The notes under the pieces: model-generated
Told to the model about the DNA's origin: nothing
Databases searched by the model: none
What the model saw: the letters and a program-made list of their open reading frames with translations, nothing else
Assembly: GCF_000732535.1 (NCBI RefSeq)
Contig: NZ_APNK01000004.1
Location: forward strand, 62,001-126,000
DNA length: 64,000 nt
Source: Salinisphaera hydrothermalis C41B8
GTDB taxonomy: Bacteria > Pseudomonadota > Gammaproteobacteria > Nevskiales > Salinisphaeraceae
Direction of reading: 5' to 3'
Made by a program: the position numbers and the translations under genes
Shown: positions 1 to 64,000 of the stretch, piece after piece
Layout: each line of letters opens with the position of its first letter
Numbering within the stretch: position 1 is the stretch's first letter

Positions 1-72
1 GACAACGCGCGACTTTCGTACAGACGCCGTCACGAGCCTGCGCAACGCGGCCCGCGTGCGCGGTGCGGCCAA

Positions 73-97
73 CTCGGCCCGGGCCCAACCGGCCGAG
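73..97. terminator. Possible hairpin downstream of yajR
   Basis: Seven-base arms CTCGGCC and GGCCGAG are separated by 11 bases just past the yajR stop codon. There is no U-run on either strand, so this is at best a weak or factor-dependent terminator. The rest of bases 1-109 shows no gene that I can recognise. Confidence 0.25.
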
Positions 98-109
98 CCG
101 AACAGACGG

Positions 110-1480
110 CTAAGAAGCAGCCGCCGCGTGCTGCGTGCCGAACGGCGTGAACGCCTCAGTATCGACGACCTTGCCGTCGTACTTGATATAGGCTACGCCG
201 TCGTCGGGCACCACAACGGCCTCGAACACGCCCTCGATGGCCTCGATCTCGCCGGCCAGACGGCGTGCCTCGTCGTCGTTCACGTCACCAACGTGCACCA
301 TGTAGGTTCGCGCGAAGCGGGGCTTGGGCATGGTCGCGGCGACGAACAGCCAGACCAGCGCCGCCAGGGCACAGAAGCCGAACACGCCGGAATAGCCACC
401 CATGCTGTAGGCCCAGCCGCCGACCGCGCCGCCGACAAAGATGCCGAAGAACTGCGCGCTGGAATACACGCCGAGCGCGGTGCCCTTGGCGTCGGCCGGC
501 GCGACCTTGGAGATCAGCGAGGGCAGCGTCGCTTCCATCACGTTAAAGGCGGTGAAGAACACCACCATCATCACGATCAGCTCGACGAGGCTGGCGTGAT
601 AGAACGTCAGGATGATCTGACTCACAAGCAGCGCGGCGATGGAACCGACAAACACCGGCTTCATCTGACGCTTGGCCTCGGCGACGATGATCACGGGCAG
701 CATGGCTGCGACCGAAACCGCCAGCACCGGCAAATAGACCACCCACTGGTAGTCCTCGTGCACGCCACCGACGTTGTGCAGCAACCGCGGCAGCACGATG
801 AAGCTGGCGGTGAGAATGGTGTGCAGGATAAAGATGGCGAAATCCAGCCGCAGCAACTCGCCGTTGGACAGCACGCGCTTGAACAGCGCCGGGACGGCCT
901 CGGCGTCGCGATGCGAGCGGGCGGCCTTGGGCTCCGGCGTGGCGCCGTAGAGCACGAACAGCCCCAGCAGCGACAGCAACGCAGTGAACCAGAAGATGCC
1001 GGGCACGCCGACCCAGCCGCTGATCAACGGCCCGACCACCATCGCCACGGCAAAGGCCAGGCCGATGCTGATGCCGATCATGGCCATGGCCTTGGTGCGC
1101 GTTTCCTCGCGGGTGAGATCGGCATTGAGCGCCAGAATGGTCGAGCCGACCGCCCCGGAGCCCTGCAGAATACGCCCGAAGATGACGCCGTAAATCGAGG
1201 TCGACAACGCAGCCACCACGCTGCCGATGGCCAGAATCACCAGCCCGCCGGCGATGATGTGCTTGCGCCCGAAGCGATCCGAGGCAAAGCCCAGCGGGAT
1301 CTGCAGCAGCGCCTGGGTCAGCCCGTAGGCGCCCAGCGCCAGACCGACCAGCACGGGCGTCGAGCCCGTGAGCTGCTTCGAATAGAAGGTGAACACCGGA
1401 TAGATCATGAACAGGCCGAGCATCCGCAGGGAGAAGATGCTCGCCAGCGCCATGGCTGCGCGTTTTTCGAACTGGTTCAT
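110..1480 (-). CDS. yajR: MFS transporter, YajR family
   Basis: A 456-residue major facilitator superfamily permease of the inner membrane. Its sequence closely follows E. coli YajR: an N-terminal stretch with SLRMLGLFMIYPV, motif A in the first cytoplasmic loop (GFASDRFGRK), a second-helix region ALQGSGAVGSTILAL, and a soluble C-terminal ferredoxin-like (YAM) domain over roughly the last 70 residues. The substrate is unknown even for E. coli YajR. I chose the ATG that gives MNQFEKRAAM; an open frame extends 24 codons further upstream but shows no family similarity. The gene is divergent from uvrA, an arrangement also seen in Pseudomonas, where ssb usually follows. Nothing of ssb is visible at this window edge. 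Confidence 0.9.
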   Translation of the reverse strand: MNQFEKRAAMALASIFSLRMLGLFMIYPVFTFYSKQLTGSTPVLVGLALGAYGLTQALLQIPLGFASDRFGRKHIIAGGLVILAIGSVVAALSTSIYGVIFGRILQGSGAVGSTILALNADLTREETRTKAMAMIGISIGLAFAVAMVVGPLISGWVGVPGIFWFTALLSLLGLFVLYGATPEPKAARSHRDAEAVPALFKRVLSNGELLRLDFAIFILHTILTASFIVLPRLLHNVGGVHEDYQWVVYLPVLAVSVAAMLPVIIVAEAKRQMKPVFVGSIAALLVSQIILTFYHASLVELIVMMVVFFTAFNVMEATLPSLISKVAPADAKGTALGVYSSAQFFGIFVGGAVGGWAYSMGGYSGVFGFCALAALVWLFVAATMPKPRFARTYMVHVGDVNDDEARRLAGEIEAIEGVFEAVVVPDDGVAYIKYDGKVVDTEAFTPFGTQHAAAAS

Positions 1481-1717
1481 ACGTCGCCCGTGGTTTGGCC
1501 ACGGCGCCCGTTCCCGATCCCCCTCGGGGAGGCGTCGCAGCACGGTTTGCATTCGGACCGCGGCGCGTCGTGCCCAACGCGTCCGGCGACAAGGCGCGCA
1601 AGATTATCACAGCCTCCGGGTTGGCCACGGAACCTCTGCCAGCGGTCGTATTCGCCACCCCGGACTCGACGTCAAGGATTCAGACAGCGATTCTCCGGAT
1701 TACGATGCGCTTGCCGC

Positions 1718-1733
1718 GCTGGGTATACTCAGC
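1718..1733 (+). promoter_or_regulatory. Near-palindrome with a TATACT -10-like hexamer upstream of uvrA
   Basis: GCTGGGTATACTCAGC is a 16-base dyad with a single mismatched pair. It contains TATACT, a plausible -10 element, about 28 bases before the uvrA start. No convincing -35 box is placed 16-18 bases upstream. The outer CTG and CAG are 8 bases apart rather than the 10 of a LexA box, so an SOS operator is not supported. Promoter or operator identity is tentative. Confidence 0.3.
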
Positions 1734-1760
1734 GGTTGACCTTTTCCGATGCAGCCATTC

Positions 1761-4709
1761 ATGGAAAGTCATATCCGCATCCGCGGTGCGCGGACGCACA
1801 ATCTCGCCAATATCAACGTCGACCTGCCCCGCGATCAACTGATCGTCATCACCGGCCTGTCCGGGTCGGGCAAGTCGAGCCTGGCTTTCGACACGATCTA
1901 TGCCGAGGGCCAGCGGCGCTATGTGGAATCGCTGTCGGCGTATGCCCGGCAGTTCCTGTCGATGATGGAAAAGCCGGATCTCGATTCCATCGAGGGGCTG
2001 TCGCCCGCGATCTCCATCGAACAGAAATCGACCTCGCACAATCCGCGCTCGACAGTCGGCACGGTCACCGAGATCCACGATTACCTGCGTCTGTTGTTCG
2101 CGCGCGCGGGCACGCCCTACTGCCCGCACCACGACGAGCCGCTGGCGGCGCAGAGCGTGTCGGAAATGGTGGACCAGACGCTCACCAAGGAAGCCGAGTC
2201 GGCCTGGATGCTGCTCGCGCCGGTGATCCGCTCGCGCAAGGGCGAGCATCGGGAGATCTTCGAACAGATGCGCGGTCAGGGCTTCGTGCGCATGCGGGTC
2301 GACGGCGCGATCATCGAGCTCGACGAAGGCGTGCCCGAGCTCGACCCGAAGAAGAAACACGATCTGGAAGTCGTGGTCGATCGCTTCAAGGTCCGCGACG
2401 GCATCCAGCAGCGCCTGGCCGAGTCGTTCGAGACCGCGCTGCGGCTGTCGGAAGGCATCGCCTGGATCATGCCCTGGCGCGGCGACGGCGAGCCGGAGGT
2501 GTTCTCCTCGCAGTTCGCCTGCCCGGTCTGCGGTTATTCCATCAACGATATGGAACCGCGGATGTTCTCGTTCAACTCGCCGCACGGCGCCTGCCCGACC
2601 TGCGACGGTCTCGGCTCGCAGAGCGTGTTCGACGTCGATCGCGTGATCACCGACGACACACTCAGCCTGGCCGGCGGCGCGGTACGCGGCTGGGATCGGC
2701 GCAACCCGTATTTCTTCGGCCTGATCGAGTCGCTGGCCGAGACCTATGACTTTGATGTCGATACGCCCTGGCGCGACCTGCCGGAGAAGGCCCGCAAGGT
2801 CATTCTGAACGGCTCCGGCGGCAAGAAGATCGAGTTCCGCTATGTCAACGCGCGCGGCCGCACGCGGGTGCGCAAGCATGCCTTCGAAGGCGTGCTCGAC
2901 AACATGCAACGCCGCTATGCCGAGACCGACTCGCTGGCGGTGCGCGAGGAACTGGCCAAGTATCTGTCGGACAAGGCCTGCCCGACCTGCGACGGCGCGC
3001 GTCTGAACGAGGCGGCGCGGCATGTCCGGGTGGCTGACAAGACGCTGCCGGAGATCAACGCCGCCAGTATTTCCGGCGCCTACGAGATCGCCGAGAATCT
3101 CGACATTCCGGGCCATCGCGCCGAAATCGCCGCGCCGATTCTCAAGGAGGTGAACCAGCGGCTGAAGTTCCTGCTGGACGTTGGCCTCAATTACCTGACG
3201 CTGTCGCGCTCCGCCGAGACGCTATCCGGTGGCGAAGCCCAGCGTATTCGCCTGGCCAGCCAGATCGGCGCCGGCCTGGTGGGCGTGATGTATGTACTGG
3301 ACGAACCGTCCATCGGCCTGCACCAGCGCGATAACCGGCGCCTGCTGAATACGCTGGAGCGTCTGCGCGATCTCGGCAATACCGTGATCGTGGTCGAACA
3401 CGACGAAGACGCGATCCGCGAGGCCGACTATGTGGTCGACATGGGCCCCGGCGCCGGCGATCACGGCGGCCAGCTCATCGCCCAGGGCACAGCAGCCGAA
3501 ATCGCCGCGCACGAAGATTCGCTGACCGGCAAGTATCTGTCGTCGCGGCTGACCATCCCGATTCCGGCCGATCGCGTCGCCTACGATCACGATCGCCAGA
3601 TCCAGATTCGCGGCGCCCGCGGCAACAACCTCAAGAACGTGGATGCCGCGTTCTCCATGGGCCAGCTGACCTGCGTGACCGGCGTGTCCGGCTCGGGCAA
3701 ATCGACCCTGATCAACGAAACGCTGTTTCCCGCTGCCGCGCGCCAGGTGAACCGGGCCGTGGCTCGCGCCGCCCCGGTGAAGGCGATCGACGGCCTGGAG
3801 CATCTGGACAAGGTCATCGATATCAACCAGGCCCCGATCGGGCGTACGCCGCGTTCCAATCCGGCCACCTATACCGGCTTGTTCGGCACCATCCGCGAGC
3901 TGTTCGCGAACACGCCGGAAGCCCGGGCCCGCGGTTACAAGCCGGGCCGGTTCTCGTTCAACGTCAAGGGCGGGCGCTGCGAAACCTGTCAGGGCGACGG
4001 CGTAATCAAGGTGGAAATGCATTTCCTGCCGGATATCTACGTCACCTGCGAGACCTGCCACGGCGCGCGCTACAACCGCGAGACGCTCGAGGTGCACTAC
4101 AAGGGCAAGACGATCGCCGAGGTGCTGGACATGCGGGTGGAGGCCGCGGCCGAATTCTTCGCGCCGGTGCCGAGTCTCAAGCGCAAGCTGGATACGCTGA
4201 TCGACGTCGGGCTGTCCTACGTCAAGCTCGGCCAGAACGCGACCACGCTGTCCGGCGGCGAAGCCCAGCGCATCAAGCTCGCGCGCGAGCTGTCCAAGCG
4301 CGATACCGGGCGTACGCTGTATCTGCTGGACGAGCCCACGACCGGCCTGCACTTCCACGACATCAAGCATCTGCTGGAAGTGCTGCTGCGTCTGCGTGAG
4401 GCCGGCAACGCCGTGGTCGTGATCGAACACAATCTGGACGTGATCAAGAGCGCCGACTGGATCATCGATCTTGGCCCCGAGGGCGGCTCGGGCGGCGGCG
4501 AGATCATCGCCACCGGCACACCGGAAGACGTGGCCGAAGTCGAAGCCTCGCACACCGGTCGTTTCCTCAAACCCATGCTGGGCGATACACGCCCGGGTAC
4601 GGGCCACAACACGGCGGGCGACAAGCGCGATCTGGCGCTGCCGCCGAAGAAGGAAAAGAAAACGAGAAAGGCCGCATCTCGTTCGAAGAAGAACGTCACG
4701 GCGAGCTGA
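1761..4709 (+). CDS. uvrA: Excinuclease ABC subunit A
   Basis: The 982-residue DNA-damage-recognition ATPase of nucleotide excision repair, which works in the cytoplasm as a dimer with UvrB. Both ABC ATPase modules are present. The first Walker A is GLSGSGKSS near residue 35 and the second is GVSGSGKST near residue 645. Each half has a signature LSGGEAQRI and a Walker B ([18 protein letters not shown]). CxxC zinc modules are visible (CPVCGYS, CPTCDG, CETCQG, CETCHG). The C-terminal tail is Lys-rich. The chosen start gives [15 protein letters not shown], which matches the family; an in-frame ATG four codons upstream (1749) is an alternative. Neither has a clear Shine-Dalgarno. A near-palindrome lies upstream. 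Confidence 0.97.
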
Positions 4710-4716
4710 GCCCGTC

Positions 4717-4743
4717 CGCCGCCGGCCAAAATGGCCGGCGGCG
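4717..4743. terminator. Hairpin between convergent uvrA and the PKD lipoprotein gene
   Basis: A perfect 11-base stem (CGCCGCCGGCC paired with GGCCGGCGGCG) with a 5-base loop, AAAAT. It starts 8 bases after the uvrA stop. It lacks a U-run on either strand, but its position between two convergent genes suggests a shared, bidirectional termination signal. Confidence 0.6.
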
Positions 4744-4770
4744 AATCCGATCAGACCGTCGGCCGGTCTG

Positions 4771-6711
4771 CTACTGAATGTTCACATTGTAGGTGAACCG
4801 ATACGTCTTGCCGCTCGGGCTCACGGTGAACTGCAGCTTCACCTGATACTGCCCCGGCGCATTCGGCACCGAGGTCAGGCGCGTGGCGAAATCGAGCTGG
4901 TCGCCGGCGGCAATCGTGTCACCTGACTGCAACCCATCAAAACGCGGTGTGATCGTCTGTCCACCGGCCGTCGTGGCCGACGTCGCTTGTACGTTCGTCA
5001 CGGTAAAGTCGCTGCTGAGCGCCTCGATACGGAATTGGTCCAGCAACACGTCCTGGCCTCCAACCGGCACCTGGATCGAGGCGGTATCGCTGCTGCCGCC
5101 AACACTCTGATAGCCGCTGCTGCTGCCGATATAGAGTGCGAGCGTCGGGCTGGCCGTAATCACGACCAGGTCCGGCGCGCTGTCGACCTGCCCATCGTTA
5201 ACCTGCAACGCCAGCACATAGAAGCCCACGGTATCCGCGGTGAAACTCGGGGTTACCGTATCGGCACCGCTGAGCGTCGCCGAACTGCCGGCGGGGCGCG
5301 AAATCAGCGTCCATCGATAAGTCAACGCGTTATTATCGGCGTCCGAGCTGCCGCTACCATCCAGGGTGACCTGGCTTGTCACCGCAACATTCCGGTCGTT
5401 TCCGGCATTCGCAACCGGCGCGCTGTTGGCCGAGGCGGCGGTCACCACCACCGTATCCGCCGGGCTCTCGGCCTGACCGTCGTCCACGACCAGCTGCACG
5501 ACATACTCGCCGGCCACGTCCGGCGTGAACGACGGCGTGGTCGTCGAAGAGCCCACCAGTGCTGTCTGGCTACCGACCGGCATGGAGACGAAGGTCCAGT
5601 GATAGCTCAGGGCGCGGCCTTCCGGATCGCGGCTTCCACTGCCATCCAGATTCACCAACACGCCGGCCTGGACGTTCTGGTCGACACCGGCGTCGGCCAC
5701 CGGGCGCGCGTTGTTCGACGCCGTAACGATGACCGTATCGGGCTGGCTTTGGTTCTGGCCGTTATCGACTGTCAGCGACGCGACATAGGTGCCGGCCACA
5801 TCCGGCTGGAATATCGGCCGCGCCGTATCCGCCCCGGTAATGCTGGCATTGCTCCCGGCTGGCTTGGACACGAAATGCCAGGCATAGGTGATCAGTCGGT
5901 TTTCGGGATCGCGGCTGGCCGAGCCATCAAGTCGGACGACCGAATTCACGTCGACCGACTGGTCCGGCCCGGCGTCGGCCACCGGCAGGGCCGCGTCGCC
6001 CGCAGCCGCCACAACGGTGACGTCGGCGCGCTCGCTCGTGGCTTGGCCATCGTTGACGCGCAGCCCGACAACATAAGTGCCGGCCTTGTCCGCCGTAAAG
6101 CTCGGCGACACCGTGTTGGCGTCAGTCAGCTGCGCGCTGCTGCCGCTCGGGCGCGAAACGAACTGCCAGGCATAGGTCAGCGTGTTGCCGTCCGGATCGT
6201 GGCTTTGCGCGCCGCTGAGCGTCACGCGCGTCCCGATGTTCACGCTCTGGGCCGTGCCGGCGTCAGCTGTAGGTACGGCATTGGCACCGGCGGTTGTCGC
6301 CGTGATCGTGACGCTATCCGTCTGCGCGGCGCAGTCGTTCTTGCCATTGATCACGAGCTTCACCACATATTGCCCGGCCTGATCCGCAGTGAACTGCGGG
6401 GCCGCACTCGTGCTGCTGCTCAATCGGGCATTACTGCCATTGGGACGCGCGGTGAACGACCATTGATAGCTGGTGGGGGCGGCGCCGCCGGCGCCGCGGC
6501 TGGCGGTGCCGTCGAGCTGGACGAGTGCGCCCGTCTTGACGTTCTGATCGGCCCCGGCATCGTCCTTGAAACCAGCGGGCACTGTGCAGGCCGTACCCGG
6601 CGAACTACTGCCTCCGCTGCCGTTGTCGCCACCCCCACCACCGCCGCAGCCGGCAAGCACGCAAAATAACCCGAGGCAGGCCACCCAGCCTGCGATTCGA
6701 TTCCATGACAT
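4771..6711 (-). CDS. Lipoprotein with five PKD-type repeats
   Basis: A 646-residue predicted lipoprotein. The signal peptide ends in lipobox LAGC with the lipidated Cys at residue 22, followed by a run of glycines. Five tandem repeats of about 90 residues each begin with a variant of DAGxDQxV and continue with VxLDGSxSxDPxxxxLTYxWxFVS and a closing VxDGQ. This is the PKD / immunoglobulin-like beta-sandwich pattern. The last 120 residues or so form a different, beta-rich domain that I do not recognise. Repeat 1 has an extra Cys pair (TACT and NDCAA) that could form a disulphide. There is no catalytic domain, so an adhesive, structural or ligand-binding role at the cell surface or in the periplasm is likely but unproven. 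It lies downstream of pgeF on the same strand after a 140-base gap. Confidence 0.75.
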   Translation of the reverse strand: MSWNRIAGWVACLGLFCVLAGCGGGGGGDNGSGGSSSPGTACTVPAGFKDDAGADQNVKTGALVQLDGTASRGAGGAAPTSYQWSFTARPNGSNARLSSSTSAAPQFTADQAGQYVVKLVINGKNDCAAQTDSVTITATTAGANAVPTADAGTAQSVNIGTRVTLSGAQSHDPDGNTLTYAWQFVSRPSGSSAQLTDANTVSPSFTADKAGTYVVGLRVNDGQATSERADVTVVAAAGDAALPVADAGPDQSVDVNSVVRLDGSASRDPENRLITYAWHFVSKPAGSNASITGADTARPIFQPDVAGTYVASLTVDNGQNQSQPDTVIVTASNNARPVADAGVDQNVQAGVLVNLDGSGSRDPEGRALSYHWTFVSMPVGSQTALVGSSTTTPSFTPDVAGEYVVQLVVDDGQAESPADTVVVTAASANSAPVANAGNDRNVAVTSQVTLDGSGSSDADNNALTYRWTLISRPAGSSATLSGADTVTPSFTADTVGFYVLALQVNDGQVDSAPDLVVITASPTLALYIGSSSGYQSVGGSSDTASIQVPVGGQDVLLDQFRIEALSSDFTVTNVQATSATTAGGQTITPRFDGLQSGDTIAAGDQLDFATRLTSVPNAPGQYQVKLQFTVSPSGKTYRFTYNVNIQ

Positions 6712-6851
6712 CGTTATTCCCCCAAATCGGTCGCGGTCGCGCGACGCATATCGTGGTCGGCGCCGTCATCGTTGACTGGCGCTTGTGTCCCATGCGATCC
6801 GGAATTCGGCCGTGGCCCCCATCACCCTGCCGGCACGAACGCCGAAACAGG

Positions 6852-7598
6852 TCAACGAGTCGACCAGATCAAGGTCGCCATCCGTCCGGTCGCGCCGTCA
6901 CGTCGGTACGAGTAGAAACGCACCGGCTCCGCTACCGTACACAACCCGCCCCCAAAGACGCGCGTAACACCCGCCTGTTCCAGTCGCAGGCGCGCGAGCC
7001 CGTAGATATCTGCTTGATACTTACCTGGTTTGGTGCCCGACGTAAACAGCGGGGCGTATAGCGTATCGTGCGCGACAAAGGCCTCGCGGACATCATCCCC
7101 GACCTCGAAATTGTCGCGACCGATGGCCGGCCCCATCCAGGCCAGCAAATCGCCCGGCGCCACTGCCATTTCCGCGACCGTGGCCTCCAGCACACCGGCG
7201 GCCAACCCCCGCCAGCCGGCGTGCGCGGCCGCCCAACGGGTACCGGCACTGTCGCAGAACACCACCGGCAGACAATCCGCCGTCAACACGGCCGCAACCC
7301 GGTTGGCGCGAGACGCCACGGCCGCGTCGGCCGGGCCATCGACAAGTCCGTTATCCAGGCCGGCAACCCTCGTGCCGTGCACCTGATCGAGCCAGAGCGG
7401 TTCGGCCGGCAGTGCCAGCGCGTTGGCCAGGCGCGCGCGGTTGGCGTCGACGGCAGCCGGCTCATCCCCGGTATGCGCACCGAGATTCAGCTGCTCGAAC
7501 GGCGCAGCGCTGATGCCCCCGGTACGCAACGTGGTGCCAGCCCGGATATGCCCGGGCGCGGGCCAGTCGGCTGGCAGAAAATCACATTTCGGGTTCAT
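6852..7598 (-). CDS. pgeF: Peptidoglycan editing factor PgeF (YfiH, DUF152 / laccase-like)
   Basis: A 248-residue member of the multicopper-polyphenol-oxidoreductase-like DUF152 family. The E. coli member clears misincorporated amino acids from UDP-MurNAc precursors; related proteins act on purine nucleosides. The metal-binding His and Cys motifs are seen as DQVHGTRV, LTADCLPVVF and AAHAGWRGL. The start ATG overlaps the rluD stop by four bases, which suggests translational coupling. The rluD-pgeF pair is a conserved gammaproteobacterial arrangement. Length and motifs are normal for the family. Confidence 0.9.
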   Translation of the reverse strand: MNPKCDFLPADWPAPGHIRAGTTLRTGGISAAPFEQLNLGAHTGDEPAAVDANRARLANALALPAEPLWLDQVHGTRVAGLDNGLVDGPADAAVASRANRVAAVLTADCLPVVFCDSAGTRWAAAHAGWRGLAAGVLEATVAEMAVAPGDLLAWMGPAIGRDNFEVGDDVREAFVAHDTLYAPLFTSGTKPGKYQADIYGLARLRLEQAGVTRVFGGGLCTVAEPVRFYSYRRDGATGRMATLIWSTR

Positions 7599-8569
7599 AG
7601 ACCGTGGGTCTTGGCATCATCCGCCAGCGCGGCGAGTAGTTGTTCAAAATCCGCCGGGCGCGGCGCGCTCCACTGCATGGCTTCGCCGGTGGCCGGGTGG
7701 GTCAGGCCCAGCGTGGCTGCATGCAACGCTTGGCGTTTGAAACCACGCAACGCGCCGGCGAATGCCTCGCTCGAGTCCTTGGGCACGCTGAGTCGTCGAC
7801 CGTAGACCGGATCGCCCAGCAGAGGGTAGCGCGCGTAGGCCATATGCACGCGAATCTGATGCGTCCGTCCGGTTTCGAGCTGACAACGAATATGCGTGTG
7901 CGCTCGATAGCGGCTGATCACGCGGTAATGCGTGACCGCCTCACGGCCTTCCTCGCGCACCGCCATCTTCTTGCGATCCACCGGGTGGCGATCGATCGGC
8001 GCGTCCACATGCCCGCCAGCGGTCATTACACCCACGGCTACGGCTTCGTATTCTCGTTTGACGGTGCGCTCAGCCAGATCCTCGACCAATTGCTTGTGTG
8101 CGGCAAAGGTCTTGGCCACTACGAGAATGCCCGAGGTGTCCTTATCCAGCCGATGCACAATACCAGCGCGCGGAAGCGCCGCCAGCGCAGGATCGTGCGC
8201 CACAAGCGCGTTTTGCAGGGTCCCGTCGCGGTTACCCGCGCCGGGGTGCATGACCAGCCCGGCCGGCTTGTCGAGCACCAGAATCGAATCGTCCTCGTAA
8301 ATGACGTCGAGCGCAATGCGCTCGGGCTCGACCTCGGCATCATGCGGGGTCTCGGGCACCGACAAGCGCACGGCCTCGCCGCCGGCGACCGCGGTCTTGG
8401 GCGCGGGCGAGCCACCGTCGACGGTCAGGTCGCCATTCGTGAGCCATTGCTTGAGCCGCGAACGCGAGTAATCGGGCAATAGCTCGGCCAGGGTCTTGTC
8501 CAATCGTGTGCCGGCATATTCCGGCGGAATGGTGATCTCGATGCGCCTCTCCGTGGATTCGTCAATCAT
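7595..8569 (-). CDS. rluD: 23S rRNA pseudouridine synthase RluD
   Basis: A 324-residue RluA-family pseudouridine synthase expected to modify U1911, U1915 and U1917 in helix 69 of 23S rRNA. An S4 RNA-binding domain occupies roughly residues 15-75 (GTRLDKTLAELLPDYSRSRLKQW). The catalytic domain carries the signature GIVHRLDKDTSGILVVAKT with the nucleophilic Asp in HRLDKDTSG. The conserved RTHQIRVH segment follows. The gene is divergent from bamD and overlaps pgeF downstream, the usual context of rluD as opposed to rluC. Confidence 0.93.
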   Translation of the reverse strand: MIDESTERRIEITIPPEYAGTRLDKTLAELLPDYSRSRLKQWLTNGDLTVDGGSPAPKTAVAGGEAVRLSVPETPHDAEVEPERIALDVIYEDDSILVLDKPAGLVMHPGAGNRDGTLQNALVAHDPALAALPRAGIVHRLDKDTSGILVVAKTFAAHKQLVEDLAERTVKREYEAVAVGVMTAGGHVDAPIDRHPVDRKKMAVREEGREAVTHYRVISRYRAHTHIRCQLETGRTHQIRVHMAYARYPLLGDPVYGRRLSVPKDSSEAFAGALRGFKRQALHAATLGLTHPATGEAMQWSAPRPADFEQLLAALADDAKTHGL

Positions 8570-8713
8570 GGCGATACCCGTCGTGTGCGCTCAAGCGGAC
8601 GCCGGCGCGGGGCCGCCGTCCACATTCGTATGACTCATTAGAGGGTTCATAGGTATACTTCGGCCTTGTTTTGCATATCAAAAACGCGCGGTACCACGCG
8701 CTTCGGGGCTCGC

Positions 8714-9628
8714 ATGCGAAAAATCGTTCTCGCGCTGGGCGTGATCGTTACCTTGGTGATGGCCGGCTGCGCCTCCGACAAGGGGATCAACGAAACCGGT
8801 TACAGCAAGACACCGCTGACCGACCGTCAAGGACACAAGCTGAAATCGGCGGACGCCAAACGGCTGTACAAGTCGGCGCGCGATTTTCTCATGCATGGGC
8901 AGCCCAGCCAGGCGTTGCCATTGTACGCCGAGGTCAGCGCCCGATTCCCCTTCTCCAAGTATGCATCCCAATCCGAGCTGGAAACGGTCACGGCGCATTA
9001 CGAAGCGCATGACTACGACCAGGCCGTGGATGCTGCCGACCGTTTCATCAAGCAGCATCCCCGCAATGCGCATGTGGACTACGTCTATTATATGCGCGGG
9101 CTATCAAACTACGCGCGCAATAACCCGAGTCTGCTCGGTTCGGATCCCGACAAGCGCAACGTGCAGTATCTCAAGCAGGCGTTCAACGACTTCAGCCTGC
9201 TCCTGAAGAACTACCCGAACAGCGATTACGCCAAGGATGCGCAATTGCACATGATCAACATCCGCAATCGGGTCGCCGCACACGAGCTGCATATTGCGGA
9301 GTACTACTACACGCGGCGTGCCTACGTGGCCGCCAGCCGCCGCGCCGCGGATATCGTCAAGCATTATCAGGGCTCGGATTCAGTGCCACGCGCGCTGGAG
9401 ATCATGGAGCAGTCCTACGCCAAGCTGAACCTGCCGGATCTGGCCGAGGACACCCGCGCCATCTTGCAAGTTTCATATCCGAACTACCTGCTGCACCGCA
9501 AGGAATTCTATCGCCAGCAGGCCGGCGACAAGCCCGACTACACACTGCCGGATCTGGGCGCGCCGCCTTCGATCGGCTCGCCGGCCGGCGACAACAAGTC
9601 GTCGTCGAACGATAACGGCGGCGACTGA
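8714..9628 (+). CDS. bamD: Outer membrane assembly lipoprotein BamD (ComL)
   Basis: A 304-residue lipoprotein of the BAM complex, which inserts beta-barrel proteins in the outer membrane. The chosen ATG gives a short signal peptide ending in VMAGC, a good lipobox. The open frame extends 16 codons upstream without similarity. TPR-like helices follow, with family segments such as YKSARDFLMHGQPSQALPLYAEVSARFPFSKYASQSELE and YARNNPSLLGSDPDKRNVQYLKQAFNDF. The C-terminal 50 residues are Gly/Ser/Asp-rich and longer than in E. coli (245 residues). It is divergent from rluD and followed by a strong bidirectional terminator. Confidence 0.95.
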   Translation: MRKIVLALGVIVTLVMAGCASDKGINETGYSKTPLTDRQGHKLKSADAKRLYKSARDFLMHGQPSQALPLYAEVSARFPFSKYASQSELETVTAHYEAHDYDQAVDAADRFIKQHPRNAHVDYVYYMRGLSNYARNNPSLLGSDPDKRNVQYLKQAFNDFSLLLKNYPNSDYAKDAQLHMINIRNRVAAHELHIAEYYYTRRAYVAASRRAADIVKHYQGSDSVPRALEIMEQSYAKLNLPDLAEDTRAILQVSYPNYLLHRKEFYRQQAGDKPDYTLPDLGAPPSIGSPAGDNKSSSNDNGGD

Positions 9629-9643
9629 GGCAGATCGCCAGCC

Positions 9644-9683
9644 AAAAAAAGGCCGCGTCGGCTTTCCGGCGCGGCCTTTTTTT
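9644..9683. terminator. Bidirectional rho-independent terminator between bamD and nadE
   Basis: The stem GGCCGCG / CGCGGCC has seven A residues before it and seven T residues after it, so either transcript ends in a hairpin followed by a U-run. It sits between the convergent bamD and nadE genes. Confidence 0.88.
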
Positions 9684-9708
9684 CGTGCCCGGCACGATCC
9701 TGGCGTCG

Positions 9709-11325
9709 TTACAGATCGCCGTAGACGGCCGTGATCGGGTAGCGGCGATCGCGGCCGAAGGCGCGATGCGTGACCTTGGGCCCGGGCGCAGCCTGCCGGC
9801 GCTTGTATTCGTTGCGCCGAATCAGCCCGGCGGCCTGGCGGACATCGTCTTCGGCGAACCCCCGGCCCACGATGTCCTCGATCGAAGCACCATCCTCGAC
9901 GTAGGCCTCGATAATCGGGTCGAGCACATCGTATTCCGGCAGCGTATCGGTATCGGCCTGGTCGGCCCGCAGTTCTGCTGACGGCGGGCGCGTGATGACG
10001 CGTTCGGGGATCACCTCGCTGCGGGTATTGCGGAATTTGGCCAGTCGATAGACCCAGGTCTTGTAGACGTCCTTGAGCGGCGCGAAGCCGCCGCACATGT
10101 CGCCGTAGAGCGTGGCATAGCCAACCGCCATCTCGGATTTGTTGCCCGTGGCCAGCACGACATGACCGAACTTGTTGGACATCGACATCAACAGCGCGCC
10201 GCGGATACGCGACTGCAGGTTCTCTTCGGCCGTATCCGGCGCGCGGTCGCCAAAGATCGGGCCCAGCGTCTCCAGCAGCGCGGCGAAGCCTTTCTCGATC
10301 GGCACTTCGTCGTAGCGCGCGCCCATCCGCTTGGCCTGGTCCGCAGCGTCCACATTACTGATGTCGGCGGTATAGCGCGACGGCATCGAGACCGCCCACA
10401 CCCGGTCGCCGCCAAGCGCGTCCGCAGCGACCGCCAACGCGAGCGCCGAGTCGATCCCGCCCGAGGAGCCGATCAAGGCGCCCGGGAAACCATTGCGATC
10501 GACGTAATCGCGCGTGGCGCGTACCAGCGCGTCGTAGATCAATGCTTCGGGGCACGGCAACTCGGCGATATCGCCCCGCGCCTGAGCGGGTGACCACTCG
10601 ACCTGAAACACCCCAGCCTCGAACGCCGGCGCGCGCGCGATGATCCGCCCGGTTGCGTCGACGGCACAGGAGCGGCCGTCGAAAACCAGCTCGTCCTGGC
10701 CGCCCACGCTGTTGATGTAACAGATCGCGAGATGATGCGCCCGGGCGCGCTCGGCCAACAGCGTCTCGCGTTCGCTCTGCTTGTCGACATGAAACGGCGA
10801 GGCATTGAGATTGACCAGAATCTCGGCGCCGGCCGCGGCAGCCTGCGCCGTAGGCCCCTCTTCCCAGAGATCCTCGCAGATGGTGACACCGACTTGGCGG
10901 CCCGCCAGCTCGAACACACAGGCCGAATCGCCCGGCACGTAGTGACGTCGATCGTCGAACACCCCGTAGTTGGGCAGACACTGCTTGCGGTAATGGCCGA
11001 TGCGCTCGCCGTCACGCACGACCAGCGCGGCATTGTAGATCGCGTCGCCCTCGTATTCCGGATAGCCGATCACGACCGTGATGCCGGACAATTCCCGGGT
11101 TAGATGCTCGAGTGCGGCATTGATCGCCGCCGGCAGCCCGCGTCGCAGCAGCAAATCGTCCGGCGGATACCCCAGCAGCGCCAACTCTGGCGTGACGACG
11201 ATATCCGCGCCATCGCGATCGCGCGCCGTTTCGGCGGCTTCGATGATCTGTCGGGCGTTGCCGTCGATGTCGCCCACCCAGACGTTGAGCTGGGCCATGG
11301 CCACGCGTAGCGATTCATCGCTCAT
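9709..11325 (-). CDS. nadE: Glutamine-dependent NAD+ synthetase
   Basis: A 538-residue two-domain enzyme that amidates nicotinic acid adenine dinucleotide to NAD+. The N-terminal nitrilase-type glutaminase domain shows the Glu of VTPELALLGYPPDD, the Lys region YRKQCLPNYGVFDD and the nucleophilic Cys in VTICEDLWEEG. The C-terminal synthetase domain has the PP-loop GSSGGIDSALALAVA. The start giving MSDESLRVAMAQLNVW has an AGAGGA ribosome binding site about nine bases upstream. The GFA-like gene lies 13 bases upstream on the same strand, so the two are probably cotranscribed. Confidence 0.95.
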   Translation of the reverse strand: MSDESLRVAMAQLNVWVGDIDGNARQIIEAAETARDRDGADIVVTPELALLGYPPDDLLLRRGLPAAINAALEHLTRELSGITVVIGYPEYEGDAIYNAALVVRDGERIGHYRKQCLPNYGVFDDRRHYVPGDSACVFELAGRQVGVTICEDLWEEGPTAQAAAAGAEILVNLNASPFHVDKQSERETLLAERARAHHLAICYINSVGGQDELVFDGRSCAVDATGRIIARAPAFEAGVFQVEWSPAQARGDIAELPCPEALIYDALVRATRDYVDRNGFPGALIGSSGGIDSALALAVAADALGGDRVWAVSMPSRYTADISNVDAADQAKRMGARYDEVPIEKGFAALLETLGPIFGDRAPDTAEENLQSRIRGALLMSMSNKFGHVVLATGNKSEMAVGYATLYGDMCGGFAPLKDVYKTWVYRLAKFRNTRSEVIPERVITRPPSAELRADQADTDTLPEYDVLDPIIEAYVEDGASIEDIVGRGFAEDDVRQAAGLIRRNEYKRRQAAPGPKVTHRAFGRDRRYPITAVYGDL

Positions 11326-11338
11326 GCTTGTCGGTCCT

Positions 11339-11788
11339 CTATCCCTCGGGCGTATCCGCGGGCGTATCGCCGCGGTTGTCGGCGGCATGTTTGGGCAGAT
11401 CGTCGCCGATATCAAGCACGCGCTGGTTATAGAACCAGTGCGCCGCCGGCGCGACCGCATCCGGCAGACGGCCGCCGGCGGCTTCGCGAAAGCGTTCGTT
11501 GGGGATCACGATATCGCCATCGCGGTTGCGGCCGTGCATCAGCCGACCGCACTCCGAGCAGTGATAACGCCACATCCGCCGTCCGGCGAGGCGATGGCCG
11601 ATCAACGTCGCCTCGCCCGAAACGGTACGTTTCACCGCATCGTTCGGCCAGGCGCTGGCCGACAGTACCTCCACGCCGTAAAGCTCGCGGCAGCTCTCAC
11701 AATGACAATACGTGCTGCGAATAGGCGCATCGCGCGCGGTCAAGCGGATCGCACCACAGTCGCAGGATAGTTCGTAGACGGTCGCCAA
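11339..11788 (-). CDS. GFA / CENP-V family zinc protein
   Basis: A 149-residue protein of the glutathione-dependent formaldehyde-activating enzyme (GFA) fold. Zinc-ligand Cys motifs are visible: CDCGAI near residue 9, CHCESC near residue 27 and CSECG near residue 76. Many members of this family have no known substrate. The frame is open far upstream but family similarity begins at ATVYELSCDCG. I chose a TTG start because a GGAG sequence lies six bases before it and no ATG or GTG is well placed. Probably transcribed together with nadE. Confidence 0.7.
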   Translation of the reverse strand: MATVYELSCDCGAIRLTARDAPIRSTYCHCESCRELYGVEVLSASAWPNDAVKRTVSGEATLIGHRLAGRRMWRYHCSECGRLMHGRNRDGDIVIPNERFREAAGGRLPDAVAPAAHWFYNQRVLDIGDDLPKHAADNRGDTPADTPEG

Positions 11789-11988
11789 CAGAAGCTCCGG
11801 AATGGCATCGGGCCCCGATACACCAAGGGCTGGCCCGGCGCCGCGCCGGGCCCATCGGCCCGTGCCGAAATGACAGGCCCGCCATTCTACCGATGCAAAC
11901 GCGCCCGTTGCGCCAGGACGGCGGCCCGATCGCTCGAACCGGCCAGCGCGAGGCGCCAACGCTTTAGGGTTTCGTTCAGCGAAAAAAC

Positions 11989-12195
11989 AATCCGCAGATG
12001 ACACAGATTGCACAGATGCAGTGGCACCTTCGCGGCGTAGACGATCCGGGGCGCTAAATCGCGACGGCATCAAGCGAATCTTGCAATTCAGATGAGTGGG
12101 TTGGGAACGAAGCGCATGCAGCCGTTCGCGCCCCGATCGAACGCACACCGCTGGCGATTAACCGCCATCTGCGTATATCTGCGTTGATCTGCGGA
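11989..12195. repeat. Inverted pair of CRCAGAT-type repeats
   Basis: In the 594-base gap between the GFA-like gene and sucD, bases 11989-12020 read TCCGCAGAT then two further CACAGAT units at about 10-base spacing. Bases 12165-12195 carry the reverse complement of the same pattern (ATCTGCG, ATCTGCG, ATCTGCGGA). The copies enclose about 145 bases with no convincing gene. Similar CGCAGAT strings occur as dispersed intergenic repeats in other proteobacteria (from memory). This may be a MITE- or REP-like element; no transposase is present. Confidence 0.55.
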
Positions 12196-12324
12196 CAAAT
12201 GCCTTAAGAAACGAAGCGAAAGGACGGGCGGCGCCCGCAAGCATCAATGTCGCAAGCCGAGTACAGCATTCGCGTTTATCGGCGGACTGGCCGTTTAGAT
12301 TGCACCACTGAAACGGACAGACAC

Positions 12325-12360
12325 AAAAAAGCCGACACCGCGAAAACGCGATGCCGGCTC
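12325..12360 (-). terminator. Rho-independent terminator after sucD
   Basis: Read on the minus strand, GCCGGCATCGCG pairs with CGCGGTGTCGGC across a TTTT loop and is followed by TTTTTT. Two of the stem positions are G-U pairs. It lies about 23 bases after the sucD stop and ends the sucCD operon. Confidence 0.85.
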
Positions 12361-12382
12361 GATGCACGAGGATGGTGGCGGG

Positions 12383-13255
12383 TTAGGCACCCAGCACTTC
12401 CTGCATCTTGGTGCCGATTTCGGCAGTCGAGCGCACGGTGGCGACACCCGCGGCTTCGAGCGCGGCGAACTTGTCGTCCGCGGTGCCCTTGCCGCCGGAG
12501 ATGATCGCGCCGGCATGGCCCATGCGCTTGCCCGGAGGCGCGGTCACGCCCGCGATGTAGGCGACGACCGGCTTGGTCATGTGGTTCTTGATGAACTCGG
12601 CGGCTTCTTCCTCGGCGGTGCCGCCGATTTCGCCGACCATGACCACACCTTCGGTCTGCGGGTCGTTCTCGAACATTTCGAGCACGTCGTCGAAGTCCAG
12701 GCCGTGGATCGGGTCGCCGCCGATGCCGACACAGGTGGACTGACCGAGGCCGTTGTGGGTGGTCTGGAAGACGGCTTCGTAGGTGAGCGTGCCGGAGCGC
12801 GACACGATGCCGATCTTGCCCTTCTGGTGAATATGCGCCGGCATGATGCCGATCTTGCACTCGCCCGGGGTGATCACGCCGGGGCAGTTCGGGCCGATCA
12901 GCACGGAATCCGAATCATCCAGCGCGGCACGCACACGCAGCATGTCCAGCACCGGAATGTGCTCGGTGATGCAGATGATGGTCTTGATGCCGGCATCAGC
13001 CGCCTCGAGGATGGCGTCGGCCGCGAACGGGGCCGGCACGTAGATCATCGTGGCATTGGCGCCGGTCTCGGCGACCGCTTCCTTGCAGGTATTGAACACC
13101 GGGCGATCCAGGTGGGTCTCGCCGCCGCGGCCCGGGGTCACACCGCCGACGATATTGGTGCCGTATTCGATGCACTGCTGGGAATGGAAGGTGCCCTGGC
13201 TGCCGGTGAAGCCCTGGACGATGAGTTTGGTGTCTTTGTTGACGAGAATGCTCAT
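12383..13255 (-). CDS. sucD: Succinyl-CoA synthetase alpha subunit
   Basis: The 290-residue alpha subunit of succinate-CoA ligase, which converts succinyl-CoA, ADP or GDP and phosphate to succinate and NTP in the TCA cycle. The N-terminal CoA-binding domain contains [33 protein letters not shown]. The phosphorylated His lies in [18 protein letters not shown] near residue 247. It is 49 bases downstream of sucC, forming a standard sucCD operon that ends at a good terminator. No sucAB or lpd is in the window. Confidence 0.97.
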
Positions 13256-13304
13256 GAGTCGATCCTGATCTTGAATTCTGTCGGGATAGGCAATCGGGCG
13301 GCGC

Positions 13305-14468
13305 TTACTTGGCAGCCTCGGCGACGACCTTCTTGGCCGCGTCGGTCAGGTCCTGCGCGGCGATGAGGTCGTAGTCGGACTCGTCCAGCAGCTTGCGGCC
13401 TTCCTCGGCGTTGGTGCCTTCGAGACGCACGACGACCGGCACCTTGATGCCGACATCCTTGGCCGCGGTGATGATGCCTTCGGCGATCAGATCACAGCGC
13501 ACGATGCCCCCGAAGATGTTGACCAGAATGGCCTTGACGCCTTCGCCGGCGGTGATCAGCTTGAACGCCTCGGTAACGCGTTCGGTGGTGGCGCCGCCGC
13601 CGACATCCAGGAAGTTGGCCGGCTCGCCGCCGTGCAGCTTGACCAGGTCCATGGTGCCCATGGCCAGGCCCGCACCGTTGACCATGCAGCCGATGTTGCC
13701 GTCGAGCTGGATGTAGTTGAGATCGTGCTCGGCCGCCTGGGCCTCGCGCTCGTTCTCCTGGGTGACGTCGCGCATGTCGGCGAATTCCTTATGCCGGAAC
13801 AGCGCGTTGTCGTCGAAGTTCAGCTTGCCGTCCAGCGCAACCAAACCACCGTCACCGGTGGTGACCAGCGGGTTGATCTCGACCAGCGAGGCGTCGGTTT
13901 CCATGAACATGTCGTACAGGCCTTTCATGACCTTGACGAATTCACCGACCTGTTTCTTGTCCAGCCCCAGGAAAAAACCGAGCTCCCGGCCCTGGTAGGC
14001 CTGGAAACCCGCCGCGGGATGAATCGCGATCTGGGTGATCTTCTCCGGCGTGGCCTCGGCGACTTCCTCGATGTCCATGCCGCCTTCGGGCGAGGCAATG
14101 AACGTGACCTTGCGGGTCGCACGATCGACCAACACCGACAGGTACAGCTCGGACTGGATGTCGGCCGGCTTTTCCACGTAAACCGAATTGATCGGCAGGG
14201 CCACACCGCCCGACTGATGGGTGGTCAGGGTCGAGCCGATCATCTCGGAGGCGACTTTCTTCACGTCGTCCAGGCTGTCGACCAGCTTCACGCCGCCGGC
14301 TTTGCCGCGCCCGCCGGCGTGCACCTGGGCCTTGACCACCCAGCGCTCGCCGCCGAGCTGTTTGGCCACTGCCTCGGCTTCATCGGCCGAACGGGCAACC
14401 TTGCCCTCGCCGGCCGGCACGCCGTAGCGTGCGAAGATTTCCTTGGCCTGATACTCGTGAACGTTCAT
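13305..14468 (-). CDS. sucC: Succinyl-CoA synthetase beta subunit
   Basis: The 387-residue beta subunit with an ATP-grasp domain. It starts [18 protein letters not shown], the usual family start, and shows [18 protein letters not shown] in the nucleotide-binding region and [13 protein letters not shown] with [11 protein letters not shown] in the C-terminal subunit-contact domain. Length matches E. coli SucC. The frame is open 64 codons upstream, but that part has no similarity. The 197 bases between this gene and the divergent PP0621-like gene should carry promoters for both; I do not see an unambiguous -35/-10 pair. Confidence 0.97.
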
Positions 14469-14665
14469 GACATCGCCTCGGTTGCAAACGAACTGAAATA
14501 AAAAAGATGAAAGCGGCGCGCATTGTCGCGTCTTGCGGGCCTGATCACAACTTGGCACGAGTTCGGGCCCACCCATGGAAACGCGCTCCGACCGCTGTAA
14601 AACGACTCGTGGCACGCGCGCCGTTTGCGTATGCTCGACATAGGGAGAATAAATAACCACCCATC

Positions 14666-14881
14666 ATGGCCCGCCTGATTCTGATCATCTGCGCTATCGG
14701 CCTCGTCTGGCTGTTGCTGCGTCGCGCGCTGCCGCGGCGTGAAGCCGACGACCGGCCGGGCAAGCGCGAGCAATACACGCCGACGGTGCGCTGTCATATC
14801 TGTGGGGCTTATCTGGACCGACGCCTGGCGCGCCGGGATCAGACTGGCTACTGCTGCCAGAGTCACGACGACAACGCATGA
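14666..14881 (+). CDS. Small PP0621-type membrane protein
   Basis: A 71-residue protein with one N-terminal membrane helix (LILIICAIGLVWLLL) and a cytoplasmic tail carrying two Cys pairs: VRCHICGAYL and YCCQSH. This matches the PP0621 family of small proteins found just upstream of pilS in pseudomonads. The Cys and His residues suggest a zinc site. The stop overlaps the pilS start as ATGA. Function is unknown, though the conserved place implies some link to PilS. Confidence 0.8.
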   Translation: MARLILIICAIGLVWLLLRRALPRREADDRPGKREQYTPTVRCHICGAYLDRRLARRDQTGYCCQSHDDNA

Positions 14882-16479
14882 CCCCCGACGCACTACGCGT
14901 CCCGGTCGTGCATACCGGCGCGACTTGGCGGGCCGCGCTGACGCTATCGCTCTATCGCAGTGCGATCGCCTTCGGCCTGGTCGCGACACTGAGCGCGGGC
15001 GGCGGTCAGGGTCTGTTTTCGCCGGACTTTCCTGGCCTGTTCCGGGCCATCTGTCTGGCGTATCTGGCCCTGGCAGCTTGTCTGGCCGGCGCGGCACTGG
15101 TTCGCCGCCCACCGCTGGCGATCCACGTATTCGTCCAGATCCTGGTCGATGTCGTACTGATCGTGCTCGCCAGCTACGCCGGCAACGGTGCCTCGGGCGG
15201 AATCGCCATGCTGCTGCTGGCCCCATTGGCCGCCGCCGGCATCCTGCTGCCAGCCCGCCTATCCGGTTTGCTCACAGCCCTAGCCGCGCTCGGCATGATC
15301 GGCCAGGAGATCATGCGGCACTGGCAACTGGCCGATGCGCATACCGATTTCGTGCAATCCGGTATTTTGGGCGCGTTATATTTCGCCACGGCCTTCATGG
15401 CCTACGGTCTAGCCCGTCGTATCCGCGTCAGCGATGCGTCGGCGGCCAGCCACGCCAGCCAAGCCCGGGATCTAGCCGAGCTCAATCGCCATATCATCGA
15501 TCGCATGCAGACCGGTGCGATCGTCATCGACGCCGACGACCGCATCCAGATCCTCAATCATGCGGCGTTGGAACTACTCGATCACGATGACGGTGTCGCG
15601 CCCCCGGCCGCACTGGCGGAACTGCCCCCGGCGCTGGGCGAGGCACTCGCGGCCTGGCGCAGGCGACGCATCCTTCCCGATATGATCGAAGTGGCCGGAC
15701 GGCGGCTCCAGCCCCAGTTCGCGGCACTGGGCAACGACCAAGCCCCAACCTTGATATTTCTGGACGACGCGCGTCGGGCAAGCGAACAGGCGCAGCAGAT
15801 GAAACTGATGGCGCTCGGCCGGCTTACCGCCAGCATCGCGCACGAAATCCGCAACCCGCTGGGCGCGATCAGCCATGCCGAGCAGCTGCTCGCCGAATCA
15901 TCCGCTTTCGGCACGGACGATTCGCGCCTGCTGGCCATGATCCATCGTCATTGCCAGCGTATCGACCGCATCATCTCGGACGTCCTCGGCCTGGCCCGGC
16001 GGGCCGCTCAGCGCCCCCGTACCCTTGAGTTGTCGGCCTGGGTCGCCGAAGCCGTGGCCGACTATCGTGAAACCCAGGATGACCCACCGCGGTTCATCCA
16101 GACCGGCGACTGGCCCGCCGGCCATCTGCGCTTCGACCCCGGCCAGCTGCGCCAAGTGCTGTTCAACCTCTGGGACAACAGCAACCGTCATGCCCGCGGC
16201 ACGATCGCTCCTGGCATTGAGCTGCACGCCCACCTGGATGCCAACCGCAATCTGGTGCTGGATATCATCGATGACGGCCCGGGCATCGCGCCCGAGCTGC
16301 TCGATCGCATCGCGGAACCGTTCTTCACCACCGCGGCCGACGGAACCGGACTGGGCCTGCATATCGCACGCGAACTGTGCGAGGCCAACGGCGCTCGTCT
16401 TATCCCAATGAACCACGCCCAGGGCGCGTGCTTTCGTATATTGTTGCCTCGCATGACCGCCGAAGGCCCGAGTCCATGA
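14878..16479 (+). CDS. pilS: Two-component sensor histidine kinase PilS
   Basis: A 533-residue membrane histidine kinase that senses pilin levels and controls pilA transcription through PilR in Pseudomonas. The N-terminal 190 residues contain about six hydrophobic helices. A PAS-like region (DRMQTGAIVIDADDRIQILNHAALELL) follows. The H-box IAHEIRNPLGAI carries the phosphoacceptor His. N (LFNLWDNSNRHAR), G1 (DDGPGI) and G2 (GTGLGLHIA) boxes complete the ATPase domain. It overlaps both neighbours by ATGA. Confidence 0.92.
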   Translation: MTPDALRVPVVHTGATWRAALTLSLYRSAIAFGLVATLSAGGGQGLFSPDFPGLFRAICLAYLALAACLAGAALVRRPPLAIHVFVQILVDVVLIVLASYAGNGASGGIAMLLLAPLAAAGILLPARLSGLLTALAALGMIGQEIMRHWQLADAHTDFVQSGILGALYFATAFMAYGLARRIRVSDASAASHASQARDLAELNRHIIDRMQTGAIVIDADDRIQILNHAALELLDHDDGVAPPAALAELPPALGEALAAWRRRRILPDMIEVAGRRLQPQFAALGNDQAPTLIFLDDARRASEQAQQMKLMALGRLTASIAHEIRNPLGAISHAEQLLAESSAFGTDDSRLLAMIHRHCQRIDRIISDVLGLARRAAQRPRTLELSAWVAEAVADYRETQDDPPRFIQTGDWPAGHLRFDPGQLRQVLFNLWDNSNRHARGTIAPGIELHAHLDANRNLVLDIIDDGPGIAPELLDRIAEPFFTTAADGTGLGLHIARELCEANGARLIPMNHAQGACFRILLPRMTAEGPSP

Positions 16480-17855
16480 ACGCCGCTGTCCAGACCACCG
16501 CACGCGCCTTGATCGTCGACGACGAGGCCGATATCCGCGAGTTGCTGGAAATCACGCTCGGGCGCATGGGCATTGAGACGGTCGCGGTCAGCGATCTGGC
16601 CTCGGCCCGGCGTACGTTCGATGCCCAGCCCTTCGATCTGTGCCTGACCGACATGCGTCTGCCGGACGGCGAGGGCATCGCGCTGGTGCGCCATATCAAT
16701 GATCGTTCGCCGGCCTGCCCGGTGGCCGTAATCACGGCTTACGGCAGCGCGGAGGCGGCGGTGGCCAGCCTGAAGGCCGGCGCCTTCGACTTCGTCTCCA
16801 AGCCGATCGACGTCGCCGGGTTGCGAACGTTGGTCGCGCAGGCGCTCAAACTCGCGGGACTGGATCACGACGCGCCGCCCCACCCGTCGCTGGATGTCTC
16901 GCCACGGTTGGTCGGGCAGACCGAGGCGATGGCCGCACTGCGACGGACCATCGCCAAGCTGGCCCGCAGTCAGGCCCCGGTCTACGTCACGGGCGAATCG
17001 GGGACCGGCAAGGAGCTGGTGGCCCGCATGATTCACGCCGAAGGGCCGCGGGTTAACGGCGCGTTCGTGCCGGTCAACTGTGGCGCGATACCCGCGGAAC
17101 TGATGGAGTCGGAATTCTTCGGCTACCTCCGCGGTGCGTTCACGGGTGCCACGCGCGACACCGCCGGGCTGTTCGCACGCGCCGACGGGGGCACGCTGTT
17201 CCTCGACGAGATCGCGGATCTGCCGATGTCGATGCAAGTCAAACTGCTGCGTGCGATCCAGGAACGCTCCATCCGCCCGGTCGGTGCAACCATGGAGACG
17301 GCGGTCGACGTACGTATTGTCAGCGCGAGCCATCGCGATCTGTCGGTCGAGGTTGCGCGCGGGCGATTCCGTGAGGACCTGTACTATCGACTCAACGTGA
17401 TCGAGGTGAAAGTACCGCCGTTGCGCGATCGCATCGCGGACATTCCGATGCTCGCCGAGCGCATTCTCGCCGGGCTGGCGCGCAAGATGCGCCTGGAACG
17501 CGCGCCCGTGCTCTCGGACGACGCTCGTTCGGCGCTCATGGACTACAACTTCCCCGGCAACATTCGCGAACTGGAAAATATCCTCGAGCGCGCGGTTACC
17601 CTGGCAGAATCGCCGGTCATCGAACGTGGCTATTTACGGCTGTATTCACCGCTCGCCGAGGCCGCGGCGGCGAATCCGGCCGATGCGCTGGTCGACGAGT
17701 CCACCGATCTCGAGAGTCAGCTCGAGGCCTTGGAGCGCGAACGCATTCAAAGCGCGCTCGAAGCCTGCCGTTATAACAAGACCAAAGCTGCGCAACGGCT
17801 CGGCATTACGTTCCGGGCGTTGCGGTATCGTCTGGCCAAGCTGGGGATGGAATAG
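16476..17855 (+). CDS. pilR: Sigma-54-dependent response regulator PilR
   Basis: A 459-residue NtrC-type activator. The receiver domain (ALIVDDEADIREL, phospho-acceptor Asp in CLTDMRLPDG, Lys in FDFVSKPID) is followed by an AAA+ domain with Walker A GESGTGKE and the sigma-54 contact motif GAFTGA, then a Fis-type helix-turn-helix at the C terminus (NKTKAAQRLGITFRALRYRLAKLGM). The start ATG overlaps the pilS stop by four bases. In Pseudomonas it activates pilA; no pilA is in this window. Confidence 0.94.
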   Translation: MNAAVQTTARALIVDDEADIRELLEITLGRMGIETVAVSDLASARRTFDAQPFDLCLTDMRLPDGEGIALVRHINDRSPACPVAVITAYGSAEAAVASLKAGAFDFVSKPIDVAGLRTLVAQALKLAGLDHDAPPHPSLDVSPRLVGQTEAMAALRRTIAKLARSQAPVYVTGESGTGKELVARMIHAEGPRVNGAFVPVNCGAIPAELMESEFFGYLRGAFTGATRDTAGLFARADGGTLFLDEIADLPMSMQVKLLRAIQERSIRPVGATMETAVDVRIVSASHRDLSVEVARGRFREDLYYRLNVIEVKVPPLRDRIADIPMLAERILAGLARKMRLERAPVLSDDARSALMDYNFPGNIRELENILERAVTLAESPVIERGYLRLYSPLAEAAAANPADALVDESTDLESQLEALERERIQSALEACRYNKTKAAQRLGITFRALRYRLAKLGME

Positions 17856-17888
17856 ACGGCGGCCCGCAGGCCGCCCGATCGACGAGAC

Positions 17889-19115
17889 ATGGCAGAAACA
17901 CGCACCGACAACCATACGTTCTTCTGGATCGGCACCGACCGGAACGGCACTCGGGTCAAAGGCCAGACCGAAGGCCCGAACGAGGCCATGGTGCGCGCCA
18001 TGCTGCGGCGCCAGAACATCAATCCGCTGCATGTACGCAAGCAAACGAGGCTGTTCGGCATTGGCGGCCCGCGCAAGAAAAAAATCCGGACCGGCGATAT
18101 CGCCATCCTCTCGCGTCAGCTGGCGACCATGCTCGGCGCCGGCGTGCCGCTGGTTCAGTCGCTGGATATCGTGGCCAAGGGCGCCTCGAATCCGAGCCTG
18201 GCCCGGCTGGTCGATACCATCCGCGACGATATCGAGTCCGGCCTGCCGATGGCCGAGGCGCTCGGCGAGCACCCCCGCTATTTCGACGATCTGTTCGTCA
18301 ACCTGGTCGCGGCCGGCGAGCGTTCGGGCACGCTCGAATCACTGCTCGACAAGATCGCGACGTACAAAGAAAAAACCGAAGCGATCAAGACCAAGGTACG
18401 CAAGGCACTGTTCTACCCGTCCGCGGTGATCATCGTGGCGATTATCGTGATGGGTATCCTGCTGTATTTCGTCGTGCCCCAGTTCCAGTCGCTGTTCCGC
18501 GGTTTCGGCGCCGATCTGCCGGCCTTCACGTTGATGGTAATCGGCCTGTCGGAAACCGTTCAGCACTGGTGGTGGCTGATCCTCGGCATCGTGATCGGGG
18601 CCGGCTACGGCTTCGTGATAGCGCGCCGACGCTCACGCCGTTTTCGGCGTGCACTGGATCGCGTCGTGCTACGCGTACCGGTGGTGGGTACGATCGTAGA
18701 TAACGCGGCCGTGGCGCGCTTTGCCCGCACATTGTCGACTATGTTCGCGGCCGGTGTGCCGCTGGTCGAAGCACTCGATTCGGTGGCTCGCGCGGCCGGC
18801 AACGTAGCCTTCGAGGAAGCGATCGACCAAATGCGCGGCCAGGTTGAATCCGGCCAGCGGCTGGAACTGGCCATGGCCAATACCGGACGCTTCCCGAGCA
18901 TGGCCCATCAAATGGTCAAGATCGGCGAGGAGGCCGGCGCGCTGGATTCCATGTGCGGCCGCGTTGCCGATTTCTACGAGTCCGAGGTCGATGCCCAGGT
19001 CGACGGCCTGTCGTCACTGCTCGAACCGATGATCATGGCCGTCATCGGGGTGCTCGTGGGCGGTCTGGTCATCGCCATGTATCTGCCGATTTTCAAACTC
19101 GGATCGGTGGTCTGA
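17889..19115 (+). CDS. pilC: Type IV pilus inner-membrane platform protein PilC
   Basis: A 408-residue GspF/PilC-family polytopic protein that anchors the pilus assembly and retraction motors. Two homologous cytoplasmic T2SF domains are visible: ILSRQLATMLGAGVPLVQSLDIV near residue 78 and FARTLSTMFAAGVPLVEALDSVA near residue 278. Membrane helices lie near 175-195, 220-240 and at the C terminus. It starts 33 bases after pilR and overlaps pilD by one base. The assembly ATPase gene pilB, usually immediately upstream, is absent here. Confidence 0.93.
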   Translation: MAETRTDNHTFFWIGTDRNGTRVKGQTEGPNEAMVRAMLRRQNINPLHVRKQTRLFGIGGPRKKKIRTGDIAILSRQLATMLGAGVPLVQSLDIVAKGASNPSLARLVDTIRDDIESGLPMAEALGEHPRYFDDLFVNLVAAGERSGTLESLLDKIATYKEKTEAIKTKVRKALFYPSAVIIVAIIVMGILLYFVVPQFQSLFRGFGADLPAFTLMVIGLSETVQHWWWLILGIVIGAGYGFVIARRRSRRFRRALDRVVLRVPVVGTIVDNAAVARFARTLSTMFAAGVPLVEALDSVARAAGNVAFEEAIDQMRGQVESGQRLELAMANTGRFPSMAHQMVKIGEEAGALDSMCGRVADFYESEVDAQVDGLSSLLEPMIMAVIGVLVGGLVIAMYLPIFKLGSVV

Positions 19116-19990
19116 TGACATTGATCGGCCTGCCCCCCGTGTTCGTCTACGGCGCGGCGATCGTCATTGGGCTAGTGATCGGCAGCTTCCTGAATGTCGT
19201 CATTTTGCGGCTGCCGGCCATGATGGAGACGCGCTGGCGCGAAGACGCCGCCGACATTCTCGACATGGCCGAGCCCGACGACACCGGGGCACGCTTCGAT
19301 CTTGCCACGCCCGGTTCCCATTGCCCGCATTGCCGAGCCCCGATCAAGCCTTGGCATAACCTGCCCGTACTGGGATATTTTTTGTTGCGCGGACGCTGCG
19401 ACGCCTGTGGCACGCGGATATCTCTTCAATACCCGGCCATCGAGATCGCCGCGGCCGCGCTTGCCGTGATCGCAATCGCGCGCTTCGGCGCGACCGGCTG
19501 GGGTCTTTGCATGGTGGGGGTATCCTGGCTGCTACTCACCCTGGCCGCGATCGATTTTCGCACCCAGCTCCTGCCCGATGCGCTGACGCTGCCCCTGCTC
19601 TGGGCCGGCCTCGTCGCCAGTCTTTTTCACTTGGCGCCGGGCGCGCCCACGCCCAGCGACGCCATCATCGGTGCGGCCGCGGGTTACGGGGTGTTATGGA
19701 TCGTCTTTCAAGGCTTCCGGCTGGCGACTGGCAAGATCGGCATGGGTCACGGCGACTTCAAACTGGCCGCCGCACTGGGCGCGTGGATCGGCTGGGCGCA
19801 ATTGCCGCTGGCGCTATTGGCGGCCTCGCTTGGCGGCGCGATTGTCGGCGGCCTGTTGATCGCCTCGGGGCGCCTGTCTCGCGGTACACCGATGCCTTTC
19901 GGCCCCTGGTTGGTGTTCGGCGGCTGGCTGGCACTGGTCGCAGGCGATACAATCCTGCACGCCTACTTGACGCTTTCGGGATTGCGCTAG
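19115..19990 (+). CDS. pilD: Prepilin peptidase / N-methyltransferase PilD
   Basis: A 291-residue bifunctional inner-membrane aspartyl protease that cleaves and N-methylates type IV prepilins and type II secretion pseudopilins. The N-terminal domain has the two CxxC zinc pairs (CPHCRAP, CDACGTR) and the membrane-proximal SFLNVVILRLP. The catalytic Asp residues lie in LAAIDFRTQLLPD and GMGHGDFKLAAALGAW. The start overlaps the pilC stop as TGATG. Confidence 0.94.
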   Translation: MTLIGLPPVFVYGAAIVIGLVIGSFLNVVILRLPAMMETRWREDAADILDMAEPDDTGARFDLATPGSHCPHCRAPIKPWHNLPVLGYFLLRGRCDACGTRISLQYPAIEIAAAALAVIAIARFGATGWGLCMVGVSWLLLTLAAIDFRTQLLPDALTLPLLWAGLVASLFHLAPGAPTPSDAIIGAAAGYGVLWIVFQGFRLATGKIGMGHGDFKLAAALGAWIGWAQLPLALLAASLGGAIVGGLLIASGRLSRGTPMPFGPWLVFGGWLALVAGDTILHAYLTLSGLR

Positions 19991-20050
19991 TGCCTGTGCT
20001 TGACGCTATCGGTCATCGACGACAGTTTGATGACAGTGCGGCCCCCGGCC

Positions 20051-20069
20051 GCGAATCGTTTCGATTCGC
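20051..20069. other. Short hairpin before coaE
   Basis: A perfect 7-base inverted repeat, GCGAATC / GATTCGC, with a 5-base loop, lying 15 bases before the coaE start codon and just upstream of its GGAGG ribosome binding site. It could affect translation initiation; there is no further support. Confidence 0.3.
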
Positions 20070-20084
20070 CTGTGGAGGCGCCGT

Positions 20085-20726
20085 ATGAGTCGGAAACTCT
20101 GTATCGGTCTGACCGGTGGTATCGCCAGCGGCAAATCGGTCGTCGCCTCTGCCTTCGAGCGTCTGGGGGTGGCCATCATCGACGCCGACACCGTGGCGCG
20201 ACAGATCGTCGAACCGGGCCAACCGGCACTCGACGAGATCGTGACACGCTTCGGCGCCGACATCGTGGACGACGACGGGCGGCTCAAGCGGCGCGCGCTG
20301 CGCGGCATCGTATTCGATGACGACGGTGCCCGCGCCGATCTCGAGGCGATTACGCATCCGCGCATCCGTGACGAACTGGCGGCCCAGCGCGATGCCGCCG
20401 ACTCGGATTACTGCATCCTCGTCGTGCCGTTGCTGGTGAAGTCGAGCATGATCGACTTGGTCGACCGCGTACTCGTCATCGATGCCCCCGAGCAGGTCCA
20501 GCTGGAACGCTTGAAGGGCCGCGACGAGATCGACGACACCCTGGCGCGGAAAATGATCGCCGCCCAGGAATCGCGCGCCGAGCGCCTGGAGCATGCGGAC
20601 GACGTGCTGGTTAATACCGGCCCGCGCAAGGACATCGCCGATCTCGCCGCGGCCCTGCACGCCGGTTATCAGCGTCTCGCGCACGGCGAGATCGCCGATC
20701 TGCCGCCGCTTCATCTGCCGGGCTAG
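20085..20726 (+). CDS. coaE: Dephospho-CoA kinase
   Basis: The 213-residue enzyme of the last step of coenzyme A synthesis, phosphorylating the 3'-OH of dephospho-CoA. P-loop GLTGGIASGKS near residue 9, family segment IIDADTVARQIVEPGQPAL, and a lid region with the VVPLLVKS segment. A GGAGG ribosome binding site precedes the ATG. It follows pilD, as it follows pilD in Pseudomonas, and precedes zapD and yacG. Confidence 0.95.
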   Translation: MSRKLCIGLTGGIASGKSVVASAFERLGVAIIDADTVARQIVEPGQPALDEIVTRFGADIVDDDGRLKRRALRGIVFDDDGARADLEAITHPRIRDELAAQRDAADSDYCILVVPLLVKSSMIDLVDRVLVIDAPEQVQLERLKGRDEIDDTLARKMIAAQESRAERLEHADDVLVNTGPRKDIADLAAALHAGYQRLAHGEIADLPPLHLPG

Positions 20727-20821
20727 CCCGACCGGGCTGATCCGAAGTGACGGCCCGCGTGCTTTGACGGCCGACGCACGCGGCATAGACTGTCGCCGAT
20801 GCTTGAACACGGGAGGCCAGC

Positions 20822-21592
20822 GTGGCCGATGACGGTGTGCTCTGTTACGAACAGCCGCTCAACGAGCGTATCCGTACGTTCCTGCGCGTCGAACATCTGA
20901 CCGCCCGCCTGCATCACCATCGCCGCGATACTGCGCTCTGGGGCCGACGCGCGGCGATGGATGCCCTGCTGGATATCCTCAACGTGATGTCGCGTCACGA
21001 TATCCGCGGCCAGGTCAGCAAGGAGCTCGAACTGCGGCGCGCTAGTCTGCACCACCTGAACGAACGGGACGACGTCGATCAGGAGGCCCTGACCGGCATC
21101 CTCAGCGAGCTCGACGCCATCGCAAGCGAGATGGCACAAATTCCGCCGCAGTTCGCGTCCTACCAGCTACGCGACAACGAACTGCTCAACAGCCTCAACA
21201 ATCGCCATGCCATTCCGGGGGGCACCTGCAGCTTCGATCTTCCGGCTTATCATCACTGGCTGGCGCAAAGCGACACATCTATCGATGCCGACTTCGATCG
21301 TTGGTTCCGTCGGGTGGCGCCGGTCGAACGCGGCGTGCGCCTGCTGCTGCGTCTGCTTCGCGACAGCGCCGAACCGACCAGCGAGATCGCCGAGAATGGC
21401 GTGCTCGTGCACAACACCGCCACCGGCACGCAGATGATCCGGGTTTTACTGGACGACCCCAGCGTTTTTCCGGAAATCAGCGGCGGGCGCCACCGGGCGA
21501 CGGTGCGTTTCATGCGCTACCAGGACCCGCAGATGCATCTGCGGCAAACGGAAAACAGCATCGTCTTTCGCATGGCCTGCTGTCGTTTCTAG
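20822..21592 (+). CDS. zapD: Cell division protein ZapD (YacF)
   Basis: A 256-residue cytoplasmic protein of the ZapD family, which cross-links FtsZ filaments at the division site. The start is GTG, giving MADDGVLCYEQPLNERIRTFLRVEHL, the usual family N terminus. The middle segment AIPGGTCSFDLPAYHHWL and the C-terminal beta-rich part fit the family. Location between coaE and yacG matches E. coli. FtsZ itself is encoded at the other end of this window. Confidence 0.92.
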   Translation: MADDGVLCYEQPLNERIRTFLRVEHLTARLHHHRRDTALWGRRAAMDALLDILNVMSRHDIRGQVSKELELRRASLHHLNERDDVDQEALTGILSELDAIASEMAQIPPQFASYQLRDNELLNSLNNRHAIPGGTCSFDLPAYHHWLAQSDTSIDADFDRWFRRVAPVERGVRLLLRLLRDSAEPTSEIAENGVLVHNTATGTQMIRVLLDDPSVFPEISGGRHRATVRFMRYQDPQMHLRQTENSIVFRMACCRF

Positions 21593-21676
21593 GAACTGTC
21601 GTTGCGGCGTCTCCGTTTCGCCCCCGAATCGCAGAGGGACTTACGGCGCGCCAAATTTCTTCGTTACGCTTGTGCC

Positions 21677-21892
21677 ATGAATTCGAAACAACACGTGCCT
21701 TGCCCGCAATGCGGCGAACCGGTCGACATGACGCCCAACAACGCGTATCGGCCGTTCTGCTCGCGTCGCTGCAAGCTCATCGACCTAGGCGACTGGCTGG
21801 ACGAGTCGAATCGCATACCGGATCCGGACGGCTCCGCCGACCCGACGTCGATGCCGCCGGCGGGCTATGGGAACGATGAGCCGACGCACTGA
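21677..21892 (+). CDS. yacG: DNA gyrase inhibitor YacG
   Basis: A 71-residue zinc protein that binds GyrB in E. coli. Four Cys ligands are seen in CPQCG and FCSRRCKLIDLG, followed by an acidic, proline-containing tail. The ATG giving MNSKQHVPCPQCG was chosen; the frame is open 25 codons upstream without similarity. It follows zapD after an 84-base gap. The 155 bases downstream, before the convergent mutT gene, hold nothing I recognise. Confidence 0.92.
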   Translation: MNSKQHVPCPQCGEPVDMTPNNAYRPFCSRRCKLIDLGDWLDESNRIPDPDGSADPTSMPPAGYGNDEPTH

Positions 21893-22047
21893 AACACGAC
21901 CACGCTATCTCGGACACTGGGCCGTAACAGGACGCGACACGGCTTGATGGGCGGGCCCGATAGCCACTGGCGGCCGATCATGCCGTCTTCACGGCGCTTA
22001 GCATGTCGCCGTGCCGCTCAGCGGTCGGTCGGCGACATCAGCGCGCG

Positions 22048-23019
22048 TCAGGCGTCGGCCGCGCCCGGCCACAGACCGCGAATCGCCGCGATGCCCTGGG
22101 CATTGTGCGCCAGCGCATCGCTCTCGTCGGCGACCTCCAACCCGCCGAGCGCATAAACCGGGAGCGCCCGATCGTCGCGCTGGCTTTCGAAGCCGGGCCA
22201 GCCAAGCGGCCCCGCTTTGGGGTGGCTCGCGGTTACGGCGACCGGCGAGACTGTGGCAAAGTCCGCGTCGACCGCAATCGCCGCGTCCAGCTCGCGAGCA
22301 TCGTGGGCGGAAGCCGCGAACCAGCGCTCGCGCGGTAACGGGCGGCGGCGGGCAGCGGCGATGCGTTCGGCGCTCCAGTGCAAGCCATCGGCGCCAACGG
22401 TCTCGACCATGTCCGCGTCTCGGTCCAGAAGAACCGCCGCCCCGTGACGATGCGCCTGCTCGACGACGACCTCGGCCAAACGCGCATAGCGTGCATCGGA
22501 TAGATCCGGATCGCGCAGGCGCAGCAGCCGTGTGCCCCGCCCTAGCGCTTCTTCGAGCGCACCGAACCAGGCCTTGCGATCAGCGCCGCTGAGTCGCGGC
22601 GTGATCAGATAACGGCGTGGCAATGCCAGCGCGGCGAGGATGACGTCCGTCGCCGGCAACAGCTCGACCTCGTCGAGCGCGTCTCGAGCGATCCAGCGCA
22701 CCGTCTGGCCCTCGCGTCCGCCCGGCTCCCCGGTCCAGCCATCGATGCGCCAGACGTGCAGCCGCACCGGGCGCGGCCCGCGATCGTGAGCGAACCGGAT
22801 CAACGGCGCGCCGCGCAGATCGGTGACCCCGATCTCTTCGGCCAATTCGCGCCCCAGACAATCGAAGATGGCTTCGCCATCCTCGCGCTTGCCGCCGGGA
22901 AACTCCCAGAAGCCGGCGCCCGGCGTATCCGGCCGGCGCTGCGCGATCAAAAGACGCCCCTCGGCGTCGACCAGCACACCGACAGCAATATCCAGCACAT
23001 CGTCCACATCGACGGTCAT
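22048..23019 (-). CDS. mutT: Nudix hydrolase (MutT) fused to a ThiE-like domain
   Basis: A 323-residue two-domain protein. The N-terminal half is a MutT-type Nudix hydrolase with the box GGKREDGEAIFDCLGRELAEEIG, expected to sanitise 8-oxo-dGTP. The C-terminal half resembles thiamine phosphate synthase (YLITPRLSG, VVVEQAHRHGAAVLLDRD, VGADGLHW) but lacks the usual HLGQ after the GADG motif, so TenI-like or degenerate function is more likely than true thiamine synthesis. This fusion is known in pseudomonads and relatives. It lies one base after the argJ stop, so the two are an operon with secA. Confidence 0.85.
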   Translation of the reverse strand: MTVDVDDVLDIAVGVLVDAEGRLLIAQRRPDTPGAGFWEFPGGKREDGEAIFDCLGRELAEEIGVTDLRGAPLIRFAHDRGPRPVRLHVWRIDGWTGEPGGREGQTVRWIARDALDEVELLPATDVILAALALPRRYLITPRLSGADRKAWFGALEEALGRGTRLLRLRDPDLSDARYARLAEVVVEQAHRHGAAVLLDRDADMVETVGADGLHWSAERIAAARRRPLPRERWFAASAHDARELDAAIAVDADFATVSPVAVTASHPKAGPLGWPGFESQRDDRALPVYALGGLEVADESDALAHNAQGIAAIRGLWPGAADA

Positions 23020-23020
23020 G

Positions 23021-24232
23021 TCAGCTTCGATATTCGGCGTTGATACGAACGTATTCGTAGGACAGATCCGATGTCCATATCGTGGCTGCGGCATCGCCGC
23101 GCCCCAGGCGAATATGCACCGTGAATTCGGGCTGGGCCATGACGGCGGCGGCATCCGCTTCCCGATAATCCGCGCGCGGCTGGCCGCCGGCGACGATGGG
23201 CACCGCGTCGAGCGCGATATCGACGCCGTCGATCGTCAGATCGGTGACGGGCGCGCGGCCCACCGCGGCCAGTATGCGGCCCCAGTTGGGGTCGCCCGCA
23301 AAAGCCGCGGTCTTGAACAACGGGGAATGCGCAACGGTGAAGGCGACGGCACGCGCCTCATCAACACTGGCCGCGCCTTCGACCGCCAGGGTGATAAAGC
23401 GGGTCGCGCCCTCGGCATCGCGCACGATGGCACAGGCCAGCGTCACCATAACGTCGCGAAGCGCGTCGACGAACGCCGACCAACCCGGCCGATCCGGGGC
23501 CAGCACCACACCGGCGCCGGTCGCGCAGAGCATGGCGGCGTCGTTGGTCGAAGTATCGCCATCGACGGTAATGCTGTTGAACGAGGTATTCACGGCCTCG
23601 CGCAAGGCATGATCCAGATCGGACGCCGCCACGGAGGCATCGGTCGCCACGAACGACAGCATGGTCGCCATGTCGGGCCGGATCATGCCCGAGCCTTTTG
23701 AAATGCCGGTGAGGGTTACCGGCGCGCCGTCGATCTCGATGCAACGCGTCACGCCCTTGGGCACGGTATCGGTGGTCATGATGGCGCGGGCAGCGCCAAG
23801 CCACGCGTCCTCGGCCAGCGCCCGAGCCAGATCGGGAAGCACCGGCTCGATCCGTGCCATCGGCAGCCGCTGGCCAATCACGCCGGTCGAAAACGGCAGG
23901 ACCTGCTCGGTCTGAAGCCCCAGCGCCTCGGCTACTCGCCGGCAGCAGGTCAGCGCATCGGCCTCGCCTTCGACGCCGGTACCCGCATTGGCGTTACCAC
24001 TGTTGATCAGCAGCGCCCGCGGCGCAGCCGTGGCCAAGTGACGCCGCGCCAGCACCACCGGCGCGGCAGCGAACACGTTGCGGGTAAATACGCCGGCCGC
24101 GGTCGCGCCCTCGTCGAGCACGAGCAGAGCCATGTCGTCGCCGCCGGGCTTCTTGATGGCGGCGTCCGCACTCGCCCAGCGGGCGCCGGCGATCGGGGCC
24201 AGCGCCCCGGGCTCGCGAAGATTGACCGGCAT
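23021..24232 (-). CDS. argJ: Bifunctional glutamate N-acetyltransferase / amino-acid acetyltransferase
   Basis: A 403-residue ornithine acetyltransferase that recycles the acetyl group in arginine biosynthesis. The autocatalytic cleavage site is in KGSGMIRPDMATMLSF, where the Thr after the Ala becomes the nucleophile of the beta chain. The oxyanion-hole segment STGVIGQRLP is also present. It lies 48 bases after secA and directly before mutT, as in several gammaproteobacteria. Length is normal. Confidence 0.95.
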   Translation of the reverse strand: MPVNLREPGALAPIAGARWASADAAIKKPGGDDMALLVLDEGATAAGVFTRNVFAAAPVVLARRHLATAAPRALLINSGNANAGTGVEGEADALTCCRRVAEALGLQTEQVLPFSTGVIGQRLPMARIEPVLPDLARALAEDAWLGAARAIMTTDTVPKGVTRCIEIDGAPVTLTGISKGSGMIRPDMATMLSFVATDASVAASDLDHALREAVNTSFNSITVDGDTSTNDAAMLCATGAGVVLAPDRPGWSAFVDALRDVMVTLACAIVRDAEGATRFITLAVEGAASVDEARAVAFTVAHSPLFKTAAFAGDPNWGRILAAVGRAPVTDLTIDGVDIALDAVPIVAGGQPRADYREADAAAVMAQPEFTVHIRLGRGDAAATIWTSDLSYEYVRINAEYRS

Positions 24233-24280
24233 GTTCAGTGCTCGCAGTTCAGAAAGCGCCCGACCAGCGGGCCCGTGGAC

Positions 24281-27094
24281 TCACGCATCGCGACCGTGGC
24301 AATGCTTGTATTTCTTGCCGGAGCCACAGGGACACGGCTCGTTGCGCCCGATCTTGCGCCCGTCGCGAACGAACGTGTCGGGGCGCAGTTCTTCGTCCTC
24401 GCCGACAGCCGGGCCAGAACCGGCTGGCTGGCCAGCACCCGGCAAATTGGCCTGAGCGGCCGCTTCGGGCGCGATCTCCGGCTGGGCGGCTGCATCGGCC
24501 TCGGCCTGAGCCTGAGCAACGGCCTGCTCGGCAGCCGAGGCGGCATCCTCGTGCTGGAACTGCAGGTCCGCCATCTGGCGCCGCCGGTCCTCGCGGGCCT
24601 CCTCGGTAATCTGGCTATCGATCCGGCCGCGGGCAAGCACGGTGACGGCTTCGTGTTTAAGGCGCGAGAGCATGTTGTTGAACATCTCGAACGCTTCGCG
24701 CTTGTACTCGTTCTTCGGGTCCTTCTGAGCATAGCCGCGCAGGTGAATGCCCTTGCGCAGGTAGTCCATCGCCGCGAGATGCTCGCGCCAGAGTGAATCC
24801 AGCACCTGAAGCACCACGGCCTTCTCGATCTGGGCCATGTTCTCGGCGCCGGCGGCCTGGCGTTTTTCCTCGTAGGCCGACTTCAGGTGCTCGCTGATGC
24901 GCTCGCGCAGACCTTCCTCGTCGAGATGGTCTTCGTCGTCGAGCCACTTCTGGATTGGCAGTTCGGCGCCGAAATCGCGCTCGATGGCCTGCTCCAGACC
25001 CTCGACGTCCCACTGCTCCTCGAGGCTGGCCGGCGGGATGTATTCCGATATCGCCTCGTCCACCACGTCGACCCAGATGTTCTCGACCAGGTCCGAGATG
25101 TCCTCGGCATCCATGATCTCGTTGCGCTGTTCATAGACGACCTGGCGCTGGTCGTTGGCGACGTTGTCGTATTCGAGCAACTGCTTGCGAATATCGAAAT
25201 GGTGGCGCTCGACCTTCTGCTGGGCGTTCTCGATCGCCCGCGTGACCCATTTGTGCTCGATCGCCTCGCCGTCTTCCAGCCCGAGGTTCTGCAACATCGA
25301 GCGCAGCCGCGGCGGCGTGAAGATGCGCATGAGGCTGTCTTCGAGCGACAGATAGAACCGCGACGCGCCGGGGTCGCCCTGACGGCCGGAACGACCGCGC
25401 AGCTGGTTGTCCACGCGCCGCGATTCGTGGCGCTCCGAGCCGATCACATACAGCCCGCCGGCTTCGAGCACGGCTTCGTGAGTTTTCTGCCATTCGTCGC
25501 GCAGCCGCTGACGAGACGCCTCATCGTCTGCCTCGAGAGCCTCCAGCGCCTCCTCGATATTGCCGCCCAGCACGATGTCAGTACCGCGACCGGCCATGTT
25601 GGTGGCGATGGTTACCGCCCCCGGGCGGCCGGCCTGGGCGATGATCTCGGCCTCGCGCTCGTGCTGCTTGGCGTTGAGCACTTCGTGCCGGATGCCGCGC
25701 TGCTTCAGCAGCTGCGAGAGCACTTCGGAGGCATCGATCGACGCCGTACCGATGAGCACCGGCTGGCCGGTCTGGCTGGCCGAGACCGCTTCGTCGGCGA
25801 TCGCTTCGAACTTCTCGCGGCCAGTCATGTAGATCTGATCAGGCAGATCCTTGCGCTGCAGCGGCCGGTTGGTGGGAATGACCACCACTTCCAGATCGTA
25901 GATCGACTGGAACTCGAAGGCCTCGGTATCGGCCGTGCCGGTCATACCCGCGAGCTTGTCGTAGAGCCGGAAGAAGTTCTGGAAGGTGATCGAGGCGAGC
26001 GTCTGGTTCTCTTTCTGGATCGGCACGCCTTCCTTAGCCTCGATGGCCTGATGCAGACCGTCCGACCAGCGCCGGCCGGGCATGGTGCGCCCGGTAAACT
26101 CGTCGACGATGACCACTTCACCGTCGGCGATGATGTATTCGATGTTCTTGGTATAGAGCGCGTGGGCACGCAACGCGGCGTTCATGTGGTGCATGAGCGC
26201 GACGTTGTTCGCGTCGTAGAGCGACTCGTCCTCGGCCAGCAGCCCGGCTTCGCGCATCAGCGCCTCGACCTTCTGATGCCCCTCCTCGGTGAGATGCACC
26301 TGCTTGTTCTTTTCTTCCTTGGAATAATCGCCGGGGCCGTCTTCTTCTTCCTGCTCGGTCAGATGCTTGACCAGCTTGTCGACACGCTGGGAGGTTTCCG
26401 GATCGTCGTCGGTCGGCCCGGAGATGATCAGCGGCGTGCGGGCTTCGTCGATCAGGATCGAGTCGACTTCGTCGATGATGCAGTAGTTGAGCTTGCGCTG
26501 GACCCGGTCCTCCGGCGTGAAGGCCATGTTGTCGCGCAGATAGTCGAAGCCGAATTCGTTGTTCGTCCCGTAGGTGATGTCGCAGGCGTAAGCCGCCCGC
26601 TTGGCCTCGGTATCCTGGCCCGAAAAGATCACGCCGACCGTCAGCCCGAGGAAGCGATACAGCCGCCCCATCCAATCGGCGTCGCGCGCGGCCAGATAAT
26701 CGTTGACCGTGATGATGTGCACGCCCTTCTGTTCCAGGGCATTGAGATAGGTCGTGAGCGTGGCGACCAGCGTCTTGCCCTCACCGGTCTTCATCTCGGC
26801 GATCTTGCCCTGATGCAACACCTGGCCGCCGACCAACTGCACGTCGAAGTGGCGCATGCCGAGCACGCGCTTGGCGCCCTCGCGCACCACCGCGAACGCC
26901 TCCCCGAGCAGATCATCCAGGCTTTCGCCCTGGGCAAGCCGCTCGCGGAACTCGTCGGTCTTGGCCGTCAGCTGTTCGTCCGACAACCCTTCCAGGTCGG
27001 CCTCGCGGGCATTGATGGCGTCGACAGACTTGCGCATGCGCTTGACCACACGCTGGTTGCGACTGCCGATCAGTTTGGTCAGAAAATTGCTCAT
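24281..27094 (-). CDS. secA: Preprotein translocase ATPase SecA
   Basis: The 937-residue motor of Sec protein export. It starts [18 protein letters not shown]1 has Walker [14 protein letters not shown] near residue 103 and Walker [20 protein letters not shown]2, the helical scaffold and the C-terminal Gln/Ala-rich linker follow. The last residues form the zinc/SecB-binding motif [18 protein letters not shown]. No secM-like gene lies upstream; dciA is divergent instead, the arrangement seen in pseudomonads. The 234 bases between them should hold both promoters. Confidence 0.97.
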
Positions 27095-27328
27095 GAACCC
27101 TCGTGGTCTGGCCCGGGCCGGTGGCCGACGGATGGCCGGCAAAAGCCGGATGATAACGCAGCCGGTGCATTGCTTTAAGACACGGCGGCGCGCCGCGTCG
27201 TTCCAGCCGCTTTCTTGATGGACGTCTTATGCGTCGCCCCGGCGGGCTTGGCCCTTCGACGCGGCGCTCGCACAACGCCTCAACACGCCCTAACATTGCG
27301 CTGAAACGATCACTACAAGTGTCAAGAC

Positions 27329-27778
27329 ATGGGGTCGGCACCGCAATCAATCCAGTCCCTGTTGCATATTGCCGCACCGGATATGGCCGACATCCTGGGG
27401 CGGGCGCGTTTTCTCGCCCGCATCCGGGCGGCGCTGCTGGAGATTCTGCCGGACGCCGCGGCCCCGCATATCCAGGTCGCCGGCTACGACGATTATCAGC
27501 TGCGGCTCCATGTCGCCAGCGCCGCCTGGGCGACACGGCTGCGCTACATGGAAAAACAACTCACCCGCGCCTTGGCGCAGCGCATGCGCCTGCAGGTGGA
27601 CGGAATCCGCATCAAGGTACGCCCCGTCAACCTCGGGCCGTTTCAGCCGGTACAGCGCGCTCGCTATCTGTCGATCGATACACGGCGCCACCTGGAGCAG
27701 ACCGCGGCTTATATCGATGATCGATCGCTGGCGGACGCGCTGCGTCGTCTGGCGGCCGCCGGACGCGACAGCGAGTAG
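27329..27778 (+). CDS. dciA: DciA-like protein (DUF721)
   Basis: A 149-residue DUF721 protein. DciA loads or activates the replicative helicase DnaB in bacteria that lack DnaC/DnaI. The N-terminal KH-like domain pattern is visible in ARIRAALLEILPDAAAPHIQVAGYDDYQLRLHVASAAWATRLRYMEKQL. The C-terminal tail is predicted helical. It is divergent from secA, as in Pseudomonas. It converges with the ABC exporter gene with only 27 bases between them, and marks the left boundary of the accessory block. Confidence 0.75.
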   Translation: MGSAPQSIQSLLHIAAPDMADILGRARFLARIRAALLEILPDAAAPHIQVAGYDDYQLRLHVASAAWATRLRYMEKQLTRALAQRMRLQVDGIRIKVRPVNLGPFQPVQRARYLSIDTRRHLEQTAAYIDDRSLADALRRLAAAGRDSE

Positions 27779-27805
27779 CGCCGCCGCGCCGATCGGGTAC
27801 CCGAA

Positions 27806-29518
27806 TCAGGCACTGGCGCGCGCCGGCACCTCGGTGAGGCGCGCCGTTCCCTGATCCAGCCGATAGACGCGGCTGGAGCGCTCGGTCAGCGCCGTTCGAT
27901 GCGACACGGCCAGGACCGTGTAATCTTTGCCGAGATCCGCCAGCGTGGCGCTGACAGCGGCCTCGGTCTCGGGGTCCAGCGCGCTCGTCGCTTCGTCGAG
28001 AATGAGAAGCCGGGGCCGATGCACGAGCGCGCGCGCGATGACCACGCGCTGACGCTGGCCGCCGGACAACCGCCCGCCATGCTCTCCGACGTTGGTATGA
28101 ATGCCCTGGGTCAGGCCGCTAATGAAGTCCCAGGCGCCGGCGCGCTTGAGCGCATCGATCGCCGCATCCTCGGACAGGTTTTCATCGCCCACCACGACGT
28201 TGTTGTAGATGCTGTCGTTCAACAGGATCGTATCCTGCGGCACGTAGCCAATCATCGAACGCCAGGCGCGGATATCGATATCGTCGATCGGCACGCCGTC
28301 GATCAGAATCCGTCCCTGCTCGGTGCGCAGCAGGCCGATGATCAAATCGATCAACGTGGTTTTGCCAGCGCCGGAGAAGCCGATCAACGTCGTGAACTCG
28401 CCGGCCGGAATCTCGATGTTCACGTCGCGCAGGACCGAGCGCCCTTCGTAACCGAAGCTCATGTGTTCGACGGTCACGCCCTTCTCGAGGGTGGGCTTGC
28501 GTTCGCCGAATTCCGCCTCGCGCGCGGCCCGGGCGTTCTGGATCTGCTCTTTCATCGCCCAGTAGAAGGCCTCGCGCGACGCCAGCTTCTGGTATTCCTG
28601 CTGCACCTTGCTCAGTCGCGTCAGCATACGCGCCAGCACGATCGTCAAGACCATGATTTCCGACAGCTGCAGGTTCCAGACCAGCAGCGAAGCCGCGACA
28701 CCGACAATCAGCACGATGCCGATCAGCAGCTCCTGCAGTGCTTTCAGCGACTCCTGTGCGAGGACCCGCATGCGCAGCGCGCTGTTGAGTTCGCGCGTCT
28801 GACGCTCAAGCATGCGATCGATCTGCCCTTCCCGGGCCATGGATTTCAGCGGCTTGAGCGAGGAGAGCGAATCGGTCAGCAGGGCCATGAGCTGCTGAAA
28901 AGCGTTGCTTTGCCGACCGCCCGCCTCCCGCGAGATCGATACCATGATCTTGAGCACGCCGAACACAAGGCTGCCGACGACCATGGCCAACGCCGCGATC
29001 TTCCAGTTGATAAGTAGTGCGACGATCAGAAAAACCGTCGCCTGGGAGATCAGCGCGGCGAAATTCGCCATGCTCTGAAAAGCCTCGGCACTGTTGGTCG
29101 CCTCGGTCGAAATCGTGTTCGACAGCCGGCCAGTGCGCTGGCTCAGAAAATATTCCCAGCGGGAAGACGACAGCGCCCGCAGGAAGTTCAGCCGCCCGTC
29201 CGTCGCAATGGCTGCGACGGTGTAGCCCACCTGCCGATAGGCAAACAGGGTCAGCCCCGCCTTCAGCACCAGACCGACCGCCACGATGCTGATCATCGTG
29301 CCGATGGTCGGACTGATGGATAACCAATGCAGCCCTTCGCTGAGGAAATCCGAGGTCTTGTGGCTGACCAGGCTGGAACTACCGTTGGTGGCGATGGTCA
29401 GAAGCGGCAATAGCGTCGATATGCTGAGGCCTTCCGCAACGCTGGCCACCGTGAGGCTCACGCACACAAGCAGGCACTGCAACGGATATTGGTTGATGAA
29501 CTCTTTGATCAGCCGCAC
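27806..29518 (-). CDS. MsbA-type ABC exporter
   Basis: A 570-residue half-transporter with a fused transmembrane domain (about residues 1-310, six helices) and nucleotide-binding domain. Walker A is GFSGAGKTT, the signature is LSGGQRQR and Walker B is RLLILDEATSALD, followed by the H-loop (VLAVSHRTAL). Such proteins flip lipid A, lipid-linked oligosaccharides or other lipids, or export peptides. Starts at GTG with a weak AGAG ribosome binding site. As the last gene of a long glycan and sphingolipid cluster it is a natural candidate to flip the finished lipid across the inner membrane. The substrate is inferred from context only. Confidence 0.85.
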   Translation of the reverse strand: MRLIKEFINQYPLQCLLVCVSLTVASVAEGLSISTLLPLLTIATNGSSSLVSHKTSDFLSEGLHWLSISPTIGTMISIVAVGLVLKAGLTLFAYRQVGYTVAAIATDGRLNFLRALSSSRWEYFLSQRTGRLSNTISTEATNSAEAFQSMANFAALISQATVFLIVALLINWKIAALAMVVGSLVFGVLKIMVSISREAGGRQSNAFQQLMALLTDSLSSLKPLKSMAREGQIDRMLERQTRELNSALRMRVLAQESLKALQELLIGIVLIVGVAASLLVWNLQLSEIMVLTIVLARMLTRLSKVQQEYQKLASREAFYWAMKEQIQNARAAREAEFGERKPTLEKGVTVEHMSFGYEGRSVLRDVNIEIPAGEFTTLIGFSGAGKTTLIDLIIGLLRTEQGRILIDGVPIDDIDIRAWRSMIGYVPQDTILLNDSIYNNVVVGDENLSEDAAIDALKRAGAWDFISGLTQGIHTNVGEHGGRLSGGQRQRVVIARALVHRPRLLILDEATSALDPETEAAVSATLADLGKDYTVLAVSHRTALTERSSRVYRLDQGTARLTEVPARASA

Positions 29519-30012
29519 GATATCAACTCTCGGCCAGGACGCCGCCTTTTATAACTAGCGACAAATTCTACCTTCCCGCATCCCGTTTTCATAAGCTGGT
29601 CACAACTCCCGCCGCGATCCCGAATGGGTGAACACGACACTGCGGCGATCTTCTGAACTCATATCGCACTATTCACGCCCCTCCCGGCCGGCGCACCATA
29701 ACAGCGGATGCCGTCCCGGACGCCAGTCATTACATACTGACGTCGATTCATGAACGAACGCGCTTTCCGGGCGTTCGCGACCGGTATGCGAGTGGCACGC
29801 CACCAACCATGGAAGCCACAAGCCCGACATCCCACCCGTGAAGACACTCGGCTACGGAACGGACGACAACAGGCGCGGGGATTCGGCCTTCTGCCAACAC
29901 GGCATCACACACGGTGCGCTCGGCTCGGGGCTGGCGACCCGTGCGGGATTCAATAACTGCATTATACCTACGTCTATATCACGATGCCGGATGCCGGCTT
30001 GTCTCGATAGAT
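29519..30012. other. 494-base gap before the ABC exporter gene
   Basis: This stretch lies between the stop of the sialyltransferase-like gene and the start of the ABC exporter. It looks less GC-rich than its surroundings. The short open frames in it have no family character, and I see no tRNA, insertion sequence or clear terminator. It may carry a separate promoter for the exporter. Confidence 0.4.
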
Positions 30013-31089
30013 TCAACGCCGCTCGATATCGAGTGATTCGAACAATCCGGCCAGCTTGTCATCATGGATATCGAGAGAGCGCATGAGCGATACGGCGGGC
30101 GTATCGGGCAATATCCATTTCGCGGTGATCAGCGCGGTGCCGATATCCCCGTACACGCGCCGGATCGAACCGCGACCGGCGAGATACACGAGTTCCGACG
30201 GTACCGCATGCGGAATCAGCTTGGCGCCCAGCGCGGTCAGATCGAGCCAATCGGCCTCGCGCTCGCGCGGATGATAGCTCACGGCCACTTCATCCCCGGC
30301 CGCCGCATGCTCGGCGACCGCTTGTCTGATAACGCGGGCGTATCCGTCATGCCCTTTAAAATTGTTGCGATGAGCCAGCATGAACAGCACGTCGGCGCTC
30401 AGATCCTCGAGCGTCGCGCCGACTCGCTGCACATAGTCGGCCGGCCAGGCCATGGTATTGAAGAAATCCAGATCGGACGCCGGCAGACCGACAACGTGGC
30501 GTCGTAGTTCCGGCCGTACCCGCGCCGGGAACCGCGCATAGAAACGATCGATGTTCGACGACGCGCCCTCGACCTCGACGGCTTTTGTACGCGGGCCGAA
30601 CAGCAACCGGCTTTTGAAGCGTTCGCTGGGGCTCGACGTCATGCGCTGGTCGATATAGGCAATGGCGCCGTCCTCGACCGCAATGATTTCGGCCTGGCGC
30701 CGACGCAGAATCCGCGCAGCGTATTGGTTCAGGTCGTCTTCGTTGAAGATGAAAAGCCGTCGAGGGCTCACGCCCTTCGCCACCCGTCGCATGCCGGCGG
30801 CGCGCGTCTTGTCGATCAGAGCGCGCCAGCGGCGCTTGTATTTCCGGCCCGGTCGGTCCAGGAAATACACCGCCTGAAACGGCACGCCGGGATCGGCCTG
30901 CACCGCGTCGTAGAGCTCGGGGAAGCTCGTCACCGGCTGATGCTTCATCAACAGCGCGCTGGTGCCCGGCGCGACTGCCGTATCGCGCGCCAGCAGATGC
31001 GCCAGGATCAGGTGATAGGCCGATGCCACCACGAACAGGTTATCGGCCTGAATCGGCCGACAACCTCTCGGATAAAGAAAAGCCGTCAA
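30013..31089 (-). CDS. Sialyltransferase-like glycosyltransferase (GT52/polysialyltransferase type)
   Basis: A 358-residue GT-B-like protein. The N terminus, NLFVVASAYHLILAHLLA, resembles the start of GT52 and bacterial polysialyltransferase-type enzymes. The C-terminal half has VSYHPREREADW, an HP motif that in these families contacts the CMP leaving group, and a late DIGTALITAKWI segment in the position of their conserved S/T-rich motif. A CMP-sugar donor is therefore plausible. No CMP-sialic acid synthesis genes are in the window. It probably starts at TTG with GAAGAG just upstream; no suitable ATG exists. CDP-glycerol-type transferases are an alternative. Confidence 0.55.
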   Translation of the reverse strand: MTAFLYPRGCRPIQADNLFVVASAYHLILAHLLARDTAVAPGTSALLMKHQPVTSFPELYDAVQADPGVPFQAVYFLDRPGRKYKRRWRALIDKTRAAGMRRVAKGVSPRRLFIFNEDDLNQYAARILRRRQAEIIAVEDGAIAYIDQRMTSSPSERFKSRLLFGPRTKAVEVEGASSNIDRFYARFPARVRPELRRHVVGLPASDLDFFNTMAWPADYVQRVGATLEDLSADVLFMLAHRNNFKGHDGYARVIRQAVAEHAAAGDEVAVSYHPREREADWLDLTALGAKLIPHAVPSELVYLAGRGSIRRVYGDIGTALITAKWILPDTPAVSLMRSLDIHDDKLAGLFESLDIERR

Positions 31090-31142
31090 GTACTCTTCGC
31101 TCGCGTCGAGTGCCGCAGGGCCAGTCGAATTACCCTGCCCGA

Positions 31143-31991
31143 CTAGGCGGGCCGCTCAGCTGATTCCGGCGCCGTTCGATATTCGCCGGGCACGTTGTTG
31201 TATTCACGCTGAGCGCAAGCCTCGATAAAGGCTTCGTCTGTCTTTTTGACGCTGTCCGGCAGACGGCGCGCATCGGCCAGGCGCTTTTCCAGCTGGTAAT
31301 TCAGCGACGGACGCACCAACTCGGCCTGCACCGCCTGGTCGACCTCGTCCCCGGTGATATAGCCGTTGTCCACCGCTTGGAACAGATACTCGAACCAAAG
31401 CTTCGACAGCTTGTGGCGATGATGAATCCACGGCTGCGTCGACTTGCCCGTATAGTGAAGCATGCCGGTGAACGGCCAGCGATAGCGGTCGAGCGAATTC
31501 CATGTTCGCGGCAGATTCGGCGAGTAATCCTCGAGAGAGAACAACCGCTGATAGCTGTAGCGCTCTGCGTCCAGATCGCTCACGATCTGCGACATGCGCC
31601 AGTCCATGCGTTCGCAATCCAGCAGCATGAAGCTCGAGCGTAGCATCGGCCGCGCCTTGCGCCCCTTGTGCGTATCGCAGAAGGCCAGTGGCTGCTTGTC
31701 GAGCGGATGATCAAAAACCCGTGCAATATCCTTGAACACGATTTGATCGCAGTCCATGTAGATACCGCGACCCTTGAAGCCTGCGATTTCCGGAATCATG
31801 AAACGCTGGAAGGAAAACGGCGTCCCCGGGCGGTTCTGCGGCTTACTCGGCATCCGGAAGTCCACCGCGTGCGCATGCAGGTGATAGAACTGCACTGCAC
31901 GGCTGGCATGCTTGCGCACGGACCACTCGAGAACCTTGGCGACCAGGGTCTGCGCCGGAGAACAACCGATATATATTTGGATATCCTGCAT
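31143..31991 (-). CDS. GT8-family glycosyltransferase
   Basis: A 282-residue GT-A enzyme. The start IQIYIGCSPAQTLVAKVLEWSVRKHAS follows the GT8 pattern, and YMDCDQIVFKDI provides the metal-binding DxD near residue 88. A late LHYTGKSTQPW segment is the second conserved GT8 feature, containing the HxxGxxKPW-like motif. GT8 enzymes add galactose or glucose to LPS cores with retention. Its nearest relative in the window is the N-terminal domain of the large GT8-ELM1 fusion. It lies 53 bases from its downstream neighbour. Confidence 0.8.
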   Translation of the reverse strand: MQDIQIYIGCSPAQTLVAKVLEWSVRKHASRAVQFYHLHAHAVDFRMPSKPQNRPGTPFSFQRFMIPEIAGFKGRGIYMDCDQIVFKDIARVFDHPLDKQPLAFCDTHKGRKARPMLRSSFMLLDCERMDWRMSQIVSDLDAERYSYQRLFSLEDYSPNLPRTWNSLDRYRWPFTGMLHYTGKSTQPWIHHRHKLSKLWFEYLFQAVDNGYITGDEVDQAVQAELVRPSLNYQLEKRLADARRLPDSVKKTDEAFIEACAQREYNNVPGEYRTAPESAERPA

Positions 31992-32047
31992 AGCTCATTC
32001 GTCTCCGAAGCGACGGGAATCATTTGAGCTGGCTTTCAATTGGCCGC

Positions 32048-33958
32048 TCAAGGGGATTGCGTGTGCTCGGTCATCCACGCCTGCAGCATGAGCAGCGCCC
32101 ATATCTGTTTCTGCCAGGCCCGTTGATCCGTGTGCTGAGCCCGCCATGCCTGCTGCACGAGCTCCGGATCGAGCAACCCCTGGCGCGACAGGCGCTCCCG
32201 GCTCAGCAGGTCGCTGGCCCATTCCTTGAGCGGGCCGGCCAGCCATTGTCCGATCGGCGCCCCGAACCCTTGTTTGGGACGCTCGTACAGCGCACGCGGC
32301 ATGTATTGAGCCAATAGTTCGCGCATCAGCCACTTGCCCTGGCCATCGCGATATTTCATCCGCATGGGCAGGCGCCACGATAATTCGGCCACATTAAAAT
32401 CCAGTAGCGGGCTGCGCACTTCCAAACCACAGGCCATGCTGGTGCGATCCACTTTAGCGAGTATAACGTCCGGCAGATGCGTCGTCTGGTCAGCCAGTAG
32501 CAGACGTTCAATCGGGTCGGCCAACCCGGGCCACTGAGCGGTGGCCACGTAATACGCGCCGCGCTCGATACGGCCGTCTGCCAATAACGGGCTGTCGTAC
32601 AGCCAGTGGCAAAATTCATAGTAATAAAGCTCATCGAGCGAGCCGGCACGCCGACGGGCGATCGATATGGGGTGACGACGCCCGCGCGGCAAGCGCTCTT
32701 GCACGGCCGCCGACATACGCCGCAGGCGATGCGGCACGCGCGCGAGTTTGCGCCAGCGCCGCGGCACACGATGAAATCGCGAGTAGCCGCAGAAGAACTC
32801 GTCTCCGCCATCGCCCGTCAGGGCCACCTTGATATGCGGCCTGGCCTGCTTTGCGATCAGATAATTGGGCACCTGCGCAAAATCCGCCGATGGCTCGTCG
32901 ACGATCTCCGGCATGCGCGGCACCGTATCGATCGCTTCCTGATCGGTGATGTGCAGCTCCGTGTGCCGGGTGCCGAGGTGCTCGGCAATCGCCCGGGCAT
33001 ACTCGGTTTCGCCCTTGCCGTGCGCACCGAAGCCCAGGGCGTAGGAATGCACGGGCTGCGCGCTTTGCTGCTGCATGATGGCAAGAACCAAGGAGGAATC
33101 GATCCCGCCCGAAAGAAATGCCCCCAGGGGCACCTCCGATACCATGCGGTAATGGGTCGCACGATGCAGCGCTTCGTCGAGCGCCTGGACGGCCTGAGCA
33201 TCGGTCCAGTCTGTACGCTGTGCCGCGGCGCGTTGTGCGACGTCGGCCATCGACCAATAAGCGACTGCGAGCGCCATCGGATCCTGCGGCCGGCGCGCGT
33301 CACGTGCATCGAGCGTGATGAAATGGCCGGCGGGCAACTTGTAGATGCCCTCATAGATGCTGTTCGGGCACGGCACGTGCCCGAGCTGGAGATAGCGCTG
33401 TATGGCCGTCGAATCGATTCGGGCCTCGAAATCGGGCAGGCTGTTCAAGGCCCGTAGCTCCGAGGCAAAGACGAACCCCGACCGGGTCCAGCCGAAAAAC
33501 AGCGGTTTCTGCCCGATCCGATCCCGCGCCAGACTCAATCGGCGCTCGGCCCGATCCCAGAGGGCGATCGCGAACATGCCGTTCAGCCGGTCGAGGGTGG
33601 CCGACAGGCCCCAGCAGCCGATCGCGGCCAGCAACACTTCGGTATCCGAATGTCCCTTGAAGGGATAACCGCAAGGCTCGATTTCCGCCCGCAGCTCGGC
33701 AAAATTATAGATCTCGCCGTTGAAGACGATTACATATCGGTCGTCGGCGGACACCATCGGCTGGTGGCCCTGTGGCGACAGGTCGACGATCGACAACCGT
33801 CGATGGCTCAGGGCCAGACCGGTGTCGCTATCGGCCCAGACGCCGGCATCATCGGGGCCGCGGTGACGCAAGCGGTCCGCCATGCGCCGTGCGCAGGCCG
33901 CGATACCGTCGTCGCGAACCGTATCGCCCACTCGCCATAGCCCCGCAATTCCACACAT
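32048..33958 (-). CDS. AsnB-type glutamine-dependent amidotransferase
   Basis: A 636-residue class II amidotransferase related to asparagine synthetase. I chose the start giving MCGIAGLW because Cys2 must become the N-terminal nucleophile; the open frame extends 87 codons upstream without similarity. The glutaminase domain shows HRGPDDAG, LSHRRLSIVDLS and FNGEIYN. The synthetase domain has the PP-loop FLSGGIDSSLVLA and ALTGDGGDEFFCGY. In glycan loci such enzymes are often taken to amidate uronic acids or other sugar acids rather than aspartate. It sits 5 bases after a GT4 gene. Confidence 0.88.
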   Translation of the reverse strand: MCGIAGLWRVGDTVRDDGIAACARRMADRLRHRGPDDAGVWADSDTGLALSHRRLSIVDLSPQGHQPMVSADDRYVIVFNGEIYNFAELRAEIEPCGYPFKGHSDTEVLLAAIGCWGLSATLDRLNGMFAIALWDRAERRLSLARDRIGQKPLFFGWTRSGFVFASELRALNSLPDFEARIDSTAIQRYLQLGHVPCPNSIYEGIYKLPAGHFITLDARDARRPQDPMALAVAYWSMADVAQRAAAQRTDWTDAQAVQALDEALHRATHYRMVSEVPLGAFLSGGIDSSLVLAIMQQQSAQPVHSYALGFGAHGKGETEYARAIAEHLGTRHTELHITDQEAIDTVPRMPEIVDEPSADFAQVPNYLIAKQARPHIKVALTGDGGDEFFCGYSRFHRVPRRWRKLARVPHRLRRMSAAVQERLPRGRRHPISIARRRAGSLDELYYYEFCHWLYDSPLLADGRIERGAYYVATAQWPGLADPIERLLLADQTTHLPDVILAKVDRTSMACGLEVRSPLLDFNVAELSWRLPMRMKYRDGQGKWLMRELLAQYMPRALYERPKQGFGAPIGQWLAGPLKEWASDLLSRERLSRQGLLDPELVQQAWRAQHTDQRAWQKQIWALLMLQAWMTEHTQSP

Positions 33959-33963
33959 TCGTC

Positions 33964-35247
33964 TTACTCCCGCTCCAGCCGGCCATCCGGCCACGTCTCG
34001 TAGTCCGAATCCGGCGCCAACAGTTCCGCCACGCAGGACAGATAACGCCGCACACTGGTCTCCACCGAAAAATCGCGGGCACGTGCGACAAGCTCGGCGC
34101 GCGGCGTCGGCGCATCGAGCATCTGATCGATCGCGGCGCTCAGGCCGGCCTCGTCGCCGACCTCGGCCAACGGTCCGAAACGACCGTCCGCCAGGATCTC
34201 GCGAGAACCACTCGGACAATCGGTCGAAACCACTGCGCAGCCGCTGCCCATCGCTTCGATCAGCGCGGTGCTCAATCCTTCCCAGGCCGAAGACAGCACG
34301 AATACCGCCGAGTACTGCATGTAGTCGTAAGGATTGTCTACCCAGCCCGGCAAACGTACGTCCTCGGCTACGCCCGATCGAACGGCCTCGGCTTCCAGAT
34401 CATGACGAAGACCGCCTTCACCCAGGATGATCAAGCGAGCCAGGCGTTTTTTTCGTACCCGGGCAAAGGCCCGGATAAGCGTGGTGAAATCTTTCTGCGC
34501 TTCCAGCCGGCCCACGCCGAGAACGACCGGCGGCGCGCCCGTGGCGAACCAGTCGTCGGCCGGTGGCGCGCCCTCTCGATCCAGAACCTCCGGCGTACAG
34601 GACGGGTTGTAGAGCGTGATGACGCGATCGCGCGGCAACCCGGTCGTACGTGCCAAGTCATCGGCGGCGCCATCGGACACGGCCGCCACCCGATCCGCAC
34701 TCATGTAAGCGCGCTTGAGCAATGCCGGCAAATGACGCCAGCGCCAGCCTTCGCCGCGCCTGGCCTGGCCATCTGCAATCAGCTGCGACACGCTGTTGTG
34801 CTGCGTCACGATCAGCCGGGTCTCGACCCCGGCCAGTCGCCGCGCCCAGATTGCACCGAGGTTGGCGTAGAACAGGGCGGAAATCAGTAAAGCGGGCCGT
34901 TCGCGGCGCAGATAGTCGGCCAGCGACGATACATAACGCAGCCCCATGATCGGCATTGGCGCTAGGAGTACCGGCCGCAACAGGACACCGATATCGCCGG
35001 GATTGGCGCGGGCGATGGACAGACGCGCCGCCCATTTATTCTGTCGGTTCAGTACGACCACCGACCGCAGATGCGGTGATATCGCCCCTGCATAGGCGCC
35101 CTGCTCGCGATTGACCACCAGATCGACCCGATGGCCACGGCGGGCGAACTCATCCGCCAGACGCAGCATGACGCGCTCCGCCCCGCCACCGGCGAGGGTC
35201 GGAATATAGAACGCGATATGGGTGGGCGGCAATTCGTCTGGCGGCAT
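33964..35247 (-). CDS. GT4 glycosyltransferase (second of a tandem pair)
   Basis: A 427-residue GT-B enzyme. The start giving MPPDELPPTHIAFYIPTLAGGGAERVMLRLADEFARRGH lies one base after the upstream gene's stop; the frame is open further upstream but only as an overlap with that gene. The C-terminal nucleotide-sugar domain has VLGVGRLEAQKDFTTLIRAFA, LPGWVDNPYDYM and the retaining-GT4 motif SSAWEGLSTALIEAMGSG with its acidic residue. It is similar along its whole length to the preceding gene, so the pair probably arose by duplication. Acceptor unknown. Confidence 0.88.
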   Translation of the reverse strand: MPPDELPPTHIAFYIPTLAGGGAERVMLRLADEFARRGHRVDLVVNREQGAYAGAISPHLRSVVVLNRQNKWAARLSIARANPGDIGVLLRPVLLAPMPIMGLRYVSSLADYLRRERPALLISALFYANLGAIWARRLAGVETRLIVTQHNSVSQLIADGQARRGEGWRWRHLPALLKRAYMSADRVAAVSDGAADDLARTTGLPRDRVITLYNPSCTPEVLDREGAPPADDWFATGAPPVVLGVGRLEAQKDFTTLIRAFARVRKKRLARLIILGEGGLRHDLEAEAVRSGVAEDVRLPGWVDNPYDYMQYSAVFVLSSAWEGLSTALIEAMGSGCAVVSTDCPSGSREILADGRFGPLAEVGDEAGLSAAIDQMLDAPTPRAELVARARDFSVETSVRRYLSCVAELLAPDSDYETWPDGRLERE

Positions 35248-35248
35248 G

Positions 35249-36481
35249 TCAACCGGGCCCGACGCATAATTGCCGATAGCGTTGCATGCTCGACTCCAGC
35301 GAAAAGACATCGGCGCGTTGGCGCTGGCGCCCGGCATCCGCCGGCGTGGCGATCGCGTCGAGAATCCCCTCGGCCAGCGCTTCGACATCGCCGCACGGGA
35401 CCAGCCGCCCGTACCGGCCGTCGTCGAGAATTTCACGAGGCCCACTCGGGCAGTCGGTGGAGACCACAGTGGCCCCGCAGGCCAGCGCCTCGATGAGCAC
35501 GGTCGGCAGCCCTTCGTAATCGGAGGACAGCACAAAGACCGCGGCGCGTGCGAGATAGGCATACGGATTGCGGGCGAAGCCGGGCATGCGGACGTCTTGC
35601 GTCAGCCCGAGCCGGGCAATCTGCGCCTCAAGCTCGCCGCGATCACGCCCGTCGCCGAGCAACAGTAGACGCGCCGGACGATTACGACGCACTCGGGCGA
35701 AAGCCTCGATCAACAGATCGAAGCGTTTGGCTTTCGCGAATCGCCCCACGCCGACGATCAACGGCGGGCCGTCGTCGTCGATCCAGGGGTCGGACACGTC
35801 GGCCGCCGCCTGTGCATACAACTCCGGCGTCACCACCGGGTTGTACACGGTTTCGATGCACGCCGGAGACAGCCCGGTCGTAGCCGCTACGTCATGCGCC
35901 ACACCGTGTGATACCGCAAGCACATGATCGGCGCACGGATACGCCGCTCGCAGCACCGCCGGCAGATGGCGCCAGCGCCACTTCGCGCCGGCCCGTTCCA
36001 GCGTCTTCGACAGCGTGTTGTGCTCAACCACGATGACCCGCGTATCCACCCCGGACAGGGTCCGCGCCCAGAGGGCCACCAGATTCGGATAGGACATGCC
36101 CGCCACCAGTGCCGCTGGCCGATGGCCGCGCAGATATTCGGCCAACGGCTCGATGTGACGCAAAATCCGGGACGCACGGAGCGGCGCCATTACAGGCCTC
36201 AGCAGTGTATTCCAACGCAAGCCCGAGCATTGGTGGGCAAGACGGCGTGCTGCAATCAACCCGCCGGGCTTGAGTACGTGCAATGTCACCCCCGGCGGCA
36301 GCGCGTCGGCATAGTCGCCACCCGACCGGGTCACCAGCAAATCTACCGGATGGCCTTCGCGGGCGAACGCGCCGGCCAGAACCAAGGCGATTCGCTGCAC
36401 GCCGCCACCGGTCAGCGAAGGGACGAAAAACGCGATCCGCTCACGTTCCTCCGCTCGATCATGCTCGAACTGTTGCGACAA
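35249..36481 (-). CDS. GT4 glycosyltransferase (first of a tandem pair)
   Basis: A 410-residue GT-B enzyme parallel to its downstream neighbour: IAFFVPSLTGGGVQRIALVLAGAFAREGH at the N terminus, VGVGRFAKAKRFDLLIEAFARVRRNRPARLLLLGDG in the donor domain, and SSDYEGLPTVLIEALACGATVV as the GT4 E-x7-E-type motif. The shared HNTLSK / HNSVSQ and KWRWRHLPAVLRAAY / WRWRHLPALLKRAY segments indicate recent common origin. It probably adds a different sugar or works on the next acceptor in the chain. It lies 55 bases after the sulfotransferase gene. Confidence 0.88.
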   Translation of the reverse strand: MSQQFEHDRAEERERIAFFVPSLTGGGVQRIALVLAGAFAREGHPVDLLVTRSGGDYADALPPGVTLHVLKPGGLIAARRLAHQCSGLRWNTLLRPVMAPLRASRILRHIEPLAEYLRGHRPAALVAGMSYPNLVALWARTLSGVDTRVIVVEHNTLSKTLERAGAKWRWRHLPAVLRAAYPCADHVLAVSHGVAHDVAATTGLSPACIETVYNPVVTPELYAQAAADVSDPWIDDDGPPLIVGVGRFAKAKRFDLLIEAFARVRRNRPARLLLLGDGRDRGELEAQIARLGLTQDVRMPGFARNPYAYLARAAVFVLSSDYEGLPTVLIEALACGATVVSTDCPSGPREILDDGRYGRLVPCGDVEALAEGILDAIATPADAGRQRQRADVFSLESSMQRYRQLCVGPG

Positions 36482-36536
36482 AGCCGTCTCGTTGTATTGA
36501 TTCAGGATCGCCGGCTGGCGCGACGCCGGTCTGGTG

Positions 36537-37553
36537 CTAACGACTGCGCAGATCGCGCCAGACCTGGCGTACCTGATCGACCGGGCTGGCAGGGTTCCAG
36601 CCCGCGCTGACCAACTCGCCGCGCAGGTAGTCGAACTCGGCCAGCAACGGGCCGAGATCGGCGACGGCGGTCGCTACCTGCGCCCAGCGCTCGGTGAATT
36701 CGGGATCAGTCAGCCGCAGTTCGTCGCTCGCGACCCGATCCAGCAGCGTATAGCCTTCAGCCGTCCAGCGATTGACCTGCGGATCGGCCCACAGATCGTC
36801 CCGCGTGAAGCGCGTGCTCGGCTTGTCCTTCTGCAGGAAACGATGAGCGTACTCATCGACACCGGCGCGCCGCTCGGGCCCCATGGGCAGACCGAGATCA
36901 CGGGCGACCCGCGACAGCTGGGCCTCCGGCTCGGCCATCAGGCGATCGAAATCGACCACGGCAACCGGGGCCCCGGCCAGACGATCGAAATACGGCACCA
37001 CGTTGACCAGCCATTCCATGTCAGACCAGACCTGACGTCCGCGCTGCGGATTGATCTTGCCCCGGGAGCGGGCCACGCTCATCGGGTTGCGCAGCGCGAT
37101 CAGATACCGGACATCGAGATTCAGCGCCTCGTGGATACCCGTCCAGAACGGCATCGTCCGCAACGTCCTGGAATACTTGTAGCCCCACAATGGCGCATGC
37201 CCGAAGCGCTGGCCCAGTTTTTCGATGGCATGCGCCTGAATCGCTTTGACGCGCGGCGTTTCGAATTCCGCGTCGTCGATCAGGCGCAGGCTGTGGCCGC
37301 GAATTCCAAGCGCCCGCTTGAGCAGCTTGCTGATCGCCAGCACGTCGCGGTCCTCGAAGAACCCGGTCGGATTCTTGCCGCTACCGGACCTCAGGTTGTC
37401 GCCGAGATCCACGCCCAATGCGGCCAGGCCGCGCGTGATGGCGCTCGTACCGCTGCGACCGGCGCCGAGCACCGCCACCACTGTGGAACGCTCGGCGTCC
37501 GGCGGCGGCACCGTGGAGCCCAGCTCATTATCGACATTGACCGCCTCAGACAT
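36537..37553 (-). CDS. Sulfotransferase-family protein
   Basis: A 338-residue cytoplasmic protein. The 5'-phosphosulfate-binding loop of PAPS sulfotransferases is seen as VAVLGAGRSGTSAITRGLAALG at about residues 26-47, and the 3'-phosphate-binding region as YLIALRNPMSVARSRG. It would transfer sulfate from PAPS to a hydroxyl, likely of the sugar chain or lipid made by this cluster. The ATG overlaps the stop of the upstream 2OG oxygenase gene by eight bases, implying translational coupling. No PAPS synthesis genes are in the window. Confidence 0.75.
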   Translation of the reverse strand: MSEAVNVDNELGSTVPPPDAERSTVVAVLGAGRSGTSAITRGLAALGVDLGDNLRSGSGKNPTGFFEDRDVLAISKLLKRALGIRGHSLRLIDDAEFETPRVKAIQAHAIEKLGQRFGHAPLWGYKYSRTLRTMPFWTGIHEALNLDVRYLIALRNPMSVARSRGKINPQRGRQVWSDMEWLVNVVPYFDRLAGAPVAVVDFDRLMAEPEAQLSRVARDLGLPMGPERRAGVDEYAHRFLQKDKPSTRFTRDDLWADPQVNRWTAEGYTLLDRVASDELRLTDPEFTERWAQVATAVADLGPLLAEFDYLRGELVSAGWNPASPVDQVRQVWRDLRSR

Positions 37554-38268
37554 CCCGTCGCACTTCTCCTGCCAGCCGCCCCTTGAGACGCCGGATACCG
37601 GCCCGCAGGCGATCATTGATCACAACGATGAACACCTTGCGGTACATGCCTTCCGGGCAGGTGATCTCGCGCACGCCGTGCCAGGATCGCTCCATGCGCT
37701 GGAACAGCAGGCTGTAGTTGCCGATGCTCTCGCCGGCGAACGCCTGGTCGAAATCCTCGAACTCGGGCGCGGACTTGCGGCTGAAACGCCCGTGGTCATC
37801 GAGAATCACGGTGTCGCCGCCCCATTCGGGCTTCCAGACGCCCGGCGGGCTGAAATAGAAGATGTGGGAGCCGAGCTTGCGCGTGGCATCACAGTGTGGC
37901 GATACCGAACTCCCGGTCGGCGCGTAATGCCAATGGAAATTCAGTTTGAAGCGACCGCGACCGAACATCCGTTTGATGAAGTCGTAATAACGGTCGCTCT
38001 TGAGCTCGGATACGAACGCATGCCATGCCGGATCGATGTCCAGGCTCTCGTCGTATTCCAGCGCATAGCGATCGTGGGGCTTCTGCCCGTGTGAGCGTTT
38101 CACGCCGAAGCTCGGCACCATCTGGTCGACCGTGGGCAAGGTCTCGTACAGCTTCTCGTAGGCCTCGTCGGTCAACAAGGATGCCGGATTGACCCACGGA
38201 TAGGGATAGGCATTCTGGAACTGGCTGGTCTCGATTTCAGCCAGCCGATCAAAGTCAAGATATTGCAT
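37546..38268 (-). CDS. 2-oxoglutarate/Fe(II)-dependent oxygenase
   Basis: A 240-residue protein with the facial triad of the 2OG-Fe(II) superfamily: His125 and Asp127 in SPHCDATRKLGSH and the distal His197 in RSWHGVREI, followed by an Arg in MYRKVFIVV that would bind 2-oxoglutarate. It would hydroxylate or otherwise oxidise a glycan, lipid or protein substrate. Similar proteins occur in bacterial surface polysaccharide loci. It is coupled to the sulfotransferase gene, so a hydroxylation followed by sulfation is conceivable. Substrate unknown. Confidence 0.78.
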   Translation of the reverse strand: MQYLDFDRLAEIETSQFQNAYPYPWVNPASLLTDEAYEKLYETLPTVDQMVPSFGVKRSHGQKPHDRYALEYDESLDIDPAWHAFVSELKSDRYYDFIKRMFGRGRFKLNFHWHYAPTGSSVSPHCDATRKLGSHIFYFSPPGVWKPEWGGDTVILDDHGRFSRKSAPEFEDFDQAFAGESIGNYSLLFQRMERSWHGVREITCPEGMYRKVFIVVINDRLRAGIRRLKGRLAGEVRRDV

Positions 38269-38324
38269 CGCTTACACGCCAAGTCGTGGCTGGAGGTGAA
38301 GAATAAGCCCGCATCGAACGGTAT

Positions 38325-39386
38325 TCAATTGGCGAATAGCGCGCGTATGCGGGCGACAGTCGTGGCCATGTCATCCGGTGCCGCGGTCGTCGTTTCCGCA
38401 TCGACCAGACCGGCCCGACGCAGCATGGCGTGAAACGCCGCGAAATCGCGGCGCGGCTTCAGCCATCCGGAATAAATCAGGCCGCGATACAGACGACCGG
38501 CCAGGCCCGTGGGCCGCCGTAGCGGCTTGTCTGCCGGCCACTCGAACAAGCGCACCGGCCGGCCCGTGGCTGCCGCCTCGGCCGGTAGCGAAGCACTGTC
38601 GCCGGTCACGATGAATCGGTCGGCGAGCGCCAGAAACGCCCCATAGGGGTTGTCGGGATCGTTCGACCGCCAACGATAGAACTCGGCCGGCGATTCGATC
38701 GCGTCGGCCAACGCATCGGCCGCAGCGCCGGGTGTGCGCCTGCTGGTCGTGACCAGCAGGCTGCCACCGGCCGCACGCGCGGCCGCATCGGCTTCCCGGC
38801 CGAGCCGGGCCGCCGTGGCGTTGTCCAGCGTATAGCTTGAACTATTGCCGCCAACCAGCACGGCGATCCACGGCCGCGGCAATACGTCGAGTCGCGCCCG
38901 CCAGCGCTCGGCCGAATCGGCCTTGTTCGCCGGATCGATCACATTCAGCGGCAGCGTATTGCGCAGTACGTTGGGCGCATCCGGAACACGGAACTGGGCC
39001 AGGGTGACGACCAGATCGAAATGATGCAGCGGCATCTGCGTATGCAGCAGATGCACGAGTTTCGTACGCCCGCCGGACTGCTTCTTGATCCAGCGCGCGA
39101 TGGGCGCCGAGCGCCGCGACGCCGCAATCACCAGATCCGGCCACGGCGGCGTCAATACGTCCGCCATCCGATCGAGCGTGAAGGCGTGCGCTCCGATCAG
39201 CGGATTGGGCAGATAATTGAGTACGTTCCAGGACAGCTGCCGGGTCTCGTACGGCCAGCCGAGCGCCTCGGCCAACGCGATCATCTGCGCATTCCCGCCG
39301 GCCCCTTCACCCAGCAGGACCCAGACTCTCGGCAGACGGCTCGATGTCTCGCTATCCGGCACGAACGGCCGCGATCGGCTCGGCAT
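38325..39386 (-). CDS. ELM1-family protein (GT-B-like, DUF1022)
   Basis: A 353-residue protein of the mitochondrial fission ELM1 family (PF06258). Visible features are VWVLLGEGAGGNAQMIALAEALGWPYE at the N terminus, PDLVIAASRRSAPIARWIKKQSGGRTKLVHLLHTQM, VLVGGNSSSYTLD and DRFIVTGDSASLPAEAAATGRPV, a GT-B-like arrangement. Bacterial members occur in LPS and surface-glycan loci and are presumed glycosyltransferases. The start overlaps the end of the upstream gene, which carries a second ELM1 domain. Confidence 0.8.
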   Translation of the reverse strand: MPSRSRPFVPDSETSSRLPRVWVLLGEGAGGNAQMIALAEALGWPYETRQLSWNVLNYLPNPLIGAHAFTLDRMADVLTPPWPDLVIAASRRSAPIARWIKKQSGGRTKLVHLLHTQMPLHHFDLVVTLAQFRVPDAPNVLRNTLPLNVIDPANKADSAERWRARLDVLPRPWIAVLVGGNSSSYTLDNATAARLGREADAAARAAGGSLLVTTSRRTPGAAADALADAIESPAEFYRWRSNDPDNPYGAFLALADRFIVTGDSASLPAEAAATGRPVRLFEWPADKPLRRPTGLAGRLYRGLIYSGWLKPRRDFAAFHAMLRRAGLVDAETTTAAPDDMATTVARIRALFAN

Positions 39387-41781
39387 CGACGTCCACTACC
39401 CGGCCCTCGGGATCGGGCAGACGCAGCATCGCGCGAATACGCTGGGCCAGCCATTCGGTTTCGTGCCAGGCCGGCGGACTCCACGACTCGAGCTCGCCGC
39501 CGAGCAGGCGCGCCACACCATGCGTTACCAATGCTTCGTGCAGTGCCGCCATGTCACGACGCGGCAACAGCACACGGCGGTCGACCAACCGCGCACAGGC
39601 ATACTGCAGGCCTTCCTGGGGTCGACGCGACCCGCGGGCATTGAAGCGATCGTGTTCGGCCTGGGTGACGACCCAGTCGGCGATGCGCCGACGCAGGTTC
39701 GGCTTCGCCTCCGGCAGCGGCGCGATGTATACCGGCTTGCCGGTCGCCACGGCCTCGGCAATCATCGATTCCGACTCGCCGGTCACCACCAGAATATCGG
39801 CGGCCGCCAGATAACCGAGATACGGATTATCGCCCTGCTCCGCCGGCTCCCAGGGTACGAACGTCGATGCCGACGCCAATCGCTGCCGGATCGCCTCCGC
39901 GGCTTCCGTGCGCGTACGACGGCTGGTCAGCACGGCCAGCTCGCCGCCGGCCGCATCGGCCTGCGCCTGGACACGCCCCGTCAGCTCGCCGGCCGTCTCG
40001 GCATCGAGCGCATGCTGGGCGTTGTCCCCACCTACCAGCCACACGATGCGTCGCTCGGCCGCACTGGAGAACAGATCGGGCCAGCGTTCGCGCGCGGCCG
40101 CCAACTGGCTCGGAGCAACCTTGTTCGGCGGCAGGATGGTTTCGATCTGGCGCGGGTTCGGCGGCAGACGGAAATGCCGACAGACCACCGCGATATCCTG
40201 ACTCTCACCCACGCGGCCGCCGCGGCGCCCCATCAACACCAGCCGGGACGCGGCCCCGCTGCGCTGGCTTATGGCCCGAGCTGCTATTGCCGGCAGCCAG
40301 CCGGAAGCCACGACGACATCCGGCCAGGGCGCCTTGAGATCGCCCGGCCAGGCAGCACTCCCCATCCCGAGGATGTCGCGCGCCATCGCCAGACCGTAAC
40401 GCAGTGGCGCCCGTGCCACCTCTTTGCGTTCGACCTGCCAGCCGAGTGTTTCCGCAAGGCCCAGCGTCTGGCTGCGGTGGCCGGTCTTGTAGTGCAGCAG
40501 CGCCCATACCCGCGGCGTCGTCGACAACAACGCCCCGCCGGACCAACGCCAGACCTTGGGCCGCCGCCCGAGGCGCGGCTTGCGCACGACCAGACGCCAG
40601 TGCCGGGTCGGCGCCCGGCGCCCGGCCGCCTCGAGCTGCTGGTACCACCAGATTTGGTCGGCCGGCGTCGCGCGATGGGCGCTGTCGTCCATAGTGACCG
40701 CCACGATCACGGCACGCCGGGCCTGCGCGAACAGCGAATCCAGCACCCAGGCCACATCCGGGTCGGGCAGCTGGGCCAGACCATCGGCGGCCACGATATC
40801 CACCGGTTCTCGTTCGGCACCATCGGCCAGACTTTCCGGCCGCGCAATGATTCGAGGCGTATCGCCCAGTGCATACAGGCTCTCGGGCCGATCGTAGCCG
40901 TAGTAGGCCATCGACTCGGCGCCGGCATCATCGATCAGGCGCTTGAAGTCCGCCAATCGCGAGGCCGGCGGCGTTTCGAAGCGACGCTGCGACGCCCTGG
41001 CGGCAAAATCAGGTGTGGGATGCCGCGGGCCGAAGACCTGAAAACCGGCCGCATCGGCCTCGCGCTCGATGCTGGCCCAGATCTCGCCGGCCGGGTTGTC
41101 CCGATAAACGAAATCCTGCGGTGTCGGTCGCCACGGCTGACTGTGGATCGTGGTGTAGTGCACCAGATGCGATTCGCCCGGGACGTACTCGGCGTCGCGC
41201 GCGTTCCAGCCGTTGTCCAGATCCCCCCATAGCCCGGCATCGCGCATGCGTTTTTCCAGCTCGCGATTGCCGACCTTGCGGGCCGTCTGACCATTCCACA
41301 GGTCGATCATCTTCTCGCAATCGATCAGCATGACCGACGTATCGCGATCGTTGATCGAGAGCACGCCGGCGTCGCCCATGTCGAGATCGAAAAGTTCGGC
41401 CGGGTCGTGCAGATAGATCTGATCGGCATCGTTGTAGATGGCACGGCCACGCCCGCCCGCCAACTCGGGGATCAGAAAACGGTAGTTGGTGAATCCGGTC
41501 AGCCAGAGTCGACGCTCAAAGCCCGTGAAATCCTTCATCAGATAGATTTCATAGGTACGCGCCGGGTCCCGAACCCGCTCGATTGACCAAACGAAGGTCC
41601 GCTCGGCACGGAACTGGAAGGCTTCGGTGCCCAGGAAAATGCGGACGGGCGGCTTGTCGCTGGCCGTTACATCCGGCTTGGGCGGCAGAGTAAGGCAAAG
41701 TGGACGCGTCTGAGCCGACTCGGCATGGCGCAGATCCCCCGCCAGAAACGTTTCAATCACACGCTTGGTCCGGATCGCCAC
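39352..41781 (-). CDS. Fusion of GT8-like, methyltransferase-like and ELM1 domains
   Basis: An 809-residue multidomain protein. Residues about 40-240 resemble GT8 enzymes, with the DxD in AIYNDADQIYLHDP near residues 118-120 and a late HYTTIHSQPW. Residues about 285-410 look like the C-terminal half of a class I methyltransferase (VDIVAADGLAQLPDPDVAWVLDSLFAQARRAVIVAV), with no obvious SAM-binding glycine loop. Residues about 422-790 form an ELM1 domain (VWALLHYKTGHRSQTLGLAETLGW, PDVVVASGWLPAIAARAI, DILVVTGESESMIAEAVATGKPV). I chose the GTG start preceded by GAGG at eight bases; no ATG lies between it and the upstream gene. Two glycosyl transfers by one protein are plausible. Confidence 0.75.
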   Translation of the reverse strand: MAIRTKRVIETFLAGDLRHAESAQTRPLCLTLPPKPDVTASDKPPVRIFLGTEAFQFRAERTFVWSIERVRDPARTYEIYLMKDFTGFERRLWLTGFTNYRFLIPELAGGRGRAIYNDADQIYLHDPAELFDLDMGDAGVLSINDRDTSVMLIDCEKMIDLWNGQTARKVGNRELEKRMRDAGLWGDLDNGWNARDAEYVPGESHLVHYTTIHSQPWRPTPQDFVYRDNPAGEIWASIEREADAAGFQVFGPRHPTPDFAARASQRRFETPPASRLADFKRLIDDAGAESMAYYGYDRPESLYALGDTPRIIARPESLADGAEREPVDIVAADGLAQLPDPDVAWVLDSLFAQARRAVIVAVTMDDSAHRATPADQIWWYQQLEAAGRRAPTRHWRLVVRKPRLGRRPKVWRWSGGALLSTTPRVWALLHYKTGHRSQTLGLAETLGWQVERKEVARAPLRYGLAMARDILGMGSAAWPGDLKAPWPDVVVASGWLPAIAARAISQRSGAASRLVLMGRRGGRVGESQDIAVVCRHFRLPPNPRQIETILPPNKVAPSQLAAARERWPDLFSSAAERRIVWLVGGDNAQHALDAETAGELTGRVQAQADAAGGELAVLTSRRTRTEAAEAIRQRLASASTFVPWEPAEQGDNPYLGYLAAADILVVTGESESMIAEAVATGKPVYIAPLPEAKPNLRRRIADWVVTQAEHDRFNARGSRRPQEGLQYACARLVDRRVLLPRRDMAALHEALVTHGVARLLGGELESWSPPAWHETEWLAQRIRAMLRLPDPEGRVVDVDAEPIAAVRAG

Positions 41782-41843
41782 GTTCGCTACCTCTGCAATG
41801 CCGTTTGTGCCGTCTATTATGCCGCAGACCGGCACGATCGTGT

Positions 41844-42782
41844 CTATGCGTGTTGTTGATGCACCGTCTTCGGCCAGCGCCGCTTCAGGCACAGCCATTG
41901 ATCGGGATGCCGCACGATCTCGGTCTCGAACAACGCGTTGATCTGGCGGCTCATGTCGAGCACCTTGGCATCGCGGCTCGCTTCCGGTTCGCTGGGCCTG
42001 ATCGGTGGATGAATATTCACACGGAATCGGCCGTCGGGCAGGCGCTCGGCCAGCACTGGCACCACATCGCAATCGAAACGCAGCGCCAGGCGCGCCGGCG
42101 CGGTGTTGGTCATGGCGGGATGCCCGAAGAACGGGATCGCCTCGCCACTGTCCAGACGGGTGTCGACGGTCAGGCCGATCGACTCGCCCCGCCCCAGAGA
42201 GCGCATGAACATGCGCATGCCGCCGTCACGTGAAACCAGCGGGTTGGCAAAGACCCGGCGCAGCCGGTTCAACGTCCGGTCTACATAAGGGTTCTGTTCC
42301 GGCGCATAGATGACGGGCAGAGGCACATCGTAATAACGCCCTATCAACGGCGTGAGCTGCCACGGGCCGAAATGTGCGGTTACGAAAACGGTCTGTCGGT
42401 CGCGATGCGGCACGCTCGCACCCGGCATGACGTTGAACTCGACGCGCTCGCCGCGATGGCGCCACAGACGATCGAGATTGGCCAGTTCGGCCATGGCCAC
42501 ACCCACATTGGCGAACGAGGCCCGGGTGATGCGCTCGAGCTTGTCACGACCGGCATTGGGGAAGATCACGCGAAGATTGCGCCGAACCTTCTCCACGCGC
42601 GGCGACAAATGACCGAATGCCTCGCCCAGCAGGGCCCCGACCGAGAACGCCATCTTCAGCGGCAGAATACGAAGCAGGCCGATCATGCTCTTGAGCACGG
42701 CGGCTTCGGCCCACCACATCAGCCGCCGGCGCCATGCAGTCACTTCGTGACTACGGCGCCCCGAGAAGTAGAATCGCGCCAT
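41844..42782 (-). CDS. LpxL/HtrB-family acyltransferase with altered catalytic motif
   Basis: A 312-residue lysophospholipid-acyltransferase-family protein like the lipid A late acyltransferases LpxL and LpxM. An N-terminal membrane-associated helix, the segment RVEKVRRNLRVIFPNAG and a DGGMRMFMRSLGRGESIGLTVDTRLDSGEAIPFFGHPA block fit the family. The catalytic H(X)4(D/E) motif reads HFGPWQ, so His137 is present but the acidic residue is Gln142; the codon is CAG. Activity may be altered or lost. It follows the LpxO-like gene and may acylate or bind the sphingolipid or lipid A. Confidence 0.8.
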   Translation of the reverse strand: MARFYFSGRRSHEVTAWRRRLMWWAEAAVLKSMIGLLRILPLKMAFSVGALLGEAFGHLSPRVEKVRRNLRVIFPNAGRDKLERITRASFANVGVAMAELANLDRLWRHRGERVEFNVMPGASVPHRDRQTVFVTAHFGPWQLTPLIGRYYDVPLPVIYAPEQNPYVDRTLNRLRRVFANPLVSRDGGMRMFMRSLGRGESIGLTVDTRLDSGEAIPFFGHPAMTNTAPARLALRFDCDVVPVLAERLPDGRFRVNIHPPIRPSEPEASRDAKVLDMSRQINALFETEIVRHPDQWLCLKRRWPKTVHQQHA

Positions 42783-42844
42783 AAGATATGCCCTCGTCGG
42801 TCCATTGCTTTTATTGTGCTGACGAGCTTTTATTACCCTTCGAT

Positions 42845-43606
42845 CTAACTGGTGGCCGCACGATAGCGTTCCTCCCAGGCACGCTGGTTCGCCATCGCAT
42901 CGCGGAAATAGGCCGTGCGCTTGAGCGCGGCAATCATCGCCCGCGACACGGCCCGTCCCGGCAGCCCCATGGGCCGCTCGATATCGAACAGCAGCACCGC
43001 ACGCTCGCCGTCGGTCTTGTTCCAGACCTCATGCGGATAGGTATCGTCGAAGAAGAACATGCCCCCTTCTTCCCAATGGCAGTCCACGTCGTCGACCTGA
43101 ATCAGACACGGCTCCGGCGAATCGGGCACCCGCAGCCCGATGTGGCAGCGCACCAGCCCCTTGGTCACACCGCGATGCCGCGGAATATGCTTTCCCGGCC
43201 CGAGGATCGAGAAGAAGGCATTCGACAGGCCCGGGATCTGATCGAGCGCGGCCGAAGTCGCCGGGCACATCTGACGGCCGAACTCCATGCGCTCGCCGAA
43301 GCCGTGCAGCCAGAAGGTCTTCCATTGATCATCGGTGGAGATCCGCGACTGGTCCGGGCTGATCTCCTGGAAGCTCGGTAGCGCATTCCGGCGCTCGAGC
43401 AGCTGATCGAGCTCGTCGCGCATGGCTTTCCACTGCAGGCGAACCCCTTCGGCCCACGGAAACAGCGCATTATCGAGCACCGGCTCATCGGGAATTCGCG
43501 ACTGCGCCGACAGGAAATCCATCAACGTGCCGCGAAACAGCTTCTTGCCGAAACGCTTGACGGTCTTGCGTCGGAATCCGGCGATGCCGGACGAATCAGC
43601 ACTCAT
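42845..43606 (-). CDS. Aspartyl/asparaginyl beta-hydroxylase family protein (LpxO-like)
   Basis: A 253-residue Fe(II)/2-oxoglutarate dioxygenase of the AspH / LpxO family. Iron ligands are seen as His144 in IPRHRG and His192 in TYPHEVWN, with His155 in VRCHIGLRVP. The acidic GGMFFFDDTYPHEVWN segment is diagnostic. LpxO adds a 2-OH to secondary acyl chains of lipid A. Here the gene lies between an SDR next to spt and an LpxL homologue, so 2-hydroxylation of a sphingolipid N-acyl chain is an equally reasonable role. No signal peptide; probably a cytoplasmic-face enzyme. Confidence 0.82.
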   Translation of the reverse strand: MSADSSGIAGFRRKTVKRFGKKLFRGTLMDFLSAQSRIPDEPVLDNALFPWAEGVRLQWKAMRDELDQLLERRNALPSFQEISPDQSRISTDDQWKTFWLHGFGERMEFGRQMCPATSAALDQIPGLSNAFFSILGPGKHIPRHRGVTKGLVRCHIGLRVPDSPEPCLIQVDDVDCHWEEGGMFFFDDTYPHEVWNKTDGERAVLLFDIERPMGLPGRAVSRAMIAALKRTAYFRDAMANQRAWEERYRAATS

Positions 43607-43639
43607 AATAGCCTCGCTGTTGCAGCCGAGTGGCGCCGT

Positions 43640-44413
43640 TCAGGCATCGGTGGCCCGCCCCTGTCCCGCCATCACTCGGCGATAAGCGGGAAACGGTAGC
43701 AATCGCAATATGTTGGCGGCAAACACCAGACTTGCGGGGCCCCGCCAGAGCCGCCGCCGCGCGATTATAGCGCTCGCCATCCGCCGGGTGGCAACGTCCA
43801 TGGGCATGCGCATCCGGCGTTTCTTCGAATCAGGCTTGGCCACGAAACCGGGTTCGAGCAGCGTGACATCGATTCCCGTATCCCACAGATCGATGGCCAG
43901 GCTCTCCATGAAATTCGCGACCCCGGCCTTGGCGGCCGAATATGCCGCCGCCGTCGGCAACCCACGCAACGCCGCCAGACTGCCCATGGCCACGAGATGC
44001 CCCCGCCCCCGGGCGCGCATGTCGTCGAGCACCACGCCCACCGCATTCGCCGTACCGATCAGATTAAGCCGGATCGTGTCTTCCACGCACTCGGCGTCAT
44101 ATGCCGCGATATGCGTCGGTTGCCCACCGCCGGCATTGGCGACCAGGCGCGTGATCGGACCGAACTCCGAACGCACGCGCTCCGCCGCTTGGGCCAGCGC
44201 GGATCGGTCGGTCACGTCTGCCGTCACGGCCATCGCGCGTCCACCCTCGTCCGTGATGCGTGCAACGAGTGCTTCCAGCTCGGCCCGACGACGCGCCAGC
44301 ACGGCTACGGCATCGCCGCGACGAGCCAATTCGAGAGCCAGATAGTAGCCGATACCCTGTGACGCGCCCGTAATGAGCGTCACTTCCGACCGGACTTCAC
44401 CGGACCGATTCAT
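43640..44413 (-). CDS. Short-chain dehydrogenase/reductase
   Basis: A 257-residue classical SDR. NAD(P)-binding TGASQGIG at residues 15-22, NAG at 93-95, catalytic Ser145, Tyr158 and Lys162 in the order typical of active enzymes. The Arg residues around 42-44 after the second beta strand favour NADPH. The C-terminal 60 residues include a hydrophobic stretch, as in 3-ketodihydrosphingosine reductases. It lies 50 bases after spt, so reduction of 3-ketosphinganine or another keto lipid is likely, alongside or instead of CerR. Identity as a sphinganine reductase is inference. Confidence 0.75.
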   Translation of the reverse strand: MNRSGEVRSEVTLITGASQGIGYYLALELARRGDAVAVLARRRAELEALVARITDEGGRAMAVTADVTDRSALAQAAERVRSEFGPITRLVANAGGGQPTHIAAYDAECVEDTIRLNLIGTANAVGVVLDDMRARGRGHLVAMGSLAALRGLPTAAAYSAAKAGVANFMESLAIDLWDTGIDVTLLEPGFVAKPDSKKRRMRMPMDVATRRMASAIIARRRLWRGPASLVFAANILRLLPFPAYRRVMAGQGRATDA

Positions 44414-44463
44414 GGCCTCGGAGACTCGCGCTCAACCAACGACGACAGATGGCACACGAAGTA

Positions 44464-45657
44464 CTAACCGGCCTTGGCCAGCGGTGCCCCGATATCCTTG
44501 AACGCCGCCACGATATGATCGATCTGCTGGCGGCTGTGCGCTGCGCTCAGACTCGCCCGAATCAGGCACTTGCCACCCGGCGTCGCGGGCGGGAGCATGA
44601 GATTCACGTAGACGCCGCGATCGAGCAACCCCTGCCAGAAGGCGAGCGAGGTCTCGCGCGAGTCGAAGACCGCAGCCACGACCGGGCCGGGCGGCGCCGC
44701 AAGCGTGAAACCGGCGCGAGACAGCCCGCGGTGCAGGCGGTTCGCGTTGCCCCAGATACGATCGCGCAGGCTGTCGTCGTCACGCAGGCGCGCCAACGCC
44801 GCCCGCACCGAGGCGATGACCGAGGGCACCGGCGATGCCGTGAAGATATAGGGCCGACTGGCATAACGGATCATATCCAGTTCGGCATGCGGACTGACGC
44901 AGAATCCGCCGGCCGCACCCAGGCTTTTGCTGAAGGTTCCGACGACGAAATCGACCTGATCCATGACGCCGGCCGCCTCGACCACGCCGCGTCCGTGCTG
45001 ACCGACGATGCCCATCGAATGAGCCTCGTCGACGAGGATCGCCGCCCCGTGTTTCTTCACCACCGCCACGATCTCGGCCAGCGGCGCCATATCGCCGAGC
45101 ATACTGTAGATACCCTCGACCACCACCAGCGTGTGCTGCGCGGCTTCGCCAAGACGCCCGAGCCGCTTGTCCAGATCGGCCGGGTCGTTGTGCTTGAACA
45201 GCAGTGTCCGGGCGCCGCCGAGCTTGAGCCCGTCGTAGATGCTGGCATGACAATCCGCGTCCAGCATCACGGTGTCCCGCGGGCCGGCGAGCGCTGCCAG
45301 CATGCCCAGGTTGGCCTGATAGCCGGTGGAGAAGACCACCCCATGCCCGACGCCGTAAAATGCGGCGAGCTCGGCCTCGAGCGCCATGTGACCGTCGTAG
45401 GAGCCGTTCGCCATGCGCGAACCGGTGGTGCCGGTGCCCTGGGACCGCACGGCCGCAACCGCGGCTTCGACGCAGTCGTCATCGAAGGTCAGGCCCAGAT
45501 AATTGTTCGTCCCGGCCAGAATCATGCGCCGGCCACCGATCACCCCCTCGGTCGCCGAAATGATGCGCTCGATCGGCACGCCCAGCGGATCGATGCCCGA
45601 CGCCTCGATATCGCGCCGTATGCGAGCGATCGGCTCGAACTTGTCGAACAGGCTCAG
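44464..45657 (-). CDS. spt: Serine palmitoyltransferase (possible independent CTG start)
   Basis: A 397-residue alpha-oxoamine synthase that condenses serine with an acyl-thioester, the first step of sphingolipid synthesis. It shows NNYLGLTFDDD near 51, His137 in DADCHASI stacking on PLP, Asp210 and His213 in DEAHSMG, and the PLP-Lys244 in GTFSKSLGAAGG. Family similarity begins at SLFDKFEPIARIRRDIEASG, but no ATG, GTG or TTG is available there. The only nearby candidate is CTG overlapping the acp stop as CTGA, a CTG version of the usual ATGA coupling, with GGAGG 13 bases upstream. Otherwise Spt is made only as the CerR fusion. The acp, CerR and acyl-ACP synthetase neighbours separate it from KBL and BioF. 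Confidence 0.8.
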   Translation of the reverse strand: MSLFDKFEPIARIRRDIEASGIDPLGVPIERIISATEGVIGGRRMILAGTNNYLGLTFDDDCVEAAVAAVRSQGTGTTGSRMANGSYDGHMALEAELAAFYGVGHGVVFSTGYQANLGMLAALAGPRDTVMLDADCHASIYDGLKLGGARTLLFKHNDPADLDKRLGRLGEAAQHTLVVVEGIYSMLGDMAPLAEIVAVVKKHGAAILVDEAHSMGIVGQHGRGVVEAAGVMDQVDFVVGTFSKSLGAAGGFCVSPHAELDMIRYASRPYIFTASPVPSVIASVRAALARLRDDDSLRDRIWGNANRLHRGLSRAGFTLAAPPGPVVAAVFDSRETSLAFWQGLLDRGVYVNLMLPPATPGGKCLIRASLSAAHSRQQIDHIVAAFKDIGAPLAKAG

Positions 45658-46848
45658 GCGGCGAGGCTGTCCTCCATCGCCTTGACCAGATCGTCCATCG
45701 TCTCGACGTCCGGCAGGAAGTTCATCGGAATGGAGGCGTCCAGACGGTCCTCCAGCTCCATGAGCACTTCCATCACCTGCACCGAATCCAGACCCAGATC
45801 GTCCACCAGCTTGGTCTGCGGCTCGATCTTGGTGTCGGCCGGGACGTAGGGCCCGAGCAACTCGTGCAAATGGGTATAGATTTCGTCGTAGCGGTTGCTC
45901 ATGGCGTGATCCGTTGTCGCTTGAGGCACCGGCCCAGTCGCAGGTCGCGGCCAGCCCGGCACGCAGATCCAGTCGCGGCTGCCATTCGATCGTACCGAGC
46001 AACGAGGCGTTGTCGGCGACCCAGTCGGCATGGCGCAGTTCTCGCAGCTTGCCCGGCGTCAACATCGGCGCCCGGCCGGCCAGCCGCGACCAACCGCTGT
46101 TGAGCACAGCCGTGGCACGCATGGCCGCTGCCGGCAGCACGAGTCGGCGAATCGGCGCGCCACGCAGTTCCTCGGCCGTCGCCACAACATCGTTCCAACT
46201 ATAGCCGCCCGCGTGGCCGTCGTGTATCTCGTGAATGCCGGTCGCCCGCGCTCCGCCCTCGACCCAGGCCAGGATCGCGGCCGCGAGATCGTACACGTGA
46301 ATCAGCGAGACACGTGCTTCCGGATTGCCCGGGATCGGCGCATACCCCCGCCCCATGGCATCGAACAATGGCGTGAGCTCGCGATCGCCGGGGCCATAGA
46401 CGGCCGGCGGACGCAACACGAAGGCCGGCGCTGGCGCGTCGGGCTCGGCGAGCAGGCATTCCATCGTGCGTTTCGTCATCGCGTAGTGCGACAGCGAGGG
46501 TTCGCGCGCAGCAAGCGAGGACAGCGCCAACACCGCGCATCCCGCCCGGCGGGCGGCCGCGAACAACCGCGCGCTGCCAGCCACGTTGACCTTGGCGAAA
46601 TCGCGATAACCGACACCGCGGACCTGGCCGGCGCAGTGAACCAGCGCATCGGCACGAGACACCAGCTCGCTCAGACGCGCCGGATCCGACAAATCCCCGC
46701 GGATCGGCACCGCACCCATGGCACGTACCCCGCCGGCCGCTTCCGGGGTACGCGCAAGAGCCTGAACGCGGTGTCCGGCAGCGACCAGAGCGGCGACCGT
46801 GGCGCGCCCGATGAAGCCGGTGGCGCCAGTGACTGCGACGACCGCCAC
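44464..46848 (-). CDS. cerR: Continuous CerR-Spt reading frame (CerR N-terminal, serine palmitoyltransferase C-terminal)
   Basis: One open frame of 794 codons with no internal stop. Residues 1 to about 314 are an NAD-dependent epimerase-like protein of the CerR (ketoceramide reductase) type: GATGFIG at 8-14 and YxxxK at Tyr122-Lys126. Residues 315-397 are read through the acp gene in a different frame and look like an Arg/Gly-rich filler. Residues 398-794 are serine palmitoyltransferase. A ribosome starting at CerR would make the fused protein unless it shifts frame or drops off. I start at GTG, eight bases after the aasR stop; another GTG at 46896 is possible. In Caulobacter the genes are separate, in the same order. 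A lost base near the CerR end is the main alternative. Confidence 0.7.
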   Translation of the reverse strand: MAVVAVTGATGFIGRATVAALVAAGHRVQALARTPEAAGGVRAMGAVPIRGDLSDPARLSELVSRADALVHCAGQVRGVGYRDFAKVNVAGSARLFAAARRAGCAVLALSSLAAREPSLSHYAMTKRTMECLLAEPDAPAPAFVLRPPAVYGPGDRELTPLFDAMGRGYAPIPGNPEARVSLIHVYDLAAAILAWVEGGARATGIHEIHDGHAGGYSWNDVVATAEELRGAPIRRLVLPAAAMRATAVLNSGWSRLAGRAPMLTPGKLRELRHADWVADNASLLGTIEWQPRLDLRAGLAATCDWAGASSDNGSRHEQPLRRNLYPFARVARALRPGRHQDRAADQAGGRSGSGFGAGDGSAHGAGGPSGRLHSDELPAGRRDDGRSGQGDGGQPRRLSLFDKFEPIARIRRDIEASGIDPLGVPIERIISATEGVIGGRRMILAGTNNYLGLTFDDDCVEAAVAAVRSQGTGTTGSRMANGSYDGHMALEAELAAFYGVGHGVVFSTGYQANLGMLAALAGPRDTVMLDADCHASIYDGLKLGGARTLLFKHNDPADLDKRLGRLGEAAQHTLVVVEGIYSMLGDMAPLAEIVAVVKKHGAAILVDEAHSMGIVGQHGRGVVEAAGVMDQVDFVVGTFSKSLGAAGGFCVSPHAELDMIRYASRPYIFTASPVPSVIASVRAALARLRDDDSLRDRIWGNANRLHRGLSRAGFTLAAPPGPVVAAVFDSRETSLAFWQGLLDRGVYVNLMLPPATPGGKCLIRASLSAAHSRQQIDHIVAAFKDIGAPLAKAG
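45654..45902 (-). CDS. acpR: Acyl carrier protein for sphingolipid synthesis
   Basis: An 82-residue acyl carrier protein. The phosphopantetheine-attachment Ser is in LVDDLGLDSVQVMEVLMELEDRL, and the acidic helix pattern of ACPs is intact. In Caulobacter the equivalent ACP carries the acyl chain that Spt condenses with serine. The gene is nested within the CerR-Spt open frame but in another frame; its codons give a clean protein whereas the overlapping frame gives Arg/Gly-rich filler, so ACP is clearly the real product in this stretch. Its TGA overlaps the putative CTG start of spt. Confidence 0.88.
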   Translation of the reverse strand: MSNRYDEIYTHLHELLGPYVPADTKIEPQTKLVDDLGLDSVQVMEVLMELEDRLDASIPMNFLPDVETMDDLVKAMEDSLAA

Positions 46849-46855
46849 GAACGGG

Positions 46856-48643
46856 CTAACCGGCTTGTCTGTCGCTTTCGACGACAGCGGCCTCACCGGC
46901 TGAAGCCGCTGCCGACTGCCGACGCTGCAGCTGCTCGGTCAACCGCTGAATATAGTCGCGACGGGCGCCGGCCCGCGACAGCTTGCCCGACGACGTGCGC
47001 GGCAGCGTATGCGGCGCCACGGCCTCGACCAGGCATTCAACGCCGCACTCGCGCCGCATCAAACCTTCAAGCCGCTTGATCAGCTCCTCGCGGGCGGCAC
47101 CGTCGCGTACGCGACACTGGATGACCAGCACGGCGCCATCGCTGCCCGACTCCGAAGGCGCGGCGAACGCAAGCGCATCACCCGGGCGCAGCTCGGGCTG
47201 GGATTCGGCCAGCCATTCCAGATCCTGCGGCCAGATGTTGCGACCGTTGACGATGATCAGATCCTTGGCGCGCCCAGTAATGACGATCCGCCGCCCGATG
47301 CGATAACCCAGGTCACCGGTATTGAGCCAGCCATCTTCGGACAGCACACGCGCGCTCTCCTCGGGCCGCTCGAAGTAGCCGGACATCACGCTCGGCCCGC
47401 GCACATGCACGGTCCCGACTTCGCGCTCGTCCAGAATACGACCGTCGTCGCCGCGAATCTCGAAATCGTATTCGGGCAGCACTTCGCCGCATTCCACGAA
47501 CCGCGCCGCCCGCTCGCTGCTATCGGCATCGGCCGGCTTGGCCACGCCTGTTTCGGCCAGCGATTCTGCGTCGACGTAATCCACCGCGAGACCTTGGTCA
47601 AGCGGCGCGAAACTGATCGCCAACGAACATTCCGCCATGCCATAACATGCGACGAATGCACGCCGATCGAACTTCCCCGGAGCCAGCGTATCGGCAAATC
47701 GGGCCAGCGAATCCGGGCGAATGGTTTCAGCACCGGCGCCGGCGATACGCCAGCTCGACAGATCGAAATCGTCGGCGTTGTGGCGAATACGGCGCGCGCA
47801 CAGCTCGTACCCGAACGACGGGCTGAACGAAATTGTCCCGCGGTTGCGACTGATCAACGACAACCACTGACGCGGCCGCATCGCGAAGTCGCGCGTGGCG
47901 AGATAGTCCACCGAGCGCTGCGACGTCAGCGCGGCGAGCATGAAGCCGACCAGCCCCATGTCGTGATACAGCGGCAGCCAAGAGACCAAACGGTCGTCCG
48001 CGCGCATCTGCACACCAAGCTCCAGAATGCTCGACAGGTTTTGCATCACCTGCGCCTGCGAGATCACCACGCCGCGCGGGAACTGCGTGCTACCGGAGGT
48101 GTACTGCAGATAAGCAGTGCGCGTAACGTCCTGCGGCGGCAGATCGCCTTCGGCCGGCGCCAGATCGTCCAGCGAATCGTAGCTGCCGATATACGACAGC
48201 GTCATACCTTCGGCGGCCGACTCCAGAAAACTCATGAACGCTTCGGGGGCGAGCGCCACATCCGCGTCACACCCCTGAAGCAAGGAGCGCAGCTGACGCG
48301 TGTAGGCATCGCGACTGCCCAGACCCACGATCACCGGCAACGGCACCGGGACATAACCGGCGTATTGGCAAGCAAAGAAGCACACCATAAAACCCGGCAC
48401 GGTATCGGCGACCAGCGCGACGCGGGCACCTTCGTCCAGGTTGAGCGACATGAGCCGCTGGGCAGTGTCGCGCGCCCGCTCACGCAAATCAGCGTAGCTA
48501 AGCACGTCCGACAGCTCGCCGCGGCCGGTGTAGAAATTGAACCCTGTCTCGCCTTCGCCCGCATAGTCGAGCGCATCGCCAAGCGTGGCGAAATCGGCCC
48601 GACGCATCGACAGCCAGTGTTCTGTGGGCGTTGGCTTGATCAT
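46856..48643 (-). CDS. aasR: Fatty acyl-AMP ligase / acyl-ACP synthetase
   Basis: A 595-residue adenylate-forming enzyme. The ATP-binding motif is YTSGSTQFPRG at residues 181-191, the variant seen in fatty acyl-AMP ligases. ACYGMAECSLA, NTGDLGYR and the late catalytic Lys in SSGKLSR are present. By homology of gene order to Caulobacter AasR it should load a fatty acid on the neighbouring ACP for Spt. The ATG chosen has AGGT six bases upstream. It is the first gene of the leftward arm, and its 5' flank carries a perfect dyad. Confidence 0.82.
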   Translation of the reverse strand: MIKPTPTEHWLSMRRADFATLGDALDYAGEGETGFNFYTGRGELSDVLSYADLRERARDTAQRLMSLNLDEGARVALVADTVPGFMVCFFACQYAGYVPVPLPVIVGLGSRDAYTRQLRSLLQGCDADVALAPEAFMSFLESAAEGMTLSYIGSYDSLDDLAPAEGDLPPQDVTRTAYLQYTSGSTQFPRGVVISQAQVMQNLSSILELGVQMRADDRLVSWLPLYHDMGLVGFMLAALTSQRSVDYLATRDFAMRPRQWLSLISRNRGTISFSPSFGYELCARRIRHNADDFDLSSWRIAGAGAETIRPDSLARFADTLAPGKFDRRAFVACYGMAECSLAISFAPLDQGLAVDYVDAESLAETGVAKPADADSSERAARFVECGEVLPEYDFEIRGDDGRILDEREVGTVHVRGPSVMSGYFERPEESARVLSEDGWLNTGDLGYRIGRRIVITGRAKDLIIVNGRNIWPQDLEWLAESQPELRPGDALAFAAPSESGSDGAVLVIQCRVRDGAAREELIKRLEGLMRRECGVECLVEAVAPHTLPRTSSGKLSRAGARRDYIQRLTEQLQRRQSAAASAGEAAVVESDRQAG

Positions 48644-48917
48644 CGATTTACCTGTTTTCTGAACGAACGCGGGGCAACCACAAACGTCAGTGGCGTTGTC
48701 GTATCGCAAGCGTGAGACGGGCCGACCGTTGCAGGCGTTATCGCCGCTACGGGTCGCCCGGCAACGTGGCTCGACGAGCCCAAAGCTCGGCCGACAGACA
48801 TTCCAACCGACTCATTAATTATCGAGGACCGAATCCGCATCTCGCCTGAACAGTCCGGCCCCCGGTCGATCATTGTTGCACGTGCCATCAATCCTGAAAT
48901 CCTACTGCAAACTGGCC

Positions 48918-48938
48918 GCTTTTGCACTAAGCAAAAGC
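48918..48938. promoter_or_regulatory. Perfect dyad in the divergent sphingolipid intergenic region
   Basis: Perfect 8-base arms GCTTTTGC and GCAAAAGC with a 5-base centre, ACTAA. It lies in the 535-base gap between aasR and the ceramide synthase gene, about 275 bases from one start and 240 from the other. It is a good candidate operator for both arms. The rest of this gap (48644-49178) contains no gene that I can support and no unambiguous promoter. Confidence 0.45.
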
Positions 48939-49178
48939 AGCAACTCGCTTATTGGCAGGTGAAATTCGAGGGTGTCGCGTGTTGACGAAACGCCGGCGAC
49001 TCGGCCGACTCCCCTCGACCGCGCGCGGATACTGCCAGAGCGCGCGTGTATGTTTCGTTAAGATCGGGATAAGAAAGCATGCGAAAGCCGTTACCAAGCC
49101 CGGCTCATCCGCACTATATTGGTCGCCCCGACCGTAGGTGGCGTATATTGCCCGCCCGAGACCGACCGGGACAACTCT

Positions 49179-50330
49179 ATGGCCACGACCGCAGCAGCCT
49201 CCTCTTCCATCGAAATCACGCCCGTCAAGACGACTCGCGATCTCAAGCGATTCATTAGTTTACCGCATGAGATCTATGTTGGGCGCAAAGAGTGGCGCGC
49301 GCCGCTGCACGCCGAACGACGCATGCATCTGTCGGAAAAGCATAATCCCGCCTTCGAGCACCTGGAGTGGCAGGGCTGGATCGCCTGGGTCGACGGCCGC
49401 GCGGCGGGGCGGATCACCGCGCAGATCGACACGCTGCGCGAACGCGAACACGGCGACCGCGTCGGTTATTTCGGCATGCTCGAAGCCATCGACGATGCGC
49501 GCGTGTTCTCCGGACTGCTGGCCACCGCGGAGGCCTGGCTCGCCGAACGCGGGACGGACGCCATACATGGTCCGTTCAACCTCACCATCAACGATGAATG
49601 CGGACTGCTGGTGGACGGCTTCGATACCCCACCCATGATGATGATGGGCCACGGGCGCGATTATTATGCCGCTCACGTAGAGGCCGAGGGCTACAGCAAG
49701 GCCGTCGACATGCTGGCCTATTGGATCGATCTCGCCTTCGAACATCCGAAGGCGATGCAGCGTCTGCTAACGCGCTACGAATCGCGTATGCGGATTCGGC
49801 CGATCGACCGGTCGCGCTATACCGAAGAGCTCGACACGCTGCGCGATATCTTTAACGACGCCTGGGCAAACAACTGGGGCTTCGTCCCGTTTACCGAGGC
49901 CGAATTCCGAGACATGGGCAATACGCTCAAACTCCTGATCGCCGACGACCTGGTTCAGATCGCCGAAGTCGAAGGCCGGCCGGCCGCTTTCATCGTCGGC
50001 CTGCCCAACCTCAACGAAGCCGCGCGCGATCTTGACGGGCGTTTGTCGCCGGTCGGCATCGCGAAACTGCTGTGGCGCCTCAAGGTTCGTTTCCCCGAGA
50101 CCTCGCGCGTGCCGCTGATGGGCGTCCGCCAGGCCTACCAGGACGGCCCGCTCGGCGCGGCCCTGGCCTTCGGCGTTATCGCGGCGATGCAGACCAGCCT
50201 ACGCAAGCACGGGGCGACCGGGTGCGAACTGTCCTGGATTCTGGAGGGTAACAAGGGCATGCGCGACATCATCGAGCGGCTGGGCGCCTCCGCTTACAAA
50301 ACATACCGGATTTATCGGAAGCCCCTGTGA
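49179..50330 (+). CDS. GNAT-type bacterial ceramide synthase
   Basis: A 383-residue acyltransferase of the family that Caulobacter bCerS (CCNA_01212) belongs to. The N-terminal segment KRFISLPHEIYVGRKEWRAPLHAERRMHL, the central GPFNLTINDECGLLVDGFDTPPMMMMGHGRDYYAAHVEAEGYSKAVDML and the C-terminal CELSWILEGNKGMRDIIERLGASAYKTYRIYRK are typical. It would N-acylate 3-ketosphinganine or sphinganine. The ATG 20 codons into the open frame gives the best N terminus. It is divergent from the spt arm and overlaps the next gene by GTGA. I lean on memory for the family assignment; GNAT membership with ceramide context is the firm part. Confidence 0.75.
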   Translation: MATTAAASSSIEITPVKTTRDLKRFISLPHEIYVGRKEWRAPLHAERRMHLSEKHNPAFEHLEWQGWIAWVDGRAAGRITAQIDTLREREHGDRVGYFGMLEAIDDARVFSGLLATAEAWLAERGTDAIHGPFNLTINDECGLLVDGFDTPPMMMMGHGRDYYAAHVEAEGYSKAVDMLAYWIDLAFEHPKAMQRLLTRYESRMRIRPIDRSRYTEELDTLRDIFNDAWANNWGFVPFTEAEFRDMGNTLKLLIADDLVQIAEVEGRPAAFIVGLPNLNEAARDLDGRLSPVGIAKLLWRLKVRFPETSRVPLMGVRQAYQDGPLGAALAFGVIAAMQTSLRKHGATGCELSWILEGNKGMRDIIERLGASAYKTYRIYRKPL

Positions 50331-51133
50331 CATCGACCGCCGCCTCGGATCGCAACTGGGTCGCGGTCGTCCTGGCCGGCGATCGCGGCCCGAACGACCC
50401 GGTCGCGCGCGCAGCCGGGGCGCGCTGCAAGGCCATGGTCGACGTTGCCGGCCGACCGCTGCTGGGTCGGGTTCTAGACACACTTGCCGTCTGCGACGAG
50501 ATCACTGAATGCCGCGTCGTCGGCCCGGGCGCCGATATCGTCGCGGCCAACCCGGCACTCGGCGCGTTAATCGAGGCGGCGGGCGCACGGTGGATCGAAC
50601 CCGGCGCCTCCCCGGTGGCCAGCGCACTCGCCGCACTCGATACCGTCGAGCCCGGCCGGCCAGTTCTGATCACCACCGCCGATCATGCTCTGCTGACGCC
50701 GCGCATGGTGGCTACCATGTGCCGGTCCGGAGCGGGGCTCGATCTCGGGGTCGGTCTGATCGATTACGCCCGGGTGCATTCGGCATACCCGGATAGCCGA
50801 CGCACCACCACGCGCCTCGGCGCGCGCGCCTTCTGCGGCTGCAACCTGTTCGCACTGTATCGGCCAGCCGGTCGAACGCTGGTCGAGCGCTGGCGGCGAG
50901 TAGAGAACGAGCGCAAGCATCCCGCGCGCATCGTGGCGGGCATGCTGGGCTGGACCGCACTCGCGCGCTACGCCCTGCGCGCACTACCGCTCGAGGCTGC
51001 CTTCGCCGGGCTATCCAAACGCCATGATTTGCGCGCCGGACCCGTGCTGCTCGACGAGCCCAACGCTGCCATTGACGTCGATTCCGTGGCGGATCTGCGT
51101 CAGGTCGAGGCGATTCTGCGCGACGGTCGCTGA
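50327..51133 (+). CDS. MobA-like nucleotidyltransferase (NTP_transf_3)
   Basis: A 268-residue GT-A fold nucleotidyltransferase. VVLAGDRGPNDP replaces the usual LxGGxGxR loop, CKAMVDVAGRPLLGRVLDTL is the next conserved block and LITTADHALLT gives the metal-binding Asp region. The C-terminal AAIDVDSVADLRQVE is typical. It could activate a head-group precursor with CTP or another NTP. It starts at GTG, overlapping the upstream stop by four bases. A gene of this kind is thought to sit in the Caulobacter ceramide-phosphoglycerate locus, but I cannot confirm the orthology here. Confidence 0.65.
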   Translation: MTSTAASDRNWVAVVLAGDRGPNDPVARAAGARCKAMVDVAGRPLLGRVLDTLAVCDEITECRVVGPGADIVAANPALGALIEAAGARWIEPGASPVASALAALDTVEPGRPVLITTADHALLTPRMVATMCRSGAGLDLGVGLIDYARVHSAYPDSRRTTTRLGARAFCGCNLFALYRPAGRTLVERWRRVENERKHPARIVAGMLGWTALARYALRALPLEAAFAGLSKRHDLRAGPVLLDEPNAAIDVDSVADLRQVEAILRDGR

Positions 51134-51210
51134 TATCGGATGGTCAAAGCACCCGGCCCGGGGTGGCAACTGCGATAGACTAGGCGTTTTTACCGACTGC
51201 CGATCTGCCG

Positions 51211-52215
51211 ATGGCCGACCCCGAACGCTCGTCCGCGTCATGCCCGCAGCGCGCGCCGCGGCACCTGGGCATTATTTACAATTCCCAAAGTGGTCGTCAT
51301 CGACGTCGCTGGGGACGACATCCCGTGCCCACCGATGTGCCCGCGATCGAGGCCAAACGGCCGGAAGAGATCGAGCGCGCGGTCACCGAACTCGCCGCGC
51401 TCGGTGTCGACACCCTGGCCGTTGCCGGCGGTGACGGCACCGTGCAGTGCGTCCTGAGCCATGTATTGCTCGGCGGGCTGTTCGAGACGCTGCCCACGTT
51501 GGCCCTCGTACCGACCGGCAGCACCAACATGACCGCGCGCGATGTGGGCTTTATTGATGTGCGACGCCGCGGCTGGCAGCCGCTGATCGACTGGGCCGCG
51601 GCCGGCGGCATGGTCGCTCAGGCCACGGTCGCCGACCACCCGGTCCTGCGTATCCAGGCCTCGGACAGCCAAGCGCCGATCTGCGGCATGTTCTTTGGCG
51701 TCGGCGCTGTTCACCACGCTGTTCAATACACGCAGGAAAATCTGCACAGCAAGGGACTGCGCGGCGAGGCCGGCCCAGGGCTGGCATTTCTGCGCTTTCT
51801 CAAATCGGTCGCCCTGCAGGATCAACGCCATTTCGCGCCTACCAAAATCCGGCTGACCGACGACGCCGGCCATGTCGTGGACGACGAGGCATTGCTGATG
51901 GTGGCATCGACACTCAACCGGCTCGTGCTGAGCTTTCATCCCTTCTGGGGTACCGAGGACGCCCCCCTGGCCTGGACTACCATCAGCCAGACCGCCTCGC
52001 GGTTCCTGTTACGCCTGCCGTTCGTGGCCCGCGGTTGGTCGCGGCGCCGACCCGACGCCATGGAATCCGCCGGCTACGTGAGCCATAACAGCCATGAACT
52101 GCAACTCGAATTCGATGACGGCTTTATCGTCGACGGCGAGTTTCATCGCAGCCGCCCGGGCGACGGGCCGGTCCGCTTGTCGGTCGCGGGACATGTTCCT
52201 TTTCTGAGCCTGTAG
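51211..52215 (+). CDS. Diacylglycerol-kinase-type lipid kinase (probable ceramide kinase)
   Basis: A 334-residue lipid kinase of the DAGK/LCB5 catalytic family. ATP-binding GGDGT lies at residues 73-77 and is followed by VPTGSTNMTARD. The C-terminal beta-sandwich has a conserved ending (DDGFIVDGEFH). In Caulobacter a homologous kinase (CpgB) phosphorylates ceramide. The ceramide synthase upstream and Tam41-like gene downstream support a ceramide substrate here, but diacylglycerol or sphinganine cannot be excluded from sequence. It lies 77 bases after the nucleotidyltransferase gene. Confidence 0.78.
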   Translation: MADPERSSASCPQRAPRHLGIIYNSQSGRHRRRWGRHPVPTDVPAIEAKRPEEIERAVTELAALGVDTLAVAGGDGTVQCVLSHVLLGGLFETLPTLALVPTGSTNMTARDVGFIDVRRRGWQPLIDWAAAGGMVAQATVADHPVLRIQASDSQAPICGMFFGVGAVHHAVQYTQENLHSKGLRGEAGPGLAFLRFLKSVALQDQRHFAPTKIRLTDDAGHVVDDEALLMVASTLNRLVLSFHPFWGTEDAPLAWTTISQTASRFLLRLPFVARGWSRRRPDAMESAGYVSHNSHELQLEFDDGFIVDGEFHRSRPGDGPVRLSVAGHVPFLSL

Positions 52216-52222
52216 ATTGCGT

Positions 52223-53173
52223 ATGCAGCACGTACACGACGATCCAGCCGCGCGACAGGCCATTGCCGGCCCCTGCGATACAGATCAGGCTGCCGCGCTG
52301 GCGCCGTTGATTGAGGCCGTTCGACGCCGGCATCGGCACGCCGTGCGCGCTATCGTCTATTACGGCTCTTGCCTGCGCAGTGGCGACCCGACAGCCGGGC
52401 TGGTCGATTTCTATGTCATCGTTGATCGCTATCAGGCCGCACATGCCAGCACAGTGGCGGCCGCTGCGAACCGACTGCTGCCGCCCAACGTCTATTATCT
52501 GGAATGCGCGACCGACACGGTGACGCTGCGCTGCAAGTATGCCGTGATCACACTCGACGATCTGCAGCGCGGGGTGGCTCATGGGCGCCTATCGAGTCTT
52601 TGGGGCCGATTCGCGCAGCCCGTGGCCATTGTTTACGCCGCCAATCAGCACATCCGTGACACCGTGCGGGCCTGTTGCGGCCAGGCCGTGATCACCTTGC
52701 TCAACCAGAGCCTGCCGGCTATTGAATCGCCCATGCTTCCGGCTGAAGCGTTCGGCGCCGCGCTGACGCTCAGCTATGGCGGCGAATTGCGTACTGAAAG
52801 CGGCGAGCGCGGTCTGAGCATCGCCGAACACGATCGGCCGGAATATGCGCGGCGCCTACATGCCGCGCGACCGTACCTGACATTCGCCACAGAACAACAC
52901 AGCGATGGGCGGATGGCTTGGTTTCCCGACACAGCGCAACGTCAACGCGCGCTGCGCGCCTGGCGCTTGCGCGCTCCGGCAGGCCACGCGGTGTCGGTTC
53001 TACGCCTGGCGAAAGCCTGCTTTACCTTCGACAACGCCATCGATTACGCGGCCTGGAAACTGGAACGCCATACCGGCGTGGCCATTGAAGTCACCCCCCG
53101 GCTGCGCCGCCATCCGCTGATCTATGCTTGGCCGGTCCTGTGGCGCTTATATCGCGACGGCGTATTGCGTTAG
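52223..53173 (+). CDS. Tam41-like nucleotidyltransferase (CDP-lipid synthase type)
   Basis: A 316-residue protein whose pattern follows mitochondrial Tam41 (CDP-diacylglycerol synthase): YYGSCLRSG near 46-54 and LVDFYVIVD at 60-68 for the nucleotidyltransferase GS and D-x-V motif, then LPPNVYYLE, LRCKYAVITLDDLQRGV and LSSLWGRFAQPVAIVY, equivalent to the Tam41 KYGVI and AGRLxKPV segments. It would make a CDP-lipid from a phospholipid acid; after the kinase, CDP-ceramide is an attractive product. I start at ATG, two codons into the frame. The assignment rests on motif matching by eye. It is the last gene of the rightward arm. Confidence 0.6.
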   Translation: MQHVHDDPAARQAIAGPCDTDQAAALAPLIEAVRRRHRHAVRAIVYYGSCLRSGDPTAGLVDFYVIVDRYQAAHASTVAAAANRLLPPNVYYLECATDTVTLRCKYAVITLDDLQRGVAHGRLSSLWGRFAQPVAIVYAANQHIRDTVRACCGQAVITLLNQSLPAIESPMLPAEAFGAALTLSYGGELRTESGERGLSIAEHDRPEYARRLHAARPYLTFATEQHSDGRMAWFPDTAQRQRALRAWRLRAPAGHAVSVLRLAKACFTFDNAIDYAAWKLERHTGVAIEVTPRLRRHPLIYAWPVLWRLYRDGVLR

Positions 53174-53362
53174 CCCGGAGCCCATCTCGCGCCGCGAAGC
53201 GAAGCCGCGATACAGACACGACGTTCCCGAATTGGGACGGGATCCGAAGACGGGGCAGTCGCCCCGTTACGGCGCGTTGGCGATCGAGCGTTGACGAACG
53301 CGCGCCGGCCGCTCAGTGAAGGCCATTCCGGACTCTGCCGGGGCTCGCCCTCAGCGTAGAAC

Positions 53363-53388
53363 AAAAAAAGCCGGCGCAAGGCCGGCTC
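53363..53388 (-). terminator. Rho-independent terminator after lpxC
   Basis: On the minus strand the stem AGCCGGC / GCCGGCT is followed by TTTTTTT. It lies about 25 bases beyond the lpxC stop and probably ends transcription of the dcw-lpxC operon before the accessory block. Confidence 0.85.
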
Positions 53389-53411
53389 TTTCAGCGCATC
53401 GCAGACCGCGA

Positions 53412-54341
53412 TCAGGCAGCCGCTGCAGCGGCCACCGGCCGCGCGTTGATATAAGAAATGGGCAGCGCTTCGTCGTCCCGGTAAGAGACTGCCTCCCACG
53501 CGCGATCCTGAGCCAACAGGGCACGCACCAGCTTGTTGTTCAACGCGTGCCCCGACTTGTAGCCGGAATAGCTGCCGATCAGCCCACTGCCCAGAAGATA
53601 AAGATCGCCGATGGCGTCCAGGATCTTGTGGCGCACGAACTCGTTGTCGTAGCGCAGACCATCCGCATTGAGCACGCGATAATCATCGAGCACCACCGCG
53701 TTGTCCATCGAGCCGCCGCGCGCCAGATTGTTCGACCGCAGATATTCGATATCGCGCATAAAGCCAAACGTACGCGCACGGCTGACTTCACGCACGAACG
53801 ATGTCGTCGAGAAATCGACGCTGGCCGACTGCATCTCCTCGGCGAACGCCGGGTGATCAAAGTCGATCGCAAAGCTGACTTTGAACCCATCGAAGGGATC
53901 GAATCGCGCCCATTTGTCGCCGTCGGTCACTTCGACCGCTCGCCTTACGCGGATGAAACGCTTAGGTGCGTTAAGCTCTTGAATACCGGCCGATTGGATC
54001 AGAAATACGAACGGGCCGGCGCTGCCGTCCATGATAGGCAATTCGTCCGCTGACAATTCGACGATGGCATTATCGATTCCGAGGCCCGCCATGGCTGATA
54101 GTAGATGCTCGACGGTCTTGACCCGAACACCGTCATCATTGACCAGCGTGGTAGCGAGCGTGGTATCGCCAACGGCAAAGGCATCGGCCTTGATGTCTAC
54201 TGCCGGCTTGAGATCGACACGCCGGAACACGATGCCCTGATCGACCGCCGCCGGGCGCATTGTCATATAGACCTTCTGGCCTGTATGCAGCCCAACGCCA
54301 GTGGCGCGAATCGGGTTTTTGAGCGTACGCTGCTGCAGCAT
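53412..54341 (-). CDS. lpxC: UDP-3-O-acyl-GlcNAc deacetylase LpxC
   Basis: The 309-residue zinc amidase of the committed step of lipid A synthesis. Zinc and catalytic residues are visible: Glu78-His79 in [22 protein letters not shown] and SGHALNN. The C terminus ends in an Ala-rich stretch (VAAAAAA); in E. coli the C-terminal residues govern FtsH degradation. It follows ftsZ after 244 bases containing a hairpin and a dyad. Presence of LpxC shows the organism can make lipid A even though the adjacent block makes sphingolipids. Confidence 0.97.
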
Positions 54342-54408
54342 GGGCGTTTTCCCTGGCGGTTATACGGCGGGTTGCTCAGACGTGTCTGTCATCCGCCCGT
54401 CATAATGA

Positions 54409-54428
54409 CTTGTTATAGTGCTAACAAG
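54409..54428. promoter_or_regulatory. Dyad upstream of lpxC
   Basis: Perfect 7-base arms CTTGTTA and TAACAAG with a 6-base centre. On the minus strand a TATACT hexamer (54427-54432) overlaps its upstream edge, so a promoter with the dyad in or near the start of transcription is possible. It lies about 70-90 bases before the lpxC start codon. No -35 box is convincing. Confidence 0.45.
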
Positions 54429-54512
54429 TATAGAAACAGTGCATTAACTCGGACTTAATCCGGCTGTTTCTGCTTACACGTTCTCGAAAAGCCGGCCAGT
54501 ATAACACTCGGT

Positions 54513-54546
54513 AGCGCCGCCACCGATGTGACTCGGTGGCGGCGCT
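54513..54546. terminator. Hairpin between ftsZ and lpxC
   Basis: A perfect 14-base inverted repeat, AGCGCCGCCACCGA / TCGGTGGCGGCGCT, with a 6-base loop, 40 bases after the ftsZ stop. There is no U-run on the minus strand, so partial termination, attenuation or mRNA stabilisation are all possible. Confidence 0.55.
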
Positions 54547-54585
54547 CTCTCCCTGGCAACGCAATAGAGTCCGACTGGAGGTGTG

Positions 54586-55734
54586 TCAGTCGGCCTGGTT
54601 GCGGAGAAACGCCGGCACGTCGAAGTAATCCATGTCGACGGCGGTGCTCTCTCGGTTGCCCTGACGCGGCGACTGCCGGATCACCGTCGGACGATCGAGA
54701 TCTTCGTAGCGCATCTGGCCGGCCGCATCGCGCTTGATCGCCTGCGGCGCTTCACGCTGTTCGATCTGCTGCTGGCCCAGGCCGGTGGCGACCACAGTCA
54801 CCGTGATCTCATCGCCAGCGTCCGGATCTTCGGCCATGCCGATGATGACTTCGGCATTGTCGCCGCCCATCTCGGCCACGACTTCGTTGACGATCTGGAA
54901 TTCGTGGATGCCCAAGTTCTCATCGCCGGTCACGTTGACCAGCAGACCCTGTGCGCCATGGAGCGACAGATCGTCGAGCAACGGGCTGGCGAGCGCCGCT
55001 TCGGCGGCTTCACGCGCCCGATCTTCGCCCTTGGCCGAAGCCCGGCCCATCATCGCCATGCCCTGCACGCTCATGACCTTACGCACGTCGGCGAAGTCCA
55101 CGTTGAGCATGCCCGGACGGGTGATCAGGTCGGAAATACCCTGAACGGCGTTGTGCAGCACATTGTTGGCGGCCTGGAACGCATTTTTGAGGGTGATCGA
55201 CTTGCCCAGGGCGGTGAGCAGCTTCTCGTTGGGAATCACGATCAGCGAATCGACGAAGCCGCTCAACTCGTCGATGCCCTGCTGCGCGACTTCCATACGC
55301 TTGCCGCGTTCGAACGGAAACGGCTTGGTGACCACAGCCAGCGTGAGAATGCCCATTTCGCGCGCGATCTCGGCAACCACCGGGGCCGCGCCAGTGCCCG
55401 TACCGCCGCCCATGCCCGCGGTGATGAACAGCATATCCGCGCCTTCAATGGATTCGCGGATACGATCACGATCTTCCTCGGCAGCCTGCCGACCCACCGC
55501 CGGGTCGGCGCCTGCGCCCAGGCCACGCGTAACGTTCATGCCGAGCTGAACCAGCACATCGGCGTCACAGCGCTCGAGGTGCTGGGCGTCGGTGTTGGCG
55601 CAGATGAAATCCACGCCCTTGATGCCACCGGCCACCATCTGGTTGACCGTGTTGCCGCCACCGCCGCCGACGCCGATGACTTTGATGACGGCCTGTGTAT
55701 TGGTCTGATCCGCGAACTCGAATACTTCTGGCAT
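54586..55734 (-). CDS. ftsZ: Cell division protein FtsZ
   Basis: The 382-residue tubulin-like GTPase that forms the Z ring. The GTP-binding loop GGGGGNTVNQM lies near residue 24, the tubulin signature GGGTGTGAAPVVAE near 106, and the catalytic T7 loop includes NVDFADVRKVM. The conserved C-terminal peptide MDYFDVPAFLRNQAD, which binds FtsA and ZipA (and in E. coli ZapD), is intact. It follows ftsA after 89 bases. Confidence 0.98.
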   Translation of the reverse strand: MPEVFEFADQTNTQAVIKVIGVGGGGGNTVNQMVAGGIKGVDFICANTDAQHLERCDADVLVQLGMNVTRGLGAGADPAVGRQAAEEDRDRIRESIEGADMLFITAGMGGGTGTGAAPVVAEIAREMGILTLAVVTKPFPFERGKRMEVAQQGIDELSGFVDSLIVIPNEKLLTALGKSITLKNAFQAANNVLHNAVQGISDLITRPGMLNVDFADVRKVMSVQGMAMMGRASAKGEDRAREAAEAALASPLLDDLSLHGAQGLLVNVTGDENLGIHEFQIVNEVVAEMGGDNAEVIIGMAEDPDAGDEITVTVVATGLGQQQIEQREAPQAIKRDAAGQMRYEDLDRPTVIRQSPRQGNRESTAVDMDYFDVPAFLRNQAD

Positions 55735-55823
55735 GTTGCACCTCTTGCGTTGCCCTGCTTTTCCTTGCGGAAAACTGTTTGCGTCCCTCGCGCCCCGAAC
55801 GGATAGCCCCGGAATCGTGTGTC

Positions 55824-57062
55824 CTAAAAATTGCCCTGGAACCAGGCCTTCATGCGTTCCCAGACCTGGGCAAACGTATTGTCCTGTGTCGGCACCGACA
55901 TGCCGGTGCTCTTGGATTGCGTGCGATGGCCGAATTCGAGCAGCCCGACCCCGGTCGCATGAATCGGATTACGCACGACATCGGACAGCCCCTGCACTTT
56001 CTGCGGGGTACCCAGCCGTACCGACATGTGGAAGACCTCTTCGGCCAGATCGGTCAGCCCTTCCATCTTGGACGAACCACCGGTAATCACGACCCCGCCG
56101 GCCAGTAGATCTTCGAAACCGGACCGTACCAGTTCCTTGTGAATCAGCATGAACAGTTCTTCGTAGCGCGGCTTGATCACCTCGGCCAACGTATAGCGCG
56201 ACAGCCGCCGCGGCGGGCGCTCGCCGACGCTCGGCACCTCGATGGCGTCGTCATCGGTGATCAGTTCGGGCAGGGCGCAACCGTAACGGATCTTGATCTG
56301 CTCGGCGTGCTGGGTCGGGGTCCGCAGGGCGACCGCGATGTCGTTGGTGACTTGATCGCCGGCGATCGGGATAACGGCCGTATGACGGATCGAACCGTTG
56401 ACGAATACCGCGATGTCCGAGGTGCCGCCGCCGATATCCACGAGCGCCACACCGAGATCCTTCTCGTCTTCGGTGAGCACGGCATACGACGACGCCAGCT
56501 GCTCGAGCGACAGCTTGGAGACTTCCAGCCCACAGCGCGCCACGCACTTCTGGATATTGTGCGCCGACGTCACCGCGCCGGTGACGATATGTACCTTGGC
56601 CTCAAGCCGCACGCCGGACATGCCGACGGGCTCCTGAATGCCTTCGTTGTCGTCGACCGCAAATTCCTGCGGCAGCACGTGCAGAATCTTCTGATCGGCC
56701 GGGATCGCGACCGCGCAGGCGGCGTCGATCACCCGTTCGATGTCGGACTCGGTGACTTCCTTGTTGCGTACCGCCACGATGCCGTGCGAGTTCAGCGAGC
56801 GTACGTGCGCGCCGGAAATGCCGCAGTGCACCGACTGGATACGGCAACCGGCCATCAGCTCGGCTTCCTCGACCGCGCGCCGAATCGAGTCGGTGGTCGA
56901 CTCGATATTGACCACCATCCCCTTTTTCATGCCCTTGGAAGGGGCGCTGCCCAGACCGATGATCTCGAGTTCGCCGTCATTGGACTCGGCGACGATGCAC
57001 GCCACCTTCGAGGTCCCGATATCCAGACCGACGATGAGATTCTGTTCGGGCCGTTTACTCAT
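55824..57062 (-). CDS. ftsA: Cell division protein FtsA
   Basis: The 412-residue actin-like protein that tethers FtsZ to the membrane. ATPase motifs VGLDIGTSKVACIVAE at the N terminus, ALVDIGGGTSDIAVFVNG near residue 200 and GGVVITGGSSKMEG near 333 are visible. The C-terminal amphipathic helix is FAQVWERMKAWFQGNF. It overlaps ftsQ by ATGA. Confidence 0.97.
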   Translation of the reverse strand: MSKRPEQNLIVGLDIGTSKVACIVAESNDGELEIIGLGSAPSKGMKKGMVVNIESTTDSIRRAVEEAELMAGCRIQSVHCGISGAHVRSLNSHGIVAVRNKEVTESDIERVIDAACAVAIPADQKILHVLPQEFAVDDNEGIQEPVGMSGVRLEAKVHIVTGAVTSAHNIQKCVARCGLEVSKLSLEQLASSYAVLTEDEKDLGVALVDIGGGTSDIAVFVNGSIRHTAVIPIAGDQVTNDIAVALRTPTQHAEQIKIRYGCALPELITDDDAIEVPSVGERPPRRLSRYTLAEVIKPRYEELFMLIHKELVRSGFEDLLAGGVVITGGSSKMEGLTDLAEEVFHMSVRLGTPQKVQGLSDVVRNPIHATGVGLLEFGHRTQSKSTGMSVPTQDNTFAQVWERMKAWFQGNF

Positions 57063-57796
57063 CCGACTGACTCCTCATGACTCGCCGAAGCGGTCTTCTG
57101 GCGACTGCCGCCCACCGCAAAACCGTCGCTGTAACGCAGGTCGACATAGCCGGCGTCGGCCAGCGCGCGGCGCGCCTGCGGACGCGTCAGCGCATATTGA
57201 ACGAAACGCTGCATCCGGGCCGCCAGCTGGTCACGCCCGAGCCTGAGCTCGAGGCCATCGTCCAGCCGCGCCGTCCAATCGCCGCGCTTATTCAATTCAA
57301 GCGACGCAAGATGTACACCATGACCGGCGAGGATACCGGATAGATGGCGATATTGTGCATAGACTTTAGCGCTGTCCTTTGCGGGGCCGTTCAGCTGGAT
57401 CAGCCCCTTGGGAAGCGTATCCGGCGTGAATACTTGGCCGTCGGCCGCCAGCACACTCTTGTTACCCCAGACGGCCACCGGCTTGTGATCGGCAACGTGT
57501 ACCACCACGCCGTCCGGCCAATGCCGCGAAACGCGCACATCAGTCAGCCAGGGCTGGCGCCCTAACCGCGATTTGAGGGCATCGGTGTCGACATCGAAGA
57601 ACGAAGCCTTGAGATAAGGCGCGGCGATTCGCGCGATTTCCTTATCCGAGACATGACTCGACTTGCCACTGATATACAGCCGTCGCGGCCCGGCGCTATC
57701 CGGCTTGATGCCCTGCCAAGTACAGGCGGCCACGCCGAGCAGCACGACCACACCAATGGCGCCATCCCGCAGGCGCCGCGCATTAATCCAGCTCAT
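57059..57796 (-). CDS. ftsQ: Cell division protein FtsQ
   Basis: A 245-residue bitopic divisome protein. One membrane helix (DGAIGVVVLLGVAACTWQG) precedes the POTRA domain, seen in LYISGKSSHVSDKEIARIAAPYLKASFFDVDTDALKSRLGRQPWLTDVRVSRHWPDGVVVHVADHKPVAVWG. The start MSWINARRLRDG was chosen; the frame extends 14 codons upstream. The 93-base gap to murC is where ddlB usually lies. Confidence 0.92.
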   Translation of the reverse strand: MSWINARRLRDGAIGVVVLLGVAACTWQGIKPDSAGPRRLYISGKSSHVSDKEIARIAAPYLKASFFDVDTDALKSRLGRQPWLTDVRVSRHWPDGVVVHVADHKPVAVWGNKSVLAADGQVFTPDTLPKGLIQLNGPAKDSAKVYAQYRHLSGILAGHGVHLASLELNKRGDWTARLDDGLELRLGRDQLAARMQRFVQYALTRPQARRALADAGYVDLRYSDGFAVGGSRQKTASASHEESVG

Positions 57797-57889
57797 GTCG
57801 TTCCTCCCCGATCGTCTGTCCGAGACCGAGCACTTCAATCTCTACCGCAGCACGCACGGCCACGGCTGCTTGTTCATTCGGTCGGCGGC

Positions 57890-59341
57890 TCATCGCGCCG
57901 TCTCCCGGCCCCGTGCCACCAGGCCCTGGGCCACCGCGCCGATATCTCCGGCACCGAGCGTGAGTACGACATCGCCGTCTGCCACCACGCCGTCGAGCAC
58001 CGTCGGCAGCGCCTTCACATCGTCGACGAATACCGGGTCGACCCGCCCGCGGGCGCGTACCGCACGCGCCAGCGCCCGGCCGTCGGCTCCGGTAATCGGG
58101 GCTTCGCCGGCGGGATAGACGTCGCACAGCACCAGCACGTCGAGATCGGCCAGCACCTTGGCGAAGTCGTCGAACAGGTCGCGCGTGCGGCTATAGCGAT
58201 GCGGCTGAAAGACCACAACCAGACGCCGATCCGGCCAGGCGGTCCGCGCAGCGGCGATGGTGGACGACAGTTCGCGCGGGTGATGGCCGTAGTCGTCGAC
58301 CAGAAGCGCCGACTTGCCGTTGAAGTCGATCTCGCCGTGGACTTCGCAGCGCCGACCAATGCCGGCGAAATTCGACAGGCTGGCCCCAATCGAGGCCATG
58401 TCCACACCGAGCTCGTGTGCGACCGCGGCCGCCGCGAGCGCGTTGAGCACGTTGTGCCGCCCGGGCAGGTTCAGATGCACCTCGAACCCGTCGTCGCCGT
58501 TGTGGCGCAGCGTAAAGCGCGTGCCCGTACCGTCGAAGCGCAGATTCTCGGCCCGGAAATCGGCGTCGTGATCGATGCCGTAAGTTGTAATCGGGCGGCC
58601 CACGTCGGGCAGGATCTGGCGCACGACGGGATCGTCGACACACAGCACCGCCAAGCCGTAAAACGGCAAGTGATGCAGAAACTCCACGAACGTCTCGGTG
58701 AGCTTCGAGAACTCGCCGCCGTAGGTTTCCAGATGATCGGCGTCGATATTAGTGACGATCGCCATCATCGGCGTCAGAAACAGGAACGAAGCATCCGATT
58801 CATCGGCCTCGGCCACCAGATACGGCCCCTCGCCCAGACGCGCGTTCGAACCCGCCCCCAGTACCTTGCCGCCGACGATGAAGGTCGGGTCCAAATGGCC
58901 GTCGGCCAGTAGCGAAGCCACCAAGCTGGTGGTCGTGGTCTTGCCGTGCGTGCCCGCCACCGCGATGCCGTAGCGAAAACGCATCAGCTCGGCCAGCATT
59001 TCGGCCCGGCGCACGACCGGCACCAGACGCTCGTGAGCCGCCACCACTTCGGGGTTGTCCTTGGCCACGGCGGTCGACACAACCACGACATCGGCCTTGG
59101 CGACGTTCTCGGCACTGTGGCCGAGATAGATGGTCGCGCCGAGCGCGGCCAGCGACTGCGTGGTCGCGCTGTCTTTCACGTCGCTGCCGGTCACGTCGTA
59201 ACCGAGATTGATCAACACCCGGGCGATGCCGGCCATGCCGACGCCACCGATGCCGACCATATGGACCGTGCGCACGCGACGCATCGGCCGATGCATCAAC
59301 GGCTCGAAATTCTGATTGATGCCGGGTCCGTCCAGCGCCAT
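57890..59341 (-). CDS. murC: UDP-N-acetylmuramate-L-alanine ligase
   Basis: The 483-residue Mur ligase that adds L-Ala to UDP-MurNAc. N-terminal [16 protein letters not shown] binds the UDP moiety, [17 protein letters not shown] is the ATP P-loop, and the C-terminal domain has [18 protein letters not shown]. The start ATG overlaps the murG stop by one base. The next genes in most gammaproteobacteria, murB and ddlB, are missing here. Confidence 0.97.
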
Positions 59342-60429
59342 TACGCGGCCTCCAGCGTCTGATAACAGGCATCCACGATGTCGCGGGTCGAATTGCGCCA
59401 CGCCACCGCGCGCGCCGCTTCCGCGCGCGCGAGCAAGCCGGCGCGGTCGGATGTGAGTTCGGTCAGTTCCTTGGCCAGGCGGTCGGCGGTCAGCTCGCTC
59501 TGAGCGATCAGCCGGGCCGCACCGGCCTTGACCAGATACTGGCCATTGGCCCGCTGGTGATCGTCGACCGCGTGCGGATACGGCACCAGCACTGCGCCCA
59601 CGCCGGCCGCGGCCAGCTCGGCCACGGTCAGCGCACCGGAACGGCAGACCACCAGATCGGCCCAGCCGTACGCTTCGGCCATGTCGTCAATAAACGCTTC
59701 CACGCGTCCCGCCACCCCGTGCTCGGCATAGGCGGACTCGGCGGCCTCGAGCGTACGACCGGCCTGATGCCAGATCTGCGGCCGCCGGGCTTCGTCCAGC
59801 TGGGCTAGCGCTGCCGGCACGCGCTCGTTGATCGCCAGCGCACCGCCGCTGCCACCCAGCACGAGCAATCGCACCGGGCCGTCCCGGCCGGACCAGCGCT
59901 CGGCGGGCGCGGGCAGCGCGAGAATATTGGCGCGTACCGGATTGCCGACGGTGCGCGCATGCCGTGCGGCGTCGAAAGTGTTCGGAAACGCCTGCAGCAC
60001 GGTACGCGCCATGCGCGCGAGCACGCGGTTGGTCAGCCCGGCCGCGGCGTTCTGTTCGTGGATGAGCAACGGCACGCCGGTCAACCGCGCCATCAGCCCG
60101 CCCGGGCCCGAGGCAAAGCCGCCCATGCCGATCACCAGCGCCGGGCGCACGGCCTTGAGCACGCGCCGCGCCTGCCACAGCGCGCGCGTCATGCTCGTCG
60201 GCGCGGCCAGCAACGTGGTGAGATGCTTGCCGCGAAGACCGCCGACATCGATGGTGTGCAGCGTCAGACCTTCGGCCGGCACCAGACGGGCCTCGATGCC
60301 CGCCGACGTACCCAGCCAGGACACGCTCGCACCGCGCGCGATCAGTTCGCGCGCCACGGCCAGCGCCGGAAACACGTGGCCCCCCGTACCGCCGGCCATG
60401 ATCAGGATATGCGGGCTCGATGCGTTCAT
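59341..60429 (-). CDS. murG: UDP-GlcNAc transferase MurG
   Basis: The 362-residue GT28 enzyme that adds GlcNAc to lipid I to make lipid II on the inner face of the membrane. The N-terminal glycine-rich loop is [19 protein letters not shown]; the second is [33 protein letters not shown]; the UDP-GlcNAc site includes [31 protein letters not shown]. It overlaps ftsW by ATGA. Confidence 0.97.
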
Positions 60430-61577
60430 CGGCTCTGCTCCCGCACTGCGGCAGCGCTTTCCAGATCCACGCGCAGAATCAGCGCACAAAGCGCGCACAT
60501 CATCACCAGCGAGGAGCCGCCATAGCTCATCAACGGCAGCGTCAAACCCTTGGTGGGCAGCAGCCCCATGTTCACCGCCATGTTCACGAAGGCCTGCAGC
60601 GAGAGCCAGCCGGACAGGCCATAGGCCAGAAAGCCGCCAAAGAACTGACCGACATCGATCGCCCGCCGCGCGACCACGAAGCCCCGCCAGACCACAATCG
60701 AGAACAGCCCGACCAGCACCAGCGAGCCCAGCAGCCCGAACTCCTCCGCATAGATGGCAAACAGGAAGTCGGTATGCGTTTCCGGGAGATAGGACAGTTT
60801 CTGGACCGAGTTGCCGAGGCCCACGCCAAACAGATGCCCACGGCCGATGGCGATCAACGACTGGGTGAGCTGGAAGCCACTGGCAAACGGATGCGCCCAC
60901 GGATCCGAAAAGCTCACCAGCCGCTCCATACGGTACGGCGATGAAAACACCATCACGGCCAGCGCCACGGCGGCGACCGCGCCTAGCACGGCCAGATTGA
61001 ACAGGCGGGCGCCGGCAATGAACAGAATGATGCCGGCCACCGCGACCAAGATCGCGCCGGCACCGAAGTCGGGCTCGAGCAGCATCAGAAAACAGGCGAT
61101 GACCAGAAACACCATCGGCCGGAACAATCCCGCCCAGGTCGTCGCCAGCTCGATCTGGCGGCGCGAGGCATAGCCGGCGATATAGAGCACCAGACACAGA
61201 CGCGCCGGCTCCGAGACCTGCATCGCCACTGGCCCGACATCGATCCAGCGCTGGGCGCCGTTGACCGAATGACCGATGCCGGGGAGAAGCACGACCACCA
61301 GCATGGCCAGGCCGGCCCCCAACATAGTGAAGGTATGAGCCGCGAGTACCCGCGTCGGGATATGCAGCACGACGAAGCCGACGATCAGCCCGATCAGCGC
61401 GTAAATGGCCTGACGGTAGAAGAAGTACATCGGATCACCGGACAGGCGATCGGCCACCGCCACCGAGGACGACCCCACCATCACCAGACCGAGACAACCG
61501 ATGACGACCAGCGTCGACAGCAGCCAGACATCGGGCCGAACACGCGGCAAATAAGCGGCAGCCAGCAGATTCTTCAT
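60426..61577 (-). CDS. ftsW: SEDS-family septal peptidoglycan polymerase FtsW
   Basis: A 383-residue protein with about ten membrane helices. It carries SEDS features such as AQRWIDVGPVAMQVSEPARLCLVLYIAGY, LLEPDFGAG and GLLPTKGLTLPLMSYGGSSL. With FtsI it polymerises septal peptidoglycan. It overlaps murD and murG by ATGA each. Confidence 0.96.
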   Translation of the reverse strand: MKNLLAAAYLPRVRPDVWLLSTLVVIGCLGLVMVGSSSVAVADRLSGDPMYFFYRQAIYALIGLIVGFVVLHIPTRVLAAHTFTMLGAGLAMLVVVLLPGIGHSVNGAQRWIDVGPVAMQVSEPARLCLVLYIAGYASRRQIELATTWAGLFRPMVFLVIACFLMLLEPDFGAGAILVAVAGIILFIAGARLFNLAVLGAVAAVALAVMVFSSPYRMERLVSFSDPWAHPFASGFQLTQSLIAIGRGHLFGVGLGNSVQKLSYLPETHTDFLFAIYAEEFGLLGSLVLVGLFSIVVWRGFVVARRAIDVGQFFGGFLAYGLSGWLSLQAFVNMAVNMGLLPTKGLTLPLMSYGGSSLVMMCALCALILRVDLESAAAVREQSR

Positions 61578-62914
61578 GCCGCGAGCTCCCGGACGGCGGC
61601 GCTGAACGCCTCGCCTCGTGCCATATAGTTGTCAAACTGATCGAAACTGGCGCAGCCCGGCGACAGCAAGACCACGTCGCCAGCCCGAGCGATATCGGCC
61701 GCGCGCCGCACGGCCGCCTCAAGAGTCGCAACGCGTTCGACCGGCACATAGGCCGAAACCGCGGCCGCGATCTTGTCGGCGTCCTCACCGAAAACGATCA
61801 CCGCGCGGGCATGCTGTCCGGCGACCGGACCGAGTTCGGTGAAGTCCGCCCCCTTGCCCTGGCCGCCGGCCAGCAGCACCGCGGGCGCGTCCATCCCGTT
61901 CAGCGAGGCCAGCATCGCGCCCACGTTGGTGCCCTTGGAGTCATCGACCCAACGCACGTCGTCGATTTCGGCCACGAGCTGGCAGCGATGTGGCAGCCCC
62001 TTGAAGGACTGCAACCCCTCTCGAATCGTGGCGTCGTCGATGCCGAGCGTATCCGTCAGCGCCCAGACGGCGGCGGCGTTGGCGGCGTTATGGCGACCGG
62101 CCAGCGGCAACCGGCGCGTTTCTAGCCAGGGCTCGTCGCCACGCGCGAGCCACAGGCCGTCGTGGGCTTCGAGCAGGCGATAATCGGCCGTTTCGGCCGA
62201 GCCAAAGCTCGCCACGCGCGCGTTGTGGGTATTCATGGCCGCAACGCGCGCATCGTCGGCGTTGATGAGCGCGGTATCAGCGGCGCGGAAGATACGCGCC
62301 TTGAGTTCGGCATAATGCTCAAGACTGCCGTGGCGATCGATATGATCGGCACTGATGTTGAGCACGGTCGCGGCTACACAGGCCAGACGCTCGGTCAATT
62401 CCAGCTGGAAACTGGACAGCTCCAGCACATAGAGATCGACGTCGTCGGCCAGCAAGTCGAGCGCCGGCGTACCGAAATTGCCGCCCACGGCGACGCGCCG
62501 TCCGCTGGCGACCGCGATCTCGCCGGCCCAGGCCGTAACCGTGGATTTGCCGTTCGACCCGGTGATCGCGATCACCGGCGCGTTGGCTACCCGGGCGAAC
62601 CATTCGATATCACCGATGATCTCGTGGCCGGCTTCGCGCGCCGCCTCGATCAGCGGCTCACGTAAATCCACGCCCGGCGAAACGACCACGTGGTCGATGC
62701 CCATGAGCGTCGCTGGATCCAACCCACCGACCACGATGCCGATTGATGGCCAGTCGCGGGCCAGCGCATCCGCCGCGGGCGGGTTCTCGCGGCTGTCGAC
62801 CACGCGCACCTTGGCCCCCGCGGCCGCGGCAAAGCGCGCCGCCGACGCCCCGGTCGCGCCGCAGCCCACAACCAGTACGCGGGCATTCGCCAGTTGTGCT
62901 TTCCAGTCGCTCAT
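61574..62914 (-). CDS. murD: UDP-MurNAc-L-alanine-D-glutamate ligase
   Basis: The 446-residue Mur ligase that adds D-Glu. [16 protein letters not shown] binds UDP, the P-loop is [18 protein letters not shown], and the C-terminal domain has [18 protein letters not shown] and [22 protein letters not shown]. Start ATG overlaps the mraY stop by four bases, keeping tight coupling in the operon. Confidence 0.97.
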
Positions 62915-63993
62915 CGGATCTTCAACGTCGACAGACCGATCAACACCAGCACCAGGGTGATGATCCAGAAACGCACGATAATCTTGGGTTCGGCCCAGCC
63001 CTTGAGCTCGAAGTGATGATGCAGCGGCGCCATGCGAAATATTCGACGGCCGGTCAGCTTGTAGCCGGCCACCTGGATCATCACGGAAACTGTTTCGGCG
63101 ACGAAGATGCCGCCCATGACCACCAGAATGAGTTCCTGGCGCACGACCACCGCCACCACGCCGAGCGCAGCCCCCAATGCCAGCGCGCCGACATCGCCCA
63201 TGAAGACCTGGGCTGGATAGGCATTGAACCAGAGGAACCCGAGCCCGGCACCGGCAATCGCGGTGCAGAAGATCAGCAGTTCGCCGGCGCCCTTGATATA
63301 GGTGAAACCGAGGTAGCGCGAGAACTCGGCATGCCCGGTCACGTAGGCGAATACGCCCAGCGCCGAGGCCACGAGCACGCAGGGCATGATGGCCAGACCG
63401 TCGAGCCCGTCGGTGAGATTGACCGCGTTGGATGAGCCCACGATGACCAGATAGGTCCAGATGATGTAGCCGGCGCCAAGCGGAATCGCCACGTTCTTGA
63501 CCATCGGGATCAGCACGCTGGTTTCAGCGCTCGAACCAGCCACGAGATACAGCCAGAGCCCAGCCGCCAGCCCGATAATCGTCTGCGCACCGTACTTCTG
63601 TTTGGCGGACAACCCCTTGCTGTTGCCGAACTTGAGCTTCTTGTAGTCGTCGACGAAGCCCACCACGCCAAAGGCAGTGGTCACGAACATCACCAGCCAG
63701 ACCCAGCCGTCGGTGAGATCGGCCCAGAGCAACGTCGATACCAGCACCGCGGCCAGAATCAGCGTGCCGCCCATGGTCGGCGTCCCCGCCTTGACCAGAT
63801 GGCTCTGCGGCCCGTCGTCGCGCACGAACTGGCCGATCTGGTGGAACGTCAGCTTGCGGATCAGAATCGGGCCGAACACGAACGAGAACACCATGGCGGT
63901 GAGCACGCCGAGAATCGCGCGGAAAGTCAGGAACTGAAATACGCGAAAGCCCGAAAAGGCCGGCTCCAGCAAATGGGCGAGGTACATCAGCAT
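62911..63993 (-). CDS. mraY: Phospho-MurNAc-pentapeptide transferase MraY
   Basis: The 360-residue polytopic enzyme that makes lipid I from UDP-MurNAc-pentapeptide and undecaprenyl phosphate. Catalytic Asp residues are in [11 protein letters not shown] and in [12 protein letters not shown], and the conserved HHHFE lies near the C terminus. It begins [20 protein letters not shown], close to the window edge; the expected murF gene would be just outside. About ten helices are visible. Confidence 0.97.
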
Positions 63994-64000
63994 GACGCGC

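Follow-up and report, generated by a model that had tools for sequence, protein, structure and literature searches.

A putative sphingolipid decoration and export island between secA and lpxC in Salinisphaera hydrothermalis C41B8

Which surface lipid is built by the long one-strand gene run that lies between secA and lpxC in Salinisphaera hydrothermalis? Within the window (the whole 64,000-nucleotide stretch of contig NZ_APNK01000004.1 analyzed here), this run was interpreted in a sequence-only reading as one system suited to the assembly and flipping of a glycosphingolipid analogous to those of Sphingomonas, possibly coexisting with lipid A. In this work, we found that a dedicated Salinisphaera island that makes, decorates, and flips a sphingolipid is probably the best explanation; we infer every substrate and product named below.

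Gene content and layout

From aasR to the ABC exporter (27806-48643), the run comprises 17 genes on the minus strand when cerR and spt are counted apart (Table 1). The small gaps and overlaps described earlier were confirmed, with neighbor spacing of -35 to 62 nt; the exceptions are the nested acpR and a stretch of 494 nt that separates the PF07388-like gene from the exporter and holds no convincing ORF. The run contains a ceramide core, seven glycosyltransferase-type domains, and the exporter. Six of these domains are supported by Pfam, in keeping with the earlier count of at least six, and the seventh is a GT8 fold at the N-terminus of the fused protein, recognized in a fold model and missed by Pfam. 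Among the other enzymes named in that reading, the AsnB and LpxL families were confirmed by Pfam, the LpxO-like protein was assigned to the Asp/Asn-hydroxylase type, and the 2OG oxygenase and sulfotransferase scored under the cut-off of 27. The Pfam search of the run also agreed that Kdo and heptose transferase, Wzy, and Wzx families are absent. The Kdo-transfer part of this claim is less clear, as LOS core assembly in Acinetobacter reportedly requires an ELM1 protein whose structure resembles that of WaaA (PMC10936431, available portion). The earlier reading did not mention the acyl carrier protein gene (45654-45902) or the divergent genes linked to the run (49119-53173).

The conserved part of the run, without the cassette described below, recurs with identical gene order in nine further genomes, and the run is therefore not a product of chance. 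In one of these nine, at a contig edge, the exporter is absent, and in two others it is separated from the rest. The run is a composite: its conserved components are the core, the decoration genes, and the exporter, and 30013-36481 is a mobile cassette.

Table 1. Features of the island and of the linked divergent genes, in window positions.
Feature	Position	Strand	Evidence
ABC exporter, HepA/PglK/MsbA type, proposed flippase	27806..29518	-	ABC_tran and ABC_membrane
Cassette PF07388 (alpha-2,8-polysialyltransferase-like, A-2_8-polyST) transferase	30013..31089	-	31.4 bits, cut-off 23.3
Cassette GT8 glycosyltransferase	31143..31991	-	PF01501 24.7 bits, cut-off 24.3; cassette elsewhere in G007
Cassette AsnB-type amidotransferase	32048..33958	-	Asn_synthase 357.4 bits; cassette elsewhere in G007
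Cassette GT4 glycosyltransferase	33964..35247	-	Pfam; cassette elsewhere in G007
Cassette GT4 glycosyltransferase	35249..36481	-	Pfam; cassette elsewhere in G007
Sulfotransferase-like protein, weak assignment	36537..37553	-	PF13469 23.6 bits, cut-off 27; in 9 other island genomes
2OG-Fe(II) oxygenase	37546..38268	-	PF13640 25.6 bits, under cut-off 27; 70-92% in 9 other island genomes
Second ELM1-family protein, probable glycosyltransferase	38325..39386	-	PF06258 208.4 bits
Fused transferase: N-terminal GT8 fold, middle domain, C-terminal ELM1	39352..41781	-	PF06258 188.7 bits
LpxL-family acyltransferase paralogue	41844..42782	-	PF03279 (Lip_A_acyltrans) 149.5 bits
Acyl 2-hydroxylase, OlsC/LpxO type	42845..43606	-	PF05118 159.7 bits; 67-96% in 9 other island genomes
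Short-chain dehydrogenase	43640..44413	-	adh_short 159.7 bits; present in 9 other island genomes
CerR-Spt single open frame, 794 aa	44464..46848	-	Epimerase and Aminotran_1_2 domains in one ORF
acpR-like acyl carrier protein, 82 aa	45654..45902	-	Nested, other frame, inside CerR-Spt linker; orthologue in 9 other island genomes
aasR-like acyl-ACP synthetase	46856..48643	-	AMP-binding, Pfam 174.7 bits; 70-91% in 9 other island genomes
Bacterial ceramide synthase (cerS/CC_1154)-like	49119..50330	+	Synteny with Caulobacter-type cluster; 46.6% match
NTP transferase, CC_1153-like by position	50327..51133	+	PF12804 47.8 bits; 33%
DAGK-family kinase, ceramide kinase CpgB/CC_1160-like	51211..52215	+	PF00781 49.3 bits; 29%, 72 bits
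Tam41-like, CpgC/CC_1161-like	52217..53173	+	PF09139 24.4 bits, cut-off 24; 35%

Ceramide core, acyl modification, and glycosyltransferases

All five genes of the Rhodobacterial ceramide set (aasR, acpR, spt, cerR, and cerS) are present, the cerS-like gene, whose product has no Pfam match, being recognized by synteny and its match. In that set cerR, acpR, and spt are separate genes, whereas here a CerR-type reductase (about 45902-46848), a linker, and the serine palmitoyltransferase Spt (about 44464-45645) share one frame with acpR nested, an unusual arrangement. There is no stop between the two parts, and the 150 nt before the FDKF motif of Spt contain no in-frame ATG, GTG, or TTG. According to a frame and start analysis of ten genomes, cerR without a stop and spt without a start codon are found in six Salinisphaera genomes, namely, that of the window and five relatives. 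In the proposed pathway, AasR would load AcpR, Spt would condense the acyl chain with serine, and the cerS-like enzyme and CerR would complete the ceramide. The CpgB-like kinase may then produce ceramide phosphate, with the CpgC/Tam41-like enzyme acting next.

The acyl part is probably modified by the OlsC/LpxO-type hydroxylase and the LpxL-type protein. The earlier labels LpxO for the hydroxylase and MsbA for the exporter did not hold, since other curated families score higher. The hydroxylase belongs to the same family as OlsC and LpxO and is nearer to OlsC (228.7 bits, cut-off 450) than to LpxO (118.1 bits, cut-off 500), but it falls below both cut-offs and sits in a ceramide operon. LpxL-family enzymes have an HX4E/D dyad. 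This dyad is not found in the genus sequences of the paralogue, the glutamate being Q or T in the eight genus island genomes and E in G014 and G016 (alignment); we count the degenerate motif against the best explanation. The paralogue is restricted to island genomes and occurs alongside a stronger lpxL elsewhere.

Both ELM1 domains score far above the PF06258 cut-off of 27. The N-terminus of the fused protein has no GT8 match in Pfam, but its model (pLDDT 91.4) adopts a GT8 fold (Z 18.4, rmsd 2.5 over 188 residues to 3tzt). D118 and D120 are invariant across 43 aligned sequences, so that predicted structure and alignment together point to a GT-A fold with a DxD motif. The ELM1 part is GT-B-like (Z about 12, weak model); its best fold matches are UDP-GlcNAc 2-epimerases, which we count against the best explanation, with GT-B transferases close behind. 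The fold evidence names neither sugar nor acceptor. The inner sugars probably come from the GT8-ELM1 fusion and the second ELM1 protein, and the 2OG oxygenase and sulfotransferase-like protein would modify them.

The product may be flipped across the inner membrane by the PglK/HepA-type exporter, with onward transport probably by the ordinary Lpt system. HepA (277.3 bits, cut-off 725) and PglK (248.3 bits, cut-off 1000) are the best curated matches of the exporter, ahead of MsbA (236.5 bits, cut-off 602), and PglK also ranks first among bacterial chains in the PDB list. Unlike PglK and HepA, the exporter scores far under the curated cut-offs and is linked to spt.

Occurrence with spt among genomes

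Relatives either carry the entire block or lack it. In a family sample of 17 genomes, 10/10 with spt also have two or more ELM1 matches, and the other 7/7 have neither. An exporter orthologue is present in 9/10 spt-bearing genomes, including G014 and G016, in which spt and the exporter are no longer neighbors, and in 0/7 of those lacking spt. An empty site, with lpxC beside secA, was found in six of the latter, and a tree of LpxC and SecA indicates three gains or losses of the block. The sequence-only reading had suggested checking for co-occurrence with spt, which is borne out at the family level, and had named transferases in spt-lacking relatives alongside waa genes as contrary evidence. 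For ELM1 and the exporter, no such case was found among the seven, all of which carry three GT9 (heptosyltransferase-type) genes.

Among more distant genomes the association is looser. At the order level (family f2), ELM1 occurs in 12/24 spt-bearing and 0/30 spt-lacking genomes. At most about 6 kb separates it from spt in G032, G046, and G067, where an exporter homologue (38-39%) is found no more than about 9 kb away. In a phylum sample (n = 299, 30 with spt), the exporter was detected at E<=1e-100 in eight genomes, six of them with spt (Fisher p 1.5e-5, relatedness ignored). The other two, G102 and G137, have no Spt at threshold and no sphingolipid neighbor in 20 kb, and 24/30 Spt-bearing genomes have no exporter match at this threshold. 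ELM1 as a whole is weakly tied to Spt in the phylum (11/63 vs. 19/236, p 0.03). We count against the best explanation this weak tie, G102 and G137, the 24 genomes without the exporter, and the 12/24 f2 genomes with spt but without ELM1.

In the ELM1 tree, the branch of the window has 25 sampled members, all from spt-bearing genomes (support 92/98); 18 ELM1 of spt-lacking and six of spt-bearing genomes fall outside it. Relatives of the fused transferase occur in several phyla. At 39 loci outside the six Salinisphaeraceae loci examined, a sphingolipid gene is nearby in 21, an exporter homologue in 22, both in 20, and a 2OG oxygenase homologue in 18. The 18/39 loci without a sphingolipid gene within reach (some, not all, on short contigs) count against the best explanation, as does the near absence of LpxL (0/39), the hydroxylase (0/39), the SDR (1/39), and the sulfotransferase (2/39).

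Product of the island and alternative explanations

The view that the run is one system did not survive for 30013-36481. In G007, the closest relative, the same five genes are found in the same order (51-75% identical) far from the island, where an integrase and transposases adjoin them and a Wzx-type gene lies at a distance of about 7 kb. The PF07388 protein was detected at E<=1e-10 in 4/81 genomes, including its own, and is strong only in its own genome and G007 (two pieces). The remaining island genomes that were fetched lack the cassette; at this place they carry no more than a single GT4, encoded on the opposite strand. For the cassette alone, we see an even chance that it serves another surface glycan (O-antigen or exopolysaccharide) and is in the island by chance, as its surroundings in G007 and its absence from the other islands suggest. 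However, it is flanked by island genes and oriented as the run, 0/5 of its ORFs are mobile-element genes, and 8/9 other island genomes have a GT4 gene in the same gap or, in split islands, beside the exporter. As an insertion in this strain, the cassette may extend the glycan.

Another explanation is that the block produces phosphosphingolipids of the Caulobacter CPG type, on which the ELM1 and GT8 enzymes do not act as sugar transferases. CpgB-, CpgC-, and CC_1153-like genes do lie within the block, and the ceramide kinase- and CpgC-like genes of the CPG2 pathway are both present at weak identities (29% and 35%). Set against this are the predicted GT8 fold with its invariant Asp pair and a tblastn search (1e-8, window and family islands) in which the CpgA, CpgD, CC_1158, and putative flippase positions were unmatched, a weak argument because the search also missed the profile-found LptF/G of the G004 and G005 islands. 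We consider this explanation unlikely.

It is similarly improbable that the ELM1 and GT8 enzymes are responsible for a variant LPS/LOS core and only the ceramide genes lead to a sphingolipid, with the lpxC neighborhood reflecting lipid A biology. In favor of this view, the available text on A. baumannii 2903/GtrOC1 describes a protein of the same PF06258 family that acts on a surface lipid glycan, in this case the LOS core (PMC10936431; PMC4172580). Bacterial ELM1 function is termed ill-defined in the first of these sources (PMC10936431). Also in its favor, the block holds an LpxL-family protein and adjoins lpxC, and in two spt-lacking gammaproteobacteria (G150 and G262) no more than about 7 kb separates ELM1 from an lpxL homologue. 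Against it, and in contrast to 2903/GtrOC1, the ELM1 domains of the window are fused to or beside a GT8 domain, and their branch, sampled only from spt-bearing genomes, is apart from the 18 sampled ELM1 of spt-lacking ones. Furthermore, the seven spt-lacking family genomes retain GT9 and lpxC without ELM1, and the exporter follows spt even where unlinked.

Under the preferred explanation, a sphingolipid island, the lipid would coexist with LPS, because waaA (found by searching the genome itself, as had been proposed), lpxL, and GT9 genes lie elsewhere in the genome; the earlier view on coexistence with lipid A is supported. The genome lacks the second LptF/G pair of G004, G005, and 8/9 tested f2 genomes with spt, which counts against this explanation. 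In Sphingomonas-type glycosphingolipids, ceramide carries the sugar by direct linkage. Given the linked genes resembling ceramide kinase and CpgC, the product is more likely to be a decorated ceramide phosphate than such a glycosylceramide. The decoration and export block is supported, but the Sphingomonas analogy is not, since these conserved partners belong to the phosphosphingolipid branch known from Caulobacter and since the exporter was not matched at E<=1e-100 in 24/30 Spt-bearing genomes of the phylum sample. As far as the accessible part of the source goes, C. crescentus CC_1152-CC_1168 shares aasR, cerR, acpR, spt, cerS, ceramide kinase, CpgC-like, and CC_1153-like genes and an adjoining putative flippase gene (PMC11324152). 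Salinisphaera adds the GT8-ELM1, ELM1, 2OG, sulfotransferase-like, OlsC-like, and LpxL-like genes and the ABC exporter, of which the Caulobacter-type cluster of G377 has no homologue. Stepwise sugar transfer onto ceramide in an LPS-bearing bacterium is also described, in the portion available, for Caulobacter Sgt1/Sgt2, which differ in being two transferases, CCNA_00793 and CCNA_00792 (PMC6445935; compared by description only).

Taken jointly, a further claim is possible, at somewhat less than an even chance: the island may represent an undescribed class of glycosylated ceramide phosphates, with a GT8-ELM1/ELM1/2OG module and its own PglK/HepA-like exporter, in Gamma- and Alphaproteobacteria and in MAGs labelled Planctomycetota, Deltaproteobacteria, Myxococcales, and Binatia, one Salinisphaera lineage having a CerR-Spt fusion with its linker overprinted on acpR. 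The ELM1 branch sampled only from sphingolipid makers offers a concrete test of bacterial ELM1 function in cultured, environmental Salinisphaera, for which sister species lacking the island are natural controls. If true, these findings would add to what is known about the chemistry of bacterial sphingolipids and of outer membranes in which LPS and sphingolipid possibly occur together.

Gene content of the block

The sequence-only reading had described a single unidirectional run, and every gene in it is indeed located on the minus strand. A chance arrangement is ruled out by the recurrence of its conserved part, with the order kept, in nine genomes. Because lpxC lies on one flank and secA on the opposite one, the entire block is placed between these two genes. 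The proposed LpxO-like hydroxylase is present as an acyl 2-hydroxylase, but is nearer to OlsC than to LpxO. For the exporter region, one promoter and three terminators were predicted, while shuffled sequences gave 1.1 and 2.0, respectively.

Features of the block and of other parts of the window
Feature	Position	Strand
Entire block, between secA and lpxC	27806-53173	
Unidirectional run	27806-48643	minus
aasR (5′ end of run)		minus
CerR-type reductase and serine palmitoyltransferase (Spt), single open frame	44464-46848	minus
Acyl carrier protein gene acpR, between CerR and Spt parts, different frame	45654-45902	minus
Short-chain dehydrogenase, acyl 2-hydroxylase (after Spt)		minus
LpxL-family protein (island LpxL)	41844-42782	minus
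Fused transferase (GT8 fold, middle domain, and ELM1 domain)	39352-41781	minus
Second ELM1 protein, 2OG oxygenase, weak sulfotransferase match		minus
Cassette: two GT4, AsnB, GT8, PF07388 protein (3′ part of run)	30013-36481	minus
ABC exporter (3′ part of run)		minus
cerS match, CC_1153-like nucleotidyltransferase, ceramide kinase-like DAGK, Tam41/CpgC-like gene (lpxC beyond the last)	49119-53173	divergent from aasR
Protein with repeated PKD domains, perhaps a surface protein	4771-6711	minus
Consecutive PilS-type sensor kinase, sigma-54-type response regulator, T2SSF-family gene	14878-19115	plus

The CerR frame is free of stop codons to the end of Spt in the window and in five compared genomes (G001, G002, G007, G009, and G013), and the same six have no in-frame ATG, GTG, or TTG in the 150 nt located 5′ of the Spt FDKF motif. 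The four other island genomes, with unfused frames (G004, G005, G014, and G016) have ATG at position -9, where five of the six fused genomes have CTG or GTA and G002 has a different codon and a longer linker. Sequencing error is unlikely because six separate assemblies agree. From this frame, the simplest predicted product would be one protein of about 794 aa, CerR joined to Spt by a linker, and its gene would enclose acpR; in-frame start codons exist from ~9 codons inside Spt, and an internal Spt start is possible. Open frames in the 28 other Spt-positive relatives reach at most 548 aa. With regard to a possible dual-coding constraint on acpR, divergence at fourfold sites within the fused clade was 0.353 for acpR versus 0.434-0.506 for four other island genes, and acpR was also somewhat lower among unfused pairs (0.483 versus 0.495-0.560). 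The chance of an open frame across acpR was P = 0.01-0.05 per genome from codon usage and P = 0.05-0.25 per genome when acpR's own codons were permuted; this frame is also open in two of 13 unfused genomes (G005 and G066). Since the sequences are related and these two genomes are open as well, openness alone is a weak sign of fusion; a stronger one is that the stop codon and the start codon have both been lost. In S. shabanensis (G005), cerR is split over two frames (L028:9856-10802), which represents either a broken gene or an assembly error.

Distribution within the family and beyond

Among the 17 family genomes, including the window's own, Spt was found in 10 and was absent from seven. Two ELM1-family (PF06258) genes are present in all 10 Spt-positive genomes and none in the seven others, and an exporter orthologue (57-100% identity) is present in nine of the 10 and in none of the seven, where exporter matches reach 39% identity at most. 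The sole Spt-positive genome lacking the exporter is G009, in which the contig ends there. The remaining conserved block genes occur in all nine further island genomes, and the exporter in eight. In six of the seven Spt-negative genomes, lpxC adjoins secA at a distance of 0.5 to 1.7 kb. The seventh (G010, 81% complete) is probably a block carrier that could not be read, because the divergent arm is present and the contig then ends. Three presence/absence changes are needed on the LpxC+SecA tree (two to three forced by well-supported branches), in which the block-carrying S. shabanensis is sister to two block-free genomes. Both parts of the block are retained in G014 and G016, with the exporter next to secA and the rest next to lpxC, on a different contig or far off. 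Salinisphaera loci with the fused transferase include those of S. japonica YTM-1, S. shabanensis E1L3A, strain Q1T1-3, and MAGs.

In a second family of the order, Spt (E below 1e-120) was found in 24 of 54 genomes, and ELM1 in 12 of these 24 versus none of the 30 Spt-negative genomes. Copies of LptF/LptG were counted in 31 genomes. Eight of nine Spt-positive genomes of the second family have four copies (the ninth has three), and two copies were found in all five of its Spt-negative genomes and in 15 of 17 genomes of the window's family. These counts indicate that a second Lpt pair accompanies sphingolipids in the second family and is missing from the window's genome. An extra LptF/LptG pair lies inside the island of two other genomes (G004:C3:236114-238206 and G005:C40:15273-17365).

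We also examined 299 genomes sampled from the phylum, including the window's own. Spt was found in 30 and ELM1 in 63, with an overlap of 11 (p = 0.03, relatedness ignored), such that the ELM1 family as a whole is not a sphingolipid marker. The exporter (E ≤ 1e-100) was found in eight genomes, six of them Spt-positive (p = 1.5e-5, relatedness ignored). Two loci (L132 and L133, in G102 and G137) have close exporter homologues, with no Spt found at the threshold and no sphingolipid neighbours. When 49 ELM1 domains were placed on an unrooted tree, a branch (support 92/98; in 89% of 200 bootstrap trees) separated 25 domains, all from Spt-positive genomes and including both of the window's, from 18 domains of Spt-negative and six of Spt-positive genomes.

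Scanning the genome collection by pattern with the fused transferase yielded 45 loci, six of which are from Salinisphaeraceae. Within at most 10 kb of the other 39, we found the exporter at 22, 2OG at 18, Tam41-like at 17, DAGK at 15, and Spt at 10; any of Spt, Tam41, cerS, and aasR lies near 21, and neither LpxL nor the hydroxylase near any. These distant loci include Wenzhouxiangella, Methylopila, Hansschlegelia, and Pelagibius, as well as MAGs labelled Planctomycetota, Deltaproteobacteria, Myxococcales, and Binatia, labels that can be wrong. One MAG labelled Planctomycetota (L082:119-15794) has an almost complete set: ntp, cerS, aasR, cerR, acp, spt, fused transferase, 2OG, exporter, tam41, and dagk.

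A mobile five-gene cassette

Among the island genomes compared, only the window's genome has the cassette genes within the island. Eight of the nine others have one GT4 on the opposite strand, at the cassette position or next to the exporter. In the closest relative, G007 (Spt 95%), the sulfotransferase and exporter genes are 489 bp apart, and all five cassette genes are found in identical order (51-75% identity, the PF07388 gene in two pieces) at C1:74.7-81.2 kb, >1.5 Mb from the island either way round the 4.14-Mb contig. The neighbours there are a phage integrase, an IS481 transposase, and a second transposase, with a Wzx-type gene ~7 kb beyond. Because of this distant site beside an integrase and transposases, the cassette is a mobile glycan operon; its tie to the sphingolipid is putative. 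The same separate location rules out one indivisible run, so the single system envisaged by the sequence-only reading gives way to a composite. Strong matches to the PF07388 gene were found in only two of 81 genomes. A foreign base composition was rejected, as the cassette (G+C 58-66%, GC3 0.73-0.75) has no clear difference from the core and exporter (GC3 0.73-0.87).

Predicted product of the block

The ceramide genes are of a known kind, and ceramide would be made by the block's known enzyme families (excerpts of PMC9386255 and PMC11324152). The label "Caulobacter-type" for the compared genome G377 refers to gene content and order relative to the excerpted PMC11324152, with organism identity not implied. 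In the excerpted part of PMC7179689, sphingolipid reports in Alphaproteobacteria are limited to Sphingomonadales. We found no paper tying ELM1 or Salinisphaera to sphingolipids by title or abstract in the open literature. The ELM1 branch, the GT8-ELM1 fusion, the exporter-spt tie, the mobile cassette, and the CerR-Spt frame were likewise absent from open-literature titles and abstracts, with subscription papers largely out of reach.

In the window's genome, waaA and a canonical lpxL are located together on a different contig, and three GT9 genes lie outside the block. These genes rule out a genome without waa genes and bear out the proposed coexistence with lipid A/LPS; that the block itself builds an LPS core is unlikely. 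The island LpxL gene is restricted to the 10 Spt-positive genomes, and a stronger lpxL is additionally present in every genome. Further weak lpxL matches occur in G000, G007, and G014, and a second lpxL elsewhere in the Spt-negative G015. The glutamate of the HX4E motif is replaced by Q or T in the eight genus sequences, which makes the chemistry of the island LpxL uncertain.

The kinase and CpgC-like genes would form a ceramide phosphate branch (excerpt of PMC12275187), and an unglycosylated product of the CPG type appears improbable. CpgA, CpgD, and CC_1158 gave no tblastn match at 1e-8 in the window or the family islands, a weak sign of their absence, as this search also overlooked the LptF/LptG pair present in the islands of G004 and G005. 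For the fused transferase, the first fold model of the entire protein was weak (mean pLDDT 58.4) and its matches had large rmsd; at the sequence level, nothing in the PDB matched the protein at E ≤ 1. The GT8 and ELM1 domains probably transfer sugars, as suggested by modelled fold and by analogy with the role of ELM1 in the Acinetobacter LOS core. The exporter, judging from its family and co-occurrence, would flip the lipid. We consider it fairly likely that the block serves the decoration of a sphingolipid.
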